Assembly (NCBI GenBank): GCA_017458145.1 | Contig: JAFTGA010000032.1 | Location: forward strand, 1 to 43,687 | Length of the DNA stretch: 43,687 nucleotides | From: Bacteroidales bacterium | GTDB lineage: Bacteria > Bacteroidota > Bacteroidia > Bacteroidales > UBA932 | Direction: 5' to 3' | Shown here: piece after piece, positions 1 through 43,687 of the stretch | Layout: every line of letters starts with the position of its first letter | Position numbering within the stretch: the stretch's first letter is position 1 | Program-made: the position numbers and the translations under genes | The notes under the pieces: generated by a model | The model's input: only the letters and a program-made list of their open reading frames with translations | The model's database searches: none | What the model was told of the DNA's origin: nothing

Positions 1-98
1 GCACGGCTTATCTGCGTCACGCGCAGTCCTTCTTGGAAGTACAGTTTCATCGCTCTCTCATAGTAGAGATCGCGCTTGTTTGAAAAATTAATCTCCAT
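1..98 (-). CDS. transposase-like protein, N-terminal fragment (runs off left edge)
   Basis: An open frame on the minus strand starts with ATG at 98 and leaves the window at base 1. The visible 32 residues begin MEINFSNKRDLYYERAMKLY and continue FQEGLRVTQISR. This resembles the first helices of a helix-turn-helix domain found at the start of many transposases, where a residue-rich helix precedes a 'G-x-x-x-x-I-S' turn. It reads away from a Big2-domain gene whose 5' end is missing right at this point, which fits an insertion sequence having landed there. Terminal inverted repeats cannot be judged because only one end is visible. It could instead be another HTH protein. Confidence 0.4.
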   Translation of the reverse strand, partial: MEINFSNKRDLYYERAMKLYFQEGLRVTQISR

Positions 99-105
99 TT
101 GTTGA

Positions 106-597
106 TCGCATTTGCGAGTCAACTTTTTTCAGGGAAAGACAAAGACTGTCGTTTGGAGTTCAAGCTCTGAAAAAATAGCAACCGCCGAAAATGGAGTAAT
201 CACGGGTGTTTCGTATGGAACAGCAACAATTACCGCAAGATCGGGTTCGGAGTCCACTACGTGCGCCGTTACTGTACTAAGCAATTCTAATGATGGCGTA
301 TATGCAAGATCTCTGGGTGGATCGGTCGTCAATATTAATGGCAAGATTCAAGGTGGCAGTAAACTGAACTTTGGAATTTATAATTATACTGCTGAAAACA
401 TCACCGTCGTTTCTGCTCAATTAGTCAATGGTATTACTCTTAGCGAGGGCAACGTGATGTCTTTAAATACTCCTCTTGCCCCTGGCAGTTCTACTGCATG
501 GAGTTTTACTGTTGGTGCTTTAGGCATTCAATCACCTATCATTCGTTTTGTCTATTTATACAAAGAGCAGGAGTTTACCTGTGAGGCAAAATACTAA
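106..597 (+). pseudogene. Big2 (Ig-like) domain protein, 5'-truncated remnant
   Basis: The reading frame is open from just after an in-frame stop at 103-105 to TAA at 595-597, with no ATG near its start; a TTG at 112 is the only early candidate. The first ~50 residues match a bacterial Ig-like domain group 2: a W-S-S-S segment, I-A-T-A-E-N-G-V-I-T-G-V, then G-T-A-T-I-T-A and a closing C-A-V-T-V. The following ~100 residues are a beta-rich tail with no family I recognise. There is no signal peptide, as expected if the 5' part was cut off by the mobile element whose gene starts at 98 on the other strand. The intact protein was probably exported and cell-surface attached (inference). Its base composition is AT-richer than the core genes. 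Confidence 0.6.
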
Positions 598-623
598 CGG
601 CATAATAATCTATTCATACCCTA

Positions 624-657
624 TTTCACTCCAGTTTACGCTGGAGTGAAATTGTTT
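624..657 (+). terminator. rho-independent terminator after the Big2 remnant
   Basis: A perfect 11-bp inverted repeat (624-634 TTTCACTCCAG with 641-651 CTGGAGTGAAA, 6-nt loop) is followed by a T-rich stretch at 652-659. It lies 27 nt after the stop of the Big2 frame. Confidence 0.7.
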
Positions 658-671
658 TATGGACAATATAC

Positions 672-1180
672 TTGCAGAAACGCAGGAAAATGAAATTCAA
701 TACATTCCGAAATGCTGTATTTCTGGCTCTTCTATTATCCGGAAGTCTTGTAGCCCAAGACCTGCCAAGCCCATATTCCTACGATCCCTCGTGGGGAATC
801 GATTACTCGGATGGCATATTCCACTACTATCCCCGGGACAGGAAGGCAAGTACCTATAAGATCCCTGCATCTATCAAGGTAATCGAAGAACGTGCCTTCC
901 AATGCAATAAGCATCTAACGGAGATTACGATTCCGGAAAGTATAACGAAGATCGGCATGGGTGCCTTCCTTTGGAGTAAGAAACTCAGGACCATCAAAGG
1001 ACAAGTATAGAGCTTCCCTGGAGGGCCTTCGAGGATTACCCGAAACTACGAGTCGTCGATCTTCCTGCAACGGTCTCGGTTTTTGATGGGAAATCCTTAA
1101 AAATCGCGCCCATTTTGGAAACAGTTTTACACGAAAATGCCTTTCTGCTCGGGTACAAGTGTAAATCCCTCCCCGCTTCG
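672..1180 (+). pseudogene. BspA-like leucine-rich-repeat protein, frameshifted
   Basis: The frame begins with ATG at 672 (an in-frame ATG at 690 would give a better signal peptide: basic start, then F-L-A-L-L-L-S-G-S-L-V-A-Q). After a short spacer come LRR_5 (BspA/TpLRR) repeats: I-P-A-S-I-K-V-I-E-E-R-A-F, then I-P-E-S-I-T-K-I-G-M-G-A-F. The frame stops at 1008-1010. From about 1004 the repeat continues in another frame, reading I-E-L-P-W-R-A-F-E-D-Y-P-K-L and then V-D-L-P-A-T-V. So a single frameshift near 1004-1008 breaks the gene. LRR similarity fades around 1170, where the sequence enters a palindromic repeat. BspA-type proteins are surface adhesins in Bacteroidetes; this one looks inactive unless the shift is a sequencing error. 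Confidence 0.65.
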
Positions 1181-1269
1181 GCTTGTTTTCGCGCTTTTTC
1201 TGGGGGAGATTTACAGCCACAGGGCCTCAGATGGCGATTTTTTGTAAATCTGTCCAGCCCGTCCCTTTG

Positions 1270-1333
1270 GCAGGAGGTTCCGGGTCAAGCCCGGAATGAC
1301 TGCCCCCGGATCCCATCCGGCCCGGAATGACGA
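1270..1333. repeat. palindromic repeat, family 1, intergenic copy
   Basis: This contains TTCCGGGTCAAGCCCGGAATGAC followed by a second half-copy GGCCCGGAATGACGAG. The same core occurs at 2671, 8721, 16696, 34641, 36081 and 37388. Here it lies between the broken LRR gene and the terminator of tRNA-Val. Confidence 0.8.
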
Positions 1334-1334
1334 G

Positions 1335-1368
1335 AAAAAACCAGGCACCTCGTAAGTGTCTGGTTTTT
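1335..1368 (-). terminator. terminator of tRNA-Val
   Basis: An inverted repeat, AAAAACCAG-CAC on one arm and GTG-CTGGTTTTT on the other, lies immediately downstream of the tRNA. On the minus strand it ends in a T run. The A/T-flanked arms could terminate in both directions. Confidence 0.75.
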
Positions 1369-1371
1369 CAG

Positions 1372-1449
1372 TGGTGAGGCTTAGCAGATTTGAACTGCTG
1401 ACCTCTTGCCTGTCAAGCAAGCGCTCTGAACCAACTGAGCTAAAGCCTC
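1372..1449 (-). tRNA. tRNA-Val (anticodon GAC)
   Basis: The minus strand reads GAGGCTT-TA-GCTC ... CTTGC-TTGACAG-GCAAG ... AGCAG-TTCAAAT-CTGCT-AAGCCTC-A-CCA. The 7-bp acceptor stem pairs perfectly, and the anticodon and T stems are 5 bp each. The anticodon loop TTGACAG gives GAC, which reads the valine codon GUC. The 3' CCA is encoded (1372-1374). Total length is 78 nt with CCA. A strong promoter precedes it and a terminator follows. Confidence 0.95.
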
Positions 1450-1460
1450 GTTTGGGATTG

Positions 1461-1490
1461 CAAAGATACAACTTTTTTTGAATATCCAAA
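1461..1490 (-). promoter_or_regulatory. promoter of tRNA-Val
   Basis: The minus strand has TATCTTTG at 1461-1468 (Bacteroidetes -7 consensus TAnnTTTG) and a TTTG at 1487-1490, 18 nt upstream (the -33 box). The -7 box is 11 nt from the mature tRNA 5' end. Confidence 0.75.
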
Positions 1491-1499
1491 AAAGAATTG

Positions 1500-2138
1500 T
1501 CAGCCGCCGGAGGGCAGGGCCAGCTCCTTGCGGAAGACCAGCCGGATCTCGCGGTAGCCCATTGCGCCGAAGAGGCGGCGCAGGTGGCTCTCGGCGGAAC
1601 GCTCGGCCTGCTGGAGGATGCCCGCCTGGATGGCGTCGGCGCGCAGGCGCTGCTTGGCCTGGAGGATGATTCCGGCGGTCTCTTCGTGGGTCCGGTGTCC
1701 GGCAAACACCTCATAGTCAGCCGGATTGATGACCACATCCAGGATCTCCACGGGCGGGAGGACGAGATGCAGCGTGTCGCCCGCGACGCGGAAATCCGAG
1801 CCCTCGATCTTCGTGAGGTCGAACCCGGCCCGGACCCGACCTTTGCAGATGAGGACGAAGTCGCTGTTGCCGATGAGCCGGTTCAGGCCGCTGGCCCGTT
1901 TGAGTTCGCCCAGATAGGTGTCGTCGCGGTCGGTCAGCACCAGCTCTTCGTAATAGCCCGCGCTGGCGAGTTCACCCAGGGAGCGGACCTCCTGGACGAG
2001 CGTCGGCGTGGAATCCGCCTGCAGGCCGCGGGACGGGCGCCGCCGGGGCGGGAACAGCAGCAGGACCAGGATGACGGCGAGCAGCAGCGTGAGCGGAAGG
2101 AGATACCGCAGGGGAATATGCAGCGCAGGCTTTCTCAT
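1500..2138 (-). CDS. DUF4230 family membrane-anchored protein
   Basis: 212 residues. One N-terminal transmembrane segment (about residues 11-29, Leu/Val-rich, followed by P-P-R-R-R) anchors a soluble domain outside the inner membrane or towards the periplasm. The rest matches the DUF4230 layout: a beta-rich half around G-L-N-R-L-I-G-N-S-D-F-V-L-I-C-K-G-R-V-R-A-G-F-D-L, then a helical region ending in a short strand (Y-R-E-I-R-L-V-F). DUF4230 has no established biochemical function. It is the last gene of a five-gene operon; its ATG overlaps the stop of the preceding DUF4230 gene (ATGA). The two DUF4230 proteins are paralogs and may form a hetero-oligomer (inference). Confidence 0.75.
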   Translation of the reverse strand: MRKPALHIPLRYLLPLTLLLAVILVLLLFPPRRRPSRGLQADSTPTLVQEVRSLGELASAGYYEELVLTDRDDTYLGELKRASGLNRLIGNSDFVLICKGRVRAGFDLTKIEGSDFRVAGDTLHLVLPPVEILDVVINPADYEVFAGHRTHEETAGIILQAKQRLRADAIQAGILQQAERSAESHLRRLFGAMGYREIRLVFRKELALPSGG

Positions 2139-2728
2139 TCGAAACTGATCTGGATGTTCTCGAATCCCATCTGCTCCAGGACCGGCTGGAAGAATTCCCG
2201 GGCATTGGCTTCCGCCTCGTCCAGAATGCCGAGTTTGGGCAGGTCACGCAGGATTTCGCGTTCGCCCTGCCGGAGCAGGGCCTGGCGCTCCTGGTCGCTG
2301 AACCGCTGTCGGAATCCCGTCACGTCTTCGTATTCGAGGCGGATTTCCTCCGGCGGGAGGTTGATGGAAAAGACGGCGGCACGCGGCAGGACCAGCGAGA
2401 CGGAGCGCGTCCGCTCATCCACGACGATGCGGTCCGGGGAGATGCTGCCCAGATGGATGCCGGCCTTGATGTGGGCCGTGCAGGAGAAGAGGATGCGGCG
2501 GTTGCCGATCTTGAACCATTCGCCTTCGTCGCGGGCGCGGACGGCCTTGCGCACGGTGTATTCTACCGTGCCGAGTTCGTCGCTCTCGCTCAGCAGGGCC
2601 ATGCGCGCGACCAGCTGCTCCTGGAGCGAGGGCCCGCGGGAGCAGGCGGCGAGGAGCAGGAGAAGGAGGAGATTCCCGGTCAAGCCGGGAATGACGAAGC
2701 GGAGACCGGGAATGACGAAGCGTCTCAT
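2135..2728 (-). CDS. DUF4230 family lipoprotein with repeat-derived signal peptide
   Basis: 197 residues. The start ATG at 2726-2728 overlaps the stop of the DUF697 gene. The N-terminus reads M-R-R-F-V-I-P-G-L-R-F-V-I-P-G-L-T-G-N, then L(7)-A-A-C-S, so a lipobox cysteine near residue 29 follows a leucine run. The first ~19 codons are encoded by two copies of the palindromic repeat found elsewhere in the window, so the signal peptide appears to have been built or extended by repeat insertion. The mature part (about residues 35-197) is a DUF4230 domain with F-K-I-G-N-R-R-I-L-F-S-C-T-A-H-I-K-A-G-I, paralogous to the next gene. Function is unknown; the context suggests an envelope complex with the dynamin-like GTPase and the DUF697 protein. 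A later start is possible but would remove the basic n-region. Confidence 0.75.
   Translation of the reverse strand: MRRFVIPGLRFVIPGLTGNLLLLLLLAACSRGPSLQEQLVARMALLSESDELGTVEYTVRKAVRARDEGEWFKIGNRRILFSCTAHIKAGIHLGSISPDRIVVDERTRSVSLVLPRAAVFSINLPPEEIRLEYEDVTGFRQRFSDQERQALLRQGEREILRDLPKLGILDEAEANAREFFQPVLEQMGFENIQISFE
2671..2715. repeat. palindromic repeat family 1 inside a signal peptide
   Basis: Plus-strand GATTCCCGGTCAAGCCGGGAATGAC (2671-2695) is followed by a half-copy ACCGGGAATGAC (2704-2715). It is translated on the minus strand as V-I-P-G-L-R-F-V-I-P-G-L-T-G-N at the start of the DUF4230 lipoprotein. Confidence 0.85.
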
Positions 2729-3702
2729 GCGGCTGCCCCCTCCGCGGGCTCCTGCGCTTCTCCGTTGAGCCAGGCATCGAGTTTCTGTCCGGCGGCGGAC
2801 AGGCCGGCGATGGTCGTGTCCCTGGACAGGGCGAGGAAGGACTTGACGGCATCCAGCATCGCCTGTCGGCGCACCCTGGCCCCGGCCTTGCCCGCCAGGG
2901 CTTCCGCGCCTTCGCGCAGGCAGGCGAGTGTGACGTGGCCGATGCGCAGCGACAGCAGCGTGTTGGCCGTGCCGTCCGCCAGCGAGCGGGTCACGATGCC
3001 GGCCAGCGGGATCTTGGTGAGGGCGCCCAGGTGCAGCATCTCCGGGTCCACCTCCACCTTGTCGAGCGTGTCGGAGAGATAATAGCTGAACAGCGCCGTC
3101 GCGAGGATCCGGGCGTACAGTTTGCCGAGCTGGCCCCAGGTGGGCCGGTAGCCCGAGCAGCGGATCACGTCCGCAATCATCCGGCAGTTGATCACCAGCG
3201 AGGTCAGCGCATCGATCCGTCCCGTCTGGGAGACGGTCGTGACGAGGAAAACCGTCTTCGCCCACTGGCTGATGTGGCCCTGCGCCTTGTCGAAGCGGCG
3301 GTCGAGCTCGTCCTGGATGATGCTGCGCAGCTCCGCCAGATCATAAAAACTGTCCAGCCGCGCGAGCAGTTCCGCCCGGTGTGCAGAAGCCTCCTCCGCC
3401 GGCAGGTCGCCCAGGTTGTCGGCAAGCGAACGGGCGAAGCGCTTCAGCTCTTCGCGCAGCTCCGGCGAGTCCTCCGCCGCCGGGTCCACCGACAGTTTCG
3501 GAAACGGCTTTGCGAGCAGGATGCGGCAGGTCGGAAGGACCACGAGCCAGACCAGGGCCGCGGCAAGCAGCCCGTAGAAGGCCCAGGCCAGCACCGGTGA
3601 GCCGGCGGCCAGCTTGTCCCCGATCGTGATGATGTTGCCTGTAAGCAGGATCACGACGATCAGCGCCAGCGCGACGGCGAGGGAGACGAGCGGTTTCTTC
3701 AT
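2725..3702 (-). CDS. DUF697 (YcjF-like) inner-membrane protein
   Basis: 325 residues. Two transmembrane helices lie at the N-terminus (about 5-27 and 36-58). After a helical linker (about 70-140) comes a DUF697-type region with K-T-V-F-L-V-T-T-V-S-Q-T-G-R-I-D-A-L, then Y-R-P-T-W-G-Q-L-G-K-L-Y-A-R-I-L, and an Ala/Gly-rich stretch of amphipathic helices near 230-250. DUF697 proteins such as YcjF are usually paired with a GTPase (YcjX/DUF463) in Proteobacteria. Here the partner is the dynamin-like GTPase directly upstream, whose stop overlaps this start (TGATG). The likely role is membrane anchor or partner of that GTPase (inference). The C-terminus is low-complexity Ala/Glu. Confidence 0.7.
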   Translation of the reverse strand: MKKPLVSLAVALALIVVILLTGNIITIGDKLAAGSPVLAWAFYGLLAAALVWLVVLPTCRILLAKPFPKLSVDPAAEDSPELREELKRFARSLADNLGDLPAEEASAHRAELLARLDSFYDLAELRSIIQDELDRRFDKAQGHISQWAKTVFLVTTVSQTGRIDALTSLVINCRMIADVIRCSGYRPTWGQLGKLYARILATALFSYYLSDTLDKVEVDPEMLHLGALTKIPLAGIVTRSLADGTANTLLSLRIGHVTLACLREGAEALAGKAGARVRRQAMLDAVKSFLALSRDTTIAGLSAAGQKLDAWLNGEAQEPAEGAAA

Positions 3703-5480
3703 CAGATGATAATGTCTTTGAGTTGTTTCTGAAGGGCCTCCAGCGTGTCGAGCAGCGCCTCCTGCTCCGGGTGGACCATCGGGGCCAGGGCAGCCTCGAA
3801 ACGGGCGCGGATCTGCGCCAGGTAGCCGTCCTGCATCCGCCCGATCTCCGCCGTGAGCATCCGCTTGAGATTCTGGATGGTACGGTTGTCCTGGTCACCG
3901 TAGAAATAGTGCTCCATATTGGACACCGCCTCCCGGACGGTCTCAGGCTTGAGGTGGAAGAGCGACGGGCGCATAAAGCGCTTCACCTTGTCCTCTGGAA
4001 TGTTCTGTTCGCACTGTGCGCGGACTTCCTCCAGGGCCGGAAGCGGCTCCAGAGGCGTGCCCAGGCGGGCGCTCACGGCGTCCAGGCTGTCGCGCATCTT
4101 GTCGCCGAACAGGCGGAAAAGCCGCCCGGTGAGCTTGTCGTCCACGTCGAAAAGGAAGGATGCCAGGATCTCCTTCAGGAGCGCCAGGCACTCCTTGCCC
4201 GACATCGACTTGTTGACCATGCTCTTGGCCAGCGTCTTGAACAGGGAGCGGTCGGCGTCTTCCGAGATGTTGTTGATCAGGGAATCGATGTCGGCCGGAG
4301 AGAGCGCCAGGGCCTTGTCCAGGCCGTCGATGTGCTCCTGGAGCGTCAGGCGGTCGCTGCGGCTGGCGGAAAGCGCCTGCGTTCGCATCCAGATTTTCTT
4401 CACGAGATCATCGCGCAGCTTGTCCGTGCGCTCCAGGCAACGCTCCAGCCGCTGGCCGCCGATCCGGGTGGTGATTTTCTCGTAGAGGCGGTCCTCCACC
4501 GCTTCGAAGTCGTGCCAGGCCTGCTCCAGTTCCGCCTCGCAGCCCGGTCGGGCGACACCCTTGAGATAGTCCGTGACCATCCCGAGGTTCAGGCAGCTGA
4601 CGTAGTCCGGCTCGATGTTGAACCCCTTGTGCTTGATCTCCTCGTATTCGCTCCGGCTCTGGCGCTCCACCTCGGCGCGCCGCGCCCCGGGATCCTGCCA
4701 CCAGGAAGCATCGAAGACATTGTGGATCAGATAGACGGGCACGGACCCGTTGTACTCCCGGAGTTTGTCCAGGTACTCGTTGGAGGTCACGTTGAAGGCC
4801 GACACCGAGCTGTGGACGAACAGGATGAGGTCCACCCGTTTGGACATGGCGTCGTACAGCGCGCTCGAGAGGTTGATCCGGTTGCCGTCGAAGCCCGGCA
4901 TGTCCGCCAGGAAAATCCTGCCGCCGTCCGCGCCGCGGAGCATCTTGCCGGCGGGCGCGGTGATTGCCGTGATAATGGAGCTGTCCTGCCGGTTGTAGGA
5001 CGGAGCGATATACGTGTCGATGTTCTCGTCGCTGAGCGGATAGGACTCGCGGGTCAGGTGCTCGCGCAGCTCGGCGTCGTCGCTCACGATGCCCCGGAGC
5101 TTGTCGATGATCAGGTCCAGGTCCTTTTCCTTGCGGGATTCGTCCTTGGAGGAATAGATCGAGATGGTGGGCTCGCCCCCCTCCTCCAGTCCGGAGATGA
5201 TCGTCGGGCGCAGGGTGCACTCCAGCTTGTCCGTCGGGCTCACATAGCGGTGCGCGAGCAGGTTCACGAGCGTGGACTTGCCGGACTTGACGGGGCCGAC
5301 CACCAGCATGATGAACGAGCCGTGGCGGTACTCCATCGAGCGGCGCTGCAGGCGCAGGAGCCCGGCGGCGATCTCCTCGTCGCCGCCCAGACGCGGCGTG
5401 TACGCTTCGCACAGCTCCGTCAGCTGTGCGGAGATGGCATCCAGCTTCTTTTCGTTGACACTCGCCATGGAAGCCGGCAT
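3702..5480 (-). CDS. dynamin-like GTPase
   Basis: 592 residues. The GTPase domain has a P-loop G-P-V-K-S-G-K-S-T (62-70), a conserved Thr region near 90-95, and a G3 motif D-M-P-G-F-D-G (193-199). A segment V-P-V-Y-L-I-H-N-V-F-D near 255 stands where the G4 N/TKxD motif is expected, here degenerate. The C-terminal ~300 residues are predicted mostly helical, as in the stalk of bacterial dynamin-like proteins, but no transmembrane or obvious paddle segment is visible. Membrane contact is probably through the co-encoded DUF697 protein. An alternative start at M5 is equally plausible. The first codon overlaps the stop of the upstream lipoprotein (TGATG), so translation is coupled. Bacterial dynamins tubulate or fuse membranes using GTP; the specific task here is unknown. 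Confidence 0.8.
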   Translation of the reverse strand: MPASMASVNEKKLDAISAQLTELCEAYTPRLGGDEEIAAGLLRLQRRSMEYRHGSFIMLVVGPVKSGKSTLVNLLAHRYVSPTDKLECTLRPTIISGLEEGGEPTISIYSSKDESRKEKDLDLIIDKLRGIVSDDAELREHLTRESYPLSDENIDTYIAPSYNRQDSSIITAITAPAGKMLRGADGGRIFLADMPGFDGNRINLSSALYDAMSKRVDLILFVHSSVSAFNVTSNEYLDKLREYNGSVPVYLIHNVFDASWWQDPGARRAEVERQSRSEYEEIKHKGFNIEPDYVSCLNLGMVTDYLKGVARPGCEAELEQAWHDFEAVEDRLYEKITTRIGGQRLERCLERTDKLRDDLVKKIWMRTQALSASRSDRLTLQEHIDGLDKALALSPADIDSLINNISEDADRSLFKTLAKSMVNKSMSGKECLALLKEILASFLFDVDDKLTGRLFRLFGDKMRDSLDAVSARLGTPLEPLPALEEVRAQCEQNIPEDKVKRFMRPSLFHLKPETVREAVSNMEHYFYGDQDNRTIQNLKRMLTAEIGRMQDGYLAQIRARFEAALAPMVHPEQEALLDTLEALQKQLKDIII

Positions 5481-6205
5481 CAGTTCTTGTCGGACCAGTA
5501 GGTGATCGTGCGGATCTCCTGCGTCACCGTGGTATAGGTCTCCTTCTCGTCCTCGGCGTCTTCCTCATAGCTCTCGGTAACAGCAGTCACCTCCCGCTTG
5601 GTCCAGTTGCCCCGGGCGTCGAACTCGAGGTAGTCGTAGGTGATCTCGGCGTTCTCGTTGTAACCTTCGTCATAGCCGGTCTGCGTGATCCTGGCAGGCC
5701 AGGGGTGGTTGCCGTCGTAGGTGTAGGTCGAGGTCGTGCCCCATTCCCAGCCGTAGTAGGTCTCCGTGACCACGCGTCCCTTGGCATCGTAATCGTAGGT
5801 CACGTCGCAGTAGCTCATGATGTCGAAACCATCGAACTGCTCTTCGGGGATCGCGGTGTTGTTGAAGGATTTCAGGCGGCCGGAGGCGTCGCGGACCACT
5901 TCGGTATACTGGGCATAGGGGCCGCAGTAGTGGCCGTCGGCATCGTATTCATAGACATTGCCGTAGTCGTCGCGCGTCACGCGCCCCTGCTCATCGAATG
6001 ACAGCAGCAGTTCGTCCTGCTCCAGCCAGGGGTCGCCTTCTTCTTCGTCGAGGGAATTGCTAATCGACACGACGGAATAGCGGACTTCCCGGACGTCGCC
6101 CGTCAGGCCGAAAGTGCGGACGTCCCGGGGAGAGTTGTCACTTTTGTTACAGGAAGCGAGGGCGGCAAGGGCCGCCAGGGAGAGGGCAAAAACCGTTTTT
6201 TTCAT
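5480..6205 (-). CDS. lipoprotein with YD/RHS-like repeats
   Basis: 241 residues. A type II signal peptide (M-K-K-T-V-F-A-L-S-L ... A-L-A-S-C-N) has its lipobox cysteine at residue 19. The mature part shows repeated short motifs typical of YD-like beta repeats: F-D-E-Q-G-R-V-T-R-D, Y-E-Y-D-A-D-G-H, V-T-Y-D-Y-D-A-K-G-R-V-V and E-F-D-A-R-G-N-W. It is a common kind of Bacteroidales outer-membrane lipoprotein of unknown function. It is the first gene of the dynamin/DUF697/DUF4230 operon, behind its own TATCTTTG promoter, and its stop codon overlaps the dynamin start by one base. It may be the surface or periplasmic component of that system, or only share its promoter. Confidence 0.75.
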   Translation of the reverse strand: MKKTVFALSLAALAALASCNKSDNSPRDVRTFGLTGDVREVRYSVVSISNSLDEEEGDPWLEQDELLLSFDEQGRVTRDDYGNVYEYDADGHYCGPYAQYTEVVRDASGRLKSFNNTAIPEEQFDGFDIMSYCDVTYDYDAKGRVVTETYYGWEWGTTSTYTYDGNHPWPARITQTGYDEGYNENAEITYDYLEFDARGNWTKREVTAVTESYEEDAEDEKETYTTVTQEIRTITYWSDKN

Positions 6206-6228
6206 GGAAATCTATCGTTATTTAAACG

Positions 6229-6236
6229 CAAAGATA
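6229..6236 (-). promoter_or_regulatory. -7 box for the five-gene dynamin operon
   Basis: The minus strand reads TATCTTTG 24 nt before the ATG at 6205. It is divergent from the TATCTTTG of the HAD gene, and only 19 nt separate the two boxes. Confidence 0.65.
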
Positions 6237-6255
6237 GCAAATTCAGAAATAAACG

Positions 6256-6263
6256 TATCTTTG
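6256..6263 (+). promoter_or_regulatory. -7 box for the HAD phosphatase
   Basis: TATCTTTG lies 22 nt before the ATG at 6286, matching TAnnTTTG. The short divergent arrangement means both promoters could share a regulator. Confidence 0.65.
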
Positions 6264-6285
6264 CAGACCGCAAACCAAACAGAAA

Positions 6286-6939
6286 ATGACCATCAAGAAC
6301 CTGATCTTCGATTTCGACGGGACCCTCGCGGACACGACCGAGGGGATCGTCCGCTGCAAGCAGGCGACGCTTCGCGAGATGGGTCTGCCGGCCTCGACGC
6401 CGGAACGCATCCGCGGGGTCATCGGACTTCCGCTTCGGGAGTGTTTCGCCCTCGGGACGGACACGCCCGAGGAGCGGCTGGACGAGGCCTGCGAGACGTA
6501 CCGCCGCCTGTTTGCCGAAGTGGCCACGCCCCGCATCACGCTCTTCCCGGGCGTGGCGGAGACGCTTGCGCAGTTGCGCTCGCACGGTCTGCGCCTGTCC
6601 ATCGCCACCTCCCGCACCGGCGCGTCCCTGCGCGAGTTGACCGCCCGGCTGGACATCGCGGAGCATTTCTGCGAGATGGTGGCGACCGAGGATGTGGTCC
6701 ACCCCAAACCAGCCCCCGACCTGGCGCTCCTGCTGTTGGACCGCCTCCAGGCCCGGGCGGAAGAGACCGTTGTCATCGGCGACACGGTCTTCGACCTGCA
6801 GATGGGACGGGATGCCGGCTGCCGCACCTGCGGCGTGACCTTCGGCAACCAGGACCGGCCGCAGTTGCAGACGGCATCGCCGGACTGGATCGTGGACGAT
6901 TTCCGCGAGCTCGCCGGAGTCCTCCTGGCGGGCGCCTGA
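6286..6939 (+). CDS. HAD-family hydrolase, phosphoglycolate phosphatase-like
   Basis: 217 residues. All four HAD motifs are present: D-F-D-G-T at residues 9-13 (nucleophile D9, acid D11), T-S-R-T-G near 107, the lysine in H-P-K-P-A-P-D, and I-G-D-T-V-F-D-L with the Mg-binding acids. The cap is the helical C1 type inserted after motif I, as in Gph and pyrophosphatase PpaX. Substrate cannot be fixed from sequence; phosphoglycolate or another small phosphoester is likely. The gene is monocistronic, with its own promoter and a gap of 95 nt to the next gene. Confidence 0.85.
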   Translation: MTIKNLIFDFDGTLADTTEGIVRCKQATLREMGLPASTPERIRGVIGLPLRECFALGTDTPEERLDEACETYRRLFAEVATPRITLFPGVAETLAQLRSHGLRLSIATSRTGASLRELTARLDIAEHFCEMVATEDVVHPKPAPDLALLLLDRLQARAEETVVIGDTVFDLQMGRDAGCRTCGVTFGNQDRPQLQTASPDWIVDDFRELAGVLLAGA

Positions 6940-6994
6940 AAGCCCTGCAGCCATATCCCTAAAAATGGGGATTTTATTTTCGCGTGAAATCCTC

Positions 6995-7002
6995 TATCTT
7001 TG
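6995..7002 (+). promoter_or_regulatory. -7 box for the HMA protein gene
   Basis: TATCTTTG lies 32 nt before the ATG at 7035. A T-rich tract about 20 nt upstream (within ATTTTATTTT) stands where the -33 element would be. Confidence 0.65.
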
Positions 7003-7034
7003 CTTCTACTGACAATTAATTAACCCTTACAAAT

Positions 7035-7418
7035 ATGAAGAAGATCCTGATGATTGCAGCTGCGCTGCTGCTTACCGTCGCCGCCAACGCCAAGGTGGTC
7101 GAGAAGACTTTCACCGTCCGCGGACACTGCGGTATGTGCAAGAACCGCATCGAGACGGCCGCCAAGGGTTTTGACGGCGTCCAGTCCGCCGCCTATGACC
7201 TCAAGGCCCAGCGCCTTACGCTCACCTACGAGACCCGCCAGGTCAAGCCGAACCAGGTCCTGAAGGCCATCGCCGCCATGGGCTACGACGCCGGCAAGTT
7301 CACCGCCCCGCAGGAGGCCTACGACCGCCTCGAGGCCTGCTGCCGCTACCGTGAGATCCCGGAGGTCAACGAGCACGGGCACCACGGCGAGGGCGAAGGC
7401 CACCACCACGCCGAATAA
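7035..7418 (+). CDS. secreted heavy-metal-associated (HMA) domain protein
   Basis: 127 residues. A clear Sec signal peptide (M-K-K-I-L-M-I-A-A-A-L-L-L-T-V-A-A-N-A) is cleaved after A19. The HMA fold follows, with the metal-binding motif G-H-C-G-M-C (C32, C35) in place of GMTCxxC. After about residue 105 come an extra C-C pair and a His-rich tail (G-H-H-G-E-G-E-G-H-H-H), a second potential metal site. It is probably a periplasmic copper or zinc binding or relay protein. It has its own promoter and a strong terminator. No transporter or regulator adjoins it. Confidence 0.8.
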   Translation: MKKILMIAAALLLTVAANAKVVEKTFTVRGHCGMCKNRIETAAKGFDGVQSAAYDLKAQRLTLTYETRQVKPNQVLKAIAAMGYDAGKFTAPQEAYDRLEACCRYREIPEVNEHGHHGEGEGHHHAE

Positions 7419-7444
7419 CCGTTCGGTTTTAAGCAACTTGCAAA

Positions 7445-7472
7445 AGAAGCCGGGGCTCCGGCTTCTTTTTTT
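7445..7472 (+). terminator. bidirectional rho-independent terminator
   Basis: AGAAGCCGG (7445-7453), loop GGCT, CCGGCTTCT (7458-7466), then a T run to 7472. The reverse strand also ends in T-rich sequence (TTCTTTTG), so it can serve the convergent dap operon, whose stop codon (7471-7473) overlaps the T run. Confidence 0.85.
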
Positions 7473-9441
7473 AGTTCCGGCTTGCGATGACCTCGGCCAG
7501 CAACTTGATGCCGGCCTCCATCCGGGAGGCGTCGAGGAAGGAGAAGTTGAGCCGCATCGTGTTGCGGTGGCTGCCGTCCACGAAGAAGAAGGAGCCCGCC
7601 ACGTAGGCGACGCCTGCGGAGAGCGCCCGGTCGTAGAGCGCCACGGTATCGAAGCCCTCCGGGAGCGTCAGGAAGAGGAACAATCCCCCTTCGGGATGCG
7701 TCCAGGATACGCCCTGCGGCATATATTTCTCCAGCAGGGAGAGCATCCGGTCCCGCTTGGCGCGGTATAGCGCGATGCTCTTCTGCAAGTTGGCGTCGAG
7801 CGCGCCGCTGCCCATGAACTCCGCGGCGATGTACTGGTCCAGGACCGGCGGGCAGAGGTCCAGCGACTGCTTGCAAACATAGATCTGGTCCAGCAACGCC
7901 TCGGGACCGAGGATCCAGCCGAGCCGGAAACCGGGGGCGAAAATCTTGGAGAAACTGCCCAGGTGCAGGGTCCGCTCCGGCGCCAGCGAATAGATCGTGG
8001 GCACCGGCTCCCCGCTGTAGCGCAGTTCGCGGTATGGGCTGTCCTCCACGATGAGGAAATCGTGTTTGCGCGCGAGCGCCACCAGCGCCTGCCGCTCCGG
8101 CAGCGTCATCGTCTCTCCGCTCGGATTCTGGAAGTCCGGGATCACGTAGCAGAACTTGGCCGGACGGCTGAAATCGAACGCATCCAGCGTCCGCACGTCG
8201 GCGCGGTAGGCCTTGAAGGACTGCAGGGCGCCGAGGTAGGTCGGGCTGGTGGTCAGGATGACATCGCCCGGGTCGGCCAGCACGCGGGTGCAGACATCGA
8301 TCCCCTGCTGGGAGGACGTCGTGATCTGGACCTTCTCCACCGGCACGCCGTAACGCTGCGCAATCACTTGCCGGAGCTCGGGCACCCCCTGCGTGGCCCC
8401 GTACTGGAGGGCCTTGGCGCCTTGTTTTTCGAGCACCTGTGCGCTGATGCGACGGATATCGTCGAGCGGGAACGTGGCTGCGTCGGGATAGCCGCCCGCG
8501 AAAGAATAGATGGATGCGAGATCGACTTTCTTGAAGATCTCACGCACCGGGGAACGCATGAAAGAGCCCACGTCCGCGGAGAAAAACTGCTGATAATCAG
8601 GGATGTCTATCTCCTCGGCCGGACCGGTCAGATAAACGTCCGTGAAACCGCTCCCGTCCGGCAACGGCCGGAACTCCACCGACAGCCGGTCGATCCGCGC
8701 CTGAATGTTGTACTGCACGAGATCCCGGGTCAAGCCCGGAATGACGCCCGAGGCGGCAAGAGAGGCGTGCGCAGGCGTTGTGGAGGCCGAAAGGAATGCG
8801 GCTATCGCGGCCGCGGTCATCCCGGTGCCGCAGGCGAGGGTTTCCCCTTCCACGCCCTTCTCGAAGGTCCGGACGCGGAGTGTCCCGTCGGGATCGACCG
8901 ACACGAAATTGGCATTGGCGCCGACCGGCGCGAAAAGCGGATCCCGGCGCGCGGTGCGCCCCTCCGTCTCCACGTCCACGGCCTCCGCGTCCGGCACGAA
9001 GCGCACGAAATGGCGCGTCCCCGTGTCCAGGACCCAGCCGTCCAGCGCGTGGCGGAACTCCCGCACGTCGATCATCCGCAGGCGCACGGTCTTGCGGCCC
9101 CCCTCGCGGGAGAGGATTTCGCCGGTGTGCAGCCCGTCGGCCGCAGCGAAGCGGTACACCCGCCCGTCGGCCGGCGTGATGCCCAGCGCGTCTGCGAACG
9201 CTACGATGCAGCGTCCGCCGTTGCCGCACATCATCCCGCCGGAGCCGTCGGAATTGTAATACTCCATCCGGAAATCCAGCCCGTCGCCGCCCGCGGTCAA
9301 TATCATCAGCCCGTCGGTCCCGTACCGGGCGCAGAGCGCGGCGATACGCTCCGGCGTGCGGCAGGCGGAGACATCTTCAGACCGGCCGTCCAGCACGACG
9401 AAGTCGTTGCCGGCGCCGGAATATTTGTGAAGCACGGCCAT
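7471..9441 (-). CDS. dapF: fused diaminopimelate epimerase (DapF) - PLP aminotransferase
   Basis: 656 residues in one uninterrupted frame. Residues 1-~280 are DapF: the active-site cysteines are C72 (M-C-G-N-G-G-R-C) and C204 (A-C-G-T-G-M), and the domain ends with D-V-Y-L-T-G-P-A. Residues ~281-656 are a fold-type I aminotransferase of the 2-aminoadipate/MocR-like group: N439 (Q-N-P-S-G), D467 (V-E-D-S-P-Y) and the PLP lysine K499 (G-S-F-S-K). The aminotransferase N-terminal arm (Y-Q-Q-F-F-S-A-D-V) lies before the first possible internal start M295, so a true fusion is more likely than two proteins. In the dap operon the aminotransferase probably does the N-succinyl-LL-DAP aminotransferase (DapC) step (inference). 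A palindromic repeat adds about 10 residues near 232-242 of the DapF part. The start overlaps the dapD stop (TGATG). Confidence 0.85.
   Translation of the reverse strand: MAVLHKYSGAGNDFVVLDGRSEDVSACRTPERIAALCARYGTDGLMILTAGGDGLDFRMEYYNSDGSGGMMCGNGGRCIVAFADALGITPADGRVYRFAAADGLHTGEILSREGGRKTVRLRMIDVREFRHALDGWVLDTGTRHFVRFVPDAEAVDVETEGRTARRDPLFAPVGANANFVSVDPDGTLRVRTFEKGVEGETLACGTGMTAAAIAAFLSASTTPAHASLAASGVIPGLTRDLVQYNIQARIDRLSVEFRPLPDGSGFTDVYLTGPAEEIDIPDYQQFFSADVGSFMRSPVREIFKKVDLASIYSFAGGYPDAATFPLDDIRRISAQVLEKQGAKALQYGATQGVPELRQVIAQRYGVPVEKVQITTSSQQGIDVCTRVLADPGDVILTTSPTYLGALQSFKAYRADVRTLDAFDFSRPAKFCYVIPDFQNPSGETMTLPERQALVALARKHDFLIVEDSPYRELRYSGEPVPTIYSLAPERTLHLGSFSKIFAPGFRLGWILGPEALLDQIYVCKQSLDLCPPVLDQYIAAEFMGSGALDANLQKSIALYRAKRDRMLSLLEKYMPQGVSWTHPEGGLFLFLTLPEGFDTVALYDRALSAGVAYVAGSFFFVDGSHRNTMRLNFSFLDASRMEAGIKLLAEVIASRN
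8721..8745. repeat. palindromic repeat family 1 inside dapF
   Basis: GATCCCGGGTCAAGCCCGGAATGAC is read on the minus strand as V-I-P-G-L-T-R-D-L in the DapF C-terminal domain. It sits between the helix after C204 and the next strand, where DapF proteins normally have a short loop. The frame is kept. Confidence 0.85.
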
Positions 9442-10214
9442 CAGCGAAGCATATCCTCCAGCGTGACGGAGCCGGCGGTCTTCTCGTCGCGGTATTTCAC
9501 GATCACCGGGCAATAGAGCGCCACGCCGCTGTCCGCGCCGGGGCCCCGCCGCAGCGGCTTGCTGCCGCTCACGACCACGGCACCCTTCGGCACGACCACG
9601 CGCCCGTCCGCATTGCGCGGCACGAACTCGCCTGTCGTGGCGTCGAACAAGGCCGTGGAAGCCGTGATGACGACGCCGGAGGCGATTACCGCCCCCTCCT
9701 GCACGATCGTGCCCTCGTAGATGCCGCAGTTGCCGCCCACGAAGGCACCGTCCTCGATGATGGTCGGCAGGGCTCCCGCCGGCTCCAGCACGCCGCCGAT
9801 CTGCGTGGAGGCGGAGATGTGGATATTGCGCCCGACCTGGGCGCAGGAGCCGATGGTCACGTGGCTGTCCACCATCGTGCCCTCCCCCACGTACGTGCCC
9901 ACATTGATGTAGGCCGGAGGCATCACGATGGCGCCGGGAGCCACATAGGCACCGCGCCGGATGCTCGTGCCGCCCGGCACGATGCGCACACCGTCCTCCG
10001 CACGGAACTTCCGCACGGGAAAGGTGTCCTTGTCGAAGAAGGAGAACTGCCCCTGGGACATATCCGTGAAGGCGCCGAGCCGGAACCCGGCCAGGATCAC
10101 TTCCTTGACCCACTTGTTGACCTGCCAGACACCGTCCACCTTCTCGGCGACGCGCAACTGTCCGGCCTCCAGGGCCGCCATCACTTCGTTGAATTTCTCT
10201 ATCGTTACTTCCAT
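9441..10214 (-). CDS. dapD: tetrahydrodipicolinate N-succinyltransferase
   Basis: 257 residues. It is a left-handed beta-helix acyltransferase: hexapeptide-type repeats run from about residue 85 to 190 (G-G-T-S-I-R-R-G-A-Y-V-A-P-G-A, M-P-P-A-Y-I-N-V-G-T-Y-V, M-V-D-S-H-V-T-I-G-S-C-A-Q-V-G). The segment G-G-V-L-E-P and the late V-V-V-S-G-S-K-P-L are typical of DapD. It transfers succinyl from succinyl-CoA to tetrahydrodipicolinate in the succinylase branch of DAP synthesis, in the cytoplasm. It overlaps dapA by 10 nt and dapF by one base. Its presence argues that this organism uses succinylated intermediates rather than only the DapL route common in Bacteroides. Confidence 0.9.
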   Translation of the reverse strand: MEVTIEKFNEVMAALEAGQLRVAEKVDGVWQVNKWVKEVILAGFRLGAFTDMSQGQFSFFDKDTFPVRKFRAEDGVRIVPGGTSIRRGAYVAPGAIVMPPAYINVGTYVGEGTMVDSHVTIGSCAQVGRNIHISASTQIGGVLEPAGALPTIIEDGAFVGGNCGIYEGTIVQEGAVIASGVVITASTALFDATTGEFVPRNADGRVVVPKGAVVVSGSKPLRRGPGADSGVALYCPVIVKYRDEKTAGSVTLEDMLR

Positions 10215-11089
10215 AATTCACTTAAAACTTTATGCATCAGCGCCTTCGTGGCATCGGACGCGGGAGCGAGCGGCAGGCGGAGCGTTTCGCCGATCACGCC
10301 AAGCTGCGCCAGCGCGGCCTTGGCCGGAATCGGATTGGACTCCGCGAAGCAGGCCTTGAAGAGCGGGAAGAGCCGGTGGTGCAGGACACGTGCCGTCGCG
10401 AGATCGCCGCACTGCATCGCCTCCACCATCTGCGCCACCTCCTTCGGCGCGACGTTGGACGCCACGGAGACGACGCCGTGGGCTCCGGTGGCCATGAAGG
10501 CCAGGGTCATGTCGTCGTCGCCGCTCAGCACGGTGAAGTCCTCCGGGGCCCGGCGCAGGATCTCGCTGACCTGGCCGTAGTTGCCGGAGGCCTCCTTGAT
10601 GCCCCGGATGTTGGGCACCTCCTCCGCCAGGCGGATCACCGTGTCCGGCAGCATGTTGGCACCGGTGCGGCCCGGGACATTGTAGATGATGACCGGGAGG
10701 TCGGTCTCGGCGGCCACGGCCTTGAAATACGCATACATTCCCTGCTGGGTCGGCTTGTTGTAATACGGCACCACGACGAGCAGTGCGTCGGGGCCCAGCG
10801 GCTCGAGCAGCCGGATGTTGCCCAGCGTGTCAGGCAGGCTGTTCACGCCCACGCCCGGCATCAGGGGCAGGCCCTTGGCGCGCTCCTTGACCAGCTGGTA
10901 AATGGCGGTCTTCTCGCCGGCCGACAGGGTCGGCGTCTCGCCGGTGGTGGCGAGGGGGACGAGGAAATGCACGCCGGCGGCGACCTGGCGGTCCACCATC
11001 CGGCCGTAGGCTTCATAATCCACGGCACCGTCCGCGGTGAACGGGGTCACCAGCGCCGTGCCGCATCCTTGCAAAACAAGAGGTCTCAT
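10205..11089 (-). CDS. dapA: 4-hydroxy-tetrahydrodipicolinate synthase
   Basis: 294 residues, the family's usual length. It is a class I aldolase TIM barrel: T-T-G-E at 48-51, Y136 in I-I-Y-N-V-P-G-R-T, and the Schiff-base lysine K165 in G-I-K-E-A-S-G. It condenses pyruvate with aspartate semialdehyde, the first committed step of DAP/lysine synthesis. A TATCTTTA box 29 nt upstream suggests an internal promoter within the long operon. Its 3' end overlaps dapD by 10 nt. Confidence 0.93.
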   Translation of the reverse strand: MRPLVLQGCGTALVTPFTADGAVDYEAYGRMVDRQVAAGVHFLVPLATTGETPTLSAGEKTAIYQLVKERAKGLPLMPGVGVNSLPDTLGNIRLLEPLGPDALLVVVPYYNKPTQQGMYAYFKAVAAETDLPVIIYNVPGRTGANMLPDTVIRLAEEVPNIRGIKEASGNYGQVSEILRRAPEDFTVLSGDDDMTLAFMATGAHGVVSVASNVAPKEVAQMVEAMQCGDLATARVLHHRLFPLFKACFAESNPIPAKAALAQLGVIGETLRLPLAPASDATKALMHKVLSELWK

Positions 11090-11117
11090 ATTCTGACGCG
11101 TTTACTACTAACTCCGG

Positions 11118-11125
11118 TAAAGATA
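11118..11125 (-). promoter_or_regulatory. possible internal promoter before dapA
   Basis: The minus strand reads TATCTTTA, one mismatch from TAnnTTTG, in the only sizeable gap (56 nt) between dap genes. No clear -33 TTTG stands at the right distance, so support is moderate. Confidence 0.45.
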
Positions 11126-11145
11126 GCAAACTTTTGGCAGAATGA

Positions 11146-11814
11146 CTAACGCGCCAGGATCAAGTCCTTGAATTCGTGCACGCCGGTCAGGCGCTCCGTC
11201 ATCAGGGCGGCGTCCACGGCGCCTTCGGCGAAGCCCTGGCGGGAGAAGGCCTCGTGGGTGAAGGTCAGTTTGTCCACCTCGGAGCGGAACTCGGCGATAT
11301 GCGTCCCGGGGACTTCCCCGATGCGCTGGGAGCCGATCTCGGGCTTCTCGCCCAGGAACTCCCCGATCAGGGCGCCGATGCTCCTGGCCGTGCCGCTGGG
11401 GGCGTCCAGCTTGTGGATATGGTGGATCTCCTCCACGTGCGGGGTATAGCCGTGGCCCCGCAGGACCTCGCAGGCGCGGGCCACCCCGGCGAAGAGGGCG
11501 ATCACGCCCACGGAATAGTTGGAGCCCCAGATCATCGGCGTCCCGGCCGCCTCGAAGGCCGCGAAGACTTCCTCCTTCCTGTCATACCAGCCGGTCGTGC
11601 CCACCACTACCGCCTTGAAGTTGGCGGCAAGCGTCCGGTAATTCGCCTTGAAGGCATCCGGCGTCGTGAAGTCGATGCACACGCATTCCCGCGCCACTTC
11701 CTGCGGAATGGAACAGATGTCTTCCGATGCGCAGACCAGCTCGATCCCGCGCCGCTGCAGGACGGCCTCGATCATATGGCCCATCTTGCCGTAACCGCTA
11801 ATGATAACTTTCAT
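11146..11814 (-). CDS. dapB: 4-hydroxy-tetrahydrodipicolinate reductase
   Basis: 222 residues, somewhat shorter than the usual 240-270. The nucleotide-binding motif is G-Y-G-K-M-G (7-12), followed by I-D-F-T-T-P near 47-52 and G-T-T-G near 72-75. The active-site signature is E-I-H-H-I-H-K-L-D-A-P-S-G-T (129-142), with catalytic His and K135. It reduces the DapA product with NAD(P)H. The gene overlaps dapE by 17 nt at its 5' end. Confidence 0.9.
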   Translation of the reverse strand: MKVIISGYGKMGHMIEAVLQRRGIELVCASEDICSIPQEVARECVCIDFTTPDAFKANYRTLAANFKAVVVGTTGWYDRKEEVFAAFEAAGTPMIWGSNYSVGVIALFAGVARACEVLRGHGYTPHVEEIHHIHKLDAPSGTARSIGALIGEFLGEKPEIGSQRIGEVPGTHIAEFRSEVDKLTFTHEAFSRQGFAEGAVDAALMTERLTGVHEFKDLILAR

Positions 11815-12775
11815 AAATCTTGCTGTAGTTGTTGATAGCTGTCTCGAGGTCCGCGAAGGACAGGTATTCGTCGTCGCGGTGGGCGACCGTGATGGAGCCG
11901 GGACCGCAGATGATCTTCTGCGCGAAGTTCGTCAGGTGCGGAGCGTCGCTGCCGAAGGAAACGCTTTTCGCCGGGAACCCGGGCAGGGTCGGGTAGCGCG
12001 CCGGAGCATCGCCGCCGTATTCATCGACACGCAGCGTCCCGGAGGCCTGCGCGCGCATCCACGCCACCACGGCCGCGTCGGCGGCGAAGGTGGTGCGGAA
12101 ATACAGGCGGCAGCTCAGCTCCGGGCTGAGGATATTCTGGGGATTGTCGCTGCACAGCTGTCCGACGTTCCAGGTCGTGGGACCGAGGTCCGGATCCTCC
12201 GGGAAGTCCGCGGCGCGCAACCGTTCCATAAAATCGACGAACAATTCCACGGCGCTCAGTCCGTGCTCCGGATAGCCGGAGTGGAAGGGGCGCCCGGTGA
12301 AGGTCAAGTCAAAGCGCTTGGTGCCCTTGGAGGCACTCACCATGCAGTTGTCCGTGGGCTCTCCCACGACCAGCAGCGGCGCGCGGAAGTCCGTCCGGGC
12401 AAAGGCCTTGGCCCCCCAGGAACCCGTCTCTTCGCCGCTGACAATCAGCAGCGCGAAGTCCCTGTGCCCGGCAGCGGCGAGCCGCTGACAGGCGCGGTAC
12501 ATGGCGTAGAACTGCCCCTTGGCATCGCACGTGCCGCGCCCCAGCACGCGGTCCTCCAGGAAGGTCGGCGGGATGTAGGGCGGGACGGTGTCCATATGGG
12601 AGCAGAACACGACGCGGGGCACGTCGCTCCAGCGCAGCAGGACGTTGAGCGTGCCGTCGCCGACCTCGAAGGTCTCCACGGACGGAGCCTCCAGCCGGGC
12701 GGCGAGCCACTCCCCCAGCGGCCGTTCGCTGCCGGAGGTGGAGTCGAAGGAGAGAATCTGGCGGAAGAGTTCCAT
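11798..12775 (-). CDS. dapE: M20 family deacylase, probable succinyl-DAP desuccinylase
   Basis: 325 residues. The M20 metallopeptidase metal ligands are visible: H60 and D62 (S-H-M-D-T-V), D84 (G-R-G-T-C-D-A-K-G), E115/E116 (S-G-E-E-T-G-S), E139 (G-E-P-T-D), and a late His in V-A-H-R-D-D-E-Y. A dimerisation domain sits near 155-250 (F-H-S-G-Y-P-E-H-G). M20 proteins of this form include DapE, ArgE and LysK. The position between thrA and dapB with dapD downstream makes DapE the best call. It is about 50 residues shorter than E. coli DapE. It starts 3 nt after the thrA stop. Confidence 0.8.
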   Translation of the reverse strand: MELFRQILSFDSTSGSERPLGEWLAARLEAPSVETFEVGDGTLNVLLRWSDVPRVVFCSHMDTVPPYIPPTFLEDRVLGRGTCDAKGQFYAMYRACQRLAAAGHRDFALLIVSGEETGSWGAKAFARTDFRAPLLVVGEPTDNCMVSASKGTKRFDLTFTGRPFHSGYPEHGLSAVELFVDFMERLRAADFPEDPDLGPTTWNVGQLCSDNPQNILSPELSCRLYFRTTFAADAAVVAWMRAQASGTLRVDEYGGDAPARYPTLPGFPAKSVSFGSDAPHLTNFAQKIICGPGSITVAHRDDEYLSFADLETAINNYSKIYESYH

Positions 12776-12778
12776 ACG

Positions 12779-14947
12779 CTACATCAGGATGTCTTTGATG
12801 ATGCCGGTGGCGGCGAGCCGGACGCCCTCGCCCGCGCCCTTGATCACGAGCGGAGCGGAATACTCGCTGCGGACCACGGTCACGTTCTCCGTGCCGCTGA
12901 TCCAGTAGAAGGGGCTCTCGGGGCCCACGCGCTGCATCTTGATCTCCGCCCGGTAGCCGTGGCGCGCAGCGGGGTCGCGCCGCAACGAAGCCACGAAGCG
13001 CTGGCGCTGCCCGGCCGCGTCCAGTTCTGCCTCGCGGGCGATGAACTGCGGCTCGTATTCCGCGAGGCGCCGGTAGAAAACCTCCAGCGGACAGTCGAAG
13101 AACTCGGGCCCCAGTATCGGTGTAATCTCCACGTCGTCGGCCTCCAGCGGCACGCCGGCTTCGCGCGCGAGGATGAGCAGTTTTCGGAGCACGTCCTTGC
13201 CGCCCAGGTCGGTGCGCGGGTCGGACTCGGTCAGGCCCTCGTCCTGGGCGCGGCGCAGCAGTGTCGCGAGGCTGTCGCGCAGGGCGCCGTCGTAGCCGGT
13301 GATAATGTAGTTGAGCGTGCAGGAGACCACGGCCTCGATGGACTCGATGCCGTCAGAGCAGTTGGCGTCGCTGGCGATGGATTCGAGGATCGGGAGGGCG
13401 TTGCCCACCGTGGTGTCGTAGCGGAAGAAGGTCCCGTTCTGCCGGGCTTCCGCCTTGAGGGCGGCGTACTGCACGTAAGGCAGGGCCAGGGAGCGGCGGT
13501 TGGAGGTCACGATGCCCAGCCCGCCGCGGAAAAGCTCCGCATAGCGCAGGTGCAGGTGGTGGTCGTCGGTACAGTCCACGAACACGCTTCCGCGCGGGGC
13601 CGCGGCCAGCACGGCATCGATGAATGCACCGTCTTCAGCCCGTTCCCCGCCCTGCAGGCGGTTTTCCGCTTCTTCCGGCCGGATGCCGCGCAGGTCGATG
13701 ACGAAGCGGCGGCTGTCGGCGATGCCCATAATGCGGATGGAACGGCCGCGGCGCCGGGCGATCCGGTCTGCACTCAGGCCGACCAGACGCACCAGTTCGT
13801 GGCCCACGGCCCCGTAGCCTGCGATGAAGACCGGAATCACGGTCACGGCCCGGTGCTCGAAGAACTCGCGGTGGATGGCGCCCACGGCAGCCTGCTCCAC
13901 GGTCGGGCGGACGCGGATGAAGAAGGTGTCCCCCTCGCCCGTCACATCGCCCAGGGGCTGGATGCCGGCTTCGGAGAGGGCCGCCCGGATGCGGCTCGAG
14001 GCCGAAGCGCGCCCGGAGACGGCTTCGCCGACCAGACACACCACCGCCTCGCCCTTTTCAGGCAGCGTCCGGCTCGTCACGCCCATCCAGGCGCCTTCCT
14101 TGACGTCCGGACGGCCGCTGATGAGCGTGCCGGGGTGTTTGGGATCGAAGGTGTTGCGGATGGAGAAGGCGATGCCGGCCTCCATCGCCGGCTTCACGGT
14201 CGGCGCATAGAGCACCTTGGCGCCGTTCTCGGCCAGGGCCAGAGCGGCCTGGTAAGATATATCGGGGATGGTCACGGCAGCCGGGACAACCTTCGGGTTG
14301 GCCGTCATCATGCCGGGCACGTCGGTCCAGATCTCCAGCGACGCGGCGTGCAGCGCAGCGGCATAGAGCGCGGCGCTGTAGTCGGAGCCGCCGCGGCCGA
14401 GCGTCGTGACGCGCCCGGCGCCGTCGGAAGCGATGAAGCCCGGCGCCACGAAAAGCCGCGCCCCGGGGGCCGCGGCGACGGCGGCGGCAATGCCGCTGTA
14501 GGTCAGTCCTTCCGCCACTACACCGCCCAGCGTGCGCACCAGTTTGCGGGAATCGAGCCACTGCGTGGGGATGCCCTCGCAGGCGAATTTCCGGGCGAGG
14601 ATGCGCGTGGAGAAGAGTTCGCCGAAAGTCACGCAAGCTTCCGGCTCCGCCGCGGCGAGTTCTTCGAAGAGCGTATCCAGTTCGTCCGTCATCTCCCGGC
14701 GCTCAGTGCCGGTGAACAGCCGCTGCGCGATGGCGTGGTGCCGGCGGCGCAGCGCATCGATCTGCTGCGCACGGCGGGCGGGATCCGTCTCGGCGCCGAT
14801 GGCGATCAGCGCGTCCGTACAGCCGCTGATCGCAGAGCTGACCAGCACACAGCGATCCCGCTCCACAGCGGCGAGCACGATGTCGAGCACGCCCGACATC
14901 CGGGTGGCGTCGGCCACCGAACTGCCTCCGAATTTGAGTACCTGCAT
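12779..14947 (-). CDS. thrA: bifunctional aspartate kinase / homoserine dehydrogenase
   Basis: 722 residues, roughly 100 shorter than E. coli ThrA. The kinase domain (1-~285) carries K-F-G-G-S-S-V (5-11), T-T-L-G-R-G-G-S-D-Y-S and a V-K-P region. The homoserine dehydrogenase domain begins at F-I-A-G-Y-G-A-V-G with E-A-V-V-S-C-T-L-N-Y-I in the catalytic part. Between them only about 85 residues remain (V-V-C-L-V-G-E ... F-F-I-R-V), enough for one ACT domain; the other copy usual for ThrA is missing. Loss of an ACT repeat may alter threonine feedback (inference). It feeds both the threonine/methionine branch and, through aspartyl phosphate, the dap genes downstream. A separate asd is not in the window. 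Confidence 0.9.
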   Translation of the reverse strand: MQVLKFGGSSVADATRMSGVLDIVLAAVERDRCVLVSSAISGCTDALIAIGAETDPARRAQQIDALRRRHHAIAQRLFTGTERREMTDELDTLFEELAAAEPEACVTFGELFSTRILARKFACEGIPTQWLDSRKLVRTLGGVVAEGLTYSGIAAAVAAAPGARLFVAPGFIASDGAGRVTTLGRGGSDYSAALYAAALHAASLEIWTDVPGMMTANPKVVPAAVTIPDISYQAALALAENGAKVLYAPTVKPAMEAGIAFSIRNTFDPKHPGTLISGRPDVKEGAWMGVTSRTLPEKGEAVVCLVGEAVSGRASASSRIRAALSEAGIQPLGDVTGEGDTFFIRVRPTVEQAAVGAIHREFFEHRAVTVIPVFIAGYGAVGHELVRLVGLSADRIARRRGRSIRIMGIADSRRFVIDLRGIRPEEAENRLQGGERAEDGAFIDAVLAAAPRGSVFVDCTDDHHLHLRYAELFRGGLGIVTSNRRSLALPYVQYAALKAEARQNGTFFRYDTTVGNALPILESIASDANCSDGIESIEAVVSCTLNYIITGYDGALRDSLATLLRRAQDEGLTESDPRTDLGGKDVLRKLLILAREAGVPLEADDVEITPILGPEFFDCPLEVFYRRLAEYEPQFIAREAELDAAGQRQRFVASLRRDPAARHGYRAEIKMQRVGPESPFYWISGTENVTVVRSEYSAPLVIKGAGEGVRLAATGIIKDILM

Positions 14948-14952
14948 AGTTG

Positions 14953-16260
14953 TTATACGCGTTCAATATGGGCACCGAGCGCATTGAGACGGCTCTCGAT
15001 GTCTTCGTAGCCGCGGTCGATCTGCTCGATGTTGTCAATGGTGGAAGTGCCCTTGGCGGACATCGCCGCCAGGAGCATCGCGATACCGGCACGGATATCC
15101 GGGGACGTCATCCGGCCCGCGCGGAGGCTGATCTTGTGGTCGTGGCCGATCACCACGGCGCGGTGCGGGTCGCACAGGATGATCTGCGCGCCCATATCGA
15201 TCAGCTTGTCCACGAAGAACAGGCGGCTCTCGAACATCTTCTGGTGGATCAGCACGCTGCCCTTGCACTGCGTGGCCACGACCAGCAGCACGCTCAGCAG
15301 GTCCGGGGTCATGCCCGGCCAGGGGGCGTCGGCGATGGTCATGATGGAGCCGTCGATGAAGGATTCGATTTCGTAACTGCGCTGGGCGGGGATATAGATA
15401 TCGTCGCCGCGCTGCTCCAGTTTCACGCCCAGGCGGCGGAAGCACTCCGGGATGATGCCCAGGTTGGCCCAGGAGACGTCCTTGATGGTCAGTTCGCTCT
15501 GCGTGATCGCGGCCATTCCGATGAAGGATCCGACCTCGATCATGTCCGGCAGGATGCGGTGCTCCGCCCCGTGCAGCGTCTTCACGCCGCGGATGGTGAG
15601 CAGGTTGGAGCCGATACCCTCGATCTGCGCGCCCATCGCCGTGAGCAGGCGGCAGAGCTGCTGCACATACGGCTCGCAGGCGGCGTTGTAGATGGTGGTC
15701 GTGCCCTCGGCGAGGGTCGCGGCCATGATGATGTTGGCCGTGCCCGTGACGGAGGCCTCGTCCAGCAGCATGTAGCAGCCCTTCATCGAACGGCCCGAGG
15801 AGAGGTTGTAGGCCCGCTTGGCCGTGTCATAGGCGCATTTGGCGCCCAGGCGCATGAAGCCCTCGATGTGCGTGTCCACCCGCCGCCGGCCGATCTTGTC
15901 GCCGCCCGGCTTGGGGAAGAACGCGCTGCCGAAACGGGCCAGCAGCGGGCCCACCACGAGCACGGAGCCGCGCAGCCGGGCGCATTTCGCGACGAAGTCG
16001 GCGCTGCGGATGTAGAACTCGTTGACGTGGTTGGCGGTGAAGGTATAGACCCCCTTGGCGCAGCGCTCAACGCCCACGCCCATTCCGCGCAGCAGCTCGA
16101 TGAGGTTCTTGACATCCAGGATCTCGGGGATGTTGCTGATCGTGACCGGCTCTGCCGTGAGGAGGACGGCGCTGATCACCTCCAGGGCCTCGTTCTTCGC
16201 GCCCTGGGGCAGGATCTCGCCGTGCAGGCGGTGTCCGCCTTCGATAACGAAACTGCTCAT
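14953..16260 (-). CDS. murA: UDP-GlcNAc 1-carboxyvinyltransferase
   Basis: 435 residues. It is an EPSP-synthase-like two-domain enzyme; K22 lies in Q-G-A-K-N-E-A-L. The active-site loop reads P-G-G-D-K-I-G-R-R-R (118-127), with Asp121 at the position of the E. coli catalytic Cys115. It transfers enolpyruvate from PEP to UDP-GlcNAc, the first committed step of peptidoglycan synthesis. Asp at this site is known from other lineages and makes the enzyme insensitive to fosfomycin. It overlaps murB by 4 nt (ATGA) and lies 5 nt before thrA. Confidence 0.93.
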   Translation of the reverse strand: MSSFVIEGGHRLHGEILPQGAKNEALEVISAVLLTAEPVTISNIPEILDVKNLIELLRGMGVGVERCAKGVYTFTANHVNEFYIRSADFVAKCARLRGSVLVVGPLLARFGSAFFPKPGGDKIGRRRVDTHIEGFMRLGAKCAYDTAKRAYNLSSGRSMKGCYMLLDEASVTGTANIIMAATLAEGTTTIYNAACEPYVQQLCRLLTAMGAQIEGIGSNLLTIRGVKTLHGAEHRILPDMIEVGSFIGMAAITQSELTIKDVSWANLGIIPECFRRLGVKLEQRGDDIYIPAQRSYEIESFIDGSIMTIADAPWPGMTPDLLSVLLVVATQCKGSVLIHQKMFESRLFFVDKLIDMGAQIILCDPHRAVVIGHDHKISLRAGRMTSPDIRAGIAMLLAAMSAKGTSTIDNIEQIDRGYEDIESRLNALGAHIERV

Positions 16261-17321
16261 ATATGGTCTACTTCCGGGTGCAGGGTGACGCCGAAACGCG
16301 CCTGCACCCCGTTGATGATTCTCTGCTCCAGCGCAAGGACCTCCTGCGGAGTGGCCGTGCCGCTGGCATTGACGAGCACGAGCGGCTGCTTGTCATAGAC
16401 GGCCGCGCCGCCCTCCGTCGCGCCTTTCAGGCCGCACTGGTCGATCATCCAGGCGGCCGGGACCTTGACCGTGCCGTCCGGCAGGTCGTAATGCGGCGCA
16501 CTCCCGTCTGGAGAAATCCGCGCGAAATCTTCCCGGCTCACGACCGGGTTCTTGAAGAAACTGCCGGCGCTGCCTATCTCTTCCGGATCAGGGAGTTTCG
16601 CCCGCCGGATGCGGATGATGGCCTCGCGCACCTGCTGCGGGGTGAGAGGGCCGATCGGGTCGGCCATGACGGGGTTCGGGACGGTCGAACCGTCCTTCCC
16701 GGCTTGTCCGGGAATCCCGAGCGCTTCGCGGACACCCTTGTAGTCCAGGCGCGGGCTGTATTTTCGGCTCATGCGCAGCAGCACGCTCGTGACCACATAA
16801 CGGCCTTTGTTTTCCGGCTGCTTGAAAATGGAATCCCGATAGCCGTAGCGGCACTCCTCGCGGGAGAACTTGACTTTCCGGCGCTCCTGCAAGTCGAAGC
16901 ATACCACCCCGCTGACGAGATCCTTCATCTCCACGCCGTACGCGCCGATGTTCTGCACGGCCGCCGCCCCCACCTCGCCCGGAATGAGCGAAAGGTTCTC
17001 CGCGCCCCAGAGACCGTGGCGGCAGGTCTCGGCCACGAAATGGTCCCAGACCACTCCGGCGCCGACCATCACCGGCACATCCTCGAAGCCCATGTCCACG
17101 TACTTGATAAACTCGATGTTGGAATGCAGGACCGTGCCCGGGAAGTCTTGGGTGAAGAGGAGGTTGCTCCCCTCCCCGATATGCAGCAGCGGCTTCGGGA
17201 GGCGGTCGAAATTGAGCCCTTCGAGCTCCTTCACCGTCTCATACTCGACATAGCACGCGCAGGACACCTTCATCCGGAAAGTGTTCTGCGCGGACAGGTC
17301 GTAGTTCAGCTGGATCCTCAC
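16257..17321 (-). CDS. murB: UDP-N-acetylenolpyruvoylglucosamine reductase (type I)
   Basis: 354 residues. The start is GTG at 17319-17321 (overlapping the aspS stop as GTGA); it gives the family N-terminus [14 protein letters not shown]. The FAD-binding domain shows G-E-G-S-N-L-L-F, then [17 protein letters not shown]. The catalytic serine lies in [10 protein letters not shown] (usually [10 protein letters not shown]), and a Glu sits in the C-terminal H-P-E-V. It reduces the MurA product to UDP-MurNAc with NADPH. About 20 extra residues (around G-I-P-G-Q-A-G-K-D, near 208) coincide with a palindromic repeat in frame. Confidence 0.92.
16696..16714. repeat. palindromic repeat family 1 variant inside murB
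   Basis: TTCCCGG-CTTGT-CCGGGAA, a perfect 7-bp palindrome with a 5-nt loop. It is related to the core seen at 2671 but has CTTGT in place of CTTGACC. It is translated as G-I-P-G-Q-A-G-K within MurB. Confidence 0.7.
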
Positions 17322-19093
17322 GGCTGGGGCGCTACGTAGGTGGAAGACAGGAAAAGTTCCTCCATCTGCGCGTCGTCGATCCGGGACGGGGAGTCGATCA
17401 TCACGTCGCGGCCCTGGTTGTTCTTCGGGAACGCGATGTAGTCGCGGATCGTCTCCTGCCCGCCGAAGAGGGCGCAGACGCGGTCGAAGCCAAACGCCAG
17501 GCCGCCGTGGGGCGGGGCGCCGAACTTGAAGGCGTTGATGATGAAGCCGAACTTGTATTCGGCGTCCTCCTTGCTGATGCCGAGCACTTCGAACATGCGC
17601 TCCTGCATCGCAGCTTCGTGGATCCGGATGGAGCCGCCGCCGAGTTCGGTGCCGTTGAGCACGAAATCGTAGGCGTTGGCGCAGACGCGCTCCAGGTCCT
17701 CTTTCCTGTCGGAATAGAACCACTGCTCGTGCTCCGGCTTGGGGGCCGTGAACGGGTGGTGCATGGCGTAGAAGCGCTGGTCCTCCTCGCTCCACTCCAG
17801 AAGCGGGAAATCCACAATCCACAGCGGGGCGAAAACCTTCGGATCGCGCAAGCCCAGGCGGTTCCCCATCTCGATGCGGAGCACGCCGAGCTGCGTCTGC
17901 GTCTTGCGCCTGGGTCCGCACAGAATCAGCACCAGGTCGCCGGCCAGGGCCCCGCAGGCCCCGGCCACCTTCTGCAGCTGCTCCGGCGTGTAGAACTTGT
18001 CGATGCTGGACTTGACGGTGCCGTCGGGATTGCATTTGATATAAACCAGGCCTTTGGCGCCCACCTGCGGACGCTTGACCCATTCGGTCAGCTCGTCGAG
18101 CTGCTTGCGGGTGTATTCGGCACAGCCGCTGACGGCGATGCCGCCGATGTACTCCGCGCCGTCGAAGACGCTGAAACCGCATCCCTTGACGAGGTCGCTG
18201 ACCTCGTGGATCTTCATCCCGAAGCGGATGTCGGGCTTGTCGGAGCCGTAGGAGTCCATCGCGTCATACCAGCTCATACGCGGCAGCGGATCGGGGATCT
18301 CGACGCCGAGCGCGTTCCGGAACATCTGGCGCATCATGCCCTCGAAGGTGTTCAGCACGTCCTCCTGCTCCACGAAGCTCATCTCGCAGTCGATCTGCGT
18401 GAACTCCGGCTGGCGGTCGGCGCGCAGGTCCTCATCGCGGAAGCAGCGCACGATCTGGAAATAGCGGTCATAGCCCGCGACCATCAGCAGCTGCTTGAAG
18501 GTCTGGGGGCTCTGCGGCAGGGCGTAGAAGGTGCCCGGGTTCATACGGGAAGGCACCACGAAGTCGCGGGCGCCCTCCGGGGTGGACTTGATCAGGTACG
18601 GGGTCTCGATCTCCATGAAGCCCTGGGCGTCCAGGTAAGTGCGGATCTCCTGCGCGAGGCGGTGGCGCAACGCGAGGGCCCGCTGGAGGGGCGGACGGCG
18701 CAGGTCGAGGTAGCGGTACTTGGCGCGCAGGTCCTCGCCGCCGTCGGAATTCTCCTCGATGGTGAAGGGCGGGGTGACGGATTTATTGAGGATGCGGATG
18801 GCGGAGAGCCGGATCTCGATCTCGCCGGTGGGCATCTTGGGATTCTTGCTCTGGCGCTCGATGACCTCGCCCGTGGCCTGGATCACGAATTCCCGGCCGA
18901 GGGACGCGGCGGTCTCGACGAGTTCCGGGGCGGCATCCGCCTCCACAACCAGCTGCGTGAGCCCGTAGCGGTCGCGCAGGTCGATGAAGGTCATGCCGCC
19001 GAGTTTGCGGGATTTCTGGACCCATCCCGCAAGGGTCACTGTCTTGCCTTGGTCGGCGAGACGCAGCTCGCCGCAAGTGTGGGTTCTGTACAT
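17318..19093 (-). CDS. aspS: aspartyl-tRNA synthetase
   Basis: 591 residues, bacterial type. An N-terminal OB-fold anticodon domain ([15 protein letters not shown]) is followed by the class II core: Y-R-Y-L-D-L-R-R (motif 1 region), [10 protein letters not shown], motif 2 [18 protein letters not shown], and motif 3 G-L-A-F-G-F-D-R. The GAD insertion domain lies between. It charges tRNA-Asp. It is first in the operon with murB, murA, thrA and the dap genes, behind a TAACTTTG box. Confidence 0.95.
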
Positions 19094-19120
19094 ATCTTGA
19101 GGATCTTTTGTTCCAATTTA

Positions 19121-19128
19121 CAAAGTTA
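19121..19128 (-). promoter_or_regulatory. -7 box for the aspS-mur-thrA-dap operon
   Basis: The minus strand reads TAACTTTG, matching TAnnTTTG, 27 nt before the aspS ATG. No good -33 TTTG is visible. The rest of 19129-19240 holds no gene I can support. Confidence 0.6.
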
Positions 19129-19240
19129 ACAAAAAAAAGGAAGATTACGGAGCAGACCCTGCTGGTCATCACCGGGAGGGCGCTGCACGTTTCACGCACC
19201 AATCCCGCCGGGGAGCTTCGCCGGGAATAAGCGCCGGTAG

Positions 19241-21148
19241 CTACCGCTCGCAGACGAAGGCGAAGAAGCGGTCGATATCCTTTTTCTCCTTGAAACGGGC
19301 GATGTAGGCCATGTCGCAGAGGTCGTCGGCGAGGGCGGCCGGGACACGCTCGGCCATGCAGACGTCGCCGCCATAGCGCGCCATGATCTCGTCGTGGCCG
19401 TGCTTATAAGAGTAGCAGTCGCGGCGGCCCGCATAGGCGCAGTAGTACTGTTCGCCCTGGCTCTTGCGCGCTTCGTCATACACCACCATGTCCGCCCAGA
19501 TCTTGAAAACGTCCGTGCTGTGCGCGAAATTCATCATATCCGGGGTATATCCTCCCGGCGGGCGCATGTTGACTTCCAGGCCCACGTAGTCCCCTTTCTT
19601 TCCGAGACCTTCGCGGTCGCGGTCCAGCTGGAAGAACTCCAGATGCACGAAACGGCTCTTGATGTCGAAGGCCTTTACCGTCCGGCGGCCGATGGCAGCG
19701 AGTTTCGCCGGCACGGTCTTATTGGTCCAGTAGCAGGTCTCGAGGTTGTCGTGCACGATCTCCATGATGGGGGTCGGGAAGACGGTGTTGTTCTCGAAGA
19801 CGGGCTCGCCCTTCGCATCATAGATGGCGTCGTAGCTCACCAGCAGGCCGGTGATGAACTCTTCGATCACATAGTAGCCGAAGTTGTCCGGATGCGCGGC
19901 GAACCAGGCCTCCAGCTCCGCGTTGTCGTGGATCTTGGTGGTGCCGCTGGCGCCCATGCCGCTGTCCGGCTTAGCGAGGATGGGATAGCCGGTCTTCCGC
20001 ACGAAGGCCTTCACCTTCGCCAGCCCCTCCGCGCCCCTGATCTGCCGCGCGGTAGGAATGCCGCCGAGGGCGTAGAACTTCTTCATCTCGGACTTGTTGC
20101 GAATGGAGGCAATCTGGTCGTTCTTGATGCCGGTCGTCACGTTGAAGTCGGTACGCAGGCGCGCGTCCTGCTCCAGCCAGTATTCGTTGTTGGACTCGAT
20201 CCAGTCAATCTTGCCGTACTTATGGGCGAACCACGCCACGGCGCGATAGACTTCACCATAATCCTCAAGGTTGTTTACCTTGTAATAATCGGTCAGGGCG
20301 CCGCGCAGCTCGTCGTTAAGCTGCTCGTAGGGCGCGTCGGCAATGCCCAGCACGTTCGCGCCGTCGGCACGCAGGCCGGCGCAGAAATGGCTGTAGGTCT
20401 GCGGGAAATGCGGGGAAATGAAAATAACGTTCATAAAGGTATACACTTGGTTTTCAGCAGAAATCTGCCGCATCTGTCCGTTGGAAATCTCCCAGGAGAG
20501 GCCGTGCAGCTCCTCGCGGCCGTCCCTGCCGAGGATATAGCCGCCGTCCGGGAAGGTATAGAAAGCGTGCCGCCAGCTCTCCGGGAAGATGATATCCTCA
20601 AAGAGGCGCCGCCCGTCCACGAGCGCGTGGCGCACCTGGTCGTAGTGCGGGACCAGCTGGCGGGTGGTCAGGCCGAGCCCGTACAGCCAGCGCTGATAGT
20701 GCGGGTCCACGGCCTCGCCCGGCAGCTCGGGGTGGGAATAAACATGTTCCGCACAGTTCATCGACCCGGCGCTGCAGCCCATCACCAGTCCGTCGAATCC
20801 CTGCAGGAGGCCTTTCAGGCCGATCTCGTGCAGGAAACGGTTCTGCGTGGGGACGTGTCCGCCACAGAGCACAATCCAGTCCGCCGCGCGCACCAGGTCC
20901 CGGGCGAGACCGGCGTTTCTGCGGTCCAGCATCGTGACGCAGGCAGGGGTGATCCCGGAGTTGCGGATGCAGTCCGACATCGAGTCCAGGACATAGTCCG
21001 TGAACTTGCGGTCGTCCGGAGCAGCGCTGACCAGCAGCACGCGCGGCCGCGGGGGCAGGGCCTCCTGCACCGTGGCAAGCAGTCCGTTGTCGGTGGTGAT
21101 GTGGTCCTCCCCGAAACGGGTCGGGCTTCCTGTAAGAATCAGCGTCAT
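19241..21148 (-). CDS. fused S51 peptidase-like / ATP-grasp protein
   Basis: 635 residues in one frame, starting with ATG at 21146-21148 (9 nt after a TATCTTTG box). Residues 1-~238 are a peptidase S51 (peptidase E/cyanophycinase-like, class I glutamine-amidotransferase fold) domain: the nucleophile Ser is in M-G-C-S-A-G-S-M-N, preceded by I-V-L-C-G-G-H. Residues ~239-635 start at an internal Met (M-N-V-I-F-I-S-P-H-F-P) and form an ATP-grasp ligase: L-A-K-P-D-S-G-M-G-A-S-G-T glycine-rich loop, Y-Y-V-I-E-E-F-I-T-G-L, and V-G-L-E-V-N-M-R-P-P-G-G for Mg/ATP. The ATP-grasp half alone is a familiar stand-alone Bacteroidetes protein; fused to S51 it may make and cleave the same amide or peptide bond (inference). 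No substrate can be named. Confidence 0.75.
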   Translation of the reverse strand: MTLILTGSPTRFGEDHITTDNGLLATVQEALPPRPRVLLVSAAPDDRKFTDYVLDSMSDCIRNSGITPACVTMLDRRNAGLARDLVRAADWIVLCGGHVPTQNRFLHEIGLKGLLQGFDGLVMGCSAGSMNCAEHVYSHPELPGEAVDPHYQRWLYGLGLTTRQLVPHYDQVRHALVDGRRLFEDIIFPESWRHAFYTFPDGGYILGRDGREELHGLSWEISNGQMRQISAENQVYTFMNVIFISPHFPQTYSHFCAGLRADGANVLGIADAPYEQLNDELRGALTDYYKVNNLEDYGEVYRAVAWFAHKYGKIDWIESNNEYWLEQDARLRTDFNVTTGIKNDQIASIRNKSEMKKFYALGGIPTARQIRGAEGLAKVKAFVRKTGYPILAKPDSGMGASGTTKIHDNAELEAWFAAHPDNFGYYVIEEFITGLLVSYDAIYDAKGEPVFENNTVFPTPIMEIVHDNLETCYWTNKTVPAKLAAIGRRTVKAFDIKSRFVHLEFFQLDRDREGLGKKGDYVGLEVNMRPPGGYTPDMMNFAHSTDVFKIWADMVVYDEARKSQGEQYYCAYAGRRDCYSYKHGHDEIMARYGGDVCMAERVPAALADDLCDMAYIARFKEKKDIDRFFAFVCER

Positions 21149-21156
21149 CGCGGACG

Positions 21157-21164
21157 CAAAGATA
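21157..21164 (-). promoter_or_regulatory. -7 box for the S51/ATP-grasp gene
   Basis: The minus strand reads TATCTTTG, ending 9 nt before the ATG, so the leader would be only a few bases long. This supports the start at 21148 over any upstream codon. Confidence 0.65.
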
Positions 21165-21203
21165 GTCGTTTTTTCCGGAAATGTGTCCCGGATCCCGCCC
21201 GGC

Positions 21204-21244
21204 GAAAAAAACTGCTGCAACCCGGAGAAACCGGATTGCAGCAG
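21204..21244 (-). terminator. terminator of the EF-G paralog gene
   Basis: On the minus strand CTGCTGCAA-T-CCGG, loop TTTCT, CCGG-G-TTGCAGCAG is followed by TTTTTTT. The stem is 9 plus 4 bp with one internal mismatch pair. It lies between the EF-G paralog and the S51 promoter. Confidence 0.8.
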
Positions 21245-21250
21245 TCCTGT

Positions 21251-21299
21251 CTGATTCGGAGCGAAGCGACCGGGGGAGTTTGAGGGGAACGCCCCTCAA
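21251..21299. repeat. GC-rich repeat family 2, intergenic copy
   Basis: The sequence GGAGCGAAGCGAC, a G run, then TTGAGGGG-AACG-CCCCTCAA (perfect 8-bp hairpin). It matches the right inverted-repeat end of the element in rsmA (28470-28516) and a copy in yfhO (36305-36366). It is followed at 21309-21336 by a separate perfect 12-bp palindrome (GGACTAAGCTCC-GTCC-GGAGCTTAGTCC) that overlaps the stop of the EF-G gene. Confidence 0.7.
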
Positions 21300-21329
21300 T
21301 TATCGGCCGGACTAAGCTCCGTCCGGAGC

Positions 21330-23441
21330 TTAGTCCTCGTCCTTCTCGGCGGCAGCGTAGTCCGCGAGGAGCTTGGTCTGGACATCACCCGGAACCGGCT
21401 GATAGTCGGCAAACTCCATCGTGAAGGTGGCGGAGCCGGCGGTCAGGGAGCTCAGCGTGGTGGAGTAACGATACAGCTCGGCGAGGGGCACACGGGCTTT
21501 GAGGATGGCGAAGCCCTTGTCGGCGCCCATCGTGCCAAGGATACCGCGGCGGTTCTGCAGGTCGGACATCACGGCGCCCTGGTACTCGGCCGGGGTCATA
21601 ACCTCGACGTCGTAGATCGGCTCGAGGATCTTCGGACCGGCATTGCGGAAGGCCTCACGGAAGGCGTTGCGGCCCGCGATGATGAAGGCGATTTCCTTGG
21701 AATCGACCGGGTGCATCTTGCCGTCATAGACAAACACGCGAATGTCGCGGGCGTAGGAACCGGTGAGCGGACCCTCGACCATACGCTCCTTGATACCCTT
21801 GAGGATGGCCGGCATGAATCCGAGGTCGATGGCGCCACCGACGACGCAGTTGTAGAACTCCAGCTTGCCGCCCCATTCGAGTTCGGTAATATCCTGGGTC
21901 TTGATGTTGAGCTGCGTGTCCTTGCCGTCGATCTTGAACTTGGTGTTCAGCTCGCCTTCGGCCGGACAGACCAGGAGGTGGACCTCACCGAACTGGCCGG
22001 CGCCGCCGGACTGCTTCTTGTGACGGTACTGCGCGGTCGCGACCTTGGTGATGGTCTCACGGTACGGCACCTTCGGGGCGAAGAGCTCGACATCGAGCTT
22101 GTATTCGTTGTTGAGCAGCCACTTGACGATGTTGATGTGCTGCTCGCCGTTGCCGCTGAGGATAGTCTGGCGAAGCTCCTTGGAGTACTCCACGATCACG
22201 GTAGGATCCGAATTGGCGATCTTCTTGAGGGCGTCGCCGAGCTTCTGCTCATCCTGCTGGACCTTGGCCTTGATGGCGCAGCGGTACTTCGGGGCGGGAT
22301 ACTCGATCTTGTCGTACTTGATGCCGGAACCCGGCAGGGAAAGGGTCGTATTGCTCTTGCCGTTCTTGAGCTTGACGGTGCAGCCGAAATCACCCGCGTG
22401 CAGGGAGGTCACGGCGTCCTTCTTCGTGCCGGCGACGGCGTAGATGGCGGAGAAACGCTCCTTGTTGCCGGTGACGGGATCCTCGAGGTCGAGACCGGAC
22501 GTGACCGTGCCGCTCATCACCTTGAAATAGGACACCTCGCCGAGGTGCTGCTCCACGTCGTTCTTGTAGATGAACAGGGACGGAGCACCGCTTTCCTTCA
22601 CGTCCGGAGCCGGAGCGACATCCTTGACGAACTCGAGCAGGCGCTTCACGCCGATGTCCTTCTTGGCGCAGACGCAGAAGACCGGATAGGCCTCGCCGGC
22701 GGCGATGCCCAGGTTCAGGCCGCGGTGGATCTCCTCTTCGGAGAGCTCGCCCTCCTCGAAATATTTCTCCATCAGGGCGTCGTCGAACTCGGCAGCCTTC
22801 TCGATGAGCGCGGCGCGGGCCTCTTCGGCCTGGTCCTTGAACTCAGCGGGAATCTCGAGGTCCTCGCGGGTGCCGTTGGCATCCTTGAAACGGTAGTATT
22901 TCATCGTGAGGACATCCACGAAACCGTCGAAGGCAGTGCCGGGATTGGTCGGGAACTGCACATAGACGGCCTTGCCCCCGATGGACTCCTTGATGGAGTT
23001 CTGGATGGCATCCCAGTCGGCCTTCTCGCTGTCGAGCTGGTTCACGGCGATCACGAGGGGCAGCTTCTTGCTGTCGGCCAGGCGCAGGAAGTTCTCCGTG
23101 CCGACCTCAACACCCTGCTGGGCGTTGATCACGAGCACGCCGCTCTCACAGACCCGGAAAGCGGCATAGGCGCCACCGATAAAGTCGTCGGAACCCGGCG
23201 TGTCGATGAAGTTGATCTTGGCATTCTGGAACTCGGCGTACAGCGGAGTCGCGTAGATGGAGCGCTGGTTGAGCTTCTCGAGTTCGTCGTTGTCCGAGAG
23301 GGTGTTCTTGTCTTCGACAGTGCCTCTGCGGTCGATCACCTTGCCCTCGAAGAGCATGGCTTCAGCGAGCGTGGTCTTACCGGACTTGGAGGCGCCGAGC
23401 AGGACCACGTTGCGGATGTCTTTGGTAGAATAATCTTTCAT
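21330..23441 (-). CDS. elongation factor G paralog (EF-G2 type)
   Basis: 703 residues, with the five-domain EF-G layout: GTPase domain G1 at 16-24 (G-A-S-K-S-G-K-T-T), G3 D-T-P-G-S (80-84), G4 N-Q-L-D (135-138); domain III-V motifs such as G-N-G-E-Q-H-I-N, Y-R-H-K-K-Q-S-G-G-A-G-Q-F-G and Y-D-V-E-V-M-T-P. The switch II His of canonical EF-G (D-T-P-G-H) is Ser84, and G4 is N-Q-x-D rather than N-K-x-D. This matches the Bacteroides EF-G2 type, reported to support translation without GTP hydrolysis. It has its own -33/-7 promoter and terminator, separate from ribosomal operons. It is likely used under slow-growth or carbon-limited conditions, by analogy. Confidence 0.85.
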   Translation of the reverse strand: MKDYSTKDIRNVVLLGASKSGKTTLAEAMLFEGKVIDRRGTVEDKNTLSDNDELEKLNQRSIYATPLYAEFQNAKINFIDTPGSDDFIGGAYAAFRVCESGVLVINAQQGVEVGTENFLRLADSKKLPLVIAVNQLDSEKADWDAIQNSIKESIGGKAVYVQFPTNPGTAFDGFVDVLTMKYYRFKDANGTREDLEIPAEFKDQAEEARAALIEKAAEFDDALMEKYFEEGELSEEEIHRGLNLGIAAGEAYPVFCVCAKKDIGVKRLLEFVKDVAPAPDVKESGAPSLFIYKNDVEQHLGEVSYFKVMSGTVTSGLDLEDPVTGNKERFSAIYAVAGTKKDAVTSLHAGDFGCTVKLKNGKSNTTLSLPGSGIKYDKIEYPAPKYRCAIKAKVQQDEQKLGDALKKIANSDPTVIVEYSKELRQTILSGNGEQHINIVKWLLNNEYKLDVELFAPKVPYRETITKVATAQYRHKKQSGGAGQFGEVHLLVCPAEGELNTKFKIDGKDTQLNIKTQDITELEWGGKLEFYNCVVGGAIDLGFMPAILKGIKERMVEGPLTGSYARDIRVFVYDGKMHPVDSKEIAFIIAGRNAFREAFRNAGPKILEPIYDVEVMTPAEYQGAVMSDLQNRRGILGTMGADKGFAILKARVPLAELYRYSTTLSSLTAGSATFTMEFADYQPVPGDVQTKLLADYAAAEKDED

Positions 23442-23477
23442 TTGACAGTATGGTGTATTAATTATTAGTCAAGTCCG

Positions 23478-23509
23478 CAAATCTAATCATTTTTATGGCC
23501 AATCGCAAA
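23478..23509 (-). promoter_or_regulatory. promoter of the EF-G paralog
   Basis: The minus strand has TTTG (23506-23509), 20 nt, then TAGATTTG (23478-23485): a full match to the Bacteroidetes -33/-7 pattern, giving a leader of roughly 30 nt. It overlaps the 3' end of the small gene upstream. Confidence 0.8.
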
Positions 23510-23690
23510 TCATATTGGAGGCCGGCAGCAAGATTTCCTCGCCGCAGGTTCCAAGTTCGTCCAACAGCAGTTCGTTCAACTCTCCGGGCAGCACGCGCAG
23601 ACGGCGGCAGACAGCCGGAAAATCCAATGGGGTATGCTCCGCTTCGACATAGCGGCAGAATGCACGGAATCGGGGATCGGTATTTTTCAT
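23493..23690 (-). CDS. small conserved-looking protein, function unknown
   Basis: 65 residues. It begins M-K-N-T-D-P-R-F-R-A-F-C-R-Y-V-E and contains D-F-P-A-V-C-R-R-L-R, then E-L-N-E-L-L-L-D-E-L-G. The spacing of hydrophobics suggests two or three helices, like a small helix-turn-helix or adaptor, but I do not recognise a named family. There is no signal peptide. Its last ~10 codons overlap the EF-G paralog promoter. A start at 23715 in another frame is less convincing. Confidence 0.55.
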   Translation of the reverse strand: MKNTDPRFRAFCRYVEAEHTPLDFPAVCRRLRVLPGELNELLLDELGTCGEEILLPASNMICDWP

Positions 23691-23817
23691 CGTTCGTTTG
23701 TTTTTTCGCCTGCAAAAATGAAGGTTTGTTCCGAAAAGCGCAACACGTTCCCGGGGGTACGGAGGTGGTAAGGACCCTAAAAAGCGAAGTTTTTTATGAC
23801 TTTTGTTTGTTTTTTGT

Positions 23818-23828
23818 GAACAATGTTC
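23818..23828. promoter_or_regulatory. possible operator (palindrome) of the XRE regulator
   Basis: GAACA-A-TGTTC is a perfect palindrome in an A/T-rich region, 35 nt upstream of the -7 box of the XRE gene. Such sites often serve autoregulation by XRE-family proteins. No second copy was noticed nearby. Confidence 0.35.
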
Positions 23829-23863
23829 GGTTTTTCCGACACTAAAATCCCGTTTCCATGTCG

Positions 23864-23871
23864 TAATTTTG
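23864..23871 (+). promoter_or_regulatory. -7 box of the XRE regulator gene
   Basis: TAATTTTG matches TAnnTTTG and ends only 4 nt before the GTG start at 23876, so the mRNA may be leaderless. Confidence 0.55.
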
Positions 23872-23875
23872 GACC

Positions 23876-24283
23876 GTGCAGCTTGATGCTATCCATACCC
23901 GAATCCGCCATGCGCGGGAACAGGCCGGCTTCTCCCAGACGGAGATGGCGGAAGAACTCGGCGTGGGCCGGACTTCCTACGTCGCGTTCGAGAGCGGGCA
24001 TGTCCGTCTTTTCCACCAGCTTGTCGGCAGGATGGCCGACCGCCTGGGCCTCACTCCCGAAGAACTGCTCTTCGGGACCCGTCCCGACGAAGGCCTGCTG
24101 CGTGATCAGGCGGCACTGGACGAATGGAAACGGGCGACCGTGACAGAATACGAACAGCGGCTGGCCGCCCTGCAGGAAAAACTCGATGCCAAGAACCAGA
24201 TCATCGAGACGCAGCAAATGACCATCCGGTCCCTGAACGAATCCAACCAATATCTGATCTCCCAGCTCCGCAAGAACGAATAG
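23876..24283 (+). CDS. XRE-family HTH protein with C-terminal coiled coil
   Basis: 135 residues starting with GTG (no in-frame ATG precedes the domain). Residues ~5-62 are a Cro/C1-type helix-turn-helix: I-R-H-A-R-E-Q-A-G-F-S-Q-T-E-M-A-E-E-L-G-V-G-R-T-S-Y, ending L-G-L-T-P-E-E-L-L-F-G. Residues ~78-132 are Glu/Gln/Leu-rich with heptad spacing, a probable dimerising coiled coil. It is a cytoplasmic DNA-binding regulator; its targets are unknown. A GAACAATGTTC palindrome upstream may be its own operator. It precedes rnhB, but that gene has a separate promoter. Confidence 0.8.
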   Translation: MQLDAIHTRIRHAREQAGFSQTEMAEELGVGRTSYVAFESGHVRLFHQLVGRMADRLGLTPEELLFGTRPDEGLLRDQAALDEWKRATVTEYEQRLAALQEKLDAKNQIIETQQMTIRSLNESNQYLISQLRKNE

Positions 24284-24300
24284 ATTCACGCAAAATTGCG

Positions 24301-24308
24301 TATATTTG
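24301..24308 (+). promoter_or_regulatory. -7 box for rnhB and following genes
   Basis: TATATTTG ends 7 nt before the ATG at 24316, leaving a very short leader. The four genes to 29253 follow with no obvious further promoter. Confidence 0.6.
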
Positions 24309-24315
24309 CGGAGAT

Positions 24316-24927
24316 ATGCCCCACACGCCCCATCTTCTCCCGTGTCTCGAGCCCGGACGGCAGGAAGCCGGATGCGACGAGGCCGGCCGCGGTCCGCTCG
24401 CGGGCCCGGTCTATGCCGCCGCCGTCATCCTGCCCGCGGATTTTCATCATCCGCTGCTGGACGACTCCAAGAAGATGAGCGAGAAGGCGCGGGATCTTCT
24501 GCGTCCGATCATTGAGCAGGAGGCCGTGGCGTGGGCGGTGGAAGCCGTGCAGGCGGAAGAGATCGACCGCCTCAACATCCTCGGCGCCGCCATGGAAGGC
24601 ATGCGCCGCGCCGTGCGGCGGCTCGCCGTGAAACCGGACTTCCTGCTGATCGACGGAAACTATTTCCGTCCGTTCGACGGCTATGCCTACCGGACCGTCG
24701 TGCATGGAGACGCCACCTATGCGAGCATTGCGGCGGCGTCCGTGCTCGCCAAGACCTGGCGGGACGAGCGGATGCGCCAGCTTGCCGGGCAGTATCCCGA
24801 ATACGGCTGGGAGCACAACATGGGCTACCCCACTCCGGAGCACATCGCCGCAATCAGGGAGCACGGCTATTGCCCGGAGCACCGCAGATCCTTCCACCCG
24901 AAAGAATTGGAACCCACCCTGTTTTAA
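24316..24927 (+). CDS. rnhB: ribonuclease HII
   Basis: 203 residues. The RNase HII signature A-G-C-D-E-A-G-R-G-P-L-A-G-P-V (around 18-32) carries the first Asp-Glu pair; the third acid is in L-L-I-D-G-N and the fourth in H-G-D-A-T-Y-A-S-I-A-A-A-S-V-L-A-K. It cuts RNA in RNA-DNA hybrids and single ribonucleotides in DNA. The start is set by the ATG just after TATATTTG. The S46 peptidase gene follows after 16 nt. Confidence 0.93.
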   Translation: MPHTPHLLPCLEPGRQEAGCDEAGRGPLAGPVYAAAVILPADFHHPLLDDSKKMSEKARDLLRPIIEQEAVAWAVEAVQAEEIDRLNILGAAMEGMRRAVRRLAVKPDFLLIDGNYFRPFDGYAYRTVVHGDATYASIAAASVLAKTWRDERMRQLAGQYPEYGWEHNMGYPTPEHIAAIREHGYCPEHRRSFHPKELEPTLF

Positions 24928-24943
24928 ACCATTTTATTATAGT

Positions 24944-27079
24944 ATGAGAAAAATCCTGTTAACCGTTGCAAGCGCCCTGCTGCTCATGCCGGCCGCCCTC
25001 CGCGCCGACGAAGGCATGTGGTTGCTCCCGCTGCTCGAAAAGATGAACAGCGACGCCCTGCGCAATCTCGGATCCCGGCTCACCCCGGAACAGATCTACA
25101 GCGTCAACAACTCCTCCATCAAAGATGCCATCGTCCAGTTCGGCGGCGGCTGCACCGGCGAAATCATCTCCGGCGACGGCCTGCTCGTGACGAACCACCA
25201 CTGCGGCTACGGCAACATCCAGTCCCTGTCCACCACGGAGCACAACTACCTGGAGGACGGCTTCTTCGCGATGTCCCGCGCCGAAGAGATCCCCTGTCCG
25301 GGCCTGACCGTGCGCTTCCTGCAGAGCATGACGGACGTGACCGACCAGATCGCCGCCGGAGCCGACCGCCGCGAACTGATTGCCGCGGCAGAGAAAGCCA
25401 ACCCGAACTGCCAGGTCCGCATCAGCAGTTTCTACAATGACAACGTCTATTACCTGATCGTCTCCAAGGTCTACCGCGACGTGCGCTTCGTGGGCGCCCC
25501 GCCGGCATCCTCCGGCAAGTTCGGCGGCGACACCGACAACTGGATGTGGCCCCGGCACACCTGCGATTTCTCGATGTTCCGCGTCTATGCCGGCGCCGAC
25601 AACGAGCCCGCCGACTACTCCCCCGACAACCGGCCGATGCATCCGCGCCAGTTCCTCAACATCTCACTGAAAGGCGTGCAAGAGGGTGATTTCGCGATGA
25701 TTATGGGCTATCCGGGCAGCACGCAGCGCTACCAGACCGCCGCACAACTCGCCGACATGATCGAGACCAACGACGTCCGCATCGCCGCCCGCGGCGTGCG
25801 CCAGGATGTCCTCTGGAAGGCCATGCGTTCCGACGACAAGGTCGGCCTGCAGTACGCCAGCAAGTATTCCGGATCCTCCAACGGCTGGAAGAAGTGGATC
25901 GGCGAGAAGGAGGCCTTCGCCGCCCTGGACATCATCCCGCGCGAAGAGCAGAAAGAGCGCGACCTGACGGCCTGGATCAACGCCGATCCCGCCCGCAAGG
26001 CCGCTTATGGCGGGGCCATCGACCGGATTGCGGAGAATGTGGGCAAGACCGCCAACGCCAGGCACGCCGCCGCGCTGCTTACCGAGACGCTCGGCCGCAT
26101 CGAAGTCCTCAGTTTCGCCGCCACGATGAACCGTTCCCTGCAGATGGTGCAGAACGCGAAGCAGAATGAGCAGCAGGGCGGACGTCCGGGGATGAACATC
26201 CCGGCCGACAGCCCGGAACAGGCGATCGAAATGGTCAAGGGGATGCTCGCCCGCCAATACAAGGACTACAATGCCGACGTGGACCGTGACGTGGCCGTGG
26301 CAGTCATCAACCACTACAAGGCCAACGTCAACCCCGCCGACGCCGTCAAGATCAAGGGTAAGAGCATCCTGATGATGGATACGAAGAATCTGGTGGACGA
26401 TCTCTTCAGGAAGAGCATCTTCACCTCCGAAGAGAAGCTGAACGCCAGGCCGGTCACGCTCAAAACGCTCGCCGCCGATCCCGCCGTGCAGTTCGCCGAG
26501 GCCGTGACCGAGGCTTCCACGCCCCTGTCCGCCGCCGCGACCGAAGGCCGCCAGGATCTCGCCGCCGCGACGAAGGCCTATGGCGCCGCCCTGCTCAAGT
26601 GGAACGAGGGCAAGCCCCTCTACCCCGATGCCAACAGCACCTGCCGCCTCACCTACGGCACCGTCAAGAGCTACGAGCCCAAGGACGGCGTGCTCTACAA
26701 GCACTACACGACCCTCAAGGGCGTGATGGAAAAGGAAGACCCGGACAACTATGAGTTCCGCGTGCCCGCCAAACTGAAGGAAATCTATCAGAACAAGGAC
26801 TACGGCCAGTATGCCGACAAGAACGGCGAGGTCGTGGCCTGCTTCCTGACCAACCTGGACATCACGGGCGGCAACTCCGGCAGCCCGGTGCTGGACGCCG
26901 ACGGCAGCCTGATCGGCCTTGCCTTCGACGGCAACTGGGAGGCGATGAGCGGCGACGTGCTGTTCGATCCCGACCTGCAGCGCTGCATCTGCGTGGACAT
27001 CCGCTATGTCCTGCTGATGGTCGACAAGTTCGCCGGCGCCGGCTATCTGCTCAATGAAATGAACCTCATCCGGGAATAA
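24944..27079 (+). CDS. S46 family dipeptidyl-peptidase (DPP7-like)
   Basis: 711 residues. A Sec signal peptide ends near A-L-R-A (residue ~21). The S46 catalytic features are the His in T-N-H-H-C-G-Y-G (83-90), the Asp in G-G-D-T-D-N-W-M-W-P-R-H, and the Ser in T-G-G-N-S-G-S-P-V-L. After the Ser the sequence is F-D-G-N-W-E; Gly at this place is typical of DPP7 (hydrophobic P1), whereas DPP11 has Arg and prefers Asp/Glu. It is periplasmic or surface-exposed and releases dipeptides from peptides, consistent with amino-acid fermentation. Its stop overlaps the mrp start (TAATG). Confidence 0.9.
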   Translation: MRKILLTVASALLLMPAALRADEGMWLLPLLEKMNSDALRNLGSRLTPEQIYSVNNSSIKDAIVQFGGGCTGEIISGDGLLVTNHHCGYGNIQSLSTTEHNYLEDGFFAMSRAEEIPCPGLTVRFLQSMTDVTDQIAAGADRRELIAAAEKANPNCQVRISSFYNDNVYYLIVSKVYRDVRFVGAPPASSGKFGGDTDNWMWPRHTCDFSMFRVYAGADNEPADYSPDNRPMHPRQFLNISLKGVQEGDFAMIMGYPGSTQRYQTAAQLADMIETNDVRIAARGVRQDVLWKAMRSDDKVGLQYASKYSGSSNGWKKWIGEKEAFAALDIIPREEQKERDLTAWINADPARKAAYGGAIDRIAENVGKTANARHAAALLTETLGRIEVLSFAATMNRSLQMVQNAKQNEQQGGRPGMNIPADSPEQAIEMVKGMLARQYKDYNADVDRDVAVAVINHYKANVNPADAVKIKGKSILMMDTKNLVDDLFRKSIFTSEEKLNARPVTLKTLAADPAVQFAEAVTEASTPLSAAATEGRQDLAAATKAYGAALLKWNEGKPLYPDANSTCRLTYGTVKSYEPKDGVLYKHYTTLKGVMEKEDPDNYEFRVPAKLKEIYQNKDYGQYADKNGEVVACFLTNLDITGGNSGSPVLDADGSLIGLAFDGNWEAMSGDVLFDPDLQRCICVDIRYVLLMVDKFAGAGYLLNEMNLIRE

Positions 27080-28149
27080 TGACGAAAGAAGACATTCTGC
27101 AAGCCCTGCGGGAAGTACACCATCCCGCCCGCCAGGACCGCGACATCGTGGACCTCGGGATGGTGAAAGACATCGAGATCTCCGCTGAAAAGGTCTCTAT
27201 CACCCTCGCGTTTCCGAAACGGCGCGATCCGCTCACCGAATACCTTGTGGGCAGCGCCCGGGCGGCCCTGATCCGCCATCTTCCCTCGTCCGTACAGACG
27301 GAAGTCAAGGCCGTCGTGGTCGAAGATGACAAGCCGGCGAAGAAAAAAGGCCTGGGCCTCGGGCTGGAGCAGATCGCAGAGGTCCGCCACATCATCGGCA
27401 TCGCCTCCGGCAAGGGCGGCGTCGGCAAGTCCACCGTGGCGGTGAACCTGGCCTGCGCGCTCGCGCGGATGGGATACAGGGTCGGGCTCGCAGATGCGGA
27501 CGTGTATGGCCCTTCCGTCCCCGTGATGACGGGGACGGAAGGCGCCGTGCCTGCCGCGGAACCCGGCGAAGAGGAGGGCAGGGAGCTCATCCTTCCGCTG
27601 GAAAAATACGGGGTGAAGTGGATGTCGATCGGCTATTTCGCGGAGCGGGGCCAGGCCCTGATCTGGCGCGGGCCGATGGCCTGCAACGCCCTCAAACAAA
27701 TGATCCTGCAGGTCAAGTGGGGCCCGCTCGACTACCTGCTCATCGATATGCCGCCGGGCACCGGCGACATCCATATCAGCCTCGTGCAGGACATCCCGAT
27801 GGAGGGCGCCGTGATCGTCACGACGCCGCAGACGGTGGCGCTCGCCGACGTGGAGAAGGGCGTGAACATGTTCCGCAACGAGAATGTGAACCGGCCGATC
27901 TTCGGCCTGGTCGAGAATATGGCCTGGTTCACGCCGGAGGCGCACCCGGACGAGAAGTACTACATCTTCGGGCAGGACGGGGGCGCGCAGATGGCGCGCG
28001 AGCTGGGTGTCGACCTGCTGGGGCGCATCCCGCTTGTGCAGGGCATCCGCGAGAGCGGCGATCTCGGCGAGCCCGTGGCCCTGGGCAGCCGCCCGGACGG
28101 CGTCGCCTTCCTCGAACTCGCCGGGAAACTGGCGGAAAAACTCGGTTAG
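27079..28149 (+). CDS. mrp: Mrp/ApbC family iron-sulfur carrier P-loop ATPase
   Basis: 356 residues. An N-terminal MIP18 (DUF59) domain (about 1-80, D-I-V-D-L-G-M-V-K) precedes a ParA/MinD-like ATPase: deviant Walker A G-K-G-G-V-G-K-S-T, D-A-D-V-Y-G-P-S-V-P, and Walker B region L-L-I-D-M-P-P-G-T-G-D. The CxxC pair that binds the bridging Fe-S cluster in many Mrp proteins is absent (E-N-M-A-W-F-T-P-E). I recall this as usual for Bacteroidetes members, so activity in cluster transfer is likely but less direct. The stop TAG is followed immediately by the rsmA ATG. Confidence 0.88.
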   Translation: MTKEDILQALREVHHPARQDRDIVDLGMVKDIEISAEKVSITLAFPKRRDPLTEYLVGSARAALIRHLPSSVQTEVKAVVVEDDKPAKKKGLGLGLEQIAEVRHIIGIASGKGGVGKSTVAVNLACALARMGYRVGLADADVYGPSVPVMTGTEGAVPAAEPGEEEGRELILPLEKYGVKWMSIGYFAERGQALIWRGPMACNALKQMILQVKWGPLDYLLIDMPPGTGDIHISLVQDIPMEGAVIVTTPQTVALADVEKGVNMFRNENVNRPIFGLVENMAWFTPEAHPDEKYYIFGQDGGAQMARELGVDLLGRIPLVQGIRESGDLGEPVALGSRPDGVAFLELAGKLAEKLG

Positions 28150-29253
28150 ATGGAAGTCCGCGCAAAAAAGGCCCTCGGACAACATTTTCTGTGCGATTTG
28201 ACGATTGCACAAAAAATCGTTGACGCTTTGTCTCCTTCGTCGACAAAGCAGGAGACCCCCCTGCACCCCCTTGGGGGGACGGGGGGCGTTCCCCCCGAAA
28301 CCCCCTGCGTCACTCCACGCCGAGACACCCCGGATCCGCAGACGGAGGAAGGTACTGTCTCGCCGGACCGTGGCCGCCCGTGGTCTCGTGAACGGGAGGG
28401 GCCCGCGCCGTCAGGCGTGGGAGGGATGAGCGAAGCGAAGTCCGGAGAGGCAGCACCCTCGGCTGACAGCGACCGGAGCGAAGCGACGCAGGGGGCTCGG
28501 GGGGAACGCCCCCCGTATTCCGAAGGAGACGGACATCGCGTTCCACGCGATGTCCTGGAGATCGGACCGGGAATGGGGGTATTGACTCAGTATCTGCTTC
28601 AGCGACATGATATTGACCTGAAGCTGGTGGAACTGGACGGCGAATCGGTGGACTACCTGCTGACCCACTTCCCGGGCATGCAGGGCCGCCTCTACCAGGC
28701 CGACTACCTGCGCCTCGACATCCACCGCCTTTTCCCCGGCCCCTACCGCGTCATCGGCAACTTCCCCTACAACATCTCCTCCCAGATCTTCTTCAAGATC
28801 CTGGACGACAAGGACCGCATCCCGGAAGTGGTCTGCATGATCCAGAAGGAGGTCGCCGAACGCATCGCCGAACAGCCCGGCAGCAAGACCTACGGCATCC
28901 TCTCGGTGCTGCTCCAGGCGTGGTATGACATCGAATACCTGTTCACCGTGGACTCCGGCGCCTTTGCCCCGCCGCCCAAGGTCCAGTCCGCCGTGATCCG
29001 CCTGCGGCGCAACGGCCGCACCGACCTCGGCTGCGACGAGAAGCTTTTCAAGACCGTCGTGAAAACGGCTTTCAACCAGCGCCGGAAGACTCTGCGCAAC
29101 GCCCTCAAGCCTCTCCTGCCGGAGGGATTCGACGCCTCTGACCCGGTCTTCGACCTGCGCGCCGAGCGCCTCGGCGTCGAAGACTTCGTGGCGCTATTAA
29201 AAATCATCCCAGCGGATCACCTTGACCGGCCCGTCGGGAAGCTTTTCGTATAA
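28150..29253 (+). CDS. rsmA: 16S rRNA dimethyladenosine transferase with large in-frame insertion
   Basis: 367 residues, about 100 longer than usual. The N-terminus K-K-A-L-G-Q-H-F-L (7-14) and T-I-A-Q-K-I-V are followed by a Pro/Gly/Glu-rich segment (about 29-133), and only then by SAM motif I D-V-L-E-I-G-P-G-M-G (134-143). Motif IV N-F-P-Y-N-I-S-S and the C-terminal domain are intact. The insertion is encoded by a repeat element with 32-bp inverted ends (28280-28516) and flanking repeats, kept open without a stop. It sits before the first beta strand, where a surface loop might tolerate it. The enzyme dimethylates two adenines in 16S helix 45. The last ~14 codons extend past the family's usual end into the convergent lipoprotein gene. 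Confidence 0.88.
   Translation: MEVRAKKALGQHFLCDLTIAQKIVDALSPSSTKQETPLHPLGGTGGVPPETPCVTPRRDTPDPQTEEGTVSPDRGRPWSREREGPAPSGVGGMSEAKSGEAAPSADSDRSEATQGARGERPPYSEGDGHRVPRDVLEIGPGMGVLTQYLLQRHDIDLKLVELDGESVDYLLTHFPGMQGRLYQADYLRLDIHRLFPGPYRVIGNFPYNISSQIFFKILDDKDRIPEVVCMIQKEVAERIAEQPGSKTYGILSVLLQAWYDIEYLFTVDSGAFAPPPKVQSAVIRLRRNGRTDLGCDEKLFKTVVKTAFNQRRKTLRNALKPLLPEGFDASDPVFDLRAERLGVEDFVALLKIIPADHLDRPVGKLFV
28280..28516. repeat. MITE-like element with inverted ends inside rsmA
   Basis: The left end GGGGGGCGTTCCCCCCGA..CCCCCTGCGTC (28281-28311) and the right end GACGCAGGGGGCTCGGGGGGAACGCCCCCC (28485-28514) are near-perfect inverted repeats about 170 bp apart. The span 28280-28516 is 237 bp, exactly 79 codons. 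Its right part (GCGAAGCGAAGTCCGG ... GGAGCGAAGCGAC) recurs at 21251-21299 and 36305-36366. Confidence 0.75.
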
Positions 29254-29727
29254 TGCACCAAAATAGCGGGGGACCTGTCCCCCTGGCTGGGTCGTCAACA
29301 TCTTCATATCACCGATCCGCAGATACAGCGTAACTTCGCCCTTTTCCTTGACCACCCGTTGGCTTTTCAGATAAAGGACCTGGAACATGGGGCTGAGCCA
29401 CTTGCCTATGACCAGGGAATACTTTTCGAAATCGATCGCCGGAAGTTGATATCCGGTCTTCTCTTCTGCTTCCCGGAACGCTTGCGCGTCATTCACAATC
29501 ACCGCATAGTCCTCCAGCACCGGCGCAGAGCCCGTCAAGAAGGACTGGGCCAGAGCCTGGAACGACTCCCCGGTAAACGTTTCGTCCGGAAGCCCGCTGC
29601 CCGAGATTTCCACGGGAGTCAGCACCCCTTCCCCGGGAAGGTCTCCGAAGATCGTCTCAAATTGGTTCTGGCAACCGACCAAAAGGCCCGAGAGGCAAAT
29701 CGTTGCCAGGATAAGATGTGTTTTCAT
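29197..29727 (-). CDS. lipoprotein, possibly PrcB-like
   Basis: 176 residues with a type II signal peptide; the lipobox is L-L-V-G-C (Cys19). The mature domain shows V-I-V-N-D-A-Q-A-F-R-E, then L-P-A-I-D-F-E-K-Y-S-L-V-I-G, then beta strands. This order (variable helix, 'P-x-I-D-F', hydrophobic strand) recalls the PrcB C-terminal domain of the Treponema dentilisin protease complex, but the TGGY motif is missing, so the call is weak. It starts 15 nt after the stop of an S8 lipoprotein protease gene, which makes co-expression likely. Its 3' end overlaps rsmA tail to tail by 57 nt. Confidence 0.55.
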   Translation of the reverse strand: MKTHLILATICLSGLLVGCQNQFETIFGDLPGEGVLTPVEISGSGLPDETFTGESFQALAQSFLTGSAPVLEDYAVIVNDAQAFREAEEKTGYQLPAIDFEKYSLVIGKWLSPMFQVLYLKSQRVVKEKGEVTLYLRIGDMKMLTTQPGGQVPRYFGALYEKLPDGPVKVIRWDDF

Positions 29728-29742
29728 AATACAAGCAAAATT

Positions 29743-31911
29743 CTAATAAACATCAAAAATCCTTATATATACCCGACGGCGTGTGCCGTTAGGGACAACA
29801 ATATCCGGAAGAGATAGCTGGCATGTATCTCCGCTGCCAAAATAAAAACATGAATAAGATGTTGGTGTCGGCGAGTCAAAGACGGCACCAACTTCAAGAT
29901 TACCAGCGCAGTCTATACAACTTGCATATAAATCTAATGTAATATTCGTTATCGGGGTCCCTGGCGTCGCGGACAGGCTATATCCGCGGTAGACAGGATA
30001 CCCTGCTTGAAATCCATTTTCTATGCTGTTAAAAATATCACAAGAAATCAGATATTCTTCTTGGCCATTTATTGTACCCCGGACATCAAGAATAACGTCT
30101 TCCAAAGGATACGAAGAACTATTGATTATTGTGAAATCCAGCCCGGCCGTATTATCCAATGTGTTTTGAATGTTGGCAAAATATGCCCGGGAAAGTGCTT
30201 GATCTGCTTTGACCAAACCATACCCAACTTCGATGTTTTTGTATTCTTCCGGGTATCTTCCATCACTGGAATAACTGTATCCTGACAGTTTTGCACATCC
30301 CTGCTCAATGGAACGTCTAACCAAATCTTGAGGCAAGTCCGGATACTCTGACAGGATCAATGCTGCTATTCCAGCGACATGGGGTGCCGACGCCGATGTG
30401 CCGTCAAACCATCTTGTGTATCCTTTATCCGAATAATCATATGATTTATTAAGGATGCTTAGACGTTGTTCATTAATTCCTTGCGATCCTGACAAATCGG
30501 TTGTTGAAATAAAAACACCAGGAGCGACGACATCCAGTGTAGGGCCATAATTGCTACTCCAATTTTCATTGTCTGGAGTTGTAAGATTTTTGCGCTTCCC
30601 ATTAATCGATATCGCGCCGACCGCCATCACATTATCAAGATATCCTGGATATGAAACTGAGCCATTATCAGCATTTTCTGTATTGCCCGAGCTGCAAATA
30701 ACAACACAACCTTTTCCATCACGTCCAAGACTTGTGGCATTATTTATTGCTGTGGTCAACGACCCACTTGGTGTGGGTCCGCCCCAGGAACAATTAATCA
30801 CATCCGCTCCATGTGTCCTTGCCCAGTTAAACCCAAAAACGGCGGCATTGACATCAACAATTTCTCGGCCATAAGTAGAAGAGTAATATGCGACACGGAT
30901 TGGCATAATTTTGCAATTCGGAGCAACGCCACTTATTCCTATCCCATTATTTTTAATTGCTCCAGCAACGCCAGCAACAGCGGTTCCATGACTTGCGCCG
31001 CTTTCTTGCGCCGCTCCGCCTGGCGTCGTATTAGATATTGCATCAAATCCAGCAACCAGATTTCCAGACAAATCTGGGTGAGTCAACTCCACACCAGAAT
31101 CCAATATGGCAATAATTATATCATTATCTCCTTCCGTAATGCTCCATGCCGATTCAATGTTGATATCGGGCCCTGAATTAAAATATTGACCCGTGTTCTT
31201 AAGCCCCCACTGATCGGAATAATAGGTATCAGTCGAAGCTATTCCGCCAAACCAAACAAACGCTGGAGAAGTAAAAACAAAAAGGCCAGATTCATAAAAC
31301 ATAGCAGACAATCGAACTGCTCCTGCTTCGTTCTGCTTCTGTAACCGAACATCATATACCCCGTCATCAAAGTCGTCTCGTCGAACAACAGAACAGTCAA
31401 ACTTCGCCGCCATTTCTACCAATCTCGAAAGATCTGCTTTACTCTTTAACTGTACTGAAAATTCATCCGTAACTGCTGTTAAGCAGGTATTATCATCGCC
31501 ATAAATAGGAGAAACATACTTGATATCTGAACGGGTTAGGGTCTCTTTTATCAGATCATATTTGAGATTCGGGTCAAGTGATTGAAGAATAAGGAAATTG
31601 TAAGGATCGTCCTCTATGTCTATATTAGAGCCATTTGGATTCCAAATCTTGAGCAATGAAACACTGTTCAGTTCGGCTATATAATCTCTTCGCGCCTGAG
31701 CATCATTAAAACATACCAAGAATAAATCCCGCTGCTCCTTGAGGAAAACCTTTGTATCAAAATAGTAATAGTAAATATCAGCAGTATTTTGGCTCATATT
31801 AAGTAATTCCTCACCCTGCTCCCCCGCTTCCTTGCTATTCGAATAATCAGCCAAGTCAAACTGAGAACAGCTGACCATCAATAGAAGCAATAATAAAAAT
31901 TTCCGTCCCAT
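29743..31911 (-). CDS. subtilisin-like (S8) serine protease lipoprotein
   Basis: 722 residues from the ATG at 31911 (M-G-R-K-F-L-L-L-L-L-L-M-V-S-C, lipobox Cys15); an ATG 5 codons upstream is less suitable. An N-terminal prodomain-like region (about 40-210) precedes the S8 domain: Asp271 (A-I-L-D-S-G-V-E), His308 (S-H-G-T-A-V-A-G), Asn in C-S-S-G-N and Ser506 (D-G-T-S-A-S-A-P-H-V-A-G). A C-terminal beta domain of about 130 residues follows. It is probably anchored to the outer membrane and degrades extracellular protein. The gene is clearly AT-richer than its neighbours, which suggests later acquisition. Confidence 0.88.
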   Translation of the reverse strand: MGRKFLLLLLLMVSCSQFDLADYSNSKEAGEQGEELLNMSQNTADIYYYYFDTKVFLKEQRDLFLVCFNDAQARRDYIAELNSVSLLKIWNPNGSNIDIEDDPYNFLILQSLDPNLKYDLIKETLTRSDIKYVSPIYGDDNTCLTAVTDEFSVQLKSKADLSRLVEMAAKFDCSVVRRDDFDDGVYDVRLQKQNEAGAVRLSAMFYESGLFVFTSPAFVWFGGIASTDTYYSDQWGLKNTGQYFNSGPDINIESAWSITEGDNDIIIAILDSGVELTHPDLSGNLVAGFDAISNTTPGGAAQESGASHGTAVAGVAGAIKNNGIGISGVAPNCKIMPIRVAYYSSTYGREIVDVNAAVFGFNWARTHGADVINCSWGGPTPSGSLTTAINNATSLGRDGKGCVVICSSGNTENADNGSVSYPGYLDNVMAVGAISINGKRKNLTTPDNENWSSNYGPTLDVVAPGVFISTTDLSGSQGINEQRLSILNKSYDYSDKGYTRWFDGTSASAPHVAGIAALILSEYPDLPQDLVRRSIEQGCAKLSGYSYSSDGRYPEEYKNIEVGYGLVKADQALSRAYFANIQNTLDNTAGLDFTIINSSSYPLEDVILDVRGTINGQEEYLISCDIFNSIENGFQAGYPVYRGYSLSATPGTPITNITLDLYASCIDCAGNLEVGAVFDSPTPTSYSCFYFGSGDTCQLSLPDIVVPNGTRRRVYIRIFDVY

Positions 31912-31991
31912 ATGATATCGATTCACAAATACTTGTGTTCATGGCTAAAATAAATAAAAAGAATTTAGAATTCCAAAATATAAAAGAAAAA

Positions 31992-32023
31992 TTTGTATCC
32001 CTGAATTTTATTTTCTATCTTTA
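31992..32023 (+). promoter_or_regulatory. promoter of the carboxylesterase gene
   Basis: TTTG (31992-31995), 20 nt, TATCTTTA (32016-32023): the -33/-7 pattern with one mismatch, 24 nt before the ATG at 32048. The rest of 31912-31991 is AT-rich and would also hold the divergent protease promoter, which I cannot place precisely. Confidence 0.65.
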
Positions 32024-32047
32024 AACTCCAGCAAAACACGCTCACCC

Positions 32048-33697
32048 ATGAAAAAGTCCTTTCAACTCCTTCTGATGGCCACAGCGGCCCTCTTCAGCGC
32101 CTGCAACGGCGGTTCCGGCAACGGCACCACAGACCTCGGCTACGATCCGGATGCGCAGCAGCTCCAGATCGGTGAAGACATCGCCGTGGTCCGAACGACC
32201 TACGGCACCGTCAAAGGTTTTATCTACCAGAACGTCAACACGTTCCTGGGCATTCCCTACGGCGACGACACCGGCGGGGAGAACCGCTTCATGCCCCCGA
32301 AGCCCCCGAAGCCCTGGGAGGGCGTCCTGCCCACGGTCTGGTATCCGACCTCGGCCCCGCAGCGCCCCTATACCGAGGGAGCAACGCCCTATGCGCAGTT
32401 CCGCGACCGCTGGAACTACGACGGCTTCGGCGAAGACTGCCTCAAGCTCAATGTCTGGACGCCCGGGCTGGATGCTTCGAAGAGGCCCGTCCTCGTGTGG
32501 CTGCACGGCGGCGGCTTCGCGGCAGGCAACGGCGTAGAGCAGGACGGCTATATGGGCGGCAACTTCGCCCGGCGGCACGACGTCGTGTTCGTGTCCCTCA
32601 ACCACCGGCTCAACAGTTTCGGATTCAGTGACTTCGCCGCTGTCGGCGGGGAGAAGTACAAGCACTCCGGCAACGTCGGCATGCTCGATATCATCTTCGC
32701 CCTCCAGTGGGTGCACGACAACATCGCGGCGTTCGGCGGAGATCCGGGCAACGTGACCATCGTCGGTCAGAGCGGCGGCGGTTCGAAAGTGACCATCGCC
32801 GCGGCCATGCCTGCCGCCAAGGGCCTGGTCCACAAGGCCTTCGCCATGAGCGGTGGATCCACGGCAGCTGCCGACAAGGCGTATGCCGAAGGACTGGGCG
32901 CGCAGATTCTCAAGACCGCCGGGCTCAAGCCTTCGCAGATCGACCAGCTGCAGCAGATGCCCTGGCCGGAGTATTTCGCCCTGGCGAACCGCGCAGCCTC
33001 CGAGTACAACGCCGCCCTGCCTGCAGGGCAGCGCTACCGGGGATTCAGCCCCGTGGCGGACGGCATCGACATTCCCGTCGGCGACTTCTACACCTCCGGA
33101 CGTGACGATGTCCCGTGCGTGCCGATGATCCTTTCCACGACTACCAACGAGTTCGTCTCCGACCGCGACACGCCCGAGCAGGAGAAACTCTCCCGGGAAG
33201 ACATCGTGAAAATGCTGGAGCCCCGCTATGGGGAAAACGCCGGGGCCATCTATGACGAATTCGACCGGATCTTCCCCGGCAACAGCCCCTTCGGCGTCTA
33301 TTCCATCGTGAGTTCCTCCCGACAGAACGTCATCCGGCTTGCCGACAACAAACTCGCGCAGGGCCAGCCGGTTTACCTGGCCTGGTTCAACTGGTATCCG
33401 CACATCTTCGACGGCCTGCCCCGGGCATTCCACTGCCTGGACATCAGTTTCTGGTTCAACAACACGGACCTGATGTATTCCCACACCGGCGGCGGCAAGG
33501 AACCGCGCGTACTCGCCGACAAGATGGGCGACGCGCTGGAGGCCTTCATGCGCACGGGCGATCCCAATACCGGCCAGAAGGACGGACTGCCCTTCTGGCC
33601 CCGCTATACCCGGGAAGACGGCGCAACGATGATCCTTAACAATGTCTCCCGCGTCGAGAACGATCCGGACCGCCAGGCCCGGGCCCTGATGCAGTAA
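32048..33697 (+). CDS. type B carboxylesterase lipoprotein
   Basis: 549 residues. Signal peptide II with lipobox F-S-A-C (Cys19). The alpha/beta-hydrolase carboxylesterase B family shows F-L-G-I-P-Y-G, E-D-C-L-K-L-N-V-W-T-P, the oxyanion motif W-L-H-G-G-G-F, the nucleophile Ser242 in G-Q-S-G-G-G-S, and a likely catalytic His in F-H-C-L-D. It hydrolyses esters outside the cytoplasm; in gut Bacteroidales such enzymes often remove acyl or aryl groups from plant material, but no polysaccharide-utilisation genes adjoin. The gene is monocistronic and convergent with a small lipoprotein gene 9 nt away. Confidence 0.88.
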   Translation: MKKSFQLLLMATAALFSACNGGSGNGTTDLGYDPDAQQLQIGEDIAVVRTTYGTVKGFIYQNVNTFLGIPYGDDTGGENRFMPPKPPKPWEGVLPTVWYPTSAPQRPYTEGATPYAQFRDRWNYDGFGEDCLKLNVWTPGLDASKRPVLVWLHGGGFAAGNGVEQDGYMGGNFARRHDVVFVSLNHRLNSFGFSDFAAVGGEKYKHSGNVGMLDIIFALQWVHDNIAAFGGDPGNVTIVGQSGGGSKVTIAAAMPAAKGLVHKAFAMSGGSTAAADKAYAEGLGAQILKTAGLKPSQIDQLQQMPWPEYFALANRAASEYNAALPAGQRYRGFSPVADGIDIPVGDFYTSGRDDVPCVPMILSTTTNEFVSDRDTPEQEKLSREDIVKMLEPRYGENAGAIYDEFDRIFPGNSPFGVYSIVSSSRQNVIRLADNKLAQGQPVYLAWFNWYPHIFDGLPRAFHCLDISFWFNNTDLMYSHTGGGKEPRVLADKMGDALEAFMRTGDPNTGQKDGLPFWPRYTREDGATMILNNVSRVENDPDRQARALMQ

Positions 33698-33706
33698 CCC
33701 GGCCGA

Positions 33707-34174
33707 TTAATATACGGCGTGGTCGAGAAGCAGGTCAACCTTCCGGGTTTGACCTGCTTCTATTATGAGCGGGCACATCCAGCCGTACCCGTCGCCCCAG
33801 TTAATCTGGAGCTTGCCCTGGTCCAGAATAAAGATGGAATACTCGCCCGCCGGGAGCTGAATCTGGTAGAAACCCTGCCGGGAGGAAGAGGTTTTCGCCA
33901 CGAACGGGACCGGCATCCTGTCCGGAGCGACATAAGGTCCGTATACATTCACTTCCAGCAGATCCTGAATGGTCGTCTTTGCATAGACATACACCTCCCG
34001 CTTGACGGGACGTTCTCCGCGATCCCGGGAAACCGCTCCGGGCATCCAGTCTCCATAGCGTTCGATCACGGTCCCGTACACGCCTTCGCCGATAGTCAGC
34101 GTGTCTTTGCTGCAGGACACCCCGGCCATCGTCAGGACGATCATGAGGGGCAGAAGGAATAATTTCCGTCGCAT
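33707..34174 (-). CDS. small lipoprotein of unknown function
   Basis: 155 residues; signal peptide II with M-A-G-V-S-C (Cys21). The mature part is mainly beta: V-Y-V-Y-A-K-T-T-I-Q-D-L-L, a G-F-Y-Q-I-Q-L-P-A-G-E-Y-S-I-F segment, and a final K-V-D-L-L-L-D. The 'L-P-A-G-x-Y-S-I' turn resembles carboxypeptidase-regulatory-like or transthyretin-like beta sandwiches, without firm support. It lies alone between convergent and co-directional neighbours. Confidence 0.7.
   Translation of the reverse strand: MRRKLFLLPLMIVLTMAGVSCSKDTLTIGEGVYGTVIERYGDWMPGAVSRDRGERPVKREVYVYAKTTIQDLLEVNVYGPYVAPDRMPVPFVAKTSSSRQGFYQIQLPAGEYSIFILDQGKLQINWGDGYGWMCPLIIEAGQTRKVDLLLDHAVY
33727..33760. terminator. hairpin within the 3' end of the small lipoprotein gene
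   Basis: GAAGCAGGTCAA (33727-33738) and TTGACCTGCTTC (33749-33760) form a perfect 12-bp stem. On the plus strand it follows the esterase stop by 30 nt and runs into TATTATG, so it could stop esterase transcription although it is coding on the other strand. The T run is weak. Confidence 0.5.
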
Positions 34175-34243
34175 ATACTTTTTTGTTCTATAACGGCACA
34201 GCCGTCAAAAAACTGCCTGTCGTCGGATTGGGTTCTTCAAATT

Positions 34244-34278
34244 GTCGCAGAAGGTCCAGTCCTTGGACCGTCTGCGAC
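34244..34278 (-). terminator. hairpin downstream of the yfhO operon
   Basis: GTCGCAGA-AGGTCCA, short loop, TGGACC-G-TCTGCGAC: a stem of about 14 bp with one bulge, located 23 nt after the YfhO stop. The minus-strand tail is AATTTG, only weakly T-rich. The remaining bases 34175-34243 hold no feature I can support. Confidence 0.5.
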
Positions 34279-34300
34279 ACCCCGGAAAGAGAGATATACC

Positions 34301-36865
34301 TCAAGGCTTCCGGCGGCGAAGGGCCGGGAGGGCGGCACCGAGGATGGCGCCGAGCGCGGCGAGAAGCAGCAGGATCGAGGTGGCGCGGGAGATCGCTTCG
34401 CCCCGGCGGTAGGACGGCGGGTCGAAACGCATCACCAGGTCGTGCTCGCCGGCAGGCACCTGCGCGGCGCGAAGCAGCGTACCTTCCAGCTCGATCGGGA
34501 GTTCTTCGCCCGTGTCCGCCACCTTCAGGGTCCAGCCCACCGGGTAATAAACCTCGCTGAAGACCAGCCGTGCGGCCTCGGACGTGCTGTAGCGGTAGCG
34601 GAGCTCATTGGGGGCGTAGGCGGTCAGCTGGACGGACCGAGGTTCCGGGTCAAGTCCGGAATCTCCTGCAAACCCGGCATTTCCTTTCGCGTAAGGGTAG
34701 CGCAGCGGGGCGGCCTCTCCGTCCAGGATGATGTAGCGGCAGTTCATCTGTGCCAGGCCCGGCAGGTACGGCAGGGCGGCCTCGGCCTCCTCGACGGTCC
34801 TGGCCTCGCCCACGGCCTTATAAATTCGGTTGATCTCGCCCGCGAGGGTGCTCTCGATGAATTCCTGGTAGCGCTGGAGCTTGGCGGGCGAATAGCCGCC
34901 GATGTTCTTGTGCCAGTAGGAGGGATGGGAGTCGTTGAATACATTGACCGTCAGGTCGAGGACGCGGAACGACGGATCCGTGTCGGAGAGGATCATCTCG
35001 TCCGCGGGGCGCTTGTTGAACTGGCTCTGGAAAGAGCGTGGAGAGACGAAGTCATCGGCACCCAGGTAGCGTTTTCCCACGACGCCGAGGTCCAGCAGGA
35101 CCAGCAGCGCGATCAGTCCGGATGCGGCCAGACGGCGGCCCTGTCCCATTTCGGGCTGCGTGGCAAAGGTTTTCGGAGCGCTCTTCGGTACGGAGGTCCC
35201 CCACCACAGCAGCCCGAACGCGGCACCGATCAGCGCCAGCGAGCGCAGCGCGTCCATCACCAGCAGGTAGCGCCGGTCGGCCGCAAGCGCGTCCACCAGC
35301 ACCTCCGGCTGGCCGGCATCCGCGCTCCCGCTGAACGTCCCGGCGATACCGGGAAACAGCGCACAGAGCAGGCAGAAGCCGCCGGTGATGGCTGCGGCGA
35401 TCCAGCCCTTCTCCCGGAAGAAAGCCGCGGCACCCGGCTGCTTCACGATGCGGTCCAGCGCCAGGAACCCCAGCACCGGCAGGGTGAACTGCAGCACGAC
35501 GAGCGCCATCGAGACCGTGCGGAACTTGTTGTACAGCGGTGCAACGTTATAAAAGAACTTCGTGAACGCCATGAAATGGCTGCCCAGCGCGAGCAGCACA
35601 GCGAGAAGCGTTCCCGCCACGATCCACCATTTCTCCTTGCCCTGGAACGCGAACAGGCCCAGGACGAAAAGGAAAATGGTGATGGCGCCCATATACATCG
35701 GCCCGGCCGTGAAGGGCTGCGGGCCCCAGTAGAGCGGGAGATTCTTCGCCACCTCCTTGAGGTTGGGCTGCCCGGCCCGCTTAAGCAGGTCGTAGGTCTC
35801 CGAGTGCTTCGGATTGACCGCCCCGGCGGACGAGCCGCCGTTGAAATTGGGAATCAGCAGATTGGGAAGTTCCTCCCAGCCGTAGGACCAGGCGGTGGCG
35901 TAGTCGAGGTCGAGCCCCTTGGCTCCCCCGCCTCCCTCGGAGGCCGCCGTGCTGCCGCCGCGCATCGAGTACGGGGTGTATTCCATCGTGGGGAGGAGCT
36001 TGGTGGCGTTGGTGGCAATGCCGGCAAGGCCGAGGACGAGCAGCAGCGCCGAGGCGGTAAAGAAACGGCCCCAGGGGCGAGGTTCCGGGTCAAGCCCGGA
36101 ATGACTGCCTGCCGTCATTCCGGCCGAAGAGCCGGAATCTTTGCGCAGCAGGTTGACGGCCAGCACGATGACATAGATCAGGATCAGCAGCGCCAGATAG
36201 TAGGTGATCTGCGGGTGGTTGGCCTTGACCTGAAAACTCAGCGCCAGGCCGAAGAGCGCCGCCCCGAGGACCGTTCCGGGAAGCCAGTTTCTCGCCCGGC
36301 CTTTGAGCAAAGCGAAGTCTGCATCAGCAGACCGGTCCTGGGGCCCGGGGGAGATGCCCCCGTATAAGGCTTGCCTGTAGGTAAAGATCAGCGCGGCGAG
36401 CACCCACGGCAGGAAGGCCAGGGCCTGCATCTTGGTGTTGTGGCCGACCTGGATGATCTGCAGGTTGTAGGAGCAGAAGGTCACGGCGATGGCCCCGCCC
36501 ACGGCGACCAGCGGGTGGATGCCGAGGGCGAGCATCAGCAGCCAGGCGCCGAGCAGCGAGAGGAACAGGTAGGTGGCCGGACGGCGGCCGGTCAGCAGGA
36601 AGTCGTAGACCGCCTGCGTCCAGTCTCCCTTGGTGGAGGCGTGGATCGTGGCCGTCGGCATCCCGCCGAACATCGACTCCGTCCACGCCGTCTGGTCGTC
36701 GGGATGGGCGGCGTTCCATTCCATCATCTCGTGCGACATGCCCTGCCAGCCGGAGATGTCGCTCTGGTTGACGATCTTGCCCGTCAGGACCTGCGGGACA
36801 TAGGCGTATGCGAGGACGAGCAGGCCGACCACGATGCCGGCGTACTGGAGAATTTTCTTGGTCAT
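34301..36865 (-). CDS. YfhO family membrane protein with three repeat insertions
   Basis: 854 residues, about 12-13 predicted transmembrane helices and a C-terminal periplasmic domain (about 590-820). YfhO-type features are N-Q-S-D-I-S-G-W-Q-G-M near 33, F-G-G-M-P-T near 66, N-A-T-K-L-L-P-T-M-E-Y-T and N-F-N-G-G-S-S. YfhO proteins belong to the GT-C glycosyltransferase-like superfamily and are linked to lipoteichoic acid or lipid-linked sugar modification; the substrate is unknown here. Three segments look foreign: residues ~166-190 (P-G-P-Q-D-R-S-A-D-A), ~243-263 (S-H-S-G-L-D-P-E-P-R) and ~725-741 (D-S-G-L-D-P-E-P-R). Each coincides with a palindromic repeat. It overlaps the glycosyltransferase gene by 4 nt. 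Confidence 0.85.
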   Translation of the reverse strand: MTKKILQYAGIVVGLLVLAYAYVPQVLTGKIVNQSDISGWQGMSHEMMEWNAAHPDDQTAWTESMFGGMPTATIHASTKGDWTQAVYDFLLTGRRPATYLFLSLLGAWLLMLALGIHPLVAVGGAIAVTFCSYNLQIIQVGHNTKMQALAFLPWVLAALIFTYRQALYGGISPGPQDRSADADFALLKGRARNWLPGTVLGAALFGLALSFQVKANHPQITYYLALLILIYVIVLAVNLLRKDSGSSAGMTAGSHSGLDPEPRPWGRFFTASALLLVLGLAGIATNATKLLPTMEYTPYSMRGGSTAASEGGGGAKGLDLDYATAWSYGWEELPNLLIPNFNGGSSAGAVNPKHSETYDLLKRAGQPNLKEVAKNLPLYWGPQPFTAGPMYMGAITIFLFVLGLFAFQGKEKWWIVAGTLLAVLLALGSHFMAFTKFFYNVAPLYNKFRTVSMALVVLQFTLPVLGFLALDRIVKQPGAAAFFREKGWIAAAITGGFCLLCALFPGIAGTFSGSADAGQPEVLVDALAADRRYLLVMDALRSLALIGAAFGLLWWGTSVPKSAPKTFATQPEMGQGRRLAASGLIALLVLLDLGVVGKRYLGADDFVSPRSFQSQFNKRPADEMILSDTDPSFRVLDLTVNVFNDSHPSYWHKNIGGYSPAKLQRYQEFIESTLAGEINRIYKAVGEARTVEEAEAALPYLPGLAQMNCRYIILDGEAAPLRYPYAKGNAGFAGDSGLDPEPRSVQLTAYAPNELRYRYSTSEAARLVFSEVYYPVGWTLKVADTGEELPIELEGTLLRAAQVPAGEHDLVMRFDPPSYRRGEAISRATSILLLLAALGAILGAALPALRRRKP
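34641..34680. repeat. palindromic repeat family 1, yfhO copy a
   Basis: GGTTCCGGGTCAAGTCCGGAATC plus a half-copy AACCCGGCAT, read as D-S-G-L-D-P-E-P-R in the periplasmic domain of YfhO. Confidence 0.8.
36081..36140. repeat. palindromic repeat family 1, yfhO copy b (double)
   Basis: GGTTCCGGGTCAAGCCCGGAATGAC is followed by an inverted copy GTCATTCCGGCC-GAA-GAGCCGGAATC. It is read as H-S-G-L-D-P-E-P-R and flanking G-S-S-A-G-M-T in a loop between two YfhO helices. Confidence 0.85.
36305..36366. repeat. GC-rich repeat family 2, yfhO copy
   Basis: GAGCAAAGCGAAGTCTGCATC followed by GGGGCCCGGGGGAGATGCCCCCGTAT. Both halves resemble the rsmA element (28429-28520). It encodes an extra loop of about 25 residues in YfhO without breaking the frame. 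Confidence 0.7.
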
Positions 36866-38115
36866 GGCAGTATCTGAATCAGCTGCGCCGTGAGGGCGCG
36901 GCGGGTGTATTTCTCAATGCCGGCGGTCGCAGGATGCTCCGCGTCCAGGAAGGCGAGCAATTCGCCGGTCTTGTCCCAGTCGAACATCTCCCCCGCCCCG
37001 GCGTCGCGCAGCACCTGCGCGGCGGCGCCGTCCTCCTGGCCGATGCCCAGCACGGGGCGCCGGGCGGCCAGGTATTCGAAGATCTTGCCGGGCAGGACCT
37101 TGGTGTATTCGGGCTCCCGGCGCAGCGGCAGCAGCAGAATGTCGGCGGCGCGCTGTTCGCGGACCGTCTCGTCGTGGGGCAGGTAGCCCAGCTCGACAAG
37201 ATGGGCGCCCAGGCCGCGCGCGCGGATGGCGTCCGTGACGGCGGCGTCCACCTTGCCGACAAGGCGGATTTGCAGGCGCTCCCGGAAGGCAGGATCGGCC
37301 CCGCAGCGCTTCGCCAGGGCATCCCACAGGTTCAGCGGATTGCCGTCGGCGGCGAAGAGTCCGGTATGCACGAGCTTGAAGGTGCGAGGTTCCGGGTCAA
37401 GCTCGGAATGACCAAAATCATCCTCGTCGAAACCGTTGGTGATGAGCACGACGGGTGTATGGGTCCTGGCCTGGAAATCGGCGGCGACGGGCGGGCTCAC
37501 GCTGATCACGGTGTCGGCCTCGTCGAGCACGGACTGCTCCAGCCGGCGGTGCCGCCGGTCGGCCGCGGCGGTCAGGCCGAGGTGCTTGTAGTAGAACATC
37601 TCCGTCCACGGATCCCGGAAATCCGCGATCCAATGCACCCCGAGGGCCCTTTTCAGCCCCCGGCCGATGAGGTGTACCGACTGGGGCGGGCCCGTGGTCA
37701 CCACGGCATCCACCGGGTGCTCCCGGAGGTATTTCTTCAGATAGCGCACCGAGGGGCGCACCCAGCCGATGCGCGGATCGGGAATGAAACAGTTGCCCCG
37801 GATCCACAGCGAGAGGCGCTGCTTCCAGCTTTTCTTCTGCGCGTTGACGGGGTTGATTTCCTGCCCCGCCTTGCCGCCCGTCAGGCGGCGGTAAATCTCA
37901 TAGGGCTCGGTGATGCGGGTCTTGATGACCTCCGCGCAGGCGGGGATGTCCGAGAGCAGGCTCTCGTCACGCGCGAGCTGTTCGGGATTCTCCGGCGTAT
38001 AGACCACCGGCTGCCAGCCGGACTGGGGCAGGTATTTGCTGAACTTCACCCAGCGCTGGACCCCCGATCCGCCGGTCGGGGGCCAGTAATAGGTGATGAT
38101 CAGCAGCCGTTTCAC
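36862..38115 (-). CDS. glycosyltransferase (GT4-like)
   Basis: 417 residues. GT-B fold: the N-terminal domain begins I-I-T-Y-Y-W-P-P-T-G-G-S-G-V-Q-R-W with a glycine-rich loop; I-A-D-F-R-D-P-W-T-E lies in the middle, and the C-terminal sugar-nucleotide site includes V-L-P-G-K-I-F-E-Y-L-A-A-R-R-P-V-L. It is probably cytoplasmic and makes a surface glycan or glycolipid, perhaps with the YfhO protein encoded next. About 10 residues (G-H-S-E-L-D-P-E-P-R) after T-N-G-F-D-E-D-D-F come from a palindromic repeat in frame. Its ends overlap both neighbours by 4 nt. Confidence 0.88.
   Translation of the reverse strand: MKRLLIITYYWPPTGGSGVQRWVKFSKYLPQSGWQPVVYTPENPEQLARDESLLSDIPACAEVIKTRITEPYEIYRRLTGGKAGQEINPVNAQKKSWKQRLSLWIRGNCFIPDPRIGWVRPSVRYLKKYLREHPVDAVVTTGPPQSVHLIGRGLKRALGVHWIADFRDPWTEMFYYKHLGLTAAADRRHRRLEQSVLDEADTVISVSPPVAADFQARTHTPVVLITNGFDEDDFGHSELDPEPRTFKLVHTGLFAADGNPLNLWDALAKRCGADPAFRERLQIRLVGKVDAAVTDAIRARGLGAHLVELGYLPHDETVREQRAADILLLPLRREPEYTKVLPGKIFEYLAARRPVLGIGQEDGAAAQVLRDAGAGEMFDWDKTGELLAFLDAEHPATAGIEKYTRRALTAQLIQILP
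37388..37412. repeat. palindromic repeat family 1 inside the glycosyltransferase gene
   Basis: GGTTCCGGGTCAAGCTCGGAATGACC, read as G-H-S-E-L-D-P-E-P-R just before the first strand of the C-terminal domain. Confidence 0.85.
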
Positions 38116-39386
38116 CGCTTGTAGCCTTCGAGGTTGGCCTTGACGGTCTCCCAGTCGTAGTAGGGGCCGGAATAAGGCGCCAGGCCGCGCAGGAGGCGCT
38201 CCTGCTCCTGGTAGAGAAACTTGATGAGCACGTGGCCGGCCTTGTTGCGGTAGAAAATCATCTGGAGGTTGCTGGCCATCGGGATGTTCCAGAACCCCAT
38301 CCAGTTGTCGCAGATCTCAGGGATCCCGTAGCGCTCGCCCACGCCCTCGATGCCGAGGTAGCTCACCAGCGCCAGCAACGGAAAATCGTGGCCGAAGCGC
38401 AGATCGGCGGCATACGCACCCGTGGCGATGGCCTCGTCGGCCTTGGCCACGATGTCCTCCACCGTCGTGCGGGCCATCGGGACGCGGGCGGCCCCGGCAT
38501 CCGCCGAATTGCAGTGCCCCAGATAGAGCGAGATGTTGCTCTGCGCCCAGCGGCGGTAGAAGGCCTCAAAAGGCAGGAAGCGGAAAAGGTTCTCTTCGAT
38601 GTCGAAGTCCTCGGCCACGATGGCGGTCTCCCAGATATCCTGGGTCAGGCGCCGGGGACTGTCCACGAAAGCAAGCGCCCGCTGCGGATCGGTGAAAAGG
38701 GACCGCAGGGCGCCGAGCGTGTCGTCCGGCATCTGCGCGAGATACTCCCGGCTCTTGCGACCGGCTTCGGCCGTGATCTGCTGCCAGCCCTCCGTCGGGT
38801 TGATGTATGCCATGAACTTCTCCCCCGTGTCCGGCTGGATGTCCAGTTTCGGATTCAGCCGCACCAGCGAATTGGTGAACGAGTTCATACTGATGATGCA
38901 GCGCTGGACCGTGCTGGCGACGGCACGGATGTGGGCGCGCCCCTTGAACACCTCCGGATAGCGCCGGTACATCCGCTCCGCGATGGCGGCGTGTTCGCGC
39001 ACCCCGCGGCGGGACAGGCGGCCGTCCATCCCGTCGTAGGCCGCGAGGACCTTGCGGGCCGCCACCTCCAGGGAGTCGCCCCCCGGAGTCAGGATTCCGG
39101 CCAGCCGGCCCTGCTCCAGGATGCCGATCAGCTCCTCATACGGCCTGCCGCCCCAATTGGAGCGGGACCCGTGGCGTCCGTAATGGCTGATGTAGAATGC
39201 CTTGTAGCCCTTGGGGGGCCGGGTGTCCCGGATCGGGTGGAACTCGTAGGAATTGAGGTTGTTGCCGGCGCGGGTGGGCTCTTCGCGCAGGGCGCGCACG
39301 GCGGTCGGGGACAGGGCGGGCTGCGCAAAGGCGGCTGCGGACGCAAGCGTCAGCAGGGCTGCCAGAATGAGGGTTCTTATCTTCAT
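38112..39386 (-). CDS. histidine acid phosphatase family protein
   Basis: 424 residues from the ATG at 39386; Sec signal peptide ending A-A-A-F-A (residue ~21). The histidine phosphatase clan 2 signature is S-H-Y-G-R-H-G-S-R with catalytic His72, and the proton-donor motif is G-H-D in R-F-G-H-D-F. This family includes phytases, glucose-1-phosphatases and MINPP-type enzymes. It is probably periplasmic and releases phosphate from sugar or inositol phosphates. It is first in an operon with a glycosyltransferase and YfhO; ends overlap as ATGA, so the link may be expression only. Confidence 0.85.
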   Translation of the reverse strand: MKIRTLILAALLTLASAAAFAQPALSPTAVRALREEPTRAGNNLNSYEFHPIRDTRPPKGYKAFYISHYGRHGSRSNWGGRPYEELIGILEQGRLAGILTPGGDSLEVAARKVLAAYDGMDGRLSRRGVREHAAIAERMYRRYPEVFKGRAHIRAVASTVQRCIISMNSFTNSLVRLNPKLDIQPDTGEKFMAYINPTEGWQQITAEAGRKSREYLAQMPDDTLGALRSLFTDPQRALAFVDSPRRLTQDIWETAIVAEDFDIEENLFRFLPFEAFYRRWAQSNISLYLGHCNSADAGAARVPMARTTVEDIVAKADEAIATGAYAADLRFGHDFPLLALVSYLGIEGVGERYGIPEICDNWMGFWNIPMASNLQMIFYRNKAGHVLIKFLYQEQERLLRGLAPYSGPYYDWETVKANLEGYKR

Positions 39387-39413
39387 ATACGGTCGGAGAA
39401 TCTTCCAATCTGA

Positions 39414-39421
39414 CAAATATA
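39414..39421 (-). promoter_or_regulatory. -7 box for the phosphatase operon
   Basis: The minus strand reads TATATTTG, 27 nt before the ATG at 39386. It lies in the short gap before (and touching) the stop region of the upstream gene. Confidence 0.6.
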
Positions 39422-39430
39422 GCGAATTCT

Positions 39431-40393
39431 TCAATCAAACGGAAGATTCGCCTCACGGAAGAGACGACGGAAGGTATTCTTGTAAGGCGCGTCGTCAGGA
39501 ACCCTATTCCGGTAATTGGTGATTCTCTTGATACCAAGAAACTCCCCGACCTTATATTGGACAAGTTTGGTATTGTTCTGGAATAACATATAGACAACCC
39601 AAGCCGCCTCGGTATAAGCGTGACCGCCTTCGTGATCCGAATTGATCCAGCGATAATCCTTGTCACAATAATGCTTCTCTACCAGCACCTCCAAATATGG
39701 AGTCAAAAAACGAAGATGTTCCTCCGGGAGGATCTGCAGCCTCCTGACATCTTGTATTTGCTGGTCTGCAATGTCTGACATAGAGATACCCAGCCCCAGC
39801 TCTTCGTTGCAAGGCGGGATCAAGATCCCCAATATCTCCATCTCTTCCTTGCTAAGCCGCTGTGCGTGCTTGATAGCTTGCTCGATGAAAAAAGGCGAGT
39901 ATGTGAGGTTTTCAAAGATTTTCAGCCTTGAATACTCCGGGAAAGAATCCACCAGAAGATCAATGATATCGTACCCGTTACTCAGATAGACATAATCGAT
40001 CTTGGCCAAACACCGGCAACACCCTGCTCCTACCATGTCACCCAACAGCGGCTTTATTGCTTTTGAGAATCGCGCTCTGCGCATCCAATGCTGCCGGAGC
40101 ACCGATAATAAAACACAAAGACCTCTATATGAGTTCGGGACATCTGCATTGTTAAGACGTATCTCCATCTCGGAAATGAACCAGTCAAAAGAGCGTTGCT
40201 CGTCACAGGCTTCGGCCTCTACGAAATCAAAGAGACGGAGAATTCGTTGTTCACAAGTTTCATTATTCACCTCCTCCCTCGTCTCAACAGCAGATAAATA
40301 CTGCTGCATCCAAGGACATTCGCCGTGACGTCCCATCCTGCAGCCGGCACATTGATTGATATAATCCACCAAATGATTAAGAACTGTTTTCAT
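39431..40393 (-). CDS. protein of unknown function with N-terminal Cys cluster
   Basis: 320 residues; no signal peptide or membrane segment. Near the N-terminus C-A-G-C-R-M-G-R-H-G-E-C (C15, C18, C26) could bind a metal or cluster, and C-C-R-C occurs near 123. The middle is helical (I-S-M-S-D-I-A-D-Q-Q-I-Q-D). The C-terminal ~70 residues (A-Y-T-E-A-A-W-V-V-Y-M-L-F-Q-N ... V-G-E-F-L-G-I-K) look like a winged or helical DNA-binding-like end, faintly recalling RteC-type regulators. I do not recognise the family. Base composition is more AT-rich than core genes, and it borders the RHS locus. Confidence 0.6.
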   Translation of the reverse strand: MKTVLNHLVDYINQCAGCRMGRHGECPWMQQYLSAVETREEVNNETCEQRILRLFDFVEAEACDEQRSFDWFISEMEIRLNNADVPNSYRGLCVLLSVLRQHWMRRARFSKAIKPLLGDMVGAGCCRCLAKIDYVYLSNGYDIIDLLVDSFPEYSRLKIFENLTYSPFFIEQAIKHAQRLSKEEMEILGILIPPCNEELGLGISMSDIADQQIQDVRRLQILPEEHLRFLTPYLEVLVEKHYCDKDYRWINSDHEGGHAYTEAAWVVYMLFQNNTKLVQYKVGEFLGIKRITNYRNRVPDDAPYKNTFRRLFREANLPFD

Positions 40394-40514
40394 AACAATG
40401 CCTCCGTTTTGAGCCGATCATTCCCCGACACTGTCTGCGGAACACCAGCGTTATCATTATGACTATTCAGCCCGTGAATTATTGAGGAGATTCGATCGCC
40501 TTTCCTCGCAAGTA

Positions 40515-40522
40515 CAAAGATA
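40515..40522 (-). promoter_or_regulatory. -7 box upstream of the Cys-cluster protein gene
   Basis: The minus strand reads TATCTTTG, giving an untranslated leader of about 110-115 nt to the ATG at 40393. Apart from this box, 40394-40564 shows no feature I can support. Confidence 0.5.
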
Positions 40523-40564
40523 ATGCAAAGAATTCAAAATCGCAAGAGCCTTTTTCAAATAAAT

Positions 40565-40594
40565 CGCCCCTGAAGCGAAATGCTTTCAGGGGCG
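40565..40594 (-). terminator. hairpin/terminator ending the orphan RHS frame
   Basis: CGCCCCTGAAGC, short loop, GCTTTCAGGGGCG: about 12 bp with one bulge. The RHS stop codon (40586-40588) lies inside it. The minus-strand tail GATTTATTTG is T-rich. The sequence resembles the hairpin at 41193-41234. Confidence 0.6.
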
Positions 40595-40608
40595 GAAAAT
40601 CCGCGCCC

Positions 40609-40881
40609 CGAAGGGATAGTAGTCATTCTGCTCGGTGATGCTTCCGTTCGTCACGATGGCGCGGACAGAGCCCAGGTGGTCCTTAACATGGTAGTCCACC
40701 AGATAGGAGGTACCATTCATGCGGATGCGTCCTCCGCCGAAAGCGACACTTTCCAAGGTCTTGGTCCCGTTCGAGGCGTGGGAGTAGGTGAAGGTTCCGG
40801 CATAGTCGTACCCGACGCCCGAGGCATCGAGCGCTTTGGCTTTCGTCCCGTCGGACAAGTATGTGTAGTTGGCTTTCACGG
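40609..40881. repeat. 273-bp direct repeat (RHS core), copy 1
   Basis: It aligns without gaps to 43311-43583 (constant offset 2702), for example CGAAGGGATAGTAGTCAT at one end and TATGTGTAGTTGGCTTTCAC at the other, with scattered substitutions. It encodes the conserved RHS-associated core. Confidence 0.85.
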
Positions 40882-41108
40882 TCGTTCCTGCCTTGACGGA
40901 TGCCGGAAGGTTGAGAAGATTATTGGCAATCGTGAGGCTTCGCCGCCCGTCCGTGGTCAGGTTGCCGTTGGCGTCGTATGCATAGGCGGCGGTGCCGATC
41001 GTCGAAATGTAGTTCCCGGTGTAGGCATAGGCAAGGGCCGTGGCCGTGCCGGAACTGTTGTACCTTGTCAGGGCGGTGATGTCCTCGTATGAGGTGGTTC
41101 CTCTGTCG

Positions 41109-41234
41109 TTAAGGGTCCCGGGATCGGACCCTCAAAAGCATTTTGGGCCCTGTTTGCCGTTGAGGGTCCAGCGGATGGACCCTCAACAACAGCAGCGTCG
41201 CCCTTGATTGCAATTTGCTTCAGGGGCGACGCTG
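41109..41234. repeat. cluster of three hairpins inserted in the orphan RHS gene
   Basis: Hairpin A: TTAAGGGTCC (41109-41118) / GGACCCTCAA (41126-41135), one G-T. Hairpin B: TTGAGGGTCC (41160-41169) / GGACCCTCAA (41177-41186), perfect. Hairpin C: CAGCGTCGCCC (41193-41203) / GGGCGACGCTG (41224-41234), perfect. A and B share the same arms. No coding sense is evident. Confidence 0.75.
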
Positions 41235-41555
41235 GTTGCAAAACTCAGATAGGCATAGGAGAGGGTGGCGGCAGTACCGCCGTTGACGCTGGTGGTCTCC
41301 GACAGCAGACGACTGCGGCCGTCGTAGGAGAAGGAGGAGGCCTTGTAGTCCGTCCCGTGCTGCTCGCGGGAGGCGAGCACGTTGCCCCGGAAGTCGTACT
41401 TCGTGCTGTAGCGGCTGGTGGTCCCCATCGCGTTCTTCTCCACCGTCTGCACGAGGCATTGGTTTATATCTTATACAGTGATTCGCTTCCTTTTGGGGTT
41501 ATATTAGAGATTACACTTGTGTGGACGGCTCTTTTAATCTCATAAAAGCAGGGCA

Positions 41556-42410
41556 TTATTCAAAGTAGAGGTAAGTGGAAAAAACAATTTTATCTACGCC
41601 TCCTTTTGCCATTATATACGTTTGAAGATACCGTTCAACATCTTTCAGAAATTGGCCACAAAACAATTCTGGTTCTATAGAAATCGGCGTGAAGCCTATT
41701 TCTTCCCGCCCCGCCACATAGGAAACCTTCAAGGGTGTATCTGCACAATATAGTATATCATGCGTTTTCATCGGGGCATAGAAGATAGAAACGCCCTTAT
41801 TTTTATTATATTCCAAGAGGAAAAGACATTTTCTAAAACCATTTGTTGTCTTGAGATATAAACAATTACTATACTTTCCTTTTAACTGTTTTTTGTCTAA
41901 CAGACTTTCCCCTCCAAAACGTAACATTTTAACTAGAGGTACATCGTTGGGGCTGTAAAACACATCTGAATAATGATTGAAGAAATCCCTCGATTCATCA
42001 GACATTACATTTGTTTCTGAATGCATTAAAGTGTATAATAGTTCCTCTTGTCGATGCAATCGGCAATATCCAATTGGAGATTTACGCGAACTATAGAAAA
42101 AACAGGAGTCCGGAAATGAAACCAAATGGCTTCTTGAATCTTTTAAGTATCTGATAAGAGCCGTCTCTTTGCCATCAAAGAAATTCGGATCTTGGGACAC
42201 GGCGCAATCTATAAAACTTATCAGGTCATTTTTTGTCCTTGGCATTTCAAAAAATAAACTCACGTACACATCAATGACAGAACTAATTTGAGATTGCGAG
42301 TCGTATTTCCGCGCAAGACCGATAACGGAAGCATCGGATAACTTAGAACTACACCCTGTTATCAAAATGCCAAACACCACAAAAAGAGGCTTCCAGAATA
42401 CTTTGATCAT
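41556..42410 (-). CDS. lipoprotein, candidate immunity protein for the RHS tip
   Basis: 284 residues; type II signal peptide with I-L-I-T-G-C-S-S (Cys20). The mature part has no family I recognise and is rich in aromatic residues and Cys. It lies 58 nt downstream of the RHS gene in the same direction, the usual place of an immunity gene for a polymorphic toxin. A lipoprotein would protect the periplasm. The sequence is distinctly AT-rich, like the RHS tip. The immunity role is inference from position only. The gap 41463-41555 holds no feature I can support. Confidence 0.65.
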   Translation of the reverse strand: MIKVFWKPLFVVFGILITGCSSKLSDASVIGLARKYDSQSQISSVIDVYVSLFFEMPRTKNDLISFIDCAVSQDPNFFDGKETALIRYLKDSRSHLVSFPDSCFFYSSRKSPIGYCRLHRQEELLYTLMHSETNVMSDESRDFFNHYSDVFYSPNDVPLVKMLRFGGESLLDKKQLKGKYSNCLYLKTTNGFRKCLFLLEYNKNKGVSIFYAPMKTHDILYCADTPLKVSYVAGREEIGFTPISIEPELFCGQFLKDVERYLQTYIMAKGGVDKIVFSTYLYFE

Positions 42411-42468
42411 ATATTGAATATTAATCAGGGATTGGGCTTAAATGCACCAATCCCTGATACGTTATTAA

Positions 42469-43687
42469 TCATTTACCGAAAAGATTATAGCATGCTCTTA
42501 AAAAAGATGATGCATTTTTTTCATCAAACCTTATTTGCAAAATTCGGTGGCCATCATAAATTCCGAGATTGTTGGCTGCCTGTATATAATATCCTGAATA
42601 TTGTCTTCCCCCAGCAATATCCCTTATCGTTATTTGTTTGGAGGGCCAAGACTTCTCATAGACTCTCGAGTTCTCAATATTTGAGGCTCTATAAACCGTC
42701 CGTAGCGCTTCCGAATAAACATTTCTACCATCAGCGCTCTCGAAGGAGCTTCCTATGTAACGGAAGCCATAATTACCATTTGGCAGTCCCTCAATATGGA
42801 ATAACATATGGGGAATCTCTCCATTCTCTCCCAATTCCGCAGTATGATGCATAATAACAAAATCATCGACTAACTTATATAGAGCGGACGCTTTTTTATT
42901 TTCTTCCGTATCAGCCTTTATAATAATCCCGAACAAACTATAGTATCTATCCTTTGTGCTAAAACTATACCCCAAATCGGTATACCCTCTTTCCTGAATC
43001 TGTTCATTACTCAATTGTCCTTCAATGTATTTATAGCGAACAGACCCGTCTCCATCAAGGTAAGAGTACCAATTATTTCCCTCCGGATCCACGAACTTTA
43101 CCGGATTGTTATTGCAGTACGCATACGGACTGACAGAATAGTACTTCTCCGCGAGGGGGTCGATGGAGGTCCAGCTGGCCGTGCCGGAGGCGAGGAAGCG
43201 CGCGCCGAAGTCGGAGCAGGCGATGCCGAAGGCGCCGTCCTGCTCCTCCTTGCCGCCGAAGCGCCAGCGGTTCGCGGCGAGCTGAGTCAGACCATTCGAA
43301 TGGCGCGTCCCGAAGGGATAGTAGTCATCCTGCTCCACGATGCTCCCGTTCGTCACGATCGCCCGCACGCTGCCCAGGTGGTCCGTGACGTGGTAGTCCA
43401 CCAGATAGGAACTGCCGCTCTTGCGGATGCGGCCCCCGCCGAAAGCGACGCTCTCCAGGGTCCTGGTCCCGTTGGCACCCCGGGCATACACAAAGGAACC
43501 CACATAGTCCTTCCCGGCGCTGGCCGAGGTGTATGCCCCGGCCTTCGTCCCGTCGGACAGGTATGTGTAGTTGGCTTTCACGGAGCTCCCGGACTTGATC
43601 TGTGCAGGCAAGTTAAGCAAATTGTACGACGTTTGCAAGGAATTCGTGGCGTCGGAAGTCACGTTGCCGTTATTGTCGTAAGAGAAC
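42469..43687 (-). CDS. RHS-repeat protein with C-terminal tip domain (5' end beyond window)
   Basis: The visible 405 residues continue past base 43687, where the reading (Y-D-N-N-G-N-V-T-S-D) is still RHS repeat. YD repeats lead into the RHS-associated core (D-H-L-G-S-V-R-A-I-V-T-N-G, Y-Y-P-F-G, R-W-R-F-G-G-K-E, D-F-G-A-R, D-P-L-A-E-K-Y-Y, Y-C-N-N-N-P-V-K-F-V-D-P-E-G). The last ~200 residues (from N-N-W-Y-S-Y-L-D-G) are a tip I do not recognise, encoded by much more AT-rich DNA. The core usually forms a shell around a toxic C-terminus in polymorphic toxins. A candidate immunity lipoprotein follows. Toxicity is inferred. Confidence 0.8.
   Translation of the reverse strand, partial: FSYDNNGNVTSDATNSLQTSYNLLNLPAQIKSGSSVKANYTYLSDGTKAGAYTSASAGKDYVGSFVYARGANGTRTLESVAFGGGRIRKSGSSYLVDYHVTDHLGSVRAIVTNGSIVEQDDYYPFGTRHSNGLTQLAANRWRFGGKEEQDGAFGIACSDFGARFLASGTASWTSIDPLAEKYYSVSPYAYCNNNPVKFVDPEGNNWYSYLDGDGSVRYKYIEGQLSNEQIQERGYTDLGYSFSTKDRYYSLFGIIIKADTEENKKASALYKLVDDFVIMHHTAELGENGEIPHMLFHIEGLPNGNYGFRYIGSSFESADGRNVYSEALRTVYRASNIENSRVYEKSWPSKQITIRDIAGGRQYSGYYIQAANNLGIYDGHRILQIRFDEKNASSFLRACYNLFGK
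43311..43583. repeat. 273-bp direct repeat (RHS core), copy 2
   Basis: Partner of 40609-40881, inside the RHS gene that still has its tip. Recombination between the two would delete or swap the tip and the lipoprotein gene between them. Confidence 0.85.

Follow-up and report, generated by a model that had tools for sequence, protein, structure and literature searches.

The question raised by this locus is how a short palindromic sequence comes to lie both between genes and, in frame, inside conserved genes of a Bacteroidales bacterium. The DNA analysed (the window) is a stretch of 43,687 nucleotides from a metagenome-assembled genome (MAG) of 2,182,661 bases in 64 contigs. The host genus is probably Cryptobacteroides, given that matches to its DapF-aminotransferase protein come from Bacteroidales and Bacteroidia MAGs, mostly from ruminants, and that some of these are Candidatus Cryptobacteroides. 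A search of the window with a 23-nt core, allowing up to three mismatches, recovers six copies (starts at 1278, 2673, 8723, 34643, 36083 and 37390; Table 1), and 100 shuffles of the window yield none. A sequence-only reading had located the core between and inside genes; both settings are confirmed, with its positions lying 2 to 8 bases upstream of these starts, and the variant that it noted in murB is present in the opposite orientation to the other window copies. Translation shows that the frame stays open through the element in the window host genes, which were identified by Pfam (the YfhO-like gene below the curated cut-off). The dapF copy sits in a loop of DapF and the DUF4230 copy in a signal peptide outside the domain. 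Next to the DUF4230-gene copy its tag-side half is repeated over 21 nt (about 2697-2716), and the tag is missing from the copy at 34643, which has GGAATCTC where others have GGAATGAC.

Table 1. Repeat copies and their host genes in the window; the strand of a copy runs from tag to tail.
Feature	Position	Strand	Evidence or remark
Intergenic copy	1274..1301	-	core search and alignment
DUF4230 lipoprotein gene	2135..2728	-	Pfam PF14014; inferred start at 2728 (ATG preceding MRRFVIPGL)
Copy in signal peptide of DUF4230 lipoprotein	2669..2696	-	core search, translation, G008 alignment
DapF and aminotransferase, one ORF	7471..9447	-	Pfam PF01678, PF00155; start at 9447 inferred
Copy in variable DapF loop, read VIPGLTRDL	8719..8746	-	core search, translation, loop comparison
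MurB	16257..17321	-	Pfam PF02873, PF01565; start approximate
Variant copy in MurB, stem TTCCCGG/CCGGGAA	16692..16716	+	within 57-nt insertion relative to G008
YfhO-like membrane protein	34301..36865	-	Pfam PF09586, below curated cut-off
Degenerate tagless copy in YfhO-like gene	34639..34666	-	core search, translation
Copy in YfhO-like gene, read SHSGLDPEPR	36079..36106	-	54-nt insertion relative to G008, including partner hairpin
Partner hairpin CGTC-ATTCCGGC-CGAAGA-GCCGGAAT	36113..36142	+	tag faces copy at 36079 (head-to-head dimer)
Glycosyltransferase family 4 protein	36862..38115	-	Pfam PF13439
Copy in glycosyltransferase linker, read HSELDPEPR	37386..37413	-	core search, translation

Three other features of the window were recorded. 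The DapF-aminotransferase ORF has no stop between its domains, and none of 30 relatives' DapF ORFs measured exceeds 400 aa; the ORF may be a real fusion or the product of a small assembly indel. A second GC-rich interspersed repeat containing GGGGGAACGCCCC, with partly inverted arms, occurs at 21257-21295, 28269-28304 and 28474-28526, and the segments at 40602-40921 and 43304-43623 are 79% alike, apparently through duplication of a gene segment.

Aligned from tag to tail, the copies of the whole genome read (C/A)GTC, ATTCCGGG, CTTGA, CCCGGAA(T/C) and CTCC, so that the repeat can be written CGTC-ATTCCGGG-CTTGA-CCCGGAAT-CTCC, a unit of 28-29 nt with an 8-bp stem. The genome-wide core search proposed by the sequence-only reading gives 79 copies with up to three mismatches (45 forward and 34 reverse, 27 of them identical), and the reversed control finds none in the same genome. 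Judged by the base adjoining GTC, the tag is CGTC in 44 of the 79 and AGTC in 20, stems are of 8 bp and in some copies 9 bp, loops are of 5 nt, and the tail consensus is CTCC, not CCA. An opposite hairpin faces the tag within 90 nt in 7/79 copies by a script that counts only tag-facing pairs; an eighth pair flagged by it, at 8723, was judged to be chance. When the stem arms were left free and only the AT and the loop were fixed, the pattern matched in 110 of 300 genus genomes, and its reversed control gave a single match. Among the 150 matches listed, the arms are equal in 141 and unequal in nine; pairing extends over the whole arm in 114, with one mismatch in 20 and worse in seven, and at least 13 different fully paired stems occur. 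The hairpin is thus preserved while the stem sequence varies, and the stems covary. Two genomes from other families of the order (G112 and G147) hold 27 and 37 core matches, so the repeat class extends beyond the genus; those listed belong to the TTGCGGG/CCCGCAA stem subtype, besides one TTTCGGG and one TTGTGGG.

A coding frame runs through 37 of the 79 copies, 34 of them by a custom codon-model script, not a standard gene caller, and three by inspection of ORFs. Four of the six reading frames of the repeat are open (RHSGLDPEP, VIPGLTRNL, EVPGQARND and RFRVKPGMT) and the other two contain TGA, in agreement with the earlier claim of open frames on both strands of the element. These frames are used by 22, five, nine and one of the 37 copies, respectively, with C5:69253 counted in its corrected orientation; one copy, before PheS, probably lies upstream of the true start, and the DUF4230 signal-peptide copy is an additional N-terminal case outside the 37. 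The host proteins include two adjacent RND pumps, AtpG, a UvrA, Fmt, RecQ, a MiaB-type protein, RimM, two ECF sigma factors with the copy between regions 2 and 4, a carbon-nitrogen hydrolase, MetH, ResB, and MFS and ABC proteins, and 29 of 30 host ORFs scanned have a Pfam match. A single ORF at L091 258-2777 joins LptF/LptG and methionyl-tRNA formyltransferase domains. Of 24 copy-adjoining ORFs (at least 100 codons, with a stop no more than 12 nt ahead of the first core base and no more than 32 nt beyond it), 22 have Pfam matches and 19 reach to within 15 positions of the profile end, the three that fall short matching Acyl_transf_1, FUR and, weakly, a hydrolase. No clearly truncated gene was therefore seen beside the copies in this set when judged by Pfam profile ends.

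Twelve sites of the genome, some outside the 37, were aligned with a relative of 81-86% DNA identity (G008). By eye, the relative has no such hairpin at ten of the 12 and a hairpin with a different stem at two, in the first RND pump and in the UvrA linker. In an eight-site alignment, three sites, the only ones of the 12 to do so, are single in-frame insertions, of 54 nt in the YfhO-like gene (copy 36083), 57 nt in murB and 33 nt in the second RND pump outside the window, and five, among them the other RND site, are not single clean gaps. All three lengths are divisible by three and, with the frames through 37/79 copies, they bear out the proposal that the repeat inserts in frame as Rickettsia elements do. 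Clean gaps at the genes named beforehand were found for murB and the YfhO copy at 36083 and not for dapF, the glycosyltransferase or the copy at 34643, and in the DUF4230 signal peptide the two genomes differ by 15+3 nt. In dapF and the glycosyltransferase the corresponding stretch of the relative is a variable linker of different sequence; divergent linkers were also seen at 34643, C3:3815, the sigma factor and AtpG. Against solved structures, the carbon-nitrogen hydrolase copy and its partner hairpin form an insertion of about 18 residues, and the AtpG copy falls within a stretch where the solved chain has gaps. At the first RND pump site (L135; G008 C31, about 29860-29970), a CGTC hairpin with a 9-bp stem follows 18-nt tandem units.

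Two of the protein sites carry hairpins in several relatives. DapF loops were read in the genome itself and in 67 of 80 loci (68 in all; 13 of 81 DapF regions gave no loop), and under a strict rule a tagged hairpin is present in six: the genome itself, L150, L158, L196, L204 and L207. Their stems differ and both orientations are represented, and on a tree whose bootstrap had not settled they amount to six changes, five of them forced by well-supported branches. Seven further DapF loops (L146, L151, L181, L184, L187, L203 and L206) contain, by eye, another CGTC-like in-frame repeat, GAGCGAAGCGAAGGA or GAGCCTGTCGAAGGA, read as HSERSEES, HPERSEG or HPEPVEG, and are excluded from the count of six. 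The UvrA linker was read in 69 loci, of which seven were dropped from the tree, leaving 62. The genome itself, L270, L271 and L337 have a hairpin at a common position with different stems, and together with the hairpin-free L330 they form a group of five with support of 98. Between these four hairpins, three stem pairs have changed on both sides, and those of the genome itself, L270 and L271 each have one non-Watson-Crick stem pair. These stems would fit compensatory change as well as a hairpin having taken the place of another; replacement is favoured because the UvrA copy of the genome has the loop variant GCAAG, which is found in six of its other copies. A different repeat, read as SFASLGMTKD, occupies the linker in L273, L274 and L275.

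These observations are probably best explained if the repeat is a CGTC-tagged REP, a hairpin element without mobility of its own that became numerous in a gut genome of Cryptobacteroides type and whose intragenic copies would be in-frame survivors. Copies would land in many places, and a copy would be lost when it shifted the frame, introduced a stop or fell in a structured core. The survivors would then lie between genes, beside stop codons, or, where the frame is kept, in loops, linkers and signal peptides. In-frame copies may be tolerable because four of the six frames are open. In the weakest part of the scheme, the hairpin would be moved as single-stranded DNA by a Y1 (HUH) enzyme acting in trans. 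Of 91 genus genomes, 69 contain a Y1 transposase gene, and repeat copies occur in 36 of these 69 and in two of the 22 without one (Fisher P=3.5e-4, ignoring phylogeny and MAG completeness). The Y1 search over 32 loci (three from the genome itself and 29 others from the genus) found no regularly linked transposase: the repeat adjoins none of the three, and a family hairpin lies within 200 nt at one of the 32. A script flagged five of these loci for hairpins, of which only two are family-like, L233 (within 200 nt) and L234 (about 1.3 kb away). The Y1 ORF at L032 seemed to start in a repeat end, but its DNA shows that it does not; on either side of the Y1 gene there (about 1200-1235 and 2325-2350) is a hairpin on AACCTTCGGA, unlike the CGTC repeat.

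The tag-side half of the repeat is reiterated in six coding cases, with units of 21, 21, 21, 24, 18 and 21 nt, and in three intergenic cases, with units of 31, 17 and 22 nt. All six coding units are divisible by three (P=0.0014, in a set gathered by eye), excluding a half-repeat pair 29 nt apart at C54:20299 whose flanks mismatch and whose inclusion would add an exception among the coding cases. A stronger proposal, which we put forward only tentatively, is that CGTC hairpins are still moving in Cryptobacteroides, driven in trans by the unlinked Y1 genes. Existing hairpin sites and the same loops would serve as landing pads, and at a given position, as in the UvrA linker and the RND pump, an older stem would give way to a new stem subtype. 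The tag-side half repeats would expand in units divisible by three, and linkers would be continually rewritten.

The opposite possibility, that the CGTC system has ceased to move, that the copies are its old relics and that differences between species reflect loss and decay, appears unlikely. It would accord with the near absence of the repeat beside Y1 genes (none in the genome itself and one of 32 loci in the genus), with the 53 of 91 genus genomes examined that lack any copy by the 23-nt core, and with the confinement of the common UvrA linker site to one clade, and extinction is among the options proposed for the CGTC system in the part of Di Nocera, De Gregorio and Rocco 2013 available to us (PMC3733652). 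Relics of that age are difficult to reconcile with 27 identical cores in a single genome, single insertions relative to G008 and six separate placements in the DapF loop.

The location of the extragenic copies bears on a second alternative, namely that the repeats are regulatory hairpins under selection (terminators, mRNA stabilisers or protein-binding sites) and the intragenic ones mere overlaps. Many copies outside genes do lie a few bases from a stop codon, and stem pairing is maintained. This reading is nonetheless very improbable, since 37/79 copies have an open frame running through them, a setting in which a terminator would do harm, and copies are gained and lost between relatives. DNA uptake signals, short sequences enriched for transformation, might also reach high copy number on both strands, in and outside genes, and can be set aside as highly improbable, because an uptake signal keeps its sequence whereas here at least 13 paired stems, among the free-stem matches listed, alternate around a fixed tag and loop.

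A CGTC-tagged REP multiplied in this genome is therefore retained as the preferred explanation. Palindromic insertion within proteins is best known from Rickettsia, and here it is common and apparently recent in a genus of gut Bacteroidales, where its hosts include ATP synthase, a UvrA, RecQ, tRNA formyltransferase and efflux pumps, and many predicted proteins carry repeat-derived residues. Hundreds of related genomes offer a view of which protein sites accept insertions and of the changes that a hairpin undergoes at one position, and for a CGTC class without a known mobiliser the co-occurring, unlinked Y1 genes are a testable candidate.

The repeat fits the definition of the already described CGTC-tagged REP superfamily except in the tail. 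In the available parts of Di Nocera, De Gregorio and Rocco 2013 (PMC3733652), CGTC repeats are described from five phyla including Bacteroidetes, with tag variants TGTC and CCTC, stems of 8-9 bp starting with AT, loops of 4-5 nt, an unpaired tail that is mostly CCA (most units fit, not all), dimers mostly head to head, and no linked transposase; intragenic units are reported, most units being intergenic. The present repeat shares the CGTC tag with variants, the 8-bp stem starting with AT and the 5-nt loop of family 2, and in some copies the 9-bp stem of families 3 and 4, as well as intragenic copies and the lack of a regularly linked transposase at the Y1 loci searched; a few of its copies also have a tag-facing partner. 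It differs in its CTCC tail, its Cryptobacteroides host and the 37/79 copies that are intragenic. Those parts of the paper mention neither the recurrence in loops nor the turnover of stems at fixed sites, and as far as the literature searches show both are new. Among the matches listed, no literature on Cryptobacteroides repeats was found, judged by titles and the beginnings of abstracts, and the titles listed for the sequence words of the repeat were unrelated.

Similarities to other systems are more partial. The available parts of PMC8266576 and PMC6006769 deal with TnpA-REP, and the present repeat resembles the GTAG REPs with RAYT/TnpA-REP described there in its small hairpin, 4-nt tag, dimers and high copy number, and in the presence of Y1 genes in the genus. 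It differs from the GTAG REP and REPtron in that its tag is not GTAG and it is not a regular neighbour of the Y1 genes. Neisseria dRS3, equated with CGTC-1 in the parts of PMC3733652 available, is likewise an interspersed CGTC hairpin but is a family with a 4-nt loop whose elements lie mostly in large clusters. The likeness to Rickettsia palindromic elements that the sequence-only reading had drawn is supported, although the class is not new, the CGTC superfamily as presented in the same parts of that paper already including Bacteroidetes repeats and two families equated with Rickettsia RPE-6 and RPE-4. Compared by description only, and with the longer RPE-1 left aside, RPE-4 and RPE-6 differ from the present repeat in host phylum and in stems, and they share with it the feature from which the question arose, CGTC hairpins lying in frame within conserved genes (PMC3733652).
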